DNA from: Tetradesmus obliquus
Taxonomy: Eukaryota > Chlorophyta > Chlorophyceae > Sphaeropleales > Scenedesmaceae
NCBI GenBank assembly: GCA_030272155.1
Contig: CP126193.1
Span: 4,836,001 to 4,900,000, forward strand
Direction: 5' to 3'
DNA length: 64,000 nucleotides
The notes below the pieces were generated by a model. It ran no database searches. It was given only the letters and a program-made list of their open reading frames with translations, and was not told where the DNA came from. Each line of letters starts with the position of its first letter. Position 1 is the stretch's first letter. Shown one piece after another: positions 1-64,000 of this stretch. The translations under genes were made by a program, and so were the position numbers.

Positions 1-469
1 CAATATAGCCCTTTAGTACACACCACTACGGGCGCTGCACAGCTGGGGTACTGCCACAGCAATGACTGCAACAGCTGCTGCAGGAACTCCTGAACCTGCA
101 AAACCCCAGCTTCCCACACTGGCATTGTCTTTCCCTGCCTGCCATACATGCAGACTTCAGGAAGCAGCAACATATGGATGCTGCAGGACAACTCTGAATT
201 AGCAGCTGCTTGGCTTGTTTGCTGCTTTGCTCTCAGCCAGTCCCAGGCCTGCCACATCTGCCAGGCAAAATATGTGGAATGGTTGCTCCTCCTTAAAGCA
301 TCTGCTCAGGAAAGCATCTGCTCACAAAGCTGCAGCCCATCTCTTGCTTGGGGCTGGCAATGCCTGACGTAGCGCCAGCACCATGGCTCCCTTCGCTGCC
401 AGCGCTGTTAGTGCTGTTAGCCGCCCATATACCACTGCTGCCGCTGCTGATACCTGCAGTGCTTGGTGC
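1..469. other. fabZ downstream flank
   Basis: No gene was recognised here. It lies downstream (3') of the minus-strand fabZ gene and includes CTG-rich stretches. Open frames on both strands are short and resemble nothing known to me. The tail of an upstream gene cannot be excluded. Confidence 0.4.
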
Positions 470-523
470 TTACGATGCCAGCGCGAGGTCTGCCTCCATT
501 TCCAGGTCACGGCCAACATAGCC
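470..523 (-). pseudogene. Duplicated tail of the fabZ last exon
   Basis: Read on the minus strand, this piece encodes GYVGRDLEMEADLALAS followed by TAA. It parallels the true fabZ C-terminus ([21 protein letters not shown] and stop) about 125 bp upstream in the gene sense. Similarity extends into the flanking CTG-rich sequence on both sides, so this is a tandem duplication of the exon end plus adjoining DNA, not chance. No splice acceptor links it clearly to the gene, so it is probably a relic inside the 3' region. Confidence 0.7.
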
Positions 524-582
524 AGCAGTCCTGCCAGCCACTCCCATCCCACTGCTGCTGCTGCTGCTGCCTGCGGTACTGC

Positions 583-2088
583 TTATGATGCCTTGCCCAT
601 GGCCAGTGTGAGGTCTGCCTCCACTGCCAGGTCAGGGCCCACATAGCCCTTTGCATTCATCTTCACAATGCCAAAGCGCTTGTTGTACTTGGTCACCTCC
701 ACACGCATCATCTGCGGGGCAGCAGGCAGCAGCACGACACAGCAGCAGCCGCGTCACGGCTGGCCCACCCAGACACCAACCTGCATGCTTAAGTACTACA
801 CCTGCTGAAGCACTCCCGCAACCCAGCGCTGTGCAGACGCTGCAACAGGGGCGCAATTCGAGCAGGCAAGCAATGCACCCCTATCAGGCTCTCGGCACTG
901 CAAGGACACCACAGCGCCGCAACCACACAGCATCTGAGGCGCCGGCTATGCACTGTGCACTGCAGCTGTCATATGCAAATCCACATACTCGTGGCCAGCC
1001 AGCCTCACCAGTGTGTCACCCGGCACCACGGGCCGCCTGAACCTGCAGCCCTCAATGCCGCCGAAGAAGAACTGCTCCTTGGCCTCCTGGTTGGCGGGGT
1101 CCAGCATCACCAGCCCACCCAGCTGCGCCATGGCCTCGATCTGCAGCACGCCTGCAGCCCACCAGCAGCACGCCAGCCGCCGCCGGTATCCGCGCAGACG
1201 TATGAGGGTTTGGTGCAGTTAGAGTGACGCACGGGTGAGTTACAAGCTGGTGCAAGCATACTGATCCAATGTACACCAGCAGTGGGCGCACCGCGCCCAT
1301 GGCATGCAACGCAATGTACCCTTCGTTTGAATCCAGTTATCTAATATCCATATGCAAAGCTATGACGAAAGAGCAGCGCTGCTACAGCAGAAGAACTCTC
1401 AGCTAGCTGCTGTTGTCACCTGGCATGATTGCACGCTCTGGGAAGTGGCCGTTGAAGAACTGGTCGTTCACAGTGATGTTCTTGTAGCCCACTGCATGCT
1501 TGCCATACTCAATCTCGACCACACGGTCCACCAGCAGGAAGGGGTACCTGGACAGCACCAATGATGCAGCGGAGCATTGGTGTGTTGCCCGCATACGTGT
1601 CACTGCTGATGTTCAGGAGCTGCTGCTGCTGCTGCTGCCGCGGCAGGTGCCCCAATATGCATGCAGCTGAGACTTTGAGACATATATGAGTGCTTGACAT
1701 GGTAACACACAATGAGAGGTGATAGAAAGTCGTTAGCCTAGGCTGACTGCGCAGGCAGGGCAGAGCAGTCAGCTGTGTGAATACTGTGAGTGATGCTCAA
1801 GTGTGCCCCACCCGACGTAGCTGTTCCAATTGTCTAATTTATCGTGTCGGGTGTGCTACTGGCGCACCTGTGGGGCAGCACGCCCTTGATCGCCTCGATG
1901 TCGAGCACCGGCTTGAAGTAGCTCATGCTCTTCTCCGCGCCAGCTGCTGCGGGTGCGGCTGCCTCTGACTCTGCACGCACTGCAACTGCAGCACGACGCT
2001 GAGGCCTCACGGCCACCCTGCTGGCGGTGAATGCACCGCGCCTGGCAGTGCAGGGACCGGTAAGCGTTTTTTGCTGCAGGGCTGCCAT
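583..2088 (-). CDS. fabZ: 3-hydroxyacyl-ACP dehydratase, plastid
   Basis: Four exons on the minus strand: 2088-1868, 1547-1420, 1151-1009 and 711-583, joined in phase to a 206-residue protein. FabZ removes water from 3-hydroxyacyl-ACP in the plastid type II fatty-acid cycle. The first 55 or so residues are rich in Ala, Arg, Thr and Ser and look like a chloroplast transit peptide. The hot-dog fold then begins at [13 protein letters not shown]. The catalytic motif [12 protein letters not shown] puts the His at about residue 108, and the catalytic Glu (LQIEAMAQ) follows at about 122. This His-Glu spacing of 14 is the one known for FabZ. The C-terminal block [17 protein letters not shown] is also typical. 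Start and stop match the family length once the transit peptide is added. The final exon has a diverged tandem copy just downstream. Confidence 0.95.
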
Positions 2089-2378
2089 CTTTGCAGGTCG
2101 AGTACTTCACAGTTTTGCAAAATAATATGGATCCTGCAAAGGTTTGAGCTATGCTGAGGCAATGTATGGGCTTCCGGCAAAGATCAGGAGCGCAGCAGGC
2201 ACTCAAGCAGGCACAATGACATTGACTAAGCAGCCAGGTAACAATTCTAATCCATCCAGTTACCGACCGTTTTCTAGTGTGCAAGGAATGCTGTTCTGGA
2301 TATTAGGGCTCCCCTACACTATTCTGCAGTTGCTGCGGAGCATGCACACAAGCATGGCATCAGCCCTGGAAGCCAGCA

Positions 2379-5300
2379 CTACGCTTGTCCCGCCTGCTGT
2401 TCCTGCAGGTACATATCATCACCCAACCCTGCACCATCTTCAACAGCTTCAGCCTCATCGATAGCGTCTAGCTCGCTGCATGGCTCTACCAGCACTGCTT
2501 TAGCTGCCTCCTCTAGCACTAGCTGCTGGCTCTCTGTCAGGTGCAAGCTTGTCGGCAGTTGCGGCCCTTTGAGCTGCAGCAGCTGCTGCCGCAATTGGTT
2601 GTTGTCCTCCTGCAGGTGCACAAGTTAGTGACACATGTAAGAAAAGAAGGCCATTGTGAGCTGCCTTGACTGGTGCCAACGTGTGCCAGCGGATGGCAGC
2701 ACCTCCCTGACGCTTTTGGCCAGGCTGGCGCAATGCTTGGCAGTGTATCTCTGCTGCAAGTGATGTGGCAGTCAATGGGAGCAGGGTAATGCTTTCAACG
2801 AAAAAAGAAGCATTTAAACCACCAACTTATCAGCAGCATCATGGCTTGTATATTGGTGACAACTTGTTCGACCTTGGAGCAAGATGGCCCGGGCCGCATC
2901 CTGCAGGATACAGCTGTCGTGCAGCCGTGCCAACCCGCCAGTCTGCAGCTGCAGGGCAGCGACCCACCTGCAGTGTCAGCACCTGCTGCCGCAGCGCTGA
3001 GCTCATGCCGCTGGTTCCTGGCCGTTGCCTGCTAGCCTCTTCCAGGTCGTCCTGCAGGGCGGCCAGCTGCTGCCGCAACTCCTCGTTCTCGTCCTGCAGC
3101 TGGTCAATCCGCTCCTGCAAGCATGCAACACGAGAGCCTCTGAATGGAGCACAATGCGGTGCACACAGTGTGTGGGTCTGATTTGCTGAACGACTGCAAT
3201 GTAATAGAGTCATCAAGCCTGGGAATTGGGCTACATGTCATGAGCATGTACGGTTGGCGACTGTCCTGCAAGCATCCTGCAGCTGTGCTGTGCATACCTT
3301 GGCTGAGCCTGTTCTTCCTACTCACCCCGCCCGGCCCGCCCTGCTGTGCCTGCAGGTAGCGTATGATCTTCTGCTGCTGCTCCACCTGCTCCTCCAGCTG
3401 GCTGCAGCGGCTGCGCAGCTGCAGCACCTCAGGCATGCCGCCTCCTGCTGCAGCACGCCTGCACAACACACGTAGGGCTAGTCAGGGGCTGTAACATGAA
3501 TTGAGTGTGTGGCACAAAATCTTGCTATACTTTAGGTTGCTCCAGGGTGACGCATGGTCTGCCGAGCGTGTTACGGCCACCCTGTTAAAACAACTCTGTC
3601 AGCAATGCTCACCCTGCCGCGCTGCCAGCAGCAGCAGCCTGGCCCCTGCTGCTGGCCATAGCCAGCTCGCTGCGTAGCGCTGCAATGAGCTTGTCATCGT
3701 TCTGCGTCTTGCCCAGCACAACCGCTAGCTTGTCTTTGAGTGTAACAACCTGCAGCAGCAGGCATGAAGAATCTAGCGTTGGTGGAAGCACTGCCCTGCT
3801 GTGGCACTGACTGCAGCTGTTGCTTGCAGGCTGCAGCTGCTGGCACAATATGTACACATGCGTGTTCAATGAAGCGTAAATGGCCTTTGCAACACTGAAC
3901 GACGCGTGCGCCAACGCCGACAGCTGCTTGCGAGCCATGTGCTGCACAGCCATCACACAGGCATCAGCTCCCCTGCTCCTACCTCTGCCTCCAGCACCTT
4001 CCGCCTGCTTGCTGCACCTGCGTACTGCAGCCGCAGTTGCTCCTTCTCCCGATGCGCAGCTGCTAGCTCGCCCACCATGCGCTCAAACTCCGCGCCACGC
4101 TCCTTGTTGAGCTTGCCGATCACACTGCGGTGCGCGCTCTCATGCTTGGCCAGGCTGCTGTTGCTGGCAGCTGCTGGAAGCCCTGCTGCTGTGCTGCTGC
4201 CTGCTGCTGCTGCTTCGCGCAGCTGCTTGATGGTGTCCTTGAGGTGTATGATCTGCTCGCGCCGGCCTTTCCAGTCGCTGCCTTCGTCTACGACCTTGGC
4301 GAGTGGCATCTCCTCGCCCACTTCACGCACCAAGGCACGCACCAGCTTGCGGTTCTCACCCTCCAGCAGAAACACCTGCAGCGGCAGCAGCACGTACAGT
4401 GGTGGCAGGAGCAGTCCAGCGTTCATCTCACTACTCATAGTATTGGCTGGTGAGGGCTCAAGCTGTTACAGCCTCTTGCAAGATGCACGAGCGCCAAGCG
4501 CCAAGCCTGCTGCCTGAGTCTGGCGCTTCGTGACAGGTAGCATGACAGTGCTGGGTGCTGGAGGCCCTTTGTCGAAGTCTGCTCACCTTGGCTTCCAGCT
4601 GGCCGATCTTCTTTGTCATCACTGCCACCTTCTCCTTGGCAGCTGCAACCTCCTTGGTGAGAGCCTCCAGCTCAGCATTGCCCTCCTTCGCCTCTGCTGG
4701 CTTGCCCTGCAACCAAATGACAATTGGCCAATTTAGAGAATGGGCCGTGGCTGCTTTTCAACTGTGCTGACACAACTGTGCCGCACATCAGCTGCAGCAG
4801 GTGGCACCACCATGGCAAGCACAGGCAACGTGTCAGTTGAACGTGACTGGCAGGCAGCACAACCCCCAAACTCATGCTGCCACGGCTGTAGCTTACCGCA
4901 CCAGCCTCCTTGCCAGCTGATGCTTGTGACAGCGACTGCTGCAGCTTGGCCACCTTCTGTCGCTCTTTTTCCAGCATCAGGTTGAGGGAGCGGTTCTGCA
5001 GGGCACACAAGCATGTGCTCATGTCACAGACGTGCTTTGACCAGGCAGCATCATGGCTGGCTGCATGAAGGAGCAGGGCATGATGGTGACATCAACGGCT
5101 GACATCGAGTGCTGGCATAGCACACCGATGCAACATTACCTTCTTTGACAACTCGATGACTTTCGCTGCCTGCACATCCTGAGACTGCAGCTCTGTCGCT
5201 GCTTCTGCTATCTCCCTGAGAGCAGCCACTTCCTGCTCTCGGGCGGCCAGCTGCTGCTGCAGCTGCCGAACCTGTGCAGTGTAGCGTATGTGTATCAATT

Positions 5301-5427
5301 GTGGAGCAAGGTGATGACATGCATCCGCTTCTTGCATCAAAGCAGCGTGGGTCCGGTCACCACCCTGCCAACAGCATTCTATCCCACAAGCGCCGCTCCG
5401 CACCTGCTGCTGAGCATCACTATTCAT
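2379..5427 (-). CDS. CCDC13: CCDC13-like centriolar/ciliary coiled-coil protein
   Basis: Nine exons on the minus strand: 5427-5404, 5271-5140, 4995-4897, 4706-4587, 4375-3983, 3749-3613, 3458-3326, 3114-2968 and 2609-2379, giving 471 residues in phase. Nearly the whole protein is heptad-like coiled coil (LEEQVEQQQKIIRYLQ, DENEELRQQLAALQDDLEE). Three blocks match my memory of animal CCDC13 in the same order: AAKVIELSKKNRSLNLMLEK near residues 45-62; LVREVGEEMPLAKVV...DWKGRREQIIHLKDTI near 130-180; and NDDKLIAALRSEL near 270. CCDC13 is a centriolar-satellite protein needed for cilium formation in animals. The tiny first exon (MNSDAQQQ) is the least certain part, and a longer N-terminus may exist upstream. 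The protein is shorter than the roughly 715-residue human protein, mainly at both ends. Confidence 0.82.
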
Positions 5428-5977
5428 GTTATATCCAGTATGAGACGCGATTTATGCTATCTGGGCTCGGTGCAGGGTGCACAAGCAGCTGTAAGATCAT
5501 ATTTACTGCTGTGGTCAACTCGTCAGTGAACAGCCATCAGATGGCCTGCCTTCAACCCAGGCCTGTGCACTGGCTGCAGCTGTATGCTACGTAGCATCAA
5601 TGTTCAGTCAGGTTGACTCACAACGGGTTTACGTGCACCGTCTTTAAACAAGGCAGTGGGCGTGCTGCTGACTCCTCATGTTGAGCATGCTGGGCGCTGG
5701 AACGTCGAGCACGAGGTTCAGTCAGCACCATCAAACAACTATGCTTGAGACTTCAAGAAATCTCTGTTTCCGGCTTTCAAAGCCCAACGATACATTCGGG
5801 TGTGAAATGACTAAACACTGCCAGGTGTGTGCCTTGCCACACGGTTCTGCGCGATTGAGTAGTTCAACTGGTCACGATCGACTGCTGGAAGCTGTTCAAT
5901 GTGCGCATGTGTGTGCTCACCCGCTTGACGCCACTCCTTGCACAACCACTGCTGCAGTTGCAGCACACACACCAGCC
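5428..5977. other. Divergent intergenic region
   Basis: This lies between the CCDC13-like gene (leftward) and a small rightward gene, so it should hold two promoters. No clear TATA box or coding segment was seen. Further 5' exons of the coiled-coil gene could hide here. Confidence 0.4.
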
Positions 5978-6853
5978 ATGTCGCAGCACTGGATCTACAT
6001 CAACTCCCCGGGATACAGGCGCTTTGTTGAAGCCACTAAGTCAAAGAGGTGGCTGCTGTGGGGCACTACGCTGGCATTGGGGGGCCTTGGCACACTTGCA
6101 GCCAACGTGGTGATGAACACCACAAACCCAAACATGGCTGAGGAGGGCTACAAAAGCAAAGATGCTGAGCTGGCAAAGCTACCCATGCATGCACAGGTAC
6201 ATTGTGATGTCTTTAAACTTATACTGCTGGCGCAGCAGCACCGTTCATATGTATTGGGCCTACTACTCATGCAGCATCAACTACAGCAACAGTGCAGCAA
6301 CTGTAGGTGCCTCTGTGGACTGCGCAACGTGGTCATATGGCAATTGTGTGCTGAGTGGTGTTCTGTCGTGGGCCTGGGCCTGCAGGTGACAGCCAGGGCG
6401 CAGCGTGACCAGCTCAGGGCGATGATCCTGGATGTCACAGAAGGAAGAGACAAGGCGCGGTACAAGGATCTGCTCGAGTGAGTCACGCGCCTGCAGCAGC
6501 TTGCTGCCATATGGTGTTGTTGTGCCTTGCTCGGGTACACTGTACGTCTGGTCTCATGCGGTAGTCTGCCGCTAAAGCTGGCGGTGTGGCTGGCAGACTA
6601 CCGCATGAGATACAGCCACCAGATGTATGACTCTGTTGGCAGAGCCGGCCAGCCACAGACAGAAGGCGCTGCTGCTGATGTGAGTTATGCAAGTACATTG
6701 CTGTGGCTGTGCTGCTGTTGCTGGTGCAGACACCCGCACAACTTAACGCCCTGCTGTGCTCTGCTGCGCTTCAACATGCGTCTGCTGCTCTGCTGCAGTG
6801 GAAAGATCCACGGCACGTCGCATGGCACCAGCATGAGAGACCCCAGCAAGTGA
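5978..6853 (+). CDS. Small single-span protein, UQCC3/CBP4-like candidate
   Basis: Three exons (5978-6196, 6386-6477, 6799-6853) give 121 residues. The first ATG begins MSQHWIYINSPGYRRFVEA. One membrane span is visible at about residues 26-47 (LLWGTTLALGGLGTLAANVV). It is followed by a charged helical tail with ELAKLPMHAQVTARAQRDQL and ends RDPSK. A short N-terminus, one span just after it, an ELxKLP-type segment and a basic/acidic helix recall the small complex III assembly factors UQCC3 and CBP4. That would place it in the mitochondrial inner membrane. The resemblance is of layout and a few residues only, so the function is a suggestion. All junctions are GT-AG and preserve phase (the second donor splits the Asp codon of LLD). 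Confidence 0.6.
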
Positions 6854-8359
6854 GCTGCACCACCTGCCACAAGCAGCCAGGCAGCAACACAAGCATCCAC
6901 TGGCAGCGCAGCAAACTCCACCAGCTGCCTACAAGGAACTGCTGGAAGCCAGCAAACCTTTACGCAAACCCATGTGCTGCTACTACGCCACCTGCTCCAC
7001 TATGTGCCTCACACGAGCACCACCAGCTCCTGCTGCAAGGAGACCACCACGGCATCCAACCCTACCCAGCAGACAGCGCTCGGGGGGCACTGGGCCGTGC
7101 CGATGCTGCTGCAACACCGCAGGCTTGATGCTGGGTGACTGGCAGCGTGTGTGTAGCAGCACAGCATGGTGCTGGTTGCGTTTGTGGCACAGGTGGCACA
7201 GACGCCGTTCACGTGCCGATCAACGTGTCTGCAATATCTGAGAGCTTCGTGCTTGCAGGACCTCATTCAATGCGAGGCAATTGCAACCAGAGCAGCCCCG
7301 GCATCAGGCCAGCTTCTATTACACCCAGATTACACCCAGAGGGTTGTGAAGCTGTGGCTTTGCATTGTGCTGCCTGGTACGCCGCTGTCACTGCCACGTC
7401 CCAAGAGTGGCTGGTTGGATCCCTGTTGATGACAGCTGCCCCTGGCAGAGCCACCCAATGCTGCAAGCATGGGCAGAGGAGCTGCGCTGGCCCGGGCTGC
7501 AGCTGAACAGCTTTCACAAGGCCACTCGGTTGAGCTATGTCTGCTTTGGCAGGGAGCAGCAGCTGCTTTTGATTGGTTTGGCACCATCTGCAGATCATCC
7601 TGCACGCACCCTTCACCGGCCAGTGTACTGGCATGCCATGGTGCATGTATAATCTTCGAATTCTGAGGTTTGGTGAAAGTGTCTGCTTGCCAACCTGTGG
7701 CTGACAAGAAAGGTGCTTGTTGCAGAAGTTGTCAGTGGGCAAATCATCGCCGCAGTGGTAGCAGCGTGTGCCGCCAGCTGGTTGGCGAATGGGAACCAGC
7801 AAGTGAGGCATGTCAGGCAGTGTGCAATTGCAATCTACGTGTCATTTGCGGCTGTCTGGTCAGTTCTGTTTGTGTGCTTGGCCGATGGCAGTGGCTGGCC
7901 AACGGCAAGTGCAACCCTTGTGTAGATGGTTGGGCAGTGGGCAGATATGCCAAATGGCATCGCTGGTGCCGCATCAGCATGAACAGCCGCTCCATTGGGG
8001 CGCGGGGCCGATGGCGTTGATGCTATGGCTTGATGAGTAACATGATGATGATGATCAGCATGAACAGTATGGGGTTCAGGGTGTAATGCATTTGAACAGC
8101 GTCAAGCTATGCCCAGCAGGAAGAGCACCATATGCTATGCGTGCTGGCCGCATGTTTGGTTGACGTACAAGTCAAGTGTGCAAGTGTGGGGCTGATTGGT
8201 GGGTGATCAAAGCTTCACATGCCTCAGTCAGCTGCAGCGCGGCATTTGTTGACAAAACTCCAGCAGAACTCGTTTGACCCATTGAACAGCCATTAAAGGT
8301 CAGACGTTTTGTTTACAAAAGAAATCACTTACTAGGGCTTGGTCCACAACTGCCTGAAA
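6854..8359. other. Intergenic, no gene recognised
   Basis: This lies between the small mitochondrial-type gene and MCU. It should contain the 3' UTR of the first and the promoter of the second. Open frames of up to 182 codons exist on both strands, but they lack domain-like composition and are typical of stop-poor GC-rich DNA. A short ATG/GAT run lies near 8040. Confidence 0.4.
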
Positions 8360-9383
8360 ATGAGTTTCGCACGACGCCAAGCGGTGAACGTGCTCTGTCT
8401 GCTAGCTCGCCAATCTCAGCAATCAGTTAGCCACTCAGTATTAGCTGCAGGATGTTTGGGTTCACTACGACATGCATGTGGAGCTGGAGCGCAGCAACAG
8501 CAGCAGATAGCAAGTGTGGGTTGGGCTTGCCAACGGTTCAGGCAGATCACACAGCATTCTGGCGTCCAAGGGCTGCTAGACGTGAGCTGAATTGCCTTTG
8601 CAAAAATGTCTCAACCGCAACTCCAGCACAAGGCATGTCACTATAAGTTGCGCTGCTGGTGCAAGCTGCACAGCGTCAACAATTCAACATGGCAGTACTT
8701 GCTGTCACCTGCGCTAGCCATATTCACAGGAACCTCACTGCTATGCATACCGTAACCAATGTTATGTAGCAGTCTGCCCTCTCACTTGTGCCTACTGCTG
8801 TGTGTACAGAGCATGCAGGCTGTCAAGCTGCGGGATGCATTGGACGTGACAGCAGACAAGCAGCCATTCATGTCATACAGAGAGCTGCTGGACTTCATCA
8901 TGAAAAAGTAAGCAGCAACAACTCACAGCAAGAACAGCAACCTGTGGTTGGCATGTTCTGGTTCTGTTTGTGTTTCGGCGGCGACAGCGAAGCACTAAAT
9001 GCAGAGTACAGTGCGTGTGGCACCAGCAGACCAGAGCGACAGTACCACTGCTGCAAGCGCACCAGCAGTTCTCAAGAGTGCAAGCAGCTGATTGCTGTTG
9101 CTCAATTGCATCAGGAGCCTCTGCGCGTACGGTGTTTGCATCAGCATCATTGACGCATGCCTTGCATGCTGAACAGCAGCTAACGCTTGACGGGTTTGCT
9201 TCCTGTTGGCTGGCGTGCTGCTGGTGCTGCTGCCGCTTTGGTGTGGCGGTGCAGTGGTGCTGCAGACACAGAAGAAGAGGCGCATGCGCGTGCAGACGCG
9301 CTGGTGCATGCTGGCGTGGTGCTGCGCTTCAACGGCATTGTGTACCTCAAGCCTCAAGAGGTGTCAGAGCTGGTGTACAGAGT

Positions 9384-9417
<34 letters not shown>

Positions 9418-9977
9418 CACTGAGCAAGCAGCAGGTGCTGCAGTGTGCCTGCAGGGTGATGCAACATATGGCACCAGCAGGCAGTGCCGGTCTGGCCCCC
9501 ACCAGACTGGTACACTAGTATAGACATCCATTGCCCGCAGCAAGTAGTTCGGGTGCAGCTTGTTATGCCTACCTAATCACCTTTGCGCCTGCCTGCTTGC
9601 TTGCCTGCCTGCTCGCCTGCCGGCCTGCTTCTGCGTGCCTGCTGGCGCTTGCTGTGCCGCAGACGCTGCCCACCGACCCAGCGCAGGCGCGCCGCAACCT
9701 GTCGGCCATTGAGCAGGAGCTGACGCTGATGCATAAGGAGCACAAGCAGCTGCGCAGCACGGCCAAGCGCTGGCCGCGCTTCTGGCTGTGGGCGGGCTTT
9801 GGGGTGCTGTCCTTCCAGGTGGGGCTGCTGATATTGCAGCGCTTTGACAGCTGTCCAGCAAGCGGCGAAGCATGGCCTACAGCGTGCAACAGGTGGCAGT
9901 GCATTGCAGGCAGAGGTGACTGTTGACTTCAGCAGTGGCCGCGCACTGGGTTGCACAACATGCTGGGGCGCTTGTTG

Positions 9978-10030
<53 letters not shown>

Positions 10031-11119
10031 ATCTGCTGTGCAGCTGACAGCGTTCATCTACCTCACCTACTGGGAGCTGGTGAGCAATGCTCTGTCAGCA
10101 CTGCATCCTGCTTGCACCGGCAGCCCGCTACCTGGCCCAACCAGCAGTGGTGGCACATGCAGTCCATTTCGTCATGCGCCTGCAGCAAGTTGTGCTAGCA
10201 ACTAGGCAGTTGCTGGAGTTGACCGTCACTTGCAACAGCCACAGCATGCTTTCTTCCAATGCGGCTATTTCCCCTCTTGCTGTCAACTCCTCCTGCGCTT
10301 CCATGCATCTTAGCATGTGTGCCCCCTGTCGCACCTGTTCACCACGCTGTTCTGTGTGCGCCGTGCTGTGCTGCCTATCCCCAGAGCTGGGATGTGATGG
10401 AGCCAATTGGCTATATGCTCAGCCTCACCTACAGCCTGCTGGCATACTTCTACTTCCTGGTCACACGTGGCAACTACTTTGACTACGGGCCCTTTGAGGA
10501 GTACTGGACGCAGCAGCAGCTGGTGAGGCGGCAGTGCATAAATGTTGCAGCAAGGATGCGCTACTTGCCAGTCACTGCACAGGCCATGCTGTACAGTATT
10601 GTAACAAGCACAGATACAGCAGCTTCTTGCTCTGCTGTACTGCCGGGCAAGCGCATAATGAGGGCGAGCTTTACCTTGCTGGCGTCAACACTTTGGGCAA
10701 TATCGGTTAGCGTGCTGGCCCGTCCTGCAAGGAGCAGCAGGTGGCAAATCAGGAGCACGGCGCCTGCCCAGGGCAGCACAACCAAGTGACAGGAGCAGCT
10801 GCTGTGCTGTTGACAGAGACATTGCAGTTTGCATGTAAGCGTGCGAGCAAAGTGATTGGTGATTCACTGCGGTGTTGCCTTGCCTGTGCGGTTGCCATGC
10901 TGTGTGCGGTGCTGTGCCGCGCGCTGCGTTGCGCGCCTGCAGGAGAAGCGCATGGCTGAGAAGGGCTTTGACCTGGACCGCTACCAGCACCTGATGCGCA
11001 CGCGGGACCGCTACCGGCGCTACCTGGCTGCGCAGGAGGATGCCTTGGCCACTGAAAGTGCAGAAGGTGCAGCAGCAGGCAGCGGCGTGTTCCTGGGCTT
11101 CAAGCCCAAGACATCCTAG
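8360..11119 (+). CDS. MCU: Mitochondrial calcium uniporter pore subunit
   Basis: Seven exons (8360-8581, 8810-8907, 9255-9381, 9663-9818, 10044-10079, 10385-10522, 10943-11119) join in phase to 317 residues. MCU forms the Ca2+ channel of the inner mitochondrial membrane. The N-terminus is basic and Ser/Gln/Ala rich, fitting a targeting peptide. The matrix domain includes ALVHAGVVLRFNGIVYLKP (about 118-136). A coiled coil (AIEQELTLMHKEHKQLRS) precedes the first span (RFWLWAGFGVLSFQ and LTAFIYLTYWEL). Next is the selectivity-filter motif WDVMEP at about 215-220, the family's W-D-x-x-E-P signature with both acidic residues kept, and then a second span. A C-terminal helix (FDLDRYQHLMRTRDRY) matches the animal C-terminus. 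An in-frame ATG at 8339 would add seven residues. The exon 3 acceptor was chosen because it alone keeps the frame. Confidence 0.95.
9979..10030. repeat. (CTG)17 microsatellite in MCU intron 4
   Basis: An uninterrupted run of about 17 CTG triplets lies in the intron and ends 13 bases before the 3' splice site of exon 5. It takes the place where a pyrimidine tract would be expected. Confidence 0.95.
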
Positions 11120-12566
11120 GCCCAACATGATAACACATATGCACGCTGTGGCGCAGCTACTTTTGCAGCATGCAGCACATCCTCACCAGCAGGCCCACAG
11201 CAGCAGGCTGGGTTGTGCAAGCACTGAAGGAGCGACATGGCAGCACAGCCTGTGCTGCCGAGCATGCCCTGTAAGCCTTGTTGCTGCGCTCTAATTTTGC
11301 ACCGAATCTCCTGTTCTGCTGCAGCAGTTGGTGGGTGCTGGGGGTGGGATGTGGCTGCCGAGCTGCGCTGCAGGCGCTGAGGGCTGTTTGCCAGTTTGCC
11401 AGGCAGTTTTCCCCTGCCGGCTGGGAGTCAGCGACAGCGGTCAGCGAGCGTATGGATGGTGTCGTGGGCACATGCTGCGCAGTGCATGGCTGAATTGACG
11501 GAGAGCTTGACAACCTGGAACCTGATGGGATGCGGCGCGGCTGACTTTGGCCTGCTGCCCAGAGCGTTGCTTGGCTTGTATGTTATTGTCTACCTTTACA
11601 AACATCAGCGTGTGTGCTTGCAGCAGCAAACGGCATAGGCTGCAGTAGGTGCTTTGTACAGTAGTGCTTGCAGGGCTTGCTCTTGCCTGCAACCCTGCTT
11701 GTCTACTGTCGTTATGCACACGCATGCGCGTGTGTCAAGGGAAGCTTCCGCCTTGAAACTCATGGGGTTGGAGTGCCATGTTGTGCACTGGCACGCTCAC
11801 CATACGTTGAGCACATGGCAAAACGCTGACAGTCCAACTGTCAGCCAGCTGGGCTTAAAGTCGACAGGAACGTATGATGACTGGAACTCGGTATGTGCGC
11901 TTTGTGAAGCATGATAGTTGCAGTTGACTGTTATGTTGTATGCAATCGGCAACTTTCTTTAAATGTTATCCTGGTGCTGTACCAGATCAAAGTGTTCAGG
12001 CTGTGCCAAGAGCTACATCCTGGACTTTGGTACAATGACGGTGTGCTGGGTGTGGCAGTGATGCACGGGCGTCGTGTTGTGTATGGTGTGCTGGGGACTT
12101 CGCACGCCAAGAGCATCGTCATCATGGGCACCATGCCCATGATAGGAGACTGCCTTGCGAAGCACAGGAAGGTAGCATAACAGCCGCCATGCTATTGATA
12201 GTGGGAGAGCTTCTGCCTGCGTCCAGCGGGGTGATGTGAGGTGTGCACTTGCATTGCTCGTGAGTGCAGGTGGAAGGCATGTCAGCTTGTCCTGTGTTTG
12301 CTGATGCACGGGCACGTGGGCCATCACAACCCTATCCATTAATGCAGGCTTTTGCATATGTAAAGTGCATGTTTTTGTCAACGGATTGCCTGTGCTTGCC
12401 GTGCCCAGCAAACATCAGGAGCAGCAGGTGCACGTGCAGTGTGACATGACAGGCTCTGAATCTACCGTGTGCATATCTTTGACTGGTGCCGCAAACAATC
12501 GACGATTTGTTTATTCTTGATCGTAAATATGGTATTATTGATAAACTATTAGTGAAGATTCGTGCG
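11120..12566. other. Intergenic between MCU and the CBS gene
   Basis: This is the MCU 3' region followed by the promoter of the CBS-domain gene. The stretch from about 12480 to 12566 is noticeably AT-richer than its surroundings, as expected just upstream of a start. No other gene was recognised. Confidence 0.4.
11270..11274 (+). terminator. Possible poly(A) signal TGTAA after MCU
   Basis: TGTAA is the usual poly(A) signal of chlorophycean algae. This copy lies 151 bases past the MCU stop codon. A pentamer recurs by chance, so position is the only support. Confidence 0.45.
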
Positions 12567-13477
12567 ATGGACAACTTACAGCAGCTGTTGTCCGAGGCGA
12601 AGCTCAGCAGTCTGGTGGAGTCGCAAGAGATAGTCCTGTTAGAGCACAACCAAACCGTAGCTGACGCGCTCAAGGTGAGCGCCGATCAGCAGCAGTACCG
12701 CTATCAGTCATGCCAGATCAGCACCAACAGTAGCTGTTCTTCCGAGAGGCATGCTTGACGCAGCCGTGCCGTCTGCGCAGACCTTGGCACGCCACAACAT
12801 CCTTTCAGCTCCCTTGGTTGTGTCCCCCGGCCTCGAAGATGTGGAGAGTCTCTCTCCTGGGGAAAGTGCCCCGCAGCTGCTGGGTATGTGCTTCCACATG
12901 CTGCTGCTCTGCCAGCTCTGCCAGCTTTGAAAAGGCTAAAGACGAATATAAATGTTATGCACTTGTTTGCATGCCGTACAGCAATGCTGGTAGCAGGTTC
13001 TCTGTCACAGCGCTGCATGAGCTTCCCACCACAAGAGGTGTGCATGTTGGCATTTCTGTGGCGCTTTCTCCCTCCCACGCGGTCACCTGCCACTGCTGCT
13101 GCTGCTGGCCAGGCTGGCTGGATGTGAAGGACATCATCAAGGCATTCCTGGCATGTGAGCAGGGCAGCAGCAGCAGCAGTAGGAACAGCAGGAGCGTGTT
13201 GGTCTCTCAGTGCAACAGCATTTCACTCTCAGTGCAACAGCATTTCACGACAAGACATTAGCATCAGACAGCTGCAGAACATTGTCAGCTTTACAGCCTT
13301 GTCAGCAAGTGGTTCTGTCTGAGCACTATGAGCTCAACAAGCAGCAACACTTTGCTGCTGTCCACAGGAAATGCACATAGGCCTTGGCAAAGCAACTTCT
13401 CGGCAGCGCAGCTGTTTCATGTTTCGACATCTCCGCGCCGCAAAGGGGCCACTAGTGCAGCCAGTAAGTGCCCCAAC

Positions 13478-13516
<39 letters not shown>

Positions 13517-16500
13517 GCCGCAGTCCTGCACGAGCACAAGGGCCCTGTGCTGCCCGCCAACATGCTGGCGCTGATGACGGAGCTGGAGAAGCACGGGCCG
13601 GCCTTCGCGGCAAAGATGCTCATCACGGTGCTGGGTGAGCGCTGCCAGCGCAGGCAGAGAGAACACGACGACAGGGAAGGGCAGAAGCAGCAGCCTGGCA
13701 GCCGGGCGGGCAGAGTAGCTTTAATTAGAACAGCTGGGCGGGCTGCCTTGCATGCTTGCTAACATTGAGCGCAGTAAGTGTTAGCTGTTGCGGCAGATAC
13801 ATGCTGCGTGCTCGTCTCAGCAGTGGTGCAGCTGCATTCTGTTGCAGCTTGTTTCTGTTGCTTGTTTCTGAGGTGTGCGTGCTGGCCGTGTGCTGCTGTG
13901 CAGGCAGTGAAGACAGGGGACTGGTGTACCAGACAGACACAGACGCATCTGTGCTCACAGCAATCAGGTGCGGGCAGCAGCGGCCATGACCAGCAGCAGC
14001 GGCAGCAGCAGCAGGAGCGCAGATGCATGCGGCAAGGTGTTCCAGGAGCCAGCTGTCACAGCAGTGGCTGCATCTGTATATAGTTGAGTGGTGTGGGCAG
14101 TGTTGCTGGCCCCGTCTGCCGCTAAGATGTGCTGCAGCACTCATAATGCCACTTCAACATCTTCATGCAGCAACCTCACAGGATGGGCTTCCTGCAAGCT
14201 AGCCGTTGTGGCTGAAACGCAGTTCTGCTTCAACCACATGCTTCCCTGCTGCTGGTGTCGCTGCTGCTGCTGCTGCTGCTCACCTGCCTGCCTTGCTGCA
14301 TCCCGCAGGGACATGTTCCTGGGTCAGCGTGATGGGGGCCGGCTGGTGCACCGCCTGGCCATCTTTGATGCGCACGGCGACATCACACACATTGTGTCAC
14401 ATGTGGACGTGCTCAGGTGGGCGCCCCAGGGCATTCCTGCAGCTGCTGCCAGCCAGCCAGCCTGGCAAACCTGCATGTACAGTGAGTTCTATCCTAGCAC
14501 GTGCAGCTAGTCCAAAGTCAAAGCAACTGTGCACAGCTTGTCCTGCTGCCAAAGTTGCAGCACCACCTGCCTGCACCACCCGCAGCCTGCCTGCCCCCAT
14601 GCTGCTGTCTGCTTTCTCTGTTCTCCTGTGCATGCCCAACCACAAACCACGCGGCCGAGTACAGAAACACTCTCTAATCTTCGTATGCTGCTGCCCCATC
14701 ATTAATGCACCCGCAGGTTCCTGCTGAAGCACCAGCAGCACCTGGGCCCCGCAGCAGGCCAGTCGCTGCAGCAGCTGGGCCTGCTGGGTGCTGAGCGCAC
14801 GGGAGCACTAGTGCTGCTGGAGCCTGCCACACCCACACTGCTGGCCTATGAGAAGCTGGCGGCTGCTGGCGTGACGGGTGCCCCTGTGCTCAGCAGCGAT
14901 GGCCAGATCATTGCCAACCTGAGCGCGTCAGACATCAGGTGGGAGGGGGCCAAGGGGTGTGGTGTGATGCTTGCTGTCCACCTTTTGTCTGTATCGTATG
15001 TGCTGATGTGATGCAATAGCCAGATCATTGCCAACCTGAGCGCGTCAGACATCAGGTGGGTGGGGGCCAAGGGGTGTGATGTGATGCTTGCTGTCCACCT
15101 TTTGTCTGTATCGTATGTGCTGATGTGATGCAATAGCCAGATCATTGCCAACCTGAGCGCGTCAGACATCGGTGGGTGGGGGCCAAGGGGTGTGATGTGA
15201 TGCTTGCTGTCCACCTTTTGTCTGTATCGTATGTGCTGATGTGATGCAATAGCCAGATCATTGCCAACCTGAGCGCGTCAGACATCAGGTGGGTGGGGGC
15301 CAAGGGGTGTGGTGTGATGCTTGCTGTCCACCTTTTGTCTGTATCGTATGTGCTGATGTGATGCAATAGCCAGATCATTGCCAACCTGAGCGCGTCAGAC
15401 ATCAGGTGGGAGGGGGCCAAGGGGTGTGGTGTGATGCTTGCTGTCTGCCTTTTGTTAGTGTCATATTTGCTGATGTGATGCAACAGCCAGGTCATTGCCA
15501 ACCTGAGCGCGTCAGACATCAGAATGGTGGGTTTTGTAGCAGCTGACAGTGTGAGGGAATGCTTGCCTAGTTTTGTGCTTCATGTCCTGATGGGAGATAA
15601 CAGCCAGATCATGCAGATGGCATGCATGTTTCATACCGCGCAAACTATCAGCCTCTACTTGACTCTGCCTTGTTGCGTATATGCACGGTTGCCCACCTGC
15701 AGGGGCATCCAGACAGACCACTTTGGTGAGTGTGCTAAGCGCAGCTTGCTGTACAGCCATCCCGGCATCGTGCAACATCTTGTGCTGCTGGAGATTGCAG
15801 CAAACAGTTGGGCATGCTCATGACATGCTGGCATTGCATGACTCATTTATGGTAAAAAGCCTGTTTGTTATGGCTGCGGCTGGAGCATGAGGCTGGCATC
15901 CTGACACAGAGTGTGCTGTATGCAACGACATGTCAAATTGCCAACATGCATGCTGTGAAGCACAGCTGCAGCCATCAACTCAACCCACATGCAAGGGCAC
16001 TGACATCTGCTCGGTCTGTCTATCTGCAGGCGTACTGGCGCTGCCAGTGGCGGAGTTCCTGGCTGTGAAGCACGGCACAAGCTACCTCGGCTACTCGCAG
16101 CACAGCAGCAAGGGCGCAGCACACCCCTTCTTTGCCTCACGACTGCACAAGCACGAGCAGCAACCCATGCGGACCACAGGCGCCGACGCAGCAGATGCGG
16201 CAGACGCAGAGCAGGCTGCATCAGATGGTGCTGCTGCTGCTGCTCCTGCTGCGGCAGCTGGTGGGGCGGAGAGTTTGGCGCGCACTGGCAGCGGCGCAGC
16301 GCCGGGCAGTGGCCGCAAGCAGCCGCCGCATTCTCCAAAGGGCAAGGACCTGGGGGCGAGTGAGGACGTGCCGCTGATCACTTGCAGCAGCTCCGCAACG
16401 CTGCTTGAGGTGGGTGCAGGGTTCGAGGTTTATCGGATGTGCTTGTGTTTGTATGTAGTGTGGCTGTTGTTGTGCCGTGCTTTGGCGGGTCTCTGTTTGT

Positions 16501-16742
16501 GACAGCTGCGCTTGTCGAAGGGGAAAGTTGGCTAGCCGGATGTAGCTCTGCTACACGTTCCTGCCGGCTTGTTACAGTGCAATGCACTCGAAACTGCCAT
16601 AATCACACAACAGGGATTGTTGTACAGCTCATGCTCCATCCTAACGTGGCATGCATGACTCCGCCCTGAGCTGCCCAGCTGTACTGTGCTGTAAAATGTT
16701 CCTTGCCTGCCTGCCTGCCTGGCTGCCTGGCTGCCTGCCCGG

Positions 16743-16773
<31 letters not shown>

Positions 16774-16818
16774 GCTGCCTGCCTGCCTGGCTGCCTGCCT
16801 GGCTGCCTGCCTGCCTGG

Positions 16819-16849
<31 letters not shown>

Positions 16850-17873
16850 GCTGCCTGCCTGGCTGCCTGCCTGGCTGCCTGCCTGCCTGCCTGGCTGGCT
16901 GCCTGCCTGCCTGCCTGCCCGGCTGCCTGCCTGCCTGTCTGCCTGGCTGCCTGGCTGCCTGGCTGCCTGCCTGCCTGGCTGCCTGCCTGCCTGGCTGCCT
17001 GCCTGGCTGGCTGCCTGCCTGCCTGGCTGCCTGCCTGCCTGCCCGGCTGCCTGCCTGCCTGTCTGCCTGGCTGCCTGGCTGCCTGCCTGCCTGGCTGCCT
17101 GCCTGCCTGTCTGCCTGCCTGGCTGCCTGCCTGCCTGGCTGCCTGCCTGGCTGCCTGCCTGGCTGCCTGCCTGGCTGCCTGCCTGCCTGCCTGCCTGCCT
17201 GGCTGCCTGCCTGCCCGGCTGCCTGCCTGGCTGCCTGCCTGCCTGGCTGCCTGCCTGGCTGCCTGCCTGCCTGCCTGGCTGCCTGCCTGCCTGCCTGCCT
17301 GGCTGCCTGCCTGCCTGGCTGCATGCCTGGCTGCATGCCTGCCTGCCTGGCTGCCTGCCTGCCTGGCTGCCTGCCTGGCTGCATGCCTGGCTGCCTGCCT
17401 GGCTGCCTGCCTGGCTGCCTGCCTGGCTGCATGCCTGCCTGCCTGGCTGCCTGCCTGCCTGGCTGCCTGCCTGGCTGCATGCCTGGCTGCCTGCCTGGCT
17501 GCCTGCCTGGCTGCCTGCCTGGCTGCCTGCCTGCCTGCCCGGCTGCCTGCCTGCCTTGCTCCTGTGCTGCGTTTGCAACCATGCATCTACTGTATACTTC
17601 GTCTTTCTGCATCCGCAGGTGCTGCAGGTCATGTGCGACAATGTGGTGCACCGCGTGTACGTGGTGGAGAAAGGCGCCAAGCCACATGAGGTGGTGGGAG
17701 TGGTCACACCCACTGACATTCTGGCCCTGGTGGCTGGCTTAGGCAGCTGGGACAAGGCTGAAGGGGCCATGGCCAGCAAGCGCGCCGGTGGTGGCAGCAG
17801 CAGGCAAGAGGAGGGAAAGAAGCCTAAGGTGGATGAGGCAGAGGCAGCAGCAGATGAGGCGGCAGCCAGCTGA
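12567..17873 (+). CDS. Four-CBS-domain SNF4/AMPK-gamma-like protein
   Basis: Ten exons (12567-12674, 12781-12883, 13113-13154, 13524-13634, 13904-13967, 14309-14416, 14717-14938, 15703-15725, 16030-16409, 17619-17873) join in phase to 471 residues. CBS motifs recur four times: ADALKTLARHNILSAPLVV plus WLDVKDIIKAFL; SVLTAIRDMFLG plus THIVSHVDVLRFLL; YEKLAAAGVTGAPVLS plus NLSASDIRGIQ; and VLQVMCDNVVHRVYVV plus VGVVTPTDILALV. Each ends in the S/T-x-x-D-I/V nucleotide-site pattern. Two Bateman modules of this kind bind adenine nucleotides in AMPK-gamma/SNF4 and occur in plant CBSX-type proteins. There is an Ala/Gly/Ser-rich insert before the fourth CBS and a basic/acidic tail. Intron 7 holds a 117-bp splice-junction array and intron 9 an 850-bp GCCT repeat. 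The start is the first ATG in the open frame; the substrate or partner kinase is unknown. Confidence 0.88.
14904..15525 (+). repeat. 117-bp tandem array carrying exon-7 tail and donor
   Basis: Six copies begin at 14904, 15021, 15138, 15254, 15371 and 15488 (steps of 116-117 bp). Each unit holds the last 12 codons of CBS-gene exon 7 (QIIANLSASDIR) and, in the first five, the GT donor region and about 80 bp of intron sequence. The first copy is the real exon end. The third has lost a base at the junction, and the sixth lacks the GT after CAG. The preceding AG in each unit could serve as an acceptor for an in-frame 36-nt mini-exon. Confidence 0.95.
16702..17556. repeat. 850-bp GCCT/GGCT tetranucleotide repeat
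   Basis: An almost pure array of CTGC and CTGG tetramers fills most of intron 9 of the CBS gene. Because the unit is four bases, it reads through as a 12-base cycle with no stop. That creates spurious open frames of over 300 codons on both strands. Confidence 0.97.
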
Positions 17874-18622
17874 TGGAGTGATCTGTAGGCGGGCTGGGAA
17901 CAGGGCGACTTGTGGTATCTGTGGCTGTGCTATGCAAAGGGCAATTTTCCCTTGAAGCTGTTTGTTCGGGTTCAGAGGTGGTGTGTGAAGGGATGCTGGG
18001 GGAATGGAGGTGCTAGTGGTGATGACGCAGTACAGCTGGCAGCTGAAGCTGGCTAGCCAGAGCGCATGCATTCTCAGACTGCACATTCTGTCGCTGTCAG
18101 CAGACATGGGGGTTGCAGGTCGCCAGCAGGTCAGATGCACGCATTGGGTGGCAGTTTGCAGGCGGCGTCGTTGGTTGGCGTTCCAGATGCACTTTGCAGC
18201 TTCATAGTTTGTGGGCTGCCTTGTACCATAGTTGACTGTGATGCACACGTGATGTCACTTGTGAGGCTTGCAGCTTTCACGGTTTTCTGCGTTAGCCAGC
18301 AGGCAGGGAACCTGGCAGAGTGTGGGTCCTAGCATCTGGCACCTCAGTGCAGTACGTCCTGAGACTTGACTTGGACATCCTTCATCGCGCAAGTTGGACA
18401 ACCCATTTTTGTAACGAAGCAAAAAGAATTTCACCTCATCATCATCATCATCATGTTACCATTTAAGCCATAGCAACGTCGCCATCGGCCACGCGCCCCA
18501 CAGGAGCGGCTGAAAGAACAGGCGAAGGGGGAAGGGGAAAAAATTACCTCAACATACCAGCTGGATGCAGCCAACTAGCCTGAGGCGTGGCAGCATGCAA
18601 ACGCTCAAAATCCCCGCACAAT
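17874..18622. other. Convergent 3' region
   Basis: This lies between the stop codons of the rightward CBS gene and the leftward RimM gene, so it should contain both 3' UTRs. A short CAT run (about 18436-18454) is present. No gene was seen. Confidence 0.5.
18410..18414 (+). terminator. Possible poly(A) signal TGTAA after the CBS gene
   Basis: TGTAA lies 537 bases after the CBS-gene stop, preceded by a T run. It is the only good match I noticed in this convergent region. Confidence 0.4.
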
Positions 18623-21133
18623 CTACTGCTGCTCCTGCTGCTGCTGCTGCCGCTGCAGCAGCTGCCGTCGCAGCTGCGCCTGCTGCTCCGGCGTGTACGG
18701 GCGCCGCAGCTTCTTGGCACTGGCGGTTTCCATCAAGCCCTCAGGCAAACTCAGCAGCAGCTGCCCTGCTGCCACGTCAACAGTTGGCACCATATCTTCT
18801 ACGAATGGCACAAGGATGCTGCGGTAGCGTGACTGCTGGATGTCTGACTCATCAGGCGCCAGCCGCACCCGCAGCAGGCTGTAGCTGCTGGTGCTGTCGT
18901 ACACCTGCCAGGGGAGAAGGGGGAGCCATGCAGGGAAACGGCAGGAGTAACAGTGTGAGAGCATGCTCAGCTGCAGTAGGCTGCAATGTGTTAAAAGCAG
19001 CGTCTATGCCTCGCACACACAGCATCAGCAGTACACATACTGCCTAAGCGGCACGTTGCTGTGCACGACTGCCAGTGCACCACACACATGATCATATAGC
19101 GTGCAAGGCGCCAGCCTCCCACACGAACAATCTGATCTGGTCACCCGCCGCACCTCAGTCACGATGCCCAGCAGCTCCGCGCTGCCCTGCTGCAGCGCCT
19201 TGAGCCCCACCAGGTCGGTGATGAAGAACTCGTCACGGCCCCGCGGTGACGACTCGCGGTCACACAGCGCCAGCAGCAGCTTGCTGCCAGCCAGCAGCTC
19301 AGCCTGCAGCAGCAGCAGCAGCAGCAAATCAGGGAAGTGGTGATGACAGACGGTAGCGGGAAGAGGGATAACAGTGTAGCAGGAGCGAGGTGCAGCATTT
19401 GCCGGCAATAAACTGCAGCAGCGGAGCCCCAGCAAGCAGTTACATGATGCAGCTGGCTGAAAGCCAGCCAGATGCTGCTGCGCTGTGATGCACACTACTG
19501 GCATCCTCATCATCAGCTGCCGCCGGCTCACCTGGTCTCTATTTGCCACCTCCCGGAATTTCACTGCCCACTCAGCACGCCTGTCCTTGGATGCCGGCCG
19601 CGCCACCCTGCCAGACTCGACTATGAGCCGCTGAAGCATCTGGCTGCTGCTGCTGCTGCCAGCAGCTGCACCAGTTCCTCTGCCAGTTCCAGCCTGCAGC
19701 CACAGCCTGCAGGCAGCAGCAGCAGCAGTGATGTATTGTTATTTATCAAGTGGAGTGCGTTTCACACGCGTTTCGCCGCATCAGGGGCGTGTGTGAGTGC
19801 CTGAGTGGGCAGCTGGTTGTCTGTTGTGCAGGTGTTGTGCCTGATTGCCTGCATTGCTACAGCAGTGCTAAGCAAACAGCGGCGCGACGGCCGGGGTCAC
19901 AGCTGCTGCCGCCTGCTGCACTTCCACATTGCCTTTCAATGCACGCACAGCATGGCACAGGCGTCCGCTGCCGGCACAGCTGCTGCAGGCTTCCATGCCG
20001 CGCTGCTGCCGCCGCCTGCTGCTGCAGCTGCTGCTGCTGCTGCTGCTGACCACAGCTGCTGACAGCTGTCTGTACATCCATGCTGTGCAATAACCAGCCA
20101 ATCGACCAGCCAGCAAGCCAGCCAATCAGCCAGCAGCCGGCCAGCCAGCCAGGCATTAATTCTAGCCGCGTCCGCACCTCCGGTTTGGTGTGCCGAGCCG
20201 CTTCCGTGGCTCGTCCGTGGTGAGCTGCACCTTGACCTCGCCCCGGATGCCATGAGCACGAGAGATGACGCCCACCTCCACAAAGTCGTCCTGCGGGTGG
20301 GTGGGGTGGGGGTGGTGGGGGGGTGGGGGGGATGCAGGGCGGTCAAACAGTAGCAGGCAAATGATACAGCAACCAGGGGTGGGGTGATAACAGCGGGAGT
20401 TTGTGTTTGGCTGGCTGCCAGGCAGGTGAGTGGAGGATGCAGGCCCAATGGTAGCGGCACTGGAATACATGCACGGGAGCTAGGTGCACACCAGAAGTGC
20501 GATGGTGCTGGGGTGTCTATCAAATGTGTGTCAGGTTGGGTGATACAGCGTTGGTTTGCAGTCATAAGTAGTGCGCGGCAGGCAGCCTGGGCTGACAGCG
20601 CTGGCTGCATGGCTGCTGCTGCGGACACATGCTGCTGTGAACACATGCTGCTGCAGAACACTAACGTGATTGACAATCAGCGACACACGAATGCGCAGCT
20701 CTGGCTCACCGGCGTGAACTGTATGCTGGTCTGCCCTCCAGGTATCTTTGCCACTTTGCTGACTGGCTCCTCCTCTTCCTCTTCTTCTTCCTCTTCGTCA
20801 TCCTCATCTTCACCTTCCTCAAACTCGCCCTCTTCAATATCTTCCCACTCCTCATCTCCTTGTCCATACTCATCCTCCTCCTTTTCATCTTCATCTAAAG
20901 CATTTGCTGCTGGCTCTGTTGGCTGCTGCTGTTTTCCCGGCGGGGGCTCATTCTGCTGCCGCTTTCCCGCCCACACAACTCCAGCATACTGCCGCCTGGC
21001 TGCTGCTGGGTGGTTGGATGATAGGGCTGCTGAATTCAGTATGTTGTGACAGCTGAAACCTAGCTGCGGGTTGACATGATGTCTGCTACAAAGGGACCAG
21101 GCATGCTGTATGCTGCTGCTGACGCTGCTGCTG

Positions 21134-21165
<32 letters not shown>

Positions 21166-21225
21166 ATTCCTGCTGCTTGCGCGCCCGCCATGCCGTATCC
21201 GGCTATTGAGGCGTTGTTGCAACAT
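18623..21225 (-). CDS. rimM: Ribosome maturation factor RimM, plastid type
   Basis: Five minus-strand exons (21225-20710, 20290-20178, 19706-19532, 19303-19154, 18904-18623) give 411 residues in phase. RimM binds ribosomal protein S19 and helps mature the 30S head; here it probably serves plastid ribosomes. Residues 1-60 are basic and Ser-rich, like a transit peptide. A very acidic stretch of Glu/Asp follows (about 115-155). The RimM N-domain begins with FVEVGVISRAHGIRGEVKV, then the linker ending LWLQ, then EWAVKFREVANRDQAELLAG. The PRC-barrel part includes DEFFITDLVGLKAL, YDSTSSYSLLRV and ILVPFVEDMVPTVDV, the family's usual end. The exon-3 acceptor was set by phase and by the LWLQ match. 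Bacterial RimM is about 180 residues, so the extra length is the targeting and acidic extension and a Gln-rich tail. Confidence 0.92.
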
Positions 21226-22095
21226 AACTGAAGGCCTAAACTTACGAGTGAACGATACAGCAAAAATGTTTTGCCTTGACTGCGATGACAACTGTTCAAA
21301 CCTTACATGTACAAGCAACCACTGGCTTCATCTACTCGTTACTTGCGATAAGACTTTTAAATGACTCTGGATGCGTGCATGAATATTGTCGCACTGCTGC
21401 TCCCAGACACTGCGACCACAAAGTGACATGCCGCGTCACACCAGAGACAAGTGCCAAGCAAGTAGCAACCCAAGCGTTTTGCACGAGTGTTTGTGATGAA
21501 TGCTTGTACTTGGGAGGTTGTAACGCAGCAAAGAAAGACAGGTTGGCTAGCACCTCGGGCAGTACCTGCTGCTTGACCATAGTCAAGCCAGATTCCTTCG
21601 TGTAGTCCTCAAAACGTATTTTCAATAGTCAAGAATAGTTGGTGGAAGTTTGAACTCACGTAGGTAAGCTTTCATGCCTGGCGTACCACCTTCGCACCTG
21701 CTGGTTATACAGCAGCGACACCTCCAAGCATGCAGCTGCTTCAGCGCTATGAGAAATACTGAACTTATTGCAGCCAACATGTTCATCAATGCAGTCCTTA
21801 CTTTGCAGCCATGCGCCTGGCAAACACTTTTTGCTGCAGGACAAACACATGACTGATGTACCTTGCATTTGCATTTTCGCCATGCATGGGTTCGCAGATT
21901 CCTTGTTCATTATTAAACTTGTTATAGGAGCAAGGATAACCTCATTCTTAAGCAGCTGGGCGTCCAGAAGTGCAGTGAGGCCAATCTATCCAAGGCTGGC
22001 TGCTGCGGCACAATCACAGTGTGGTGTGCAGGAGTAGCCAGCCTTGCTAGCAGCAGGGGCAGCAGCTGCAGGCCCTCATTACAGTCAACCAAACC
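21226..22095. other. Divergent region with AT-richer segment
   Basis: This lies between the RimM start (leftward) and the phosphoesterase start (rightward). About 21230-21950 is AT-richer than the rest of the window. A 97-codon minus-strand open frame near 21332-21625 lacks an ATG and resembles nothing I know. Promoters for both genes are expected; no clear TATA element was found. Confidence 0.4.
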
Positions 22096-24655
22096 ATGGC
22101 AATGCACAGCCGAAGTGCAAGCTGCAGCTGGCCAGTGCTGCTGCTGCAGCTGCTGCTGACCAGCCAGCAACTGAGCAAGACCACAGCCCTTGCACCTGAC
22201 ACAGCCAGCTCAGCAGCTGCCATCAGCACCCCACTTCCAGCACTTCCGTACATGCAGAAGACAGTTCCTGCCACGTACTGTGAAGCTGGCATGTCGCTGG
22301 AGGCTGGGCTGTGCTACAGCCGCTGCAAGCCTGGCTGGAAGGGCCTGGCTTGCACATGCTGGAAGGGCGCACAAACGTACTCAAGGGGGTGCGGCGCCAA
22401 ACCCAAGGTAGGTGGAGCCACATTACATTGGCATGAGCTGTGATGCCAGCTGGGTCGGATGAGCCAGTACACATACTGTTGCAGCTGCATGGCAGGGGCA
22501 ATGATCAGCTACAAGTGACAGCATCTGAGCGGTGGTTGGGAAGGCAGCTGCTGCATGCAGCCAGTATGGCACACAGCACTCACCTCATATGCCACGCCAC
22601 GTTAGCAACTGTTTAGCAGATGGCGAAAACTAAACACAGCCAACAAGCAAAGTGTCTGACCACTCATTGTATGCTTGCGTGCGGCTGCCTGGCTGCCCAT
22701 CCTGCTGCTGCAGGTCTGCCAGGCGAGCAGCTTCCGCAGGCAGCAGCTGCCAGCCGTAACCAGCCGCCAGCCCTTCAGCCTGCTGCTGTCAGCAGACCCT
22801 CAGCTCTTCCGCGTGGTTAGCCGCTGGAAGGATGTGCCACGAGCACTGCAGTACAATGCTGAGCTGGTTGACAGCATCAACAGGGTGGGTGAGCTACAGC
22901 AGTGGCCATGGAAGGCTGGCGGGGGCGCTGTATCGGATCCCAGGGCGCTGGTGGTGCTGGGAGATATGACGGAGCATTATAGGGAGGATGAGCTTGACGC
23001 GTTCAGGCACTTGTACGATCCGTCATTCCCTAGGGGCGATGGCGAGGCAGCGGGAGCAGCAGCGGTGACGGCAGCAGCATCAGCAGCAGCAGCTGCCGCT
23101 GGCAATGCCTCAGATGCGACCCAGCAGCAGCAGCAGCAGGGCAGTAGCAGTAGTGTTGGTGATGCCAGTGCCACGAGTGCAGGTTCAAGCCAGCAGCTGG
23201 TGCAGCTGCCGACTTGGCTGATGTTTGGCAACCACGACTATGTGAACAATGTGAGAGACTGCCCGGGGCAGTACAAGGGCCTGGACAACAACGTGTGTGC
23301 CAAGAGGGCAGTGGACAACATGCGTGCGGTGCTGACGCCCGGCTGCGATGACAGCACATGGGGCAACTTCCCGCGCAACAACGTGACAAGCTTTGACGTT
23401 GACAGCATGGCGTACAGCTTTGACTACAATGACTGGCACTTTGTGGTGCTGCAGTACAGCCCAAGGTGGGTGGCTGCTGGCTGGCTGGCTGGCTGGCTGG
23501 CTGGGCAGGTGGCTGACACCATTAGCATTACAAAGGAAGCAACAAGCACACAGTGACATGCAGCAGAAGCAGCGGGTCACTTTTCTATGCTTGCACTCAG
23601 ACAACAGCAACGCAACACACGTGTTCACATGCTGAGCAGCTTGGCTGCAGTGCCCAAGCCTGCAACAGCAAGCATGCACAGATGTGCAGTAGCATACCAC
23701 AGCCCCACCCTGCTTCAGCCTACTATCTCACTCGTCAACTCTCAGCGCGCTGCTGCACATACCTGGCACACTTGCAGGTACGCTGAGTCCTCCCTATCTG
23801 TCAAGGCATCTATGTCCTGGCTCTCCTCAGAGCTCTCTGCAGCCACCGCACAGCAGCGCCGCATCGTGCTGCTGCTGCACAGCCACAGGGAGCTTGGGCT
23901 GGCCTCTGACCCTGGCTTTGCGCGGCTGCTGTCGAACAGTAATGTGGCTGCCATCTTCTACGGCCACGTGCACATCAAGCCGTGGGGCATGACCGGCAAC
24001 TTCCCCAACACGAATGTGCCCATGTTCAACTGCGGCGCCAGCTGGTGAGCTGGCTGGTGTCAGTTAACACAGAAAACATGCAGTGTTGTTCGCATGCGTG
24101 CCACGCTAGGTGTGGTAGTCGTCAATCTTCTGTCTTGGTTAGCTGCAGCATGCGGCAAGCTGCATGCAGCGAACTGCACAGGGGCTGTACAGCACGGCTG
24201 AAACATGCCTGGCGGTGCTGCTGCAGCATGGGCTTGGCAAATCGTACGGCAGCTGAGCGCTGGCCAAAGATTGCCCTGGGACAGGTGGATGACAAGCATC
24301 TGCATGTGCTGTTTGTATGCTTGCATTCAGTGCTGAGCATCTTGTGTGCTGCTGCTGCTGCTGCTGCAGGTATCACGTGTACTGCTATGCCGAGTTTGGG
24401 CCTGACCGGCTGCGTGTGGCAGCTGTGGTGCACAACGCCACCACAGGCAGCACGCAGCCGCAGTGGTTTGGCCACAGCGTGCATGCGCTGCTGCGGCAGC
24501 AGAAGGCCAAGCCGGTGCTGCAACAGTTCACCATCAACCCCAACAACACGCTGACCAGCGATGCAGGGGGGCTTGCTGCTGTGCGTGTGGCTGCAGCAGC
24601 TGTGCTGGCAGCTGCACTGGCCTTGCTGTTCACAGAGATGAACAGCTATGTCTAG
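22096..24655 (+). CDS. Secreted/anchored calcineurin-like metallophosphoesterase
   Basis: Four exons (22096-22407, 22714-23465, 23778-24044, 24370-24655) give 538 residues. It starts with a signal peptide (PVLLLQLLLTSQQLS) followed by a Cys-rich segment (YCEAGMSLEAGLCYSRC). The metal-binding motifs of the calcineurin-like superfamily come in order: SADPQ (about 130-134), VVLGDMTE (D at about 188), FGNHDY, VLLLHSHRE and YGHVH. These bind a two-metal centre that cleaves phosphate esters. A low-complexity Ala/Gln/Ser insert sits between the GDMTE and GNHD motifs. The C-terminus has an Ala/Val/Leu-rich hydrophobic stretch and only a few residues after it, fitting a membrane anchor or GPI signal. 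The first motif has Gln instead of His after D-x, as in several eukaryotic relatives. The substrate cannot be read from the sequence. Confidence 0.88.
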
Positions 24656-26456
24656 GCTGTAGGTTGTTGTTGGATCTTTCAATCACGATGACGCTGGGGC
24701 GGCACGCTGCCACTGCAGCAGCAGCAGTATGAATTGATTGTGACCACGCTCGTCTTTGGTATGCTGTGCGCTGGGCACAATCCCACATGGGGTGCAGTAG
24801 CCTCCAGCATAGTGGCAGCTAATCAACAATCGTTGTGCAAAGGAATCATGGCAACACAGCTGCAGGCAGCTTGCCACCAAATGACGCTGGGCAATAAACT
24901 CAATGAGTGTTATGTTTGCTGCAGCTGTGTATGCTCTGTATCGGCACTCTTGGATGGTGCTGTTCAGTACAGGCTTGACTGACGTATGATGAACATGTGG
25001 CACAACTGATCATGTGGAGCGGTGATGACAGCAGTGTTCAATCTCTTACCTGATCTGATGGCATGCATGCCCCTTTTGCAGCAGGTGGTGCATGCGTGCT
25101 ACCTGGCTCCCAACATTCACATTCATCATCACTTCCAGTTGATCACCCATTGTTTCTTGTTGGTCAATGCTCGCCTGCATTCAGGCGGTGGCCTTGGATC
25201 TTGGCAGATTGTTGAACCAACTTCATCCATGCAAGCCCATCAACCCCATACATGCAGCTGGCAGATGCTGTCTGCTTGGCTGCATGTGAACCAGCAGGCT
25301 TTCTTGAGGATGCGGACGCGTGGTGCGTTGACGAAATGTTTTGCAGGGTGCAGTTGCCTTCTCACCTGCCTACTATAGAAAACGTGCTAGATGCCTGTGC
25401 CCTCATTTCATGAAATGAGTAAGCAATTTTTACTCCTGCAGGCAGCATGAAAGATTGGCGGTGGTATCCGTGCTGTTTGTCAGGTTTCTTGGTGTGTATG
25501 TGTGAGGTGTGGCAGTGCTATTTGATGATCTCTGTGCAGTGTGTGTTCCACACTGTTTGCACCCTGCAGCATTCCGGCTCTGTAGGCTATTGCAGTTCCA
25601 TGGGCATCCATAGCCATTGGCACATCAGGTTACACCGCACCAGTATATGCAACAGTGTTTTGTCCATTACACTTGGTTGTACCGATTGCTTGGTGCCTGG
25701 TGAATGCCATCTTTAGGGTGCCACACAGCAATAATAATAACCCGCAAACCATGTCGCGTACTGCACATTTGATGCATGCCGCTTGGGCTGTTGTTTGGAC
25801 CATGCTTGTAACGTTACGTTGTTAACATGGCAACACTATGCTGCTCCTAGACTGCAAAGAACCAAGAATGCATAGCTGCGCACCTGCAAGTAATGCTGGA
25901 CCAGGAGAGTCCTTGTATCAAGCACAGCAGACTCTGCTGTTGTTCAGCTGCACTGCATTTTTCAAGCAGCAGCCAGACCTGACATGAATGTAGACAAATT
26001 CTACACAAATCCAGGCTCAGGTTGAACTTCACGCATTCAAGCAACCCTGGCTTTGCGCCATGCCGCCCTTTTTATATGTTGAAAGGTCTACGCTCTCAGT
26101 GAAAGTGAAAGTGAAAGCGCCTACGCTCTCTTTTCAGAGAGCGGAATTAACGGAGGGCAAAGGACAGGGCCATAACACCGCGTAACAGTGCCACGGGACT
26201 CCCGCCCTTCCCCTACGACAAGCTCTGCCGTCTACGCTCTCATCGCAGTGAGCCGAATCAACGAAGACACAAACTGCTTCTTCAACCACGAAACCAGGTC
26301 TTAGGACCACAGCTGTTTGGGTTTGACGAACTTGCAACACTGTGTACACATATCGCAAGAGCCGTGACTTACATCAGACTGGTAATAATCCTCTGGTATG
26401 TTAATTCACGCGGAAGACAGGACAGCATCCACTCCCAATCGCCCGAAAGACCAGCG
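24656..26456. other. Long intergenic region with repeated hairpin element
   Basis: No gene was recognised. Short open frames only. Near its right end lies the CTACGCTCTC repeat cluster listed separately, a few hundred bases upstream of the PQAK-repeat gene. Confidence 0.45.
26088..26260. repeat. CTACGCTCTC repeats with perfect hairpin
   Basis: CTACGCTCTC occurs at 26088, 26121 and 26232. The middle copy forms a perfect 7-bp hairpin (CGCTCTC and GAGAGCG around TTTTCA, 26124-26143). Three GTGAAA units lie between the first two copies. Downstream sequences of copies two and three are also similar (GGAATTAACGGAG versus CGAATCAACGAAG), so this is a diverged tandem repeat of about 111 bp. Confidence 0.8.
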
Positions 26457-27381
26457 ATGACGAAAGCCGAACTCCTCGTTTGCCTGGGGCTGCTGATTGC
26501 CTCAGAGCGCCTGTTGTGCGCCGGTGAGCAATATTTGAATTTATGTAAAGCTATTATGTGGTTTATTGTCGCAGGTCGGGGCGTTTGGCTTTGATCCTAC
26601 GGGCTGAATATATAAACTCCGGAACCAAGCAACGCCCAGCTAACCTGCGCGCCCCGCTGAAACTCATACAAAATGAACCTTGTTCAGGCACTCATTAATT
26701 TCAACGGCTCACTGACCCAGGGCAAGGCTTGCTGTGCAGCTTCTCGTATGTCACTGCCTTTGCTCCTGCTCAGCAGCAGTGCTGCTGCTGCTGCTGCTGC
26801 TGCTGGAGGGGGTGCTGGACATTATGTATGCAGCTGACGGCCCTGCCTGTCCCGGCTGCTGTGTGCACTCCTGCCTGACTGTGCTAGATGCCGCAGCTGA
26901 GGCCCTGGAGAGGGACACCCACTGCCGGCACCTGCTGAAGATCATCAGGAGGGTGCCACCAAAGGAGCCTGCCCCTCAGGCCAAGCCGTACACAGCACCG
27001 GTGCCCATGATCGTTCACAGGAAGGCGCCTGTGCCTCAGGCCAAGGCCTACACCGCACCAGCGCCAGCACCAGAGCTCAAGGCCACGCAACCCGGCCGCC
27101 TGCTGCTCAACAGCAACATCATTGGTAGGCCAAGGCACACGTCGTCCCTGCCTCAAGCCAAGGCGTACACTGCACCAGTGCCCATGATCGTTCACAGGAA
27201 GGCGCCTGTGCCTCAGGCCAAGGCCTACACCGCACCAGCGCCAGCGCCAGAGCTCAAGGCCACGCAGCCCGGCCGGCGCCTGCTCCAGGAGATCAGGAGG
27301 GTTCGTGAGCCTGCCCCTCAGGCCAAGGTGTACACTGCACCTGTGAAGGTCCCAGAGATCAAGAAAGCACCTGTGCCTTGA
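26457..27381 (+). CDS. Unknown Cys-rich protein with PQAK-YTAP repeats
   Basis: I do not recognise the family. The model joins exon 26457-26523 to 26834-27381 in phase, giving 204 residues. The first exon is a clean signal peptide (MTKAELLVCLGLLIASERLL, then CA). The second starts ADGPACPGCCVHSCLTVLD, Cys-rich, and a further Cys follows at DTHC. The rest is Pro/Lys-rich, with five visible copies of PQAKxYTAP and a 59-codon unit repeated almost exactly (27001 and 27178 onward). This suggests a secreted wall- or matrix-type protein. An alternative first exon, 26673-26745 (MNLVQALINFNGSLTQGKAC), follows a TATA box, has a matching phase and gives a version without a signal peptide. The stop is a TGA where the repeat expects CAG; the frame then continues with AKAYTAPVMV to a TAG at about 27438. 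Confidence 0.62.
26609..26616 (+). promoter_or_regulatory. TATA box (TATATAAA)
   Basis: A perfect TATATAAA lies 57 bases before the ATG at 26673. It sits inside the intron of the signal-peptide form of the PQAK-repeat gene, so it would drive an internal start at the alternative first exon 26673-26745. Confidence 0.6.
26990..27285 (+). repeat. 177-bp coding tandem repeat
   Basis: Two near-identical stretches beginning at 27001 and 27178 encode VPMIVHRKAPVPQAKAYTAP and the following APAPELKATQPGR. The 177-bp step is 59 codons, so the frame is kept. Confidence 0.9.
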
Positions 27382-29161
27382 GCCAAGGCTTACACTGCGC
27401 CAGTGATGGTCCGCACGCGCCGTCTGATTACCCCGTAGCGCCCCGATGCCGCGAGCCTGCAAAAACTAGTTGAGTCTATTTGGACCGTGAGCTGCGTGTG
27501 TGATTCGTTGGTGTCGCGTGTGACTCAAAAGCACCATCTGGCCTAAACAGTGAGTATTTGAGCCCCACAAACACGTGAGCATACCTGAGCTGCGCATTTT
27601 GAGGTTGGAGCATGCGGCGCTGCTGCATGCTGCCGCTGTCTGCATGCATGCACAGCGCGAGGACTAGCTGCGACTGCTGGTGGTCACGCTATGATGTTAT
27701 TTTTCAAAAGCACTGCACCAGCCTTTGTTCTGCATTTGCTCAAAGAGATGCGGACGGTATGCGTATGTCAGTTTGTCTGTCGTGCTGTACAAGCGCTTGC
27801 ACCTCGCGTACTGCATGCGTTTCTGCTGCTGCTTCTACTGTGTTAGCATGGCTGGGGTATGGGTGCACGCCAGCGCGTGATGCACTGCACATTGCATGAA
27901 CTGGCACTGTTGCACTGGATGCGTCTGCATGCACGTCTCTGCGTCTCTGCGAACAGGCAACACAGCAACAGAGCTATCACTGTCATGCGGTCTGCAGAGT
28001 GCCTGACCGCCGCAGAATGTATGGCATCGTTTGCTGCAGCACAGTTGGCATGATCCCCAACACCACCCTGCACTGGCCTGTGGAGGCATACCGTTGCCTA
28101 TTACTGTGCATTGGACAAGGTTTGATGTCGGCGTTACAGAGGTCTGAGCTGAATAGCAGTTTTCTTTCCGCTAACACTGCTACTGCTGAAAACCGACCTG
28201 ACCCAGGCGTCCTGCACTGTTGATTTGAAAGCAATTTTAACAACCTTGGCCTGTTTGACTGCACACATGCTGCAGCTGCTTGTCCACAGGATGACAAGCA
28301 ATGTGGAGTTGTGCCATTGATCTAAAGTGTGTGTTGAAGGTTGCAGTGAGCACCTCAATGCTCACATCTGATAACTGCTAATTATGACGAGTTCATGTTG
28401 GGATCAGGCCGCCTACACTGCCTGACACTGATGTTGGTATATGTGTCACCGGTCAAATGACAGTCAAACTGGTGATATTCTGGAATGCTAGGCGCCTGCA
28501 GCCGTTTGAGGGTTGACTGCACGCAGGCTGCAGCTGATTGTGCACAGGATGATTTAGGGCTATGCCATGCATACGGTGTGTGTGGATGGTTGACGGTGAG
28601 CACCCCAGCGCTTGGCATCTTTCGACTGCTGATCATGATGAGTTCATATTGGGATCATGATCAGGTCACCTGTACTGCCTGACACTGATGTTGGTACATG
28701 TGTGACGGTATTGCGATAGGCTCTGATTATTATAAGTCCTGTGTGCTCAAGTGTATGAACGCCCCGGGTTATGGCGTTGTAGCTCTGATGCAATCAGCCC
28801 TGCTGCAAGACCAGCCTCGTCACCGTGACTGTGACAGTGTCACGCAGTTGGCTGCATACAACAGCATGACCAATTCGTGCACGCCTGCCATCGTTCCTGC
28901 TGGAGTGATGGCATGGTAGACCCTCAAGGGTGTGCACCCGTCTGATGCGGGTTGGTGGCTGGGTGACGTTGTTGCAGGGACATCACGCCTGGTGTGACCC
29001 TCTGTAACAGTGTGATGGCGGGTCGCTCAGCCAATACAACCAGCTCTTGGCATCATTCGGCTTACATTTGTCTATGACGCAGTCTCAAAGATTTGTTTGA
29101 TTTTGTCATCACACCGTACCTGGCAGTGAAGGGCGAAGGGTGCATAAACGCCGAAACAGTG
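27382..29161. other. Intergenic with a diverged 250-bp duplication
   Basis: No gene was recognised between the PQAK-repeat gene and DDX31. Two related segments (about 28230-28450 and 28490-28715) share landmarks such as GACTGCAC, GCTGCAGCTG, TGATGAGTTCAT and CTGCCTGACACTGATGTTGGTA. They look like an old tandem duplication of non-coding DNA. Confidence 0.6.
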
Positions 29162-29912
29162 ATGGACGACGGCCTGACGCTCAACATTGACATTCAAGGC
29201 GACGAAGTCAACCACAAACCTCATCTAGACTGGCGTGAGCGCAAGAAGCAGGTAAAGATGCTCTCTCCTGTCTCGTGCCTGCTGCCAGGCTTCAGCAGCA
29301 GTCAATGCCTGACTCCGATTTACACCTTCGTAGGCTCGCGAGCGACAAGCACAAAAGCGTCAGAGATATAGCAAAAGTCAAAGCAGCCGCCCTGGCTTCC
29401 CACCTGCTGCTGCTCCTGCTGCTGGTGGGCAACACCACCAGCAGCAGCAGCAGCAGCAGGAGCAGCAGCAGCAGCAGCAGCCACAGCAGCCAAAGCAAGC
29501 ACCATTGCAGCAGCACAGGCAACAGCAGAACCCACAAAGCTCCAAAGCTGCAGCCGCAAAGCCAGGCAGCAAGCGGCCAGCTGACACTCTGCATGGCTAT
29601 GGTGCAGTGCTGGCACAGGAGGCCGTGCAGAAACAGCCAAAGGCAGCCAGCACCACAGCAGCAGATGGGCGCCCCAAGAAGCGCCCCAACATCGCAGAAA
29701 CTGCAGGTGAGTTGCATGGCTTAGGTGTGTCTCAGTGCACAACTTGTGGCAGCAGCTGCCTAGGTGGATGGCGTGTGCCCTTGTCTGCATGCTTCTGCTT
29801 GTGCGTGGACAAGTGGTGAACCATGACACTCCTTGGCAGACAAGATTTCATCGTGTAGCTTGCAAACAGCTAGGACACTCAACGCCTGCATGTCCTGCAA
29901 CATCCGCTTGCA

Positions 29913-29950
<38 letters not shown>

Positions 29951-31169
29951 GTTGTGGCTGTCCTGTGCATCCGCAGCTGCTGCGTCTGCTGCTGCGGAGG
30001 CGATGACAGCTGACGAGCAGGCAGACATCATGGCTCTGGTGCAGCTCAACATGAGCGTGGAGCAGCAGCTGGAGCAGGAGCAGCGGCAACAGCAGCAGCA
30101 GCAGCAGCAGCGCGCCGGCAAGAAGGGCAGCAAGAAAGCTGCAGCAGTGGAGCAGGTGGGGTTGGGAATGCGGCCACATGGCAGCTGCCAGCCATCAGCA
30201 GTGGCACATCTTTTGTGTAACTGCGCAGATGTGAGCAGAAAGTGCAGCGCATCAGCATTAAAAGCAGCAGCAGCAGCAGCAGCAGCAGATGGAGATGAGG
30301 GTAGCAGCATAAGCGGAGCATCTGCTTAGCATGTTAGCGCTGGTTATGGCGACTAAGCGGTGCTGATATCAGCTTTAGGTCCAACAGCCAGCTGCAGGCT
30401 GTGAAATTGTTGCTGCTAAGCAATGAAGAAGCTATGTATTGGACCAGCAGCCGATTGACATATGCTGCGCTGCCATACACCAATATGTACACTAAACCTG
30501 TGTGTGTGGCTGCCTGCAGGCCATACCTGGTGTTGTTGAGTTTGGAGATGCGCCAGATGAGCCAGAGGCTCGGGACATGCTGGCGGCAGCAGGCAAACGC
30601 GCACACGGCAAGCAGCAGCACGGCACCAACCCTAACAGCAGCAGCAGCGGCAGCAGAAAGGACAAGCCTGCCTCGAAGCAGCAGAAGCAGCAGCAGCAGG
30701 ATGCGAAGCAGGCAAAGCCAAAGCAGCAGCTGGCGCAGCACAAGGTTGGGGAGATGGCGCATGCAGGGCCTGATGTGCCTGCAGAGCAGCGGCAGCAGCT
30801 GTTTGGCTATGCTGCTGCTGCTGCAGATGGCGGCGGCGGCGGTGATGGCAGCTGGGCGGGGCTTGGGCTGAGTGAGGTGCTGGCTGAGCACCTTGTGGCC
30901 CTCAACTTCCAGGAGCCGACACAGGTACTTGAAAATTTACATCAAGTTAGAGTTTAGTACTCCTTGTCACACATCATGCAGCCTTAGCTGTTCATGTCTA
31001 GAATACACACCATATGCAGAGCATGAGCGTGCCCTGTGCTTGCCAAAGACAGCTGGTATCAGGCATGCATATCAACACAAGATAGTGCCATGCCTGACCA
31101 CCAGGTCCATCTGCGGGGTGCAGCAGCGCTCTTACACTGGACTATTGCAGCTGATCACTTCGAGTGTCC

Positions 31170-31209
<40 letters not shown>

Positions 31210-32637
31210 AGGTGCAGCAGCGCGCACTGCCGGTGCTGCTGGCGGGGCGTGACGCGCTGGTGCGCTCCCCCACTGGCTCCGGCAAGACGCTGGCCTACCT
31301 GGCACCACTGCTGCACAGCCTGCAGGTGCGGCTTGGTGTCTCGGTGTGTCTGAGTGCACTTTGGTTGTTTGTATGCACCTGCAGCTCATGCTGGGCAGCC
31401 TGCAGGTCGATTTGTGTGTCTGTGTTGGTGTGCAGGCTTGCGGTGCACTTTGGCAAGCGCGCTGGGCGGCTGCATTCCACCAGCCGTGCCAGTATGGGCA
31501 GGACATGTGTATGTACAGCAAACGTACCTGGAGGTCGGCTCAACTTGCGGTATTCAACCAGTCTATCTTCTGTATCCTCGTGTTGGCTTCAAGTCACCGC
31601 CGCCGCCTGCTGCGCTGCCTGCGCTCCCTGCAGGCGCGCCAGCCGCGAATCAGCAGGGCTGAGGGCACACACGCGTTGATCCTGGTGCCCACACGCGAGC
31701 TGGCGGTGCAGGTGAGCGCTGGGCACAGTCTGCATGTTCTCACTGCTAAGGCAGCTTGTTGGTCCTTTGCACACTAATAAAGTCTGCAGTCACCCTGTGG
31801 TATGACTCAACAGGGCGAGCGGCCCTGTTCAGATATGTGGCTGCTGACTACCTGCCCTGCGTGCTGCCCGCTGCCTGCTGGGTAGTCATACACACTGTGT
31901 GTGTGTGTGGCTTGTGGAGCTTGCTGCTTCTGCATGCTGCCTGGGCTTCACAACTGACAGGAAGTCTGCCTGGCCCACAACACGCTGCTGTCACTGCTGT
32001 CACTGCTGCTGCTGCTGCTGTCACTGCTGCTGCTGCTGCTGCTGCTGCTGTCGCTGCCAGGTCAGCGACGTGCTAACTGCGCTGGTGCGTCGCTTCTGCT
32101 GGCTGGTGGCGGGCATGCTGATTGGTGGGGAGCACAGGGGCCACGAGAAGGCACGGCTGCGCAAGGGTGTCAGCCTGCTGGTGGCCACACCAGGGCGGCT
32201 GCTGGACCACCTGACGGTGCGCAACAGTGTGTAGTGCTATGAAATATCTTGTTGCGTTGTAGTGCGCAAGGGTGTGAGCCTGCTGGTGGCGGCACCAGGG
32301 CGGCTCCTGGACCACCTGACGGTGTGCTGTGTGTGGCTTGTTTGGCTGCCTTGTGTTGTGTAGCGCAGTGCAGTGCAGTGTACTTCAGTGTGGTGCAAGG
32401 CACTGCAAAGGCCACACCAGGGCGGCTGCTGGACCACCTGACGGTGTTGTGCGTGTAGCAAGGAAAGGGGGTTTTGCAGGGCAAGCAGCGCAGCTGCCCT
32501 TGTGCATTGAGCGCTTGCGCAGGCAGCCTGATGCCCCGGGGCAGCTGCCAGCACCTGCACAGTAGCCCTTGCCATCACAGCCCCTGACACTGCTGGCATG
32601 CTGGTGCTGTTGCTGCCCCTGTCGTCCTTACAAGCTG

Positions 32638-32687
<50 letters not shown>

Positions 32688-34893
32688 GCAGAACACGTCC
32701 TCCTTCAAAACGGACCGCCTCAGCTGGCTAGTCCTGGATGAAGCCGACCGCCTGCTGGACTTAGGCTTTGAGGCAAAGCTCAAAGAGATCGTACAAGCCC
32801 TAGCGCAGCGCGCAGCAGCAGCAGTCGACAACAGCTTTGCGCCAGCAGCAGGCGAGGGCCAGCTGCAGTGCCAGACTGTGCTGCTGTCTGCTACATTGCA
32901 CCCGGGGCTTGCGGGGCTAGCTAGTTTAAGTATGCGGGACCCTGTGGGTGTAGGGTTTGATGCGAAGCAAGTGGATGGCCAGCTGCAGCTGCAGGAGGAT
33001 GCAGAAGCAGGAGGCGCTGCTGGAGCAGCAGCAGCAGCAGCAGCAGCAGCGCCAGGGCAGGGGAAGTTTGAGCTGCCGCAGCAGCTGCAGCAGCGCTATG
33101 TGGAAGTGCCAGCTAAGGCCAGATTAGTGGCACTGATAGGCGTGCTGCGCAGCCGGCTGCGCCGCAGCAGTGAGGCCAAGCTGGTGGTCTTCTTCTCCAA
33201 CTGCGACTCAGTGGACTTCCATCATGCGCTGCTGCAGCAGCCGCAGCACGGCGGCAGCAGCGAGCAGGACGGCTATGACACTGCTGCTGCTGCTGGGGGT
33301 GAGGCTGCTGGGGGTGAGGCTGGGGAGCTGCTGCTGGGCGGCTGCCCCTTGCTGAAGCTTCATGGAGATATGAAGCAGCCAGAGCGCACCAGCTCATTGG
33401 TCACCTTTTCCAAGGTAAGAAGGGTTTGCATCCATGCCGGTAATAGTCTGCTGCTGCTGTTGCTGATGCATCCTGCAGTGGGGAAGGCAGGCGGAACCCA
33501 GTGTACCAGCTCATTGGTGACGTTCTCCAAGGTAGGGCAGGTCTGCATATGGGCGCCTTTGATGATCTGCTGCTGCTGCTGCTATTGCAATATGTACCCT
33601 GGAGTAGGGATTGCAGGCGGGACCCAGGGGTTTTCAAACGTTCGAAAACCCCTGGCTCCAGGACTGCTTGCCGCACATGTAACCCCCACGGCTATTAGGG
33701 AGCCCCGAACAGTCGTGCAGCATACACGCCTGAACAGCAGCTGCCTTGGCTGCACCTCCTGCTGTTGATCTCTGCTGCATACGCCCACGTCAGCCTGCCC
33801 CTGCTGCTGCTGCTGCCTCTCAACCTCTCCTTTCTGCGCAGGCCAAGTCCTGCGTGCTGCTGTGCACAGACGTGGCTGCACGCGGCCTCGACTTCCCTGC
33901 AGTGTCCACCATCATCCAGTACGACCCCTCAGGCGACCCTGCTGAATACGTACACAGGGTGGGCCGCACAGCACGCATGGGGCAGCAGGGAGAGGCGCTG
34001 CTGTTCCTGCTGCCCAGTGAGATGCCGTACGTGCAGCTGCTGCTGCAGCAGGGAATGAAACTGACTCAGGAGCAGCTGGCTGGACTGCTGCAGTGCCTGC
34101 CAGCGCTGGTGGGCAGGGGCGGGCCGTCACTTGCCGTGCAGCAGATGGTGCGGAAAATGCGCAAGGGAGCAGCAGCAGCAGGGGGTATGGCCAGTACCAC
34201 TGGCAGCAGCAAAGACGGCAGCAGCAGAGGCAGCGCGCAGGGTTCAGCAGCAGCAGCAGCAGTAGGGTTTGATGGGTTGGAGGGGGTGCCTGGGGTGAAG
34301 CCAGAGCAGGCGGCAGCAGCGCTGCTGCTTCAGCGGCAGCTAGTGGCGGTTGTGTCGCGGGACGCTGAGCTGACGCGCATGGCCACCAGTGCTTTCAGGT
34401 GAGGGTGGTGAAGCGGCCAGCAGTAAGCAGAGTGTCCCAAATTGCGTGCCGGCACCTGCGTAGCTGCCCTGCAACGCCTGCGCACACTGCAGCTGACATG
34501 CCAGTCTGCCCCATCACCGCTGCCGCTACTACATCTCATCTGCACTGCCTGTGTGCCTGTGCTGTAGCTTGGTTCGTAACATGATTCTTTCTACAAGGTG
34601 ACGCTGATGGTGATGTACTGCCTCTGCTAAATTTACTTGCATGCAGGTCCTTTGTGCGCGCGTACACCACGCACCCCTCAGCCATGAAGCATGTGTTTTA
34701 TGTGAAAGGGCTGCACCTAGGGCACCTGGCAGCTAGCTTTGGCCTGCGTGAGGCACCCAGCAAGATTGGAGCAGCAGGCTCTGCAGCGGAGCGCAAGAAG
34801 CGCAAGCTGGAAGGCAAGCATGCAGCAACAAAGCGCGAGAAGCAGGCGTGGCATAAGCACGCAAAGGCAGCTGCAGCGATGGGGCGGGGCTAG
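29162..34893 (+). CDS. DDX31: DEAD-box RNA helicase DDX31/Dbp7
   Basis: Ten exons (29162-29251, 29334-29706, 29977-30155, 30520-30924, 31212-31325, 31634-31711, 32061-32216, 32692-33414, 33842-34398, 34647-34893) give 973 residues in phase. DDX31/Dbp7 acts in the nucleolus in 60S ribosome assembly. After a Gln/Ala/Lys-rich N-terminus come the helicase motifs: Q motif ([15 protein letters not shown]), I (SPTGSGKT), Ia (VPTRELAVQ), GG region ([17 protein letters not shown]), Ib (TPGRLLDH), II ([12 protein letters not shown]), III (LLSATL), IV ([13 protein letters not shown]), V ([12 protein letters not shown]) and VI ([10 protein letters not shown]). The C-terminus [19 protein letters not shown] and [16 protein letters not shown] is diagnostic for DDX31 rather than other DEAD proteins. 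The start is the first in-frame ATG of exon 1. Introns 7 and 8 contain copies of the preceding exon ends. Confidence 0.95.
32263..32446 (+). repeat. Two echoes of the DDX31 exon-7 end
   Basis: The last part of exon 7, with its donor, is repeated at 32263-32324 (encoding [20 protein letters not shown]) and more briefly at 32411-32446. Exon-end positions are 32216, 32321 and 32443. Both copies keep a GT after the ACG codon. Confidence 0.92.
33493..33535 (+). repeat. Echo of the DDX31 exon-8 end
   Basis: ACCAGCTCATTGGT and the following TCCAAG|GTA junction (33388-33416 in the real exon) recur about 118 bp downstream, in intron 8, with neighbouring intron sequence also alike. The copy keeps a GTAGG donor. 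Confidence 0.88.
33624..33655. repeat. 32-bp near-perfect palindrome
   Basis: The arms CCAGGGGTTTTC and GAAAACCCCTGG are exact inverses, and the 8-base centre is itself almost palindromic (only one base pair breaks symmetry). It lies in intron 8 of DDX31. Confidence 0.9.
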
Positions 34894-36439
34894 CAGCTGC
34901 TCGTGGTGGCTGCTATCGTGCAGCGCAGTGTGTGGCTGCAGCAGTTGTCATGCGCACGGAGTGCAAGGGCACGAGGAGGGTTCCACGGGTGCAGCAGGCA
35001 CTGCTGTTGGGGCGCTGCGTCGGTGTGGCAGCCTGCCTGAGGTTCAGTTGCCTCCTGCAATTAAGAGGTTGGAGTGGCACAGTGACAGCCTTGATGGGCG
35101 TGCTCAATGCCAGTGCCCTGGGATGAATGGCTGTGGCTGCAAGATTGCAGGGTACATGGTTGTGCACCGACGCCATTGCATAGTGCACCACTGTATGGCG
35201 TCGTCAGAAGCTGCATCTACTTGGCCACAGGGCAGGTGTCTGTTGATGAGGCAACCGCAGTTGACAACTGGATCCCCGTCTACATGCGAATGCGTTTGGC
35301 TAGCAAGGTGTAAAAGGACAGTGTTAGGCATGGTAAACGCACAACTGCGCACCTTCCAGCAATGCTGGTCCAGAAGCTCCCTGCCGGTGTGTTGATCCTG
35401 AACATTACACAGAAATTCATCTCAATCGTCTTCAAGTGAGCCGTTACAAAGGATATTTGAGCCAACACAGCAGAGTTCATGCAGAATGCGCTGTCTGCCA
35501 CAGCAGGTGACACCAGCAACTGCAAACCAGCTGGTGCATCCTGACGATAGTTGCCTGAATGCCACACACAAATGATGGCGACAGCATCCTATGCCACAAA
35601 GGCATTGCCGTGCCGTCCTGCCGCATGAAAATCCTGCTTCCAACTCCGTAAACAGTGAATTGCAACATGACGTATTACTATCCGCATGCCCTGTAAGCCA
35701 GCTGCAACTGTAATATTCAATGCGCCCTAGGTGCCACATATAGGGGGCATTCAGCAGCAATAGCAATGGAGGCACCTTCGTTGCAGGTGGCCGGCATGCT
35801 TAACACATATCATGGGACAATACTGTTTGTATGATCAACTTAAAAGTTTGCTTGCCATGAAGACCAAAAAGGTGTAGTATGTACGTGACTGCCATGCGCT
35901 GACCCGTGCGGGTGTGAAAACACCATACACAGGAAGTTTTTGTGGGGTTCAAGCCCACGCAGCAGCAACACCAATCAATATGTACCGAACGCACACCCCT
36001 CGACAGCTCAGCTGCAGCACTTCCCCACCTTGCACCATGCTGCGTGGCACATTATGCACACGCCGTGTGCGCAGCCGAGCTCAAAAGCAGGTTTGAGCAG
36101 CAACTGCAGTGCCACAAGTGCTTCTACAGCACCCTTCTCCAACACAGACATAAAACCTGCTGCTTCCTTTGTGCATGTGCACGGCATCCCGTCACACCAG
36201 GGGCTGCATTGAGGTATAGGTTCCACTGCCATCCATGCATCCACACACACAAAACCACCAGCACTCTGCCATCCTGCGCCAGCACACACTAGCTGCACAG
36301 GATCGCCGCAGCGCTGCAATGAAATTTCAAACCATATCACATCACAAAACATCATCTGGCGGCGCTTTCGCTGCACACCCTCATCCTACAGGATAGGGTT
36401 TTCTGTGCCGCATCCGCCAAATATCTGTGGTTCTGTGGT
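34894..36439. other. Convergent 3' region
   Basis: This lies between the stops of DDX31 (rightward) and the EGF-like gene (leftward). No gene was recognised; open frames are short. It should contain both 3' UTRs. Confidence 0.45.
35309..35313 (+). terminator. Possible poly(A) signal TGTAA after DDX31
   Basis: TGTAA lies 416 bases after the DDX31 stop. Support is from position and the known algal signal only. Confidence 0.35.
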
Positions 36440-38364
36440 TTAGATGTGAGACACACCCTGCACGTCGTTCTGCCACTGCCTGAAGTAGGGTGAGCCCTTC
36501 TTCTCCCTGTGGATGAGGAAGCCAATGAAGCCGGCACCAGCCACCAGCAGCACAGAGCCAACCACTGCCAGGGCAATGGCCCACTTGGGCACAGGCTTGG
36601 CGATCCTGTCTGCATTGGGGTCGCGCATGTTGTTCTGGCAGTGCAGGCCGCTGCAGAGGCACAGGCAGGGGTGTACGGCACACAGGCAGGCAGTTGTTCT
36701 TGTCAGCTTTGGGGCAGAGGATGCGGCAGACGCTGGGGTGTTTATTACGATACTGTGGTGAACAATCAGACAGCTGTGCTGGTTACTTGTGGTGGTGCAT
36801 GAAAGCAGCTCGATGCACCTGCTGTCAGCGATGCAGAACTATTTGTTACCAACACATCTCTGGGCTGGCTTAGTACAGCGCATGCTGTGTGCTGTGTGTC
36901 AAATTGCAGGGAATGTACTACATCACAGTCCGGCACTCACAAGAAGCCGCTGGGGCAGCTGCAGCTGAGGCCATCAGATGTGCAGCTGCCGTCGTTCTGC
37001 ACAACGGCAAACACAACAGAAGGCAAATTGTTAGCCACAGGACATGAGCAGCTGCTAAGCAAGCGAAGGCTGGCAGAGTGTGCGCTTCGACACCAAAGCA
37101 CCACAGCATATCAGCTAGCTGCTAATAGAACATAGGCAGCTGGTTGTCCACACATTTATTCGCATTTGGCTGCCTTGCATGCTCAAGGCGCGCTGGGCCG
37201 AGCAGCTGAGCGCAAAGTACTACTGCAGTCTGCTGCTGCAACCCGCCCCTGCCCTCACCATGCAGTACATGCCGTCCTTGCACTCCTTCACGCCAAACTG
37301 GCAGTGGCGGCCGCGCACGTTGGGCGGGCACTTGCAGTAGTGCTCGTTGACAGCGGTGTCAAGCATGCAGGTGCCGCCGTTCATGCAGGACAGAGGGTTG
37401 GCTGTCTTGTTGGTGCAGGTCTCCACAGGCACCTTGCAGGTGGCGCCAGTCCACTTGGCTGCAGGGCAGGAGTAGTGGCAAACACAGGTTTAGGTGAAGT
37501 CCAACCTATGGCTTGTGGGCAGCTGTCTGTGCAGCAGGCTGGCATGAGCAAGCATGGCGACGTTGCATGGACTGGGCTCAAGGCCTGCCGGCTCCGTGCT
37601 GCTAAACAGCATGCATGAGGCGCTTCTGCTGCAAGACTTTTTGTGCACAAGCTAAGCAGCGCAAGCTGGCTCACCTGGGCATGCGCAAGTCTCAGTGTCG
37701 GGTGAGTCACCAGCTGTGCACTTGCCGCCATTGTAGCACACCAGGCCCTTAGTGCACTCCTGGTACATGGCTGTGCAGTCAGCACCCATGTAGCCTGGCG
37801 GGCACTTGCAGAAGAACTCATCTGCAAGGCCCTCAATCTGCGAGACCACGAAGCATGTTTAATCGACACACAGGGCGTCAGGGTGGGAAGGGCTGTGTAG
37901 GGTAGCACTTCAGCATCACATGCACAGCTAACCTACTCCTGCAAGTGATGCACGTGGTGCTGATTCAGCTTGACATTGCTGCAGGCAATCTACGAAGCAT
38001 GAAAACAATAACCTCGAGCCGTGATCGGGTATCATGAGCATGCTCCATGCATGCGAGGCGGGTGACTGGTTTCATAGCCACCGACTTTTGGTGCAGGACA
38101 GCTGAAGGCTGGTGACACTGCTGATTTCGTCGTGTTTGGGCGACTAAGACCTCAAATAAGCCATTACTGCTGCCTTGTAGCACCACATGTCGACTAATGG
38201 CCTGCCACTGGTTGGTCACCGCGCAGACTCACCGCTGTGCAAACACCCCTGTTCTTGCATCCTGGCACGCAATTTCCAGCAGCTACTGCTTGGTCGCCTT
38301 GCTGTGCTGCTGCAATGCTAACACAAAGCGCGAGAGCCAGAATGGCCACTGCCCTGTGAGCCAT
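36440..38364 (-). CDS. EGF-repeat type I membrane protein
   Basis: Five minus-strand exons (38364-38233, 37837-37675, 37458-37259, 36996-36941, 36650-36440) give 253 residues. A signal peptide (AVAILALALCVSIAAA) precedes four EGF-like modules with six-Cys spacing: CVPGCKNRGVC to GYMGADC; CTKGLVCYNGGKC to WTGATC; SCMNGGTC to VRGRHC; and CKDGMYCMNDGSC to FGLHC. One membrane span follows at about 208-231 (WAIALAVVGSVLLVAGAGFI). A short cytoplasmic tail begins HREKKGS. Splitting of EGF modules across exons and consistent phases support the model. Such proteins are surface or secretory-route adhesion or receptor-like proteins. I know no named algal family, so no function is assigned. Neighbours give no functional hint. 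Confidence 0.85.
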
Positions 38365-39286
38365 GATTCGGCTGCTTGCTGCTTCAGGCTGATTGAACTG
38401 GTTGATCAAGTGTAATCGGTAGTCACAGAATGCTTGATCGTGACCAGAACGCTGTGCTGTGCTGGCTCTCGGCTCTAGCCGAGGCTGAAGAACCCTGCGA
38501 GCTCCAGTGACGCTTGAAATCCAGGAGCTTAGCTGTCTAGATTAGTCTTTGCTAGCTTCATCCAGCCCAGAATTTGATGCATGCATTTGAGCACCGCATG
38601 CTTCGTGCTCGTGCATGCTAGGTGGTCGTTGATTCGGGCCACGCCGTATTGCACAGGTGGCACTTCACTTGCTGGACTGCATCAAGCAGCGGGTTGATCC
38701 ACGATCACAGCAAATTTCTGTTGTCGTAATTCCAGCTGCTGATCGCGCTCGCATACGGCGAGCCAGATGCTGCTGCAGCCATGGTGCCTGAGCATGCGCA
38801 CGTGTGCAAAATCCTCTGGTGACAATCCAAGTGACAGCAGCTGGTGGCCTGATTGGTGGCTAGTAGCCTCCTAAATGGACTGCAACGCTGACTCGAGTTA
38901 CAAAAGACCCCCTTCAACTGATGGGTGCAGCAGCCCCGTCCTTGCCAATGCTGAAGAGAACATGCACATGCCCCCGACGCTTGCATGCCCATGCCAGCCT
39001 GGTAAAATGCTGAGCAGCTTCGCAACGTCACAAGGACTTCCAAGAACCAAAGCAAGGGCAACCCGAATGCTTTGCTCCATCACCTTGGCAGAAGCAGCAA
39101 TTGACATGATACGATTATCAGTAATGCACAGCAGTGCCATGGCAAACCAAACCAAAAGACACTGCTGGTCCATCAGGTCCGAAGCGTCCACCCCTTACCC
39201 CAGTATCACGTAGCCTAACCCGCACATCACTCGCCCCTCCAGCGCTACAGCTGCAATGGTTGCTGCACAACACAACCGCATGCTGC
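38365..39286. other. Intergenic, no gene recognised
   Basis: This lies upstream of the EGF-like gene and downstream of the p24 gene (both leftward). A minus-sense TGTAA (plus-strand TTACA near 38895) could be the p24 poly(A) signal. Nothing else was recognised. Confidence 0.4.
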
Positions 39287-40813
39287 TCACAGCAGCTTCT
39301 TTCTCTGGAAGAACTTCTTCAGGTACAGCAGTTGGCAGCAGGCTGAGCCAACACACACTGCCAGGGACACAATGCTGAACCACGCCACCCTGCTATTGGT
39401 CTCCTCTGCAGCACAGCAGCGCAGGCACACAATGCGACAAGGGCAAGGGTGGGCGCCATGCAAACAGCTTGCAGGAGCATCAGTGTCAGTGCTGCTGGCG
39501 CCACGCAGTGCAGCCAGCACCCAGGTCACCTACTGCAGACGCCTACTGCTGGATGGGGTGCTGTTCGGCATGCTTGCACACACTGCTGCTGCCTCTTAGT
39601 CCTGCAACACACCGTCCGCACTGCAGATACTCCTGGTTGCAGCAATCGCCAGGGCCAGAGCTGCTTGTCGACGTTTTGAGCACTGCTGCCTGCTGTGGCC
39701 GCTGGCACCAGCAGCACTCACCATTGAGGTCACGCATCTCCTGCTCCCTCTGCTGCAGTTGCAGCATCTCTGCGTAGATCTCCCTGATTGCGCCCTCCAC
39801 CTTACGCATCTCCACACTGAGCTGATCCAGGTGCTCTTTCTTGGCGATGGTGTCCCAGTCGGTTGCAGCAACACCAGTGCGCCAGTCCAGAGTCAGCTTC
39901 GTGTGGTAGGCGGTCTCGAGGTCTGCAGGAATGCAGGAAAGGCCGCAGCAGACAGAACAACACAACATCAAAGGGAGCTCACACGGTGATTACGTATGCT
40001 TGTGCTTGTGTTGACCACGATCCTGCAAGGTGCTGTGGCTGATCCGCCAGTAGACCAGGAAGACATATGAGGTGATGCAGCAAGCAACGTTGGTCCTGCA
40101 AGCGTGCTGCTGCACTGTTGCAGGCCTGACACCTGAGCACCTCCCAGCAGCAATCTCCCAGTTGGCATGACCTTACAGCAGGCCTGACTGGTGGCACATG
40201 CTCAGTACTGTCCATGCAGAGTAATCTTTGCTGAACGCCTGATTCAGATCACTGCTGCTAAAGCAAACTGCCGGCACCCATTTGAGCATGCCAAGCACCA
40301 GCACCCTCCCACGATGGTCACAGAGTGATCCGTGGTAAAAACATGCGATGGTATGTGCGCAGCTGTGCTTACCATGAGTGGTAAAGCAAGCCTGGTACTC
40401 TCCAGCTGACTTGGTTGTGAAAGCAAACTGGCCTTGGTGCTGTGCCTTGTTTTCATGGACAACACCTCCAGATGGATCCGACACCTGCAAATGAAGCAAC
40501 GTTAGTTTGGACAATCCGCCGCGTGGGCATTGTGAACAACCTACCGCTGCAGGACAGAGCTGCACCAACCAGCAGGACAGCAGTAGAGCAGCAACTGACT
40601 TCCAGCTTGCTGTTCATCAGTCAAGCGCACCTTCACGTCCACGTAGATAGGAAGTGTCGGATTGTCTTTGTTGGTGGCCTTGTAGTCGCCAACTACTATG
40701 ACGTTGGCGTTGAGTTCCTCAAAAATGCACTTCGTCTGCGTCTGCATCTCGAAGTCTAAAGCAGACGCCAGCCCCACTGCCATGAGGCATACAACTAATG
40801 AAAGCAGCTTCAT
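39287..40813 (-). CDS. p24/TMED cargo receptor, delta-like
   Basis: Four minus-strand exons (40813-40631, 40484-40373, 39922-39722, 39405-39287) give 204 residues. p24 proteins cycle between ER and Golgi in COPII and COPI vesicles and help select GPI-anchored cargo. The signal peptide (LLSLVVCLMAVGLASA) is followed by a GOLD domain beginning DFEMQTQTKCIFEELNAN. Its two Cys are in TKC and YQAC. A coiled coil (MRKVEGAIREIYAEMLQLQQ) leads into the span WFSIVSLAVCVGSACCQLLY. The tail is LKKFFQRKKLL, with the double-Phe COPII signal and a dilysine COPI signal. Length and order match the family. The double-Phe and dilysine tail suits the plant delta class, though subclass is an inference. Confidence 0.93.
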
Positions 40814-41504
40814 AGCTGCAGGTCGTGATCTCTACAAGCTGCCAGAGCCAGCTGCCAAGCAAGCAGCACAGACGGTTGGGAGAGGGACACCACGGCGTGG
40901 CTGTGTCCTGAGGGTCCAGTACTCTGCCGTCAGCAGCGGAGGTGTGATAGATACGAGGCAGATGCGTAGGCAAAAGACAAGAAGCACCACAGCAGTGCAG
41001 TGCTTGTTAAAACAGCGCCGCAGAACCCCAACAGCCATGAACTCATTTGTGAATGCTGATGATCCCCACGCTCCTGCACCTTCAAAACCCCAAAGCACGA
41101 CGATGTCCGGCACAAAACATGTATCTGCTCGAAACCTTTATGAGCTGCTCCTGCTGTACTGTTGCAAGGCAGTACACACACTGTACACCTGCATGCAGGG
41201 TGTGCAGGGTGCGCATGTGAGAAGTACATCATGCGGAATCCAGTGTGCACAAGACGCATGTGCCACTGCACAACCGAATCAAGCCCAACACAAATGGAAG
41301 CGCATTCGGCAATGGCGCACGCAGAGATTCAGGCTGAGGCGCAGCATGACGTTGCCAGCACTGCATGCTGTACTACCCAGGTAGTTACTTGATTGTGGAC
41401 ATGAGCACTTGATGACATCACACCCAGAGCTTTGAGGAACTCACAATACCAGCAGCATGCAGACAGTTGCTGCCATGCCTGTCCTGCAAGTGCTGTGCCG
41501 CCCT
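40814..41504. other. Intergenic, no gene recognised
   Basis: This is the promoter of the p24 gene and the 3' region of the OXNAD1-like gene (both leftward). A 228-codon plus-strand open frame overlaps p24 exon 1 and lacks any recognisable domain. Confidence 0.4.
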
Positions 41505-43146
41505 TCACCACCAGCGCTCAGTGTGCACTGATTTGTGTGGCAGGCCCAGCCGCAGCAGTGCCTGCACAACGTCTTCAGACATCTGCGGAGGCCCACACAC
41601 ATACGCAGCCACATCCTGCGAGCCACATTCCGCAGAAGTTGCGCCACTGCTGCTGTCACTGCTGTTACTGCTGCTTGTGCCATGGCGTAGCTGTTGCAGT
41701 GCTGCCGCTAGGTGTGAGCTGCCTATGCGCCCTTGCAGGACATGAGGTAGCTTGATGCCCTGTGCTGCACCCGCGCCTTGTACCTGCTGCTGCTGCAGCT
41801 GCTGCTGCTGCTGCTGCTTGATGGCCTCCTGCATCACTGGGGGCAGGCCGTGTGTCCTGGTGGTGTGCAGTTGCATGTTGATGGCTCCTGCCTGCTGCCA
41901 GTGCAGCAGCTGCTTCAGCAGTGCAAACTCTGACGGCTCAGCAGCTGCAAGCAGGAAGTGCAGCAGTAAAGACAATAGTCACACAGAAGAACTTTACACA
42001 TATCTTTGTGTTTCAGCATACAACACAGCTTCAAAAGCTGCGGCAGCAAAGCTTGCAGGAGGCAGTTGAATGTTGGTGACACGTGCAACTAGTTGTGGCG
42101 ACAGCCAAGCCTCTTGATTCCTGCTGGCGCGAGCTGGACTAGCAGCACAGGTTGCACAAGCAAGCACTGAAGCTGCTGCAAGCAAAGGGACTGCCCGCCC
42201 ACCTGAGTACAATAGGAATGGTTGCCGCGGCTGGTGTAACTCGCCAGCATTTGGCTGCTGCTGTTGCTGTTGTTGCTGCTGCTCCACCACGCTTCCAAGC
42301 ATGGAGAACAGCGCAGTTATGCCGATGCCTCCAGCAACAAACAGGCAGGGCTTGCTGCTGCTCTCAGCCGTCAGAGTGAAGGAGCCCCCAACAGCAACAG
42401 ACACCTGCGCTCGCGCACATGGCGCGAATGCCGCAAACAAAGGACACAGGGTTCGCCATGACCAGTAGATTACTCAACCGTACTACAATTAGTAATTCGG
42501 TGACGTCCTCAGCTTGCGCGGCAGTTACAAGCAGTCCATGGTCTGCATTGCAAGCATGTGACCAGCTTGTTGCTTCACAACCTTGGACGCTGTTGTGGGC
42601 TGTTGCCCCCAAAGCACACTCCCTTCTTGCCTGCAGCTTCCTGCCACGCACCTGCTTGCCTGCTGAAGCTTCTGCATGCACCCATTGAGCACAGGGGTGC
42701 CCGCTGCGCTTCACACACAAGTCCATGGTGCCAGTTTGCTGCAGCTGTGATGGGGTTGAGCAGATGCTGTAGCCTCCCACAGCTTGCAGGCCAGGCACAT
42801 GGAAGTCCACCCACTGGCCGGGAGCAAAGCCAAAGTTGCTAGGTGGTTCCTGCAGACAGCAACACCGTTAGTGCATGAGAAGTGCATGCTTCCATGCCGT
42901 GTGCCTGCGACGCGCCAAAAGCTTGGTCACAGCAAGTGGGATGGGGTGTCCGCTGGTGGTGCTGCTGCAGATGCTTGAGAGTGATCTTGACGTTGCTGAG
43001 AAAAAGGTGAAACAACATACCAGTTTCAGCCTTAGCATTTTCACTGTTGGTGTCTCCGTCACCACGCTCTCGATGGTGGCCTGCATTGCCCTTGACACTG
43101 CTGCTGCTGCTGCTGCTGCCACCATCACAGCTGATGCTCTGGCCAT
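41505..43146 (-). CDS. OXNAD1-like FAD/NAD-binding oxidoreductase
   Basis: Four minus-strand exons (43146-43021, 42849-42652, 42404-42203, 41944-41505) give 321 residues. The order follows the ferredoxin-NADP reductase-like fold as in human OXNAD1. It runs from VVTETPTVKMLRLKL and FGFAPGQWVDFHVPG to the flavin-site strand VGGYSICSTPSQL and the nucleotide-site loop LFVAGGIGITALFSML. It ends AAYVCGPPQMSEDVVQALL and ERWW. The CGPPxM motif and the terminal E-x-W-W match the animal protein closely. Poly-Gln inserts lie in both halves. The N-terminus is Ala-rich and could target mitochondria; an in-frame ATG at 43197 would add 17 residues. The electron partner is unknown. It is divergently arranged with NTF2, only 284 bp between starts. 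Confidence 0.87.
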
Positions 43147-43430
43147 GCAGACTAGCAATATGTCCAAACCAAAGTGTGAGTGTCGTTGTTCCAGCACCTC
43201 TTGCTCAAGACCTCTGATATCCTGGACAAAACGCCTGCGAATATTTGAACAGGCCGGAAGGGTCTAGGGCTCGACAGCAACCGTGCGAGGCAGACACCAA
43301 GCGTCGATGCAAGCTTGCTGAAACGCAATTCAGTGAACATTTGGTGTTATTGCTGCAGTGTCTGCTTCAGCTGCTGCCTAGTGCCGCTTGTGATCTCTGC
43401 CGCTGGTTCTTCACGCCTGATCAAAACGCT
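43147..43430. promoter_or_regulatory. Short divergent promoter region OXNAD1/NTF2
   Basis: The two start codons face away from each other across 284 bases, so this interval must hold both promoters and 5' UTRs, unless upstream non-coding exons exist. No TATA box is obvious. Confidence 0.5.
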
Positions 43431-44523
43431 ATGGCTGATCCAGAAGCAGTTGGAAAGGTGTGGAGTCGGGAGCACCAGCTCGAACGCATATACGCGGCGC
43501 ACAGTTGGGGCAGGTACAGGTGCCATCAGGGCTCCACACGCTGCACCCAGCTTACGCGTGGTGTTCCTGGATGCAGGCTTTCCTGCAGTACTACTATCAG
43601 CTATTCGAAAGTAACCGCGCGGGACTGGCGAACCTGTATCAGGAGGGCAGCATGCTGACCTTTGAGGGGCAGAAGTTCCAGGGGACTCAGGCAATTGTGG
43701 CCAAGCTTGCAGCGCTACCTTTCAACCAGGCCAAAGTGAACCCCACTTCAATGGATTTCCAGCCGTCTGTGGCCGGTGGCATCATGGTATTCGTGACGGG
43801 CAGCATCCAGGTGTGTGTACTGCTGCAGGCACTACCGCAGAAGCAGCAGCTTCGGACAGCAGTATTGCTACAAGACTGGTGATGGTGCAAACGATGCTTG
43901 TTGCGCATACACCCATCCCATGTCAGCGCAGCAGTACCTGCAATCATGCCAGGAGTTGACTCAAAGGTGCTGATGTTGCAGTCTCCTGTCGCTGCTGCAG
44001 ACTGAGGGTGAGAGCAATGCGCTGAAGTTCAGCCAAGTGTTCCACTTGATGCCAGTGGGCCAGAGCTTTGTCGTCACAAATGGTAAGCAAGAACTGCGTC
44101 TGCAACAATGCAGCATATTACAGGCAGCTGCCGATGGCACTTAGCTGCAGCAGACGCTTGCATGCAAGAATGTGATGCAGCACTTGCTGGTGTGGGACGG
44201 TTGTCTTGGCTCGTGCTTGCAGGACAGCAGTGCCACGGAGAAAGCTGCTGTGTTGCACACTCGCTGTTTTGGTGTGCACCTTGCCAGCAAGCACATCAGC
44301 CACGCAGCTGTTGTCGTGTTCCGCGGCTGCTCCGTACAGCTTTGGAAGTATGTCAATTTGCAAGGACGCTGCAGCACAAGGACGCTGCAGTAGTTGAACG
44401 CATCAGCAGCTGGGCCGCAGTGTTACATGAATTACACATGTTGTTCCTTCATGATATTGACAGTTGCTGCTTGTGCTGCCTGCTGCTTTGCCTGCAGACA
44501 TGTTCCGCCTGAACTACGGGTGA
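43431..44523 (+). CDS. NTF2: Nuclear transport factor 2
   Basis: Four exons (43431-43457, 43577-43810, 44001-44082, 44498-44523) give 122 residues, the usual NTF2 length. NTF2 carries Ran-GDP into the nucleus. The protein starts MADPEAVGKAFLQYYYQLFE, continues LANLYQEGSMLTFEGQKFQG and VAKLAALPFNQAKVN, then ALKFSQVFHLMPVGQSFVVT. It ends with DMFRLNYG, the nearly invariant NTF2 terminus. All introns are GT-AG and in phase. Nothing is missing relative to plant and animal copies. Confidence 0.97.
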
Positions 44524-46203
44524 AGCAGCTTGGCTGCGCGCAGGGGGCTGTAGCTGGGGTGCAGTTCGCAATTGTGGCTAGTTAGCTGCCACACCCAGAA
44601 TGCAGCAGCAGCATCGCGCAGGCTGTTGCATGTTCTTGCAAGCTGATGAGCAGCATCAGGTTGCAGCGTGCAAGGGACCAGCAGCAGCGCTGTGCTGATG
44701 GGAGCAGAAGGTGGCTTGCCTGCAGGCGTGCGTCTGCATGTACAGTCAACAGGAGCATTGATTGGGCGGCAGCAGCAGCTGCTGGTGAGGGAACCGTGAA
44801 GAGTGTGCCTGCTGCTGGCAGCAGGCGTGATTTGTGCATTCGCTACAGCTGGCAGCTGCAGCTGTGAACTAGTAGGTAGTGTCTGTGATGCTGGCTGTGT
44901 TGGTCAGCCGCGTGGTGGCTATTGTACTGGCATTGGTAGGCGGGATTCGTAACATGATAAGAACGAGGCATGCAAGGTATGCTTGTAGCTGAAGTACGGT
45001 CCTTGATCACAACAGGCGGCCGCCCAAGTACGCAATGTGGTTGGGCAACAAAAGCATCTCTCACTGCTCACAGTACAAAGAGTTGCAGATTACACGGTGC
45101 AGCACTGCTGTCGGACACAGCATCGTACTGGATGACTGTGGACAAAGCAGCGTCAAAGGCAGATATTTCAACATGCCTCGCCAAGCTATGCATGGCATGC
45201 TATGCACGGCATCAGTCCTGCGCATGCGTGAAGCCTCAAAGAACAACCAGCGATATATTGACTGTATAACATGCCCGGCTGACCTGCAACTGTGCCAGAG
45301 GCCAGGGGCCCTGACTAGTGCTAGTTATCACAAGCAGGCATAGCAGGAAGTTCTGCGGCCAAAAGACCATGCACTGCAGCCAGGCTGCAGTCTACTGTGA
45401 ACGTGCTCCAAATCAGTGACTGCAATTGTGTGTAATGGAATGCAACCATAGCAGCATCGTGTCCACCAACCACCTGCATGCACTGCAGCCTTCCACACCC
45501 AGCAGCTGCACAACCTGATGCTGTAACATTAGGACCACCTGGATACAAGGCCCTACCATTTCAGCAAGCAGTTCCAACGCAATTCTAACGGCCATGGTGC
45601 TGTTGGGGCATCCTGGGGCAGCACATGCACATCAGCTTCGCGTCAACTGCACCCCCATCCCCCTTGCAATGCACCCAGGCACAGCTGCAAGCACGCAACG
45701 GGCCGTAAAGGGTGAGCTGTGCACTCCACAGAAACCTCCACCAACCGCGTGCAGTGCTGTACGAAGGGTGCTGTAAGTGAAACTATGTGTACAGTGTCAG
45801 AAGGGCCATGTACGTGAAACCAGGCACGCACGGGACGCCCACGCTACGGCCGACTTTCCTCATAGAGTAACAACAGAAGTGCTCCACGAGAGAGTTGCTG
45901 CACGCTGCAGGTGGCTGTGCATATTTGCCACTTGTGACGTGTCAACTCAACACACAATTGCTGAGGCCCAAACCTTACAGGCGTATCAGGGTCAACCCCA
46001 ACTGTCCCCTCCCTCTCACTCTTGCCATACATACATGATTGTCAGTCAACCCAACTACATGCGTCCCCAAAGCATCAGAACTGCTGTATTGCTTGCTGCT
46101 ACCCTCCCCATGTCCCAGCCAACAAAACACGCACACCCTGCAACTTACTGTACAAACTCTGGCTGCGACCCCAATTGCCTGCTTGTGCATTACGCCCCAC
46201 AGA
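44524..46203. other. Convergent 3' region
   Basis: This lies between the stops of NTF2 (rightward) and DP (leftward). A plus-strand TTACA near 45975, read as TGTAA on the minus strand, lies about 230 bases past the DP stop and may be its poly(A) signal. No further gene was recognised. Confidence 0.45.
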
Positions 46204-48647
46204 TCATGACACCATAGGGTCATCCTGCTGCTCTTCTGCCTTGACAACGACTGCTGCATCTGCTCCTTGCTGAGGAGTGCTCCCAGCCGCACCCTCCGCT
46301 GGCTGCTGTGCGTCTTCTGCACCAGCTGCATCCACTTGCTGCTCAGCACGCGCTTGCTGTTGCTCGCCTTGCTTTGCCGGCCGCGCCTCTTCTTGCTGGC
46401 CTTGCTGCTGATGCTGCTGCTGCTGCTGTCCTGCAGGCTGCTCCTGCTGCCTGCTGTCAGCGCTGGCCTGCATGGCCTGGGCAGCTGCTGCTGCCTCCAC
46501 CAGCGCTGCTGCAGCCGCCAGAGGGTCCGCTGCAGCACATATACACAGCAGTACAAAGCAACGCAGGCGAGCAGGTCAGCGCTAAAGCCAGCTACTCCCT
46601 CTAGCGGCAATGCTGGAAGCAGCTGCAGTCCGTATATGACAACAGCAGCCGCACGGCAGCCGCAACACACAAGCGCTCATGAATGACAACAAGCTGCAGG
46701 TACTGTTCGACAGGCTTGCAAGAATGCTGCATCCTCCTCTAATGAAGCTGCATCGTGCCCCTGCCCCGTGTGCACCGCAGCATTTCTAGCCCACCTGCTG
46801 CAGCGGCAGCTGCTGCTCCAGCCACGCGCTGCTGGTCCTCCTCATGCTCTAGCATCTTCTTCAGCACCAGTGCATCATCAAGGATCTCAAACGGATAGCT
46901 GTGGCAGCCAGCAGCAGATAAGTAATTGGGCAGGAGCAGGCAGCACAGGCAGCAACATGAAAGGTGGCAGATGCGGCGGGTGCATGTTTGTCAGCAGCAG
47001 CATAGGGCAGGGGGCGGATGTGTGCACAGACAGGGGTGTACAAGGAAAATCAGTCTTTGCAGGCATTGTGCTGCCTAGCATGTTGTGTCAAAGTTTAAAG
47101 TGCAAAGACAGCTGAGGTGGTGGCATTCGTATACAGCAGGCATCCATTGGCTGCTACATATTTCTGGCACGGTCACTACGCAACTGCTGCTGCTGCTTGT
47201 CCCAGCACAAGTGATGAGTTGCTGCCACCTGGCGCATCACCCTGCTGCACGGGTCATCGCAATGATCTTCTGCATATTTCCCCGCAAAAGCTAGGCTGCA
47301 CGTCTGGCACACCCCCCCTATGCACTGCAGGCATTGCGCCAGCAGCACACCCCTGCACTCACTTGTCAAAGTTGAACTGCACGTCCTGCATGTCCGTGCT
47401 GATCTTCACCTCCACAGTTGCATCCGGCTTGCTCTGCACCAGGATGAAGGGCAGGTGCAGCGCGGTGCCGCCAGCAGCAGCATCCGGGTTGCGGCTGTTG
47501 CGCTCAAGCAGGTGCTTCAGCGCCTTCTGCTGCTCCACCAGCTCGCTCAGGTAGCTGGCCTTGCGGTTCAACTCCCCCAGCACGACCATCCGCTCGCTCT
47601 GCAGGCGCTGCGCCTGCTGCGCTGCGCTGACGCTGGTGGGGAAGCCTCGCCAGATGATGGCCTTCTTCTCCTTGGCAATGATGTCCAGTGCCATGAGCAC
47701 GTTGATGGCATCATACACGCGGCGCCGGATGTTCTTCTCATCGTAACAGATGCCGTCCTCCATAGTGCCATCCTTAAGCTCCGCGACCAGCTCATCTGCC
47801 ACTTCGTTGTAGCTGGTGGTGCCCTTGCTCTCGACCTTCTCGCAGACTTTCATGCTGAAGTGGCGCAGGCCCTTGTTGGGGCGGCCGCCGCCGCCGCCGC
47901 CCCCGACTGCCAGCAGTGCAGCAGCACCAGCATGCTCACGCGCGCTGGCGCCTGCTGCGCTGCTGCGACGGCGGCTGGGTGTTGCCTCATCTGCGCCGTA
48001 GCGGCCGCTGCTGCCGCCGCCATCCAGTCCCATGGTAGCTGGGTCTGGGTTGAGCACTGCATGCATGGTAGATTGCACTGCAGCAATCGAGCGTAGCGCG
48101 TCTTGAGCTGCACAGTCTGCTGCTGCGTTGACTGCTGCCGCCTCGCGCAGCGCTGCATACGACAGCGTGCCATCAGGGAGCACTGCAGCACCCCCTTGCA
48201 AGCTGCCAGGCCCTCCAGCAGCTGCTGCTGCTGCAGCTGCAGCTACTGCAGGATCGTACTGGCCCAGGTTGCCCTGCCCAGTGTGCTGCATCATGCTGCC
48301 ATAGCCTGCATGGTTGCCTGAGCGTGACACGAAAGTGAAGAGACAGATACAACGTTGTGAGCAAAGAGGCGGGCTAGTGGCTAGCCTTTGGCGCCTTGTT
48401 TGCCCGCCTGTGGCAGCCAACACCTTGCCCAGACCAGGATGCGTGCCGGCTTGCAATGCGGCGCTATACGATGATTACTAACACAAGATCAAAGCCTGTT
48501 GCCATGGATCGAAGCGCTGCCGTTGCCACAGCTGTCTGTGGGGACCCTGGAAACAGATACACGGCTGGGCGGCAACCTGCGCCCGGGAAGCTCACCTGCC
48601 CACTCCGGCGCAGTGCCATAGCCCATTTCCTGAGCTCCAAAGTTCAT
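46204..48647 (-). CDS. DP1: DP transcription factor (E2F dimer partner)
   Basis: Four minus-strand exons (48647-48596, 48317-47363, 46898-46795, 46529-46204) give 478 residues. DP pairs with E2F to drive S-phase genes under Rb control. The winged-helix domain begins GLRHFSMKVCEKVESKGTTS. It includes the DP signature NIRRRVYDAINVLMALDII, in which RRVYD contacts DNA. It closes with KEKKAIIWRGFP. Next is the dimer coiled coil (RKASYLSELVEQQKALKHLL) and the marked-box-like part with LHLPFILVQSKPDATVEVKI and FEILDDALVLKKM. The N-terminus is Gly/Ala-rich. The C-terminal tail is Gln/Ala/Glu-rich, probably disordered. Phases agree at all junctions. Exon 1 codes only 17 residues, so further upstream non-coding exons are possible. 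Confidence 0.94.
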
Positions 48648-50396
48648 TGTGCAGCCTGCAACACCTGCAGCGGCGACAGGGTCACGTTGGGCGGGATCAC
48701 AGCTAGGCCCAGCACCAGCAGGGAGGACCGCCGGAAAGAAAACGACCATAAATTCCAAACTCACCTAGCCCTTTTGCTATCGAAGCTGCTGCCGATCTGT
48801 GGCCGTCCCCGCAAGCCCAGGAGCTTTTGCTGATGTCAGTGGTCTGGACAGCAAAACTGTAATGTATTGTGCGCAGAACAACACTTGAACGAACCGTATA
48901 AACTAGCAGCGAGTACAGCGTTGTGATCGAGGCGGAACGATAGCTGTAGCTTTTTCGCAGTGGCGAAAATGCGAACACAGTGCTTCAGACAATTTTCATT
49001 GGGTTGAAAAACATATACACCATGTCGCTGACGCTCCAGGAACACTTGCGCGTAGAACAGCGAGGGCACAAGTTTGAGGGGGTACTTTCTTTGGCCCTTG
49101 CTCTGGATACAACTCCTGAACCGTCCCACCGTCGACATTAACTCTTCCAGGCCTGATGCTGTGCCTGCTGTCAAGGCCACTCTGGCTTGCATGGTGAAAG
49201 GCTTTGCCTGCCCTCGGCAACATGGCCAACACTGCTGGGCTTAAAACTGCAAACTACAACAGTGGTGCAGGTGAAACCTAAGTAAACAAAAGCCAAGAGC
49301 AAACAGGTGGACACAGCAGCGCGAGCAGCAGCAAGCACAACTTGCCACCAGATAGCACTGTCAGTGGCTGGCAGTGGGCCGCCTTCTCGCGGTACCCAGC
49401 AGATCATGGCTAGCTGTGGCAGAGCCACATTGCAAGCATCACCGTGTGCTCAGATGACAAACGCTTTACTACGGATAAATGGGTTCAAAAGTGTAAACGG
49501 CGTCCAAAGCTGCTGTCTCTCGCACCTTTTGCAAGGGACTTTGCTGCATGCATGCAGCCCAGGGCGCTGTTCAGCAGCCCAGTGCCCAGTGGGCCTGGCC
49601 GTTGCCATTCAGAAGTTCGCACACCCATGGGTGTGGCCACACCCACTGTCACACCACAGTGTGGTGAACAGCGGCGAATGCTGAGATCAAATGCTGCTTA
49701 AACAAACACTAACATGGACTCAACCCTCCATTATATCAAAAGCCTTGTAGTTCGCAGCTTCCAGCCCTGTCGTGCTGCTACAGACTAGCAGTACTGCTTG
49801 CTCATGCGTGTACAGTGCTCAGCATCTGCATGGCAGAGCATGGACATCGGAACTAACAAAACTGCCTTGAAAACTTATTTGCGAGTGAAGATTGGCACGC
49901 ATCGGGCACACTGCGACAGCATCGAAGAGCACGTCACAGCACACGCCACGGTCGCGGCTGCCTGCTCGGTTACCCCCTCATCTGGGTATCAATAATATGC
50001 TAAAAATACGATCTTTCACATTCTGTTGTACATATCAGCAGAAAATGCTTCGACACTGCCTGCTCCGCTGCTCCTGTCACTGACCGGGTCGCTGTGTCAG
50101 TTGGGGCGGAAGGGTTCACGGCTTGCTCAGCTTACGGTGGGGCGGTATGCAACATCGTCAGCGACATTTTGCATGGATTTCTGTTACATCTGTAATGCCA
50201 GGCGCAGCTATTTGGTCACTGCTGTTGCTTCACTTGCAATCAGGGACACTCTGGCCGGTTGTTGGGCAACAGAGAGTAGAAAAAACTCAGGTCACAGTCA
50301 AATCAATGGATGGTTCATGGGCAGGATGCTTCAGATGCTGCTGCCGGTGCTAGTAAACCAGGCAGGAACAGTGCCTCAGGCAACTGCTGGTTGCTG
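48648..50396. other. Divergent intergenic region
   Basis: This lies between the DP gene (leftward) and the apyrase gene (rightward). A minus-strand ATG-started open frame of 118 codons (48836-49192) has some non-repetitive protein-like sequence but no known match and overlaps the expected DP promoter. The apyrase first exon may begin inside this region. Confidence 0.4.
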
Positions 50397-53300
50397 ATGG
50401 CCAAGCTGAGGCAGCAGGTGCTGACGACCCAGAATGGCCAAGGGCTATTTGGACACACCCAGGCATACATCCAGCTACTCTGTAGCGTACCCACAGGTGG
50501 GCAGGCACAGGGTGCTTGCGCTGAGGCCGATGCCTGGTTCACAACTGCCTTCGCAGCTGACACACTCACCTCACATTGTTTTGTAGCAGCAGCAACACAC
50601 AATGTCCTGCTGTCCATGCCCAGATTCGATAGTCTTTGTCCTGCATTAAGACAAGCGTGCTCCAGGATAGAAAATTGCAACGCTTTTCTGCCGCAGGGAC
50701 GCCCATGGTCAGTCGGGGGGCGCAGCGTCGTGGTGCAGCTGCTGCTTGCAGGACTGGCCCTGTGGGCAGCTGCCACAGCTGCAGCAGCTCTAGGCGCTGC
50801 CTGGCACGCACTGTCAGGCGCAGCAGGCCACAGCAGACCCAAGGCAGCTGCCACCAAGTATGTTCTGGTCATTGACAGCGGCAGCTCTGGCACCCGCATG
50901 TATGCCTACAACTGGACACTGCCTGCGGCGCGTCAGCAGGGCGCAGCAGGCAGCATCCTGCCCCTGCTGCATCCCATACCACCTTCAGCTGCGCCGCACC
51001 TGGTGCCTAAGAAGGAGAAGAAAGGTGCGCGGCAACGCGCGCATGTGCATGAGTGGGGCAGTTTGCACTTGCAGGAGTCCTCTGCGCGCAGCTGCAGAAC
51101 TGTGAACGTGCAGATTTCTCACCACCCTGACACGCAGCATCGCAGCCTGTACAGTGCAAACAGCAGCATATGCCTGCAGCAGTTGCTATTGCGGCTGGTC
51201 TTCCAACAACATGGCCCACCCAGAGCATCATAGCTGCCTGATGAAAGCAAGGCTCCGAGGCCCATGGTCAGCTTAAGCAGTAGCAGCTGCACACTGCCGT
51301 GACCATACCACAGCAGCCGCTTCCATCAGCAGGCACCGCATCCACTGTGTCCCTTCCTGCAAGTCTACAAGAATAGCTGCACGCAATTCGCACACGCTGC
51401 AGGACTGTACAACCGAGTGGAGACGCAGCCAGGCCTGGACACCTTCCTAGGCAACTCCGCAGGCCTCGCCTCAGCTGCGATTGGGCCGCTGCTGGCCTGG
51501 GCTCGTGCAGTGGTGCCGCCAGCTCAGCATGCGGCCACGCCGCTGTTCCTGCTGGGCACCGGCGGCCTGCGGCGGCTGGAGCTGCATGCACGCGCAGCGC
51601 TGATGGCTGACGTGCGCAAGCTGCTGGCAGGCTCCGGGTTCAGGTGAGACATACTGCATGGATGGTTTGGTGAAGGAGGCGATAGGAGCTTGCAGGAGTC
51701 GCGTACAGGGCATGTGCATTCTGCAGGTGATGTGGACCAGCAGGTGCCTAGCTATGCAGACACTTCAGTGCAAGGCAGGCAGTGTTGACAGCACCGCCTG
51801 TCTGGGCATTGCTTGGGTTGCAAGCTAGTAGATCGAGCCATGTGCTCTGGTATGTACCGCCGCAGGTTTGAAGATGCTTGGGCGAGGGTGATCAGTGGCA
51901 CAGAGGAGGGCATGTACGGCTGGCTGGCGCTCAACTATGAGCAGGGACTGCTGCAGCAGCAGCTGACAGCAGCAGCTAGCCGAACAGCAGCAGCACCCAG
52001 CGCAGCGCCGGTGACACTGGGCATCCTCGGCGCCGCTACCAGCCTCGGAGCACTTGATTTGGGCGGCTCCTCTTTGGAAATGACACATGAGGTGTCGCCT
52101 AGCAGCAGCAGCAGCAGCAACAGCACTGAACAAGCCGCAGCGCCGCAGCACGGCATGCAGAGTGTGACTGTTGCAGGCCACACCTTTCACTTGCACACGC
52201 ACACCTTCAGGCGCTATGGCCTCAATGAGGCGTTTGACAGGTCAGTCACGCTGCTGCTGAAGGAGCAGCTGCAGCAGCAGACCGAGCAAGCAGCCAAGCT
52301 AGAGCAGCAGCCTGAGCAGCCGCAGACAACAACCCCACCAGCAGTAACAGCTGCTGATGACGATAGCAGTGCTGCAGCCGCACCTGCTGCGCAGCCTGCC
52401 CTGCCGGCTGATGAAGCGCTGGCACACCAAGCACAGGTTGACCTAGCAGTAGCAGCAGCAGCAGGACTAAAGCCGCATACACCAAGCAACGAAGGCCCAG
52501 CAGCAGCAGGTGGCACCACAGCCAACCAAGGCGTACCTGCCAGTGGCAGCAGCAGCAGCAGCAGTGTAGCTGCCGTTGCTGCGCAGCAGGCACAAGCAGA
52601 CCTGGCTGTTGCTGCTGCTGCCGGGTTTCACCCCAAGACAGCAGCTGCAGCACCTCTCGCTGAAGTGCTTGGAAAAGATGCTGGTGACCCTGCGCCTGCT
52701 CTGCATGTGCCGCACTTGAGCAGCGGCAGCAGCAGCAGCGCCAACAGCAGCAGCACTGAGGACGCGCTGCAGCAGCAACACATACAGGCTGACCTGGCAG
52801 TCGCAGCAGCGGCAGGTCTGAGGCCCCAGCTGACTGATGCCTCGCCTAAGCACAGCACTCTCTCCAGCAGCAGCAGGGACCAGGAGCTTGGCAGCATTCC
52901 ACCAGGCACCCAAGCAGCGCACCCCACTGCTGATAAGCTCAGCAGCAGCACAGGGAGCAGCAGCAGTTCAGCAGGTGCCAGTGGCAAACGCGCGGCTGCT
53001 GGCTTGCCGGCATCTACAGGGAACAGCACAGGCCACACTGCATTCAACGAAAACAGTGACAGCATGGACTCGGAAGTGCCTGAGCAGCAGCTACAGCACC
53101 GTGCGCTGCGCTCACGTGACAGGCGGCACAGGCAGCGCCGCTTGCGGCAGCTGCTGCTGCAGCAGCACAAGTACCTTGAACCTGATGGGCCCATGCACTG
53201 GGATGCAGGCCTGAACAGTGACTTGGCGGAAGCAGCACAAACACACATCAGCAGAGGCAGCAACGCTGCTGAGCCGGCAGCAGTGCAGCATGGCAGCAGT

Positions 53301-53440
53301 GCAGGGCTTGGTTTGGCACAGGCAGCTCGCCTGGCACCCCTGCAGGGGCTGTGGCGCAGGCTGCTGGTGCATTCGTCTGCCTCAGCGGCAGCACCTGGGG
53401 CCGCCAGGCCTGAACAGCCTGACCTGTCCACTCAGCCCCT

Positions 53441-53472
<32 letters not shown>

Positions 53473-53881
53473 CTGAGCCCAGCAATAGTACAGTAAGCAA
53501 CGGCTCCGTTGCACCAGCAGCTATCTCCTCCATGCCTGCTGCAAGCAGCAGCACTCCCAGCACGTCAGCCACGGACAGCAGCCATGCTCCACAGCTGATA
53601 GTCAATCGTGCAGACAGCGCCAGCCAAGCACCTAGCACTGAGCCAGTCGCTGCAGGCTCTGCAGCAGGCGCGGGTGCACCAGAGGTGTGGCACCCGTGCC
53701 TGCACGAAGGCTTCTCAGCAACATACGACCGGCTGGCATATGACGGCGCAGCAGCTAGGCCAACCCAGGTGAAGATTGGGCCTGGCTTGCTGCTGCAGAC
53801 AAAGCTGTGCGCGCAAACCCTTTTCCTCGTGCAGCTGCTGCGTGACTCACACCCGCATGCATTCCGACATGCTCGCATTGC

Positions 53882-53921
<40 letters not shown>

Positions 53922-55360
53922 ACCAGTGCTGAAAGTGTCAGCCTGCACTTTGGTTCCTCCCGCTGCTGCATACCCTGAGCTCACGGCTTTGCAAACTGCC
54001 CTGCTGTGGCACAAAATACTTATATTTCCCACCTAGGTGGTGCTGCGTGGGCAGCCCAGCTGGCGCAACTGCCTGGCGCTGGTTGATGCCGTGGTCAACG
54101 CCTCCGCGCCCTGCCAGGCCAGCGTGGCCAGGCCAGCCTGCCGCCTGGGCAGCGCCCTGCCGGAGCACCAGGGCAGCTTCCTGGCCCTCACAGGTGCGGC
54201 ACGCACGGCACACCACACAAGATGTAACAGCAGGTGTATTGACAGCTAGGTTTAACGTTTAACTGCCTGAGATGTGTGGCTGGTGCTGCCCTTGGGCTGG
54301 TATTTGCAGCTGTGCTTGTGTGTCACCCAGAGGGTGTGCCCCTGCCAGGCTCTGCAGCGGCAGATGCTTTGCGTAGTTTCATCACATGCGTGCTGCTGAC
54401 ACTGCTGCAACATCGCGCGGCAGCACAACCAGCAGTAGCAAAAGCGGCAGCTGTGCCTACTTCCCAAGGCGCACATGTATACACACGAATCATGTGACAT
54501 GATTGTGCCGCTTTTTGCCGCATGGCTGTGCCGCAGGGTTCTACGTGGTGGCCAAGTTCCTGGGCGTGCCGCATGATGCGCCGCTGGGTGCGCTGCTGGA
54601 TGCGTCCAAGGAGCTGTGCGCGCGGCCCTGGCCCTGGGTGAGCGGGCTGGGTGGGGCTGCGTGTGGCGCATGTGTGGCTGCATTGCATCAGTCGTGTAGT
54701 ACTACTACACAGCTAGTAGCTGTGGTGTACGGGTCGCGTAGCATATGCTTAGTGCTGCAGCTGGTAGCACAGCAGAAGGAGACTGCTGCGCATGTGTGGC
54801 TGCACTGCGTCAGTCGTGCAGTAGCTGTGGTGTATGGCAGCTCAGATCGGCAGCTATGGCAGGACCTGTTCTGGTGACACACACCTTTGCCTGCCCAACA
54901 GGGCTGTGTGCCCGCTGCAGCTTTTGACCGTCTTATCCTTCACAAGCGTCAGTTCAGTCAGACACAACGTGCGCACACCATGCTGATGCAGTTATTGCAT
55001 GCGAGTACATTTTCTTCAGTTGACACACGTGTGTTGCCTGCGTTGCCGGCTGCCCTCTTCCCCTTGCCATGCTTGCTCGTTGTCTGCAGGTGAGCGAGCA
55101 CTTGGGATCCAACATCAATGTGGAGCGCTACTGCACCTGGGGGCCGTATGTGGTGAAGCTGCTGCGGCATGGGCTGCGCCTGAAGGACAGCGCTGTGCGT
55201 GTGGGCAGCGGTGATGTTGGGTGGCCACTGGGGGCGGCACTCGCAGAAGCCAGCAAGCTGCCTGACATGATGCAGCTGGCAGGGGCCGCAGCGAGCAGAG
55301 GCAGCGCAGGTGGACGAAGCAGGAAGGAAGGTGCATGGGCAGCTGCGCCAGCTGCACGGG

Positions 55361-55396
<36 letters not shown>

Positions 55397-55875
55397 ATCA
55401 GCACAGGCCGGGCAGCAGTGCCACAGCCACCAGCGGGGTGCCTGTGGCAGGTGACCTGGCTTCTGCCCAGCAGGCTGGGCCTGCAACAGCAGCAGCAGCA
55501 GCGACAGCAGCTGGATCGGGGTCAGACCCCGGTGTAGGTAATGATGAGTCACTACATGCCGGCATGTGGCAGTACTCCGAACGGCGCAGCTGGGCGCAGG
55601 CGCTCTGGGGCGGCAGGCAGGGCATTCACATGGGCCACGTGTTTGGTGTGTTTGTGTGCGTTGCGGTCTGGCTGTCAGTTGTGGTGTGTTGCCTACCTGC
55701 AAGGGTGGGTGCTGTGGGGCTGTCAGTGCTGCCGGTGGTGCTGCGGGGGCTGCAGGGCCCTGGCAAGGCTCAGTTTGTGCTGCCGGTTGCTGCACACGCT
55801 GCGCATCATGGCAGGAGCAGGCCTATGAGCAGCCCATTGCCTGGCAGGACGAGTGGCAAGTACGCTGGCATATGA
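50397..55875 (+). CDS. Two-span GDA1/CD39 apyrase with long Ser/Gln insert
   Basis: Six exons (50397-51024, 51403-51643, 51866-53768, 54037-54193, 54537-54637, 55090-55875) join in phase; with this start the protein is 1271 residues. The first ATG is uncertain, since about 290 bases before the first span could be intron or UTR. Apyrases hydrolyse nucleoside tri- and diphosphates in the secretory lumen or outside the cell. Conserved regions appear in order: ACR1 VLVIDSGSSGTRMYAY, then RVETQPGLDTFL, ACR2-like LFLLGTGGLRRL, ACR3 SGTEEGMYGWLALNY, ACR4 LGALDLGGSSLEM. HPCLHEGF and the terminal domain follow. Spans flank the enzyme (VVVQLLLAGLALWAA and GVFVCVAVWLSVVVCC), the ENTPDase topology. About 530 low-complexity residues, with three QADLAVAAAAG-type repeats, sit between ACR4 and HPCLHEGF. 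ACR2 has TGGLR where TAGLR is usual. Confidence 0.88.
53884..53922. repeat. CTG microsatellite in apyrase intron
   Basis: About 13 CTG triplets lie in the intron between apyrase exons 3 and 4. They are non-coding in the spliced model. Confidence 0.9.
54661..54850 (+). repeat. 122-bp tandem duplication in apyrase intron 5
   Basis: GCGCATGTGTGGCTGCA starts at 54666 and again at 54788, followed in both by a TCAGTCGTG and GTAGCTGTGGTGTA block. The duplication starts shortly after the exon-5 donor. Confidence 0.85.
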
Positions 55876-56710
55876 AAGGTAACATGTTCAGCTGTATTTC
55901 TAACTTCCGTTGAATTAAGCACTTCCAACAGCCACTGGTCCTGGGTGGATTTGGGGATCCTGTCGCTCGAGCACCTTATCTCATAGCTTGCTGTCTGGGA
56001 AGCACTGCAGAGTGTATCTCGGCATCCTTGCACGTGCACATCCTACCAGCGCCGGGAACATTGAATTGTGGTCCCAGCCGCGTTGGGGACAGGCCAGCAG
56101 AAACATATGTATAACGTGCTCCTTACATAGCTTATGAAGTGGATCACTCAAAACCACTTCAGGGTCAACTTCACCCAGCACGCATTGCAAGCGGACTGGA
56201 AAAAGATTCTGCTGCAACACCCACATTTCCACAGAGATTCAAAGTCGTGACAACGCCGCAGCCTGCACTTGCAATGCAATCAAGACTTCATGCATAATCA
56301 CCGCAGTGAAGCTGGCAGCTTTATGTTACTCCAAGCTGTCACTGCAGCGACAAACAGCTGATCAAATCAGCGTACCCCTCACAGCTAGATGGCAAGCAAG
56401 CTGCACGGGCAGCTCCCAAACCGAAACAATGCACCACTGACAGCTGTGATCTAGAAGCCAGCCCAGGTTGCTGGATCATTTCACGCACAACAACTGCAAC
56501 AGACGTCTACAGTCGACCCCTTGTGCTGCTGCCGAACAAATGCAGCATACGGCAAAATGCAAGAACGCTCCCAGTGCTCGCCTGCGGTGCGCCGCCCGCT
56601 TTCCAGCTTCCTTCCTGAACTGACTACTACGTTGCAACGCTGCAGAGTCCTTGCTGTGCGTATGCAGCACCCTGTCATGCCTCTCAATCAGCCAGCCGTG
56701 CAGCTGCTGC
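55876..56710. other. Convergent 3' region
   Basis: This lies between the stops of the apyrase and the lumenal cyclophilin. A TTACA near 56125 (TGTAA on the minus strand) may be the cyclophilin poly(A) signal. No other gene was seen. Confidence 0.45.
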
Positions 56711-59605
56711 TCACAGGTTGACCATGTTCTGCATGCCGTCCAGCACCTTGATGTACTTGATCTTGTCACCCACCTGCGCCAGGGCATCAGCAGCAGCAGC
56801 AGCAGCAGCAGCAAGGTGGCATCAGCAGTGAAGCAGAGGAGGTGCAACAGAGTAGCAGACACGGTAGCACGGACATGCCAGTCTTAGACAGCGCAATGCG
56901 ACTCCTTATTACCTCCGCTATTCCAATGCTTGCAGTACATGCGGGTCGTGATGCAACAATGCGCTGAACCATCACGTCCCTAAGCTAGCACAAGCGCCGC
57001 ATACCAGCACACTCTCCACAGTTTCAGACACTTTTCAAAACACATGCACTGCTGCTGCTGCTGCCGCACCTTCATGAGCCCCAGGTTGTCCTGACCATTG
57101 ACTGCGTAGCCAAACACTGCGTAGCGCCCGTCCAGCAGGTTGGCGCCGCTGGGCGTGAGCTCGCTCTCCTTCAGCAGAAAGAAGATCTGCGCAGCAAGCA
57201 GCAAGACAGTTTTAGGTGCAGTGTGGAGCTCGCTCATTGTTATGTCTACTGTTGAACTTAGCCTGCATGTGGTGCGCAGCACAAGCAACATGCGGGCATG
57301 CTGCATCAACACTGACGAAAGCACTGTGGTAGGGCCACACTGCATTAGGAACCGCCTTTAGCCGCCGCACCTGGCTGCTGGCGGAGTTGTTGTCGAACTC
57401 TGCGCGGGCCCAGGCCAGCGTGCCGTACGCGTTGAAAGGCAGCACGGGCTGCTCGTTGAAGCGGCCCAGGTCCTCCAGGTTGATCTCATACACTGGCTCC
57501 TTGTCACCCACCACCTTGATCTCCATGGGCACGCTGCAGATAAGCAAAGGGTTAACAGGCAAAAGAAGACAAAAGGGAGTCAGATGGATGTCAACAGCAT
57601 GCGTACGCTGTTAATTCATACCAACACCTTGATCTGCATGGGCACGCTGCATGTGGGTGGTGTCAAATGGCAGTCAGAACATAAGAAAAGAGGGTGCAAG
57701 AGGGTGTGTTTTGAAGCGGCCCAGGCCCTCCAGGTTCATGACAAACACTGGCTTTTTATCGCCCACCACTTTGATCTCCATGGGCACACTGCGGCGGTTT
57801 CTTGAAAAACAAAGGACAGGGACAAACAGCGATTAGAGGTATGCAGCGATGTAGCAGTATGTAGCGATTCAGCAACTCTGTCCACCATCAATTGCATATA
57901 GCGGCAAGCTACAGGTGATTATCCAGTGTTGAACGGCAGCTCCCGCCTTATCGTTCCTAGGCCGTTCCAACTCACGTTAGTAGGCAGTTCAAGTCACACA
58001 AAACAGTTACTCACCGCCTGACCTCCCCAGTGGCAGGGTCCTCGAAGCCCTCCTTGTGACTGGGCTGCAAGTAACCTTCACACAACACAATTTCTAACAG
58101 GAAGTTCCTACTCACGCAAAGTTCCCACTCACCGCCTGACCTCCCCTGTGGCAGGGTCCACAAAGCCCTCCTCCTTGTTGCTGGGCTGCAAGTAACTTTC
58201 ACACAATACAATTCCTAGTAGGAAGTTCCTGCTCACAAAAAGTTCTCACTCACCGCCTGACCTCCCCTGTGGCAGGGTCCACGAAGCCCACCTCCTTGTT
58301 GCTGGGCTGCCCGGTCTGCACCACAAAGCCGTCAGCGCGCTGGATTTCCATGTTGTCGTAGAACTTGCGAGACACCAGGTCCACAAACTGGCCAGCAGAT
58401 ACTGGCGCGTTGTAGCCGTCAAGCACCAGGGTGAGTATGGCGTCACGGGGGCCCTCAGGGGTCTCTGAGAGTGACACCAGCATCTCCAGCGTAGCGCGGC
58501 CCTGCAGGGGTGCGTATCACAAGAGAATAAACAGCAGCAGGCGTGTGCGTTGAGTACAGTCATTTGTGAGAGTGACACCAGCATCTCCAGAGTGGCGCGG
58601 CCCTGCAGCAGCAGTGAGCAGCAGTGTGCAGGACAATAATGATTGCAGCATGAGTAAGCCAGGATGTGGCGTCACGGGGGCCCTCGGGGGTCTCTGAGAG
58701 GGACAGCAGCATCTCCAGAGTGGCGCGGCCCTGCAGCGACGCGTTGTGTGCAGGAAATGACGTGCCAGAGCAGCAACACACAAGAGTGTGTCAAAACATG
58801 CCTTGCGTTGCTCAATGTGTTGCTGCAGCATGTTATATAGGTGGCTGGCGCCGCGGCATGCTGCGACATGCCGATTAGGTGCTGCTGCTGTGGCGCAGTT
58901 GGAGGCGTGGCTGCGCAGCCCACGACCAAGGGGTTGCTGCTGCTGAGCAGCCGCCTGCAATCCGCTCACAACACAAAGCCACATGCACTGCCAGCAGCAC
59001 AACATATATATCACAGCTGAAACCACTCTAGCTGCCACCCTCTCCTCTCTCCCAACCTTGACCGCCATGCTTAGTCCACTGTACAGCGAGAGTGATGCAT
59101 TCAAGCGCTCACAGCAGGCCTGAAAAGATAGAGGACGCCGTGCAGCCCACAGCAAGGCAGCTGCAGGGAGTCTCAGCAAGTCAACAAGCACGCACCTTGA
59201 GCAGCGGCCTGTTGGCGTACTCCTTGGGCACCTCGAAGGGGAAGCCCTTCACCATGGCCTCTTCAATCGCGCCGACCGTCTCCAGGCACTCACGCTGCTT
59301 GATGGGCACCGCCTGCTTGTCCTTGGCATCAATGATGGCCTGGAACTCTCCCAGCTGCGCTGACAGCTTGTCCAGCAGCGCAGCACCCTCGTCCTGCATG
59401 GAACAAGTACGATTGCGGTTACGTGCGTCGTGTGGGGATGGCAATGGGGTGAATGGGGTAACGGCAAGCCGGTGGCACGGTAAGCAAAAGTTTGGTGGAT
59501 GGATCAAGAGCACAAACTCGAATGTTGTAGCGCTGCTGAGTGCTGCCACAACTGTTACTAATACTGCACATGATCGCAAAGTTCAGCAGCGAAACGTGTA
59601 ACAAC

Positions 59606-59657
<52 letters not shown>

Positions 59658-61058
59658 ATCTGCCCTTGCCGCACCTTCTTTGCTGGTGCAATGTCTGCCA
59701 GGATTGCATTCCTCTGGTTGGTCACAATGCCCGTTGCAGTGCGCACAGCCTGCAGAAAACATCACGTGCACCAAAAAGGGTCAACGTGCGAGGCACACCA
59801 CAGCATCGCAACTCATGTTACAACGCAACAATCAGTGTCTTGCCACAAAGTGCACGGCAGCATGGTGCAACCTGCGAATGTTGCTGCACTTGTTGGATGG
59901 TATGAAGCTGAGCTGTGCTGGTTGACACAGTCCTGCAGCAAGCTGCTGAGGTCAGAGCTGGAGGCACGCCGGTGCAAGCATACTGTGCTGCAAGATTGTG
60001 CCCTGCCAACACATGCGGCAAGCAAGCCCGCTGCCTGCTGCTAGTGCAATGCAGCTGCAGCTGTGTTGTCCCATTCCAAGCAGTGCAGGCTGCAGTGTGC
60101 AGCTGCAGCTGCTTTGTTCCAGAGATGTAGTGCGGCGTGCAGTGTGCAGCTGCAGGCAGTGCTTCACCTTGGACACCGGCCCCAGCGACTTGCTGCCAGG
60201 GATGCGCAGCGCCTCAGCAATCAGCTCCAGGTTACGCTGTGGGCAGCAGCAGCAGGAACAACAACAAGCGGCAACAGCAGCAGCAGCAGCAGCATGGTCA
60301 CTAGCTACAGCAGCAAGAGCACTGGGAAAGGTAAGCCGACAGAGGCAACCAGCTGAACAGTGGACCACGCACAGCAACTGCAAGACAGAATCGACCAGAC
60401 CACAACATGCACGGCATTGCTTGGTGCGAATGAAGGCAACATTTATTGGCAGGCATCGTCCAGCCTTTGTTATGCACTTGCTGTTAAACCGCAGCCACTA
60501 ACCAGGGTACAACAGCTGCACGAAGTTGTCGACCGTCAACGTGACAGCTGCTGGCCTGTTTTGCTGCTGCCACAGCTACACGCAGCAACAGCACAGCCAC
60601 GGCAGCGCTGTATGAACGTGCAGGCGCAGGTGTACTGTGCACTGCAGTGCCGCGCCTGTTGCTCAGAGTGCGTACCTGGACCTGCCGAATTGGCTTGTTG
60701 TTGATTGGCAGCGCATAGCGCAGGATGGCTGATGCATTCTTGATGGGGTCGCCAGCTGTCAGCAGCGCGTGTGCGGGAGGTGTGGGCTGCAGCAGGAACC
60801 AGCGAGTATTGGCAGAATGGCAAGAGAGAAGGCAGAATGGCAAGAGAAGTGCAACGGTGTCAGCGCCATCAGATGCAGAAGCGCAGGTGCAATTGGTGGA
60901 CCAGCATACGTTGCAGGTGTGCAGGCTGTTGCTCGGACGCTCGTCACGACAGCAGTGTGACACACATCCCCCGCTGCTGTGCTGCAGTTGCTACTGGGGT
61001 ATTGCAAAAGTGCTCCATCGACAGTCATGCTGCTGTTGCTGCTGTTAATGCTGGTGTA

Positions 61059-61096
<38 letters not shown>

Positions 61097-61429
61097 GCTG
61101 CGGGGTGATGCACTGCTCCTCACCAGCACTGGTGCAATGGTCAGCGGCAGCGCAGTGGTGGCCGCAGCCAGCAGCGTGATGGCACATTTTTGCAGGAAGT
61201 TGGGCTCCTACATACACAACATCGCAATGTGTATGTAAGCATTGCTGCTAAATGCCTCCAGGCACAGACGCAGCAGCTGTGATTGGGATGCCACCTGTAC
61301 CTGCTGGTCACCACCAGCCTTTGCCTGGCACAGCACTGCTGCCCTCCTGCCCGTTGCGGGCTTGAAGGCGCACTTTGTCTGGCTACGTGCTGGAGTAAAA
61401 CAGGAGGTCACACGCGACTGCAGCGCCAT
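56711..61429 (-). CDS. CYP37: Thylakoid-lumen cyclophilin, CYP37/CYP38 type
   Basis: Ten minus-strand exons (61429-61301, 61207-61124, 60786-60676, 60236-60168, 59749-59675, 59393-59196, 58501-58254, 57533-57371, 57186-57070, 56773-56711) give 418 residues in phase. CYP37/CYP38 (TLP40) proteins act in the thylakoid lumen; CYP38 aids photosystem II assembly. Targeting is two-part: a basic transit peptide, then a hydrophobic lumen-transfer segment ([21 protein letters not shown]) ending before an AHA cleavage site. The helical N-domain spans about 95-222 ([20 protein letters not shown]). The cyclophilin-like domain follows: [55 protein letters not shown] and [20 protein letters not shown]. It ends [19 protein letters not shown]. 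The motifs fit plant CYP37 better than CYP38. Three exon borders have tandem echoes in adjoining introns. Confidence 0.9.
57606..57792 (-). repeat. Two echoes of the CYP37 exon-8 start
   Basis: A short copy (VPMQIKVL, about 57613-57647) and a long diverged copy lie upstream of the true exon 8 in the gene sense. The long copy, about 57706-57789, encodes [19 protein letters not shown] and then EGLGRF, and is preceded by a CCGCAG acceptor. Confidence 0.88.
58012..58310 (-). repeat. Three-copy array of the CYP37 exon-7 end
   Basis: The end of exon 7 ([18 protein letters not shown] and its GTGAG donor) plus intron sequence is repeated with copy starts at plus-strand 58251 (real), 58130 and 58012. 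The steps are 121 and 118 bp. At least the middle copy also has a TTGCAG before it, so it is framed like an exon of 53 nt, which would shift the frame if included. Confidence 0.93.
58555..58740 (-). repeat. Two echoes of the CYP37 exon-7 start
   Basis: The head of exon 7 ([21 protein letters not shown]), with its CTGCAG acceptor, recurs twice in intron 6. The outer copy is nearly full (58735-58670) and the inner one shorter (58607-58565). Acceptor positions are about 101 and 128 bp apart. Confidence 0.92.
59611..59656. repeat. CTG/CAG microsatellite in CYP37 intron 5
   Basis: About 15 triplets lie in the intron between exons 5 and 6, read as CAG in the gene sense. Confidence 0.9.
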
Positions 61430-61968
61430 GTCGGGCCAACGTGTCTGGGAAACGACACCTATATGTGGCAGGATCGAGGACAGGCAGTGCTGACAGGCTG
61501 TTCGGTCAACGATCCGTAGCTGCAGGTGATTGCGTGTAATTCTTGGTGTTTTATCAGATTACCCTGTGCTGGCAACTAGTGGAAACTTTCACAGCTTGTG
61601 TGGTCCTGCGCTAAGCCCTTAACAGCGCGTAACAATGCGTGAGCTGGCCTGCACTGTAGCACATTGTGCGTTCCAGACACTAAGAATACTTCAAGGATCT
61701 TTGCTACACCGAAATATCGTGGTGGGCGTACTGACTGATTCCGTCTTCCCCGCATATGCGCCTTGACTGATCATTCAAGCCTTTGTTACACTAAGTTCGT
61801 CAAGTGAAGCGTCTTAGACATTACGTTCACCAGTGAAACGCTTCCAAGGACACTCTGTGAATCGGGTGTGATCATTGCACAGTCTGCATGGGAAGGCGAA
61901 CGTCGAACACATTATATTTAGACCTTCAGTAAAACTAGTGGAGAGTCTCCACCTGCTCCTCTTCCGGC
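61430..61968. promoter_or_regulatory. Divergent promoter region CYP37/transporter
   Basis: The starts of two plastid-protein genes face apart across 539 bases. TATATTTA at 61913-61920 lies 49 bases before the transporter ATG and could be a weak TATA element. Nothing else was recognised. Confidence 0.4.
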
Positions 61969-63549
61969 ATGGCGCATGCTGCCGGTTGTGGCGGGTTGCT
62001 CAGGCAGCCATCTGCTGCACCAGGCCTGATGAGCCTCAGCAGCAGTGCAGCTCGCATGCCCAGACCATGCCTGCGACACAACACTCGGAGCTTCAGCAGG
62101 GCCGTCTATACGCTAGCCAGCAAGCTTGATGTGCCTGCTGGAGAAGAATCAAGCGCCAACGCACCAGTCGCAGTCCCTGCCAGGCATGCTGCAAACGACA
62201 GCAGGACCAGCAACGGCAGCAACGGTGTAGCTGCCAACGGCGCAAACAGCACAGGCACTAATGGAGCAAACGGGCCTCAGCCGTTGCAGCCGGCTGTGCC
62301 TGCAAGCATACCTGCAGCGTTACGGCCGGGCCAGAGCAGCAGTAGCAGCACTGGCAGCAGTAGCAGTAGCAGTAGCAGCCCTGCAGCGCAGGCCACAGAT
62401 TCGTACCCCGAGTGGTATGCAGCTGTGGGCTTGAGTGCAGTGGCGGCCCTTATCTGCTCAGTCGACAGGTAAGCAGCGAGCATGGCTGTGTATCGCATCG
62501 TTGTAGGTTGCGTGGGTGTGTGGCTGGCAGCAGCAACATTGGATGCATGCAGCTGCATGCCTCCATGCATCTGCAACGCCATGCATGCGCTGTAAGCAGC
62601 AGTAGGCTACATATATGAAACTGTTGTACGGGATCGACAGGCCTTTTGCTACCTTGTGCCTGCTGCTCGATGCTGATTGCATTGCTGTCCTGCATGCTTT
62701 GCTGTCCTGAGCTTTCCTGACATTGTTTATGTTGCCGCGTGCCCACATGTAATTATCCTCTCTCATTATTTATGTTGCCGCGTGCACGTGTTGCTCCGTG
62801 CAGGGCTGCTATCAGTGTGGCCATCCTGCCTATGTCGGAGCAGTATGGCTGGTCAGACACTACCAAAGGGGCCATCAACAGGTGCGGGCCAGCAGCAGCA
62901 CTGGTTCCAGCAACGGCAGCAGCGGCACAGCAGCTGTGCCGCACTAGCAGCAGCAGCTGGAGCAGCAGCAGGGACGCTAGCAGTGCAACAACAGCAGCAG
63001 CTGGCAAACAACCGCTGCAGCCAAACAGCAGCAGTGCCAGCAAACCCTACCAAGATTCACACATGCTGTCTGTCTACGCACCTGCGCAGCCTTCGAAGCT
63101 CGGGACGGACCACGGCCTTGGCATTCCATCAGCCAACTCTGCTGATTCAACACCTTTTTGCTATCTGATCTCTCACTTCTGCTCATTGCTCATATCTGCT
63201 ACCACCTACAGTGCCTTCTATATCGGCTACACCCTCACCAACCTGGTGGGGGGCTACCTTGCCTCCACATGGAGTGCTAAACAGGTTCTGGGAGCCGGCG
63301 TGGTGCTGTGGAGCATCTTCACCATCACCACACCCATCGCAGCAGCAGGCAGCCTCCCTCTGCTGCTGGGCAACCGAGCTCTGATGGGTGCCGGCGAGGG
63401 CGTGACTTTCCCGTGTGTGCAAAACATCGTGAAGTTCTGGTGCCCGGGTGATGTGCGCTCGCGCGCGCTGGCGCTGATATACTCGGGCGGGCAGCTGGGC
63501 ACGATTGTGGCGCTGGTGACTGCGCCGCTGATCATCCAGGTGCGATGAC

Positions 63550-63581
<32 letters not shown>

Positions 63582-64000
63582 GATGCATGGGTCAGCACCA
63601 GCCCGCAGAAACGGTGGCCGGCAGAGATTATTTATACTGTGTAGGCTGCTGCGCCGCATGCAGGCCTGTGTGATGCTGACTGCGTGTTTCAACACGCACT
63701 GCATGCTGTCTTTGACCTCTGACGTTTCTGCTGCTGCTGCTGCTGCTGCTTCTGCTGTGCAGAACTGGGGGTGGCCTGCTGTGTTTGAGGTGTACGGCTC
63801 ACTGGGGCTGCTGTGGATTGTGGCATGGCAGCGCCTGGTCAGCGAGATGCCTCCAGCGCCAACCCAAACAGCAGCAGCAGCAGCAGCAGCAGCAGCCATT
63901 AGCATAGCACAGCCAGCAGCAGGACTAGAGCAGCCAAACCAGCAGCAGCAGTTATCTCAGCAGCAGCAACAGCAGCAGTTATCGTCAGTGGCCTCTCTGG
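61969..64000 (+). CDS. Plastid PHT4/SLC17-type anion transporter (partial)
   Basis: Exons 61969-62468, 62804-62881, 63212-63539 and 63763 to the window edge give the first 381 or so residues; the gene continues beyond the window. The N-terminus is Ser/Arg-rich and then Gly/Asn/Ser-rich, fitting a plastid transit peptide and linker. Major-facilitator spans begin at WYAAVGLSAVAALICSVDR. They run on through AAISVAILPMSEQYGWSDTT, which is typical of the SLC17/PHT4 group, and SAFYIGYTLTNLVGGYLAS. Next comes ALMGAGEGVTFPCVQNIVKF, the conserved R-A-x-x-G-x-G-E-G segment, then ALALIYSGGQLGTIVALV and NWGWPAVFEVYGSLGLLWI. Plant PHT4 members move phosphate or ascorbate across plastid membranes; the substrate here is not decided by the sequence. 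A Gln/Ala-rich loop starts at the cut edge. Confidence 0.88.

Follow-up and report, generated by a model that had tools for sequence, protein, structure and literature searches.

Exon-end copies in the window

The window is a 64,000-nucleotide stretch (C3:4836001-4900000) of the Tetradesmus obliquus genome (104.66 Mb, 17 contigs, G+C 0.57). It contains four genes in which an exon end is copied, once or several times, into the neighboring non-coding DNA. We call these copies echoes and the distance between adjacent copies the step. The gene names fabZ, four-CBS, DDX31 and CYP37 are those of the first-pass annotation; Pfam gives three of these genes a supporting domain (FabA-like, DEAD or cyclophilin). 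That annotation had listed seven border sites (one in fabZ, one in four-CBS, two in DDX31 and three in CYP37), and all seven are present, each being either among the 19 near direct repeats detected in the window by self-comparison or recovered by a finer offset scan. Six are splice borders and one is a gene end.

The gene-end site lies in the fabZ-like gene on the reverse strand (PF07977, E 2.2e-33). The last exon called by the gene finder (583-711) is the source of a 47-bp echo at 477-523, which is 87% identical to 602-648 at a step of 125; BLAST pairs 345-523 with 460-648 at a step of 115. In the four-CBS-like gene on the forward strand, whose PF00571 match is below the cut-off (22.1 vs 24 bits), the final 43 bases of the exon at 14717-14938 are the source of five donor echoes within 15013-15522 (starts 15013, 15130, 15246, 15363 and 15486; steps 117, 117, 116, 117 and 117). 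Tandem Repeats Finder (TRF) reported 117-bp units that are 97% alike in this array, and the final spacer has an identity of only 0.65.

The DDX31-like gene on the forward strand (PF00270, E 5.5e-41) has echoes at two donor borders. At the first, which spans 32158-32459 with steps of 105 and 122, the exon end at 32158-32222 is followed by one echo at 32263-32327 (step 105, identity 0.92) and a second at 32410-32446, whose 37 bp are identical to 32183-32219 (step 227, that is, 105+122). At the second (33383-33627), a source of 32 exon and 17 intron bases (33383-33431) is echoed at 33500-33548 (step 117), with an additional weak pair at 33466-33501 (step 126).

In the CYP37-like gene on the reverse strand (PF00160, E 4.5e-20), an acceptor border (57456-57537; 78 exon and 4 intron bases) has two echoes within 57621-57792, at 57621-57650 and 57711-57792 (steps 113 and 142). 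Another exon of this gene is echoed on both sides. Its donor-side end at 58262-58310, a predicted border, is the source of two echoes at 57978-58185 that form a 2.5-copy array (unit 121, 89% by TRF; whole site 57978-58310, steps 118 and 121). Its acceptor side (58438-58515; 64 exon and 14 intron bases) is the source of two more at 58567-58744 (steps 101 and 128). The gene finder labelled echoes at 32379-32443, 58015-58064, 58141-58185 and 58579-58602 as exons; we judged these calls at the DDX31 and CYP37 echoes to be wrong.

Two non-coding examples with a similar step, also listed in the first-pass annotation, were recovered on the forward strand. The pair at 26121-26266 (step 111) is without an exon part, and the pair at 54666-54823 (36 bp, 92%, step 122), in an intron of a gene that the sequence reader named apyrase, is without a confirmed exon part. 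An intron-interior pair at 28255-28706 (forward strand, 74%) has a step of 258, about two units. The window also holds repeats of other kinds: an 853-bp TGCC-type tetranucleotide array at 16704-17556, whose opposite strand has a long open frame encoding R/Q/P/G repeats; a coding-like Pro/Ala-rich repeat (QAKAYTAP) at 26974-27395, with steps of 117-177 and different in kind from the border echoes; and a 72-bp inverted repeat pair at 7984-8055 and 18441-18512, 86% identical and 10 kb apart.

Echoes exceed chance in a 314-kb sample

The sample comprised the window, 100 kb of C1, 100 kb of C2 and 50 kb of C7 (314 kb). Gene models were predictions from an unsupervised gene finder written for this analysis, which used sequence only and converged on donors CAG/GTGAG and acceptors CTGCAG/G (slash at the splice site). 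It predicted 425 introns (424 used later) with a median length of 266. A Tetradesmus-like green alga has been described with 107.7 Mb, 57% G+C, 7.8 introns per gene and a mean intron of 462 bp (PMC5966456).

From each border we took as many as 150 bases of exon with 20 of intron and aligned them to the remainder of that intron, using 392 introns of at least 80 bases. At score 18, matches were found for 27 of 392 donors and 24 of 392 acceptors, with 1.75 expected for each from unrelated introns. Reverse-complement probes matched at one donor and one acceptor of 392 each, and a control intron two positions off, on the same strand and within 6 kb, gave 1/300 and 3/300. An excess at splice sites outside the window had been named beforehand as the check on the first-pass claim; it was found in the 314-kb sample, above both chance and the controls.

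For intron counts we required a score of at least 24 and at least 20 exon bases. By this definition echoes are present in 33 of 424 introns, about one in thirteen of those sampled. Echo introns were unevenly distributed (window 5/92, C1 14/134, C2 3/134, C7 11/64; P = 0.0013), their frequency being about eightfold apart between the C2 and C7 blocks. Repeats also occurred in intron interiors (26/392 at score 20, none expected), and by our own count 16 of these 26 introns hold a border echo as well.

For replication at the protein level we searched the whole genome for pairs of nearby Pfam matches that cover the same part of a profile, with AAA, GTP_EFTU and proteasome profiles (for AAA, scoring covered 19 of 178 first-look candidates). 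Twenty-two pairs share at least 10 profile positions. Twelve of them, in 8 of 62 gene-like clusters, share at least 20 positions within 1.5 kb, a count that leaves out seven pairs with 10-19 shared positions and three more than 3 kb apart. The offset was 136-349 in 11 of the 12; the twelfth (677) contains internal stops. The pairs lie on C1, C6, C7, C8, C11, C12 and C16, of which C6, C11, C12 and C16 are outside the 314-kb sample. Some pairs, being seen at the protein level only, may be real exons or insertions.

The first-pass annotation had argued from its many independent sites for an ongoing process. We observed echoes of a range of ages, up to the ~97% alike units of the CBS array, and this range suggests that the process is still running in this lineage.

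Echoes share a step and lengthen introns

The shared step, earlier a hand count, was borne out: the range 94-188 takes in 55 of the 60 adjacent steps, and these 55 average 125.4 with an SD of 17.6. The steps are partly dependent (CBS supplies five of them, and an intron echoed from both of its borders, for instance C1 33299, is counted twice). Fresh and decayed sites have a common step. A blind offset scan peaked at 100-140, with a second peak at 220-260, over a background per 20 bp of 0-0.7 at 600-2500 and 0-0.4 at 1000-2500; both peaks appeared in exon-noncoding, noncoding-noncoding and exon-exon pairs. The narrow unit of ~125 bp hints at a single mutational mechanism.

Introns with an echo have a median length of 418, and those without have 258. 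Subtracting 123 per echo from the former gives 243; echo introns are longer by about one unit per echo. The earlier proposal that the echoes are a route to new introns or alternative exons found no support. The echoes sit inside existing introns and lengthen them, and their steps show no reading-frame preference (remainders modulo three 18/19/18).

Anatomy of copy and spacer

The copied block comprises 24-89 exon bases and 0-20 intron bases, 20 being the limit of the probe, and shared blocks are 30-103 bp long. Ungapped identity over the 30 exon bases beside the border was 0.82-0.88. It dropped at the splice site from 0.84 to 0.57 at donors and from 0.88 to 0.44 at acceptors, where the lower values are for intron bases 7-12, with six consensus bases left out and fresh arrays included. 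The first six intron bases were no better matched than between random introns (0.69 vs 0.68 and 0.78 vs 0.78). On the exon side the block edge is sharp (identity 0.266 beyond it, 5/33 significant). On the intron side weak remnant homology was significant in 12 of 33, which suggests that the unit once extended into the intron; this comparison took 33 of 38 rows, the five left out coming from four fresh arrays.

The description of the echoes as copied in tandem holds in part. Whole units are plainly repeated in the fresh arrays only, namely CBS, C1 62979, C7 45517, C7 44116 and CYP37. Spacers reach 0.88-0.99 in the first four, and the CYP37 units are 89% alike by TRF; lower spacer values occur inside the same arrays (besides the last CBS spacer, the last of C1 62979 at 0.79 and the first of C7 44116 at 0.61). 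In 27 of 44 comparisons the spacer has no significant likeness to the next stretch.

Such spacers, together with the sharp exon-side edge, would be expected if repair or replication copied the exon end only, ~125 bases away, by a template switch out and back, the spacer never having been duplicated. Against such patch copying stand the intron-side remnant homology and the fresh arrays, which duplicate whole units at an identical step; it also offers no reason for the patch to end at a splice site. We regard it as unlikely, though still deserving some weight.

The copy-spacer-copy layout also resembles an insert between duplicated target sites, as an introner-like element or transposon would leave. 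Introners likewise mark many introns of one genome by one process (PMC9860276). However, no shared family sequence was found here: both spacers tested (2/2) match only themselves in the 104.7-Mb genome, by a search that skips very common words and so leaves rarity unproven, and the 314-kb sample held no dispersed pair longer than 250 bp. Nor did we find short target duplications of the introner type, the shared blocks being 30-103 bp vs the 3-9 bp given for introners in PMC9860276. We rejected the spacers as mobile elements on the two tested, and insertion appears scarcely credible as a general explanation.

Two further candidates were rejected. Reverse splicing into CAG sites was prompted by arrays with GT...CAG spacers (C7 block 45063-45700 and CYP37); by eye, an AG precedes the echo in only ~4 of 20 donor cases. 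Short end homology as a trigger was rejected because a further, partial copy past the final echo was significant in only 4 of 31 (combined P = 0.09). In the C7 array just named (C7:2045063-2045700), an exon piece of exactly 60 bases is repeated with 72-73-base GT...CAG spacers, and each copy could splice in frame; by eye, the gene resembles a putative proteasome ATPase.

Drift, selection and re-copying

We simulated drift by duplicating 125-bp units across the donor borders of echo-free introns, letting exons change synonymously and the rest freely, and applying the same detection. Among simulated donor echoes with an exon identity of at least 0.84, the spacer fell below 0.68 in 7-12%, depending on the indel rate. 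The observed figure was 11 of 15 (P = 6e-8 against 0.12). The simulation covered donors; 19 of 20 donor rows were returned and four of these were left out (steps 214, 217 and 256, and one exon identity of 0.68). Two of the long-step rows meet the 0.84 limit, and adding them makes the figure 13 of 17. Comparison of adjacent spacers understates similarity where there are higher-order repeats, as is the case by eye for C7 26018, one of the 11. On this simulation we rejected whole-unit tandem duplication followed by neutral drift. The misfit means that the exon part and the spacer differ in age, or that one of them is kept.

We then compared exons with 58 echo copies, several per array. Differences by codon position were 63/940, 44/957 and 143/944. 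The third-position ratio of 2.7 (0.151 vs 0.056, the average of positions 1 and 2) compares with 1.6-2.0 in the neutral model, and the 119 synonymous and 100 non-synonymous codons give a non-synonymous share of 0.46 (100/219), compared with 0.53-0.62. Non-synonymous variation between echoes exceeds chance (P = 0.015). These data lean mildly to constraint and, taken together, make weak constraint on some echoes possible. Echo-echo differences by codon position were near neutral (0.158/0.123/0.219) in a set of 27 pairs that are not independent; the set leaves out 10 CBS pairs, and 16 of its pairs come from two arrays. All seven exonic indels (7/7) are one base long and shift the frame, and four echo codons are stops. 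The GT survives in 24 of 26 echoes and the AG in 23 of 28, about as many as drift would allow. Donor echoes are hardly weakened in splice score (median 8.8 vs 9.9 bits for real donors), and acceptor echoes are weakened (5.3 vs 10.5 bits).

Selection might keep echoes as alternative or decoy splice sites or as alternative exon ends. The better preservation of the exon part than the spacer fits this reading, as do the third-position lean, the low non-synonymous share and the near-normal donor scores. The clearest of the few whole-exon copies, C7 33739 (C7:2033746-2033992), adds to it: a 77-base exon is echoed with both splice sites and differs by 6 synonymous changes and 1 non-synonymous change. 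From its sequence, this exon and its echo could be a true mutually exclusive pair. Most echoes, however, are partial exons that cannot replace the exon, so the pattern of mutually exclusive exons with both splice sites copied is not the general one. The lack of frame in the steps, the frameshifts and stops, the near-neutral echo-echo comparison and the weakened acceptors likewise count against function, which we consider quite unlikely. Near-neutral echo-echo rates and frameshifting indels give no support to the idea that echoes are preserved chiefly by coding constraint, and we conclude that the echoes are probably mostly neutral and mostly untranslated.

Given the frameshifts in the echoes and their almost neutral change across codon positions, we infer re-copying from the exon, which appears the likelier reason for their freshness. 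Runs of exon-echo identity were weakly clustered (mean mid-p 0.42, n = 36), the lowest values arising partly from ungapped comparison across an indel, and this analysis (n = 36) caught no abrupt converted tract between exon and echo.

Position of the arrays

The script placed 32 of 47 arrays at borders, 8 as exon-exon and 7 as non-coding. Hand reading of the other 15 gave seven at a border or in a bordered intron, four non-coding only (steps 101-127) and four exonic only, the last being three weak arrays and one simple repeat. The border lies inside the duplicated block in 32 of 47 arrays by script and in 39 on the hand recount, from an overlay on predicted gene models. The recount thus stands at 39 border to 4 non-coding arrays, one of the border arrays (window 26974-27395) being a doubtful coding repeat.

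The best pairs were exon-noncoding in 28 arrays, exon-exon in 10 and noncoding in 9, where random placement gives 0.29, 0.24 and 0.47. A random 125-bp unit that touches an intron is interior in 0.46-0.47 of cases. The border excess was significant even against 0.41 (4/42 interior, P = 7e-6, binomial); this calculation took 38 border arrays, the recount being 39 plus 4, with 4 exon-only. The excess is partly one of survival, because decay is slower in pairs of which one copy is exonic. All five arrays with repeats longer than 250 bp and steps below 250 are at borders. The sole other long pair, apart from a 4.4-kb duplication, is intergenic (C7 2042-2937, step 443). That duplication (C2:3007041-3015839) is a perfect tandem repeat of 4,400 bp with a predicted gene of three exons and 185 residues (including the stop), and is either very recent or an assembly error; dating by this gene pair failed because the copies are identical.

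If random tandem duplications arose everywhere, as in minisatellite turnover, border pairs would stay detectable longer through their conserved exon copy. Non-coding arrays with the same step do exist (4 of 47), and, the introns being so short, roughly half of such duplications should fall at a border. However, the simulation with exon constraint fails on spacer identity, the five long arrays are all at borders, and the narrow unit size is left unexplained. We judge minisatellite turnover to be very unlikely. The arrays also differ from a minisatellite of many near-identical 10-100 bp units, which was not what we found: the unit is 125 bp, mostly in two or three diverged copies, with longer arrays at CBS and C7 26018 (six copies each) and at C7 45517. 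The 39 to 4 border excess goes beyond random placement, and mutation plus tolerance would be insufficient to produce it unless exon-linked copies live much longer.

Discussion

The explanation that we favor, and think somewhat better than an even bet, is recurrent local tandem duplication of ~125-bp blocks that cross an exon border, tolerated through splicing, with later re-copying from the exon. The copies, the steps and the intron lengths behind the duplication part of this model are direct observations. Blocks of ~125 bp across a donor, an acceptor or a stop would be duplicated locally and repeatedly, each event leaving one complete splice site or stop beside the real exon. Because a complete splice site is left there, splicing can skip the extra piece; we infer that it would treat the second exon piece as intron, so that the duplication would be tolerated, lengthening the intron by one unit. 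With time the copy would diverge in its intronic part and remain close to the exon in its exonic part. The latter would be occasionally re-copied from the exon, presumably by gene conversion or by template switching, the direct repeats being ~125 bp from each other.

Single border duplications are already known. In a potato RdRp gene, tandem duplication across an intron-exon border, with copies that inherit the splice signals, made a new intron (PMC4974935). The duplicated block crosses the border in that gene as in T. obliquus; the potato case concerns one gene and a new intron, whereas here 33 sampled introns have been lengthened by one unit size. Intron gain by tandem duplication of an exon piece bearing AGGT (Rogers 1989 and Hellsten 2011, as described in PMC4974935) and by exonic tandem duplication in Drosophila (PMC2891723) likewise involves a local tandem duplication made harmless by splicing. 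There, however, the exonic duplicate becomes the intron, whereas the block here already holds a real border. Wholly exonic duplication with AG/GT in each copy is not the pattern of the 47 arrays; the echoes sit in existing introns, and the exon-only arrays are the four weak or simple repeats noted above.

In the green algae Chlamydomonas and Volvox, tandem repeats are concentrated near intron-exon junctions (PMC3887541), as they are in the introns studied here. That scan covered units of 1-50 bp only, and the accessible text of the report makes no mention of exon-end copies. Short tandem duplications might arise by mutation through CST with Pol alpha-primase, which makes small tandem duplications at broken ends after Cas9-made breaks in mammalian cells (PMC8355091); in the parts of that report available, neither splice borders nor a 125-bp unit appears. 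In the literature open to our search, which mostly left subscription journals uncovered, we came across no account of exon-end copies laddered at a ~125-bp unit across a genome.

The source of intron length and of new introns is an old open question. The 33 introns in 314 kb that hold copies of their own borders, at varied stages of decay, allow intron growth to be studied directly. The same introns allow study of the fate of duplicated splice sites and of the choice between two near-equal donors. Gene finders are affected too, since several echoes are predicted as exons. A bolder reading, which we put forward tentatively and hold to be well short of probable, is that a running process copies ~125-bp blocks at exon ends and that the exon rewrites its own echo, a form of exon-to-intron concerted evolution, leaving about one intron in thirteen with a preserved pseudo-exon, mostly with GT or AG intact. 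If this is true, the process would drive intron growth across the whole T. obliquus genome and keep in reserve material from which new splice forms could arise.
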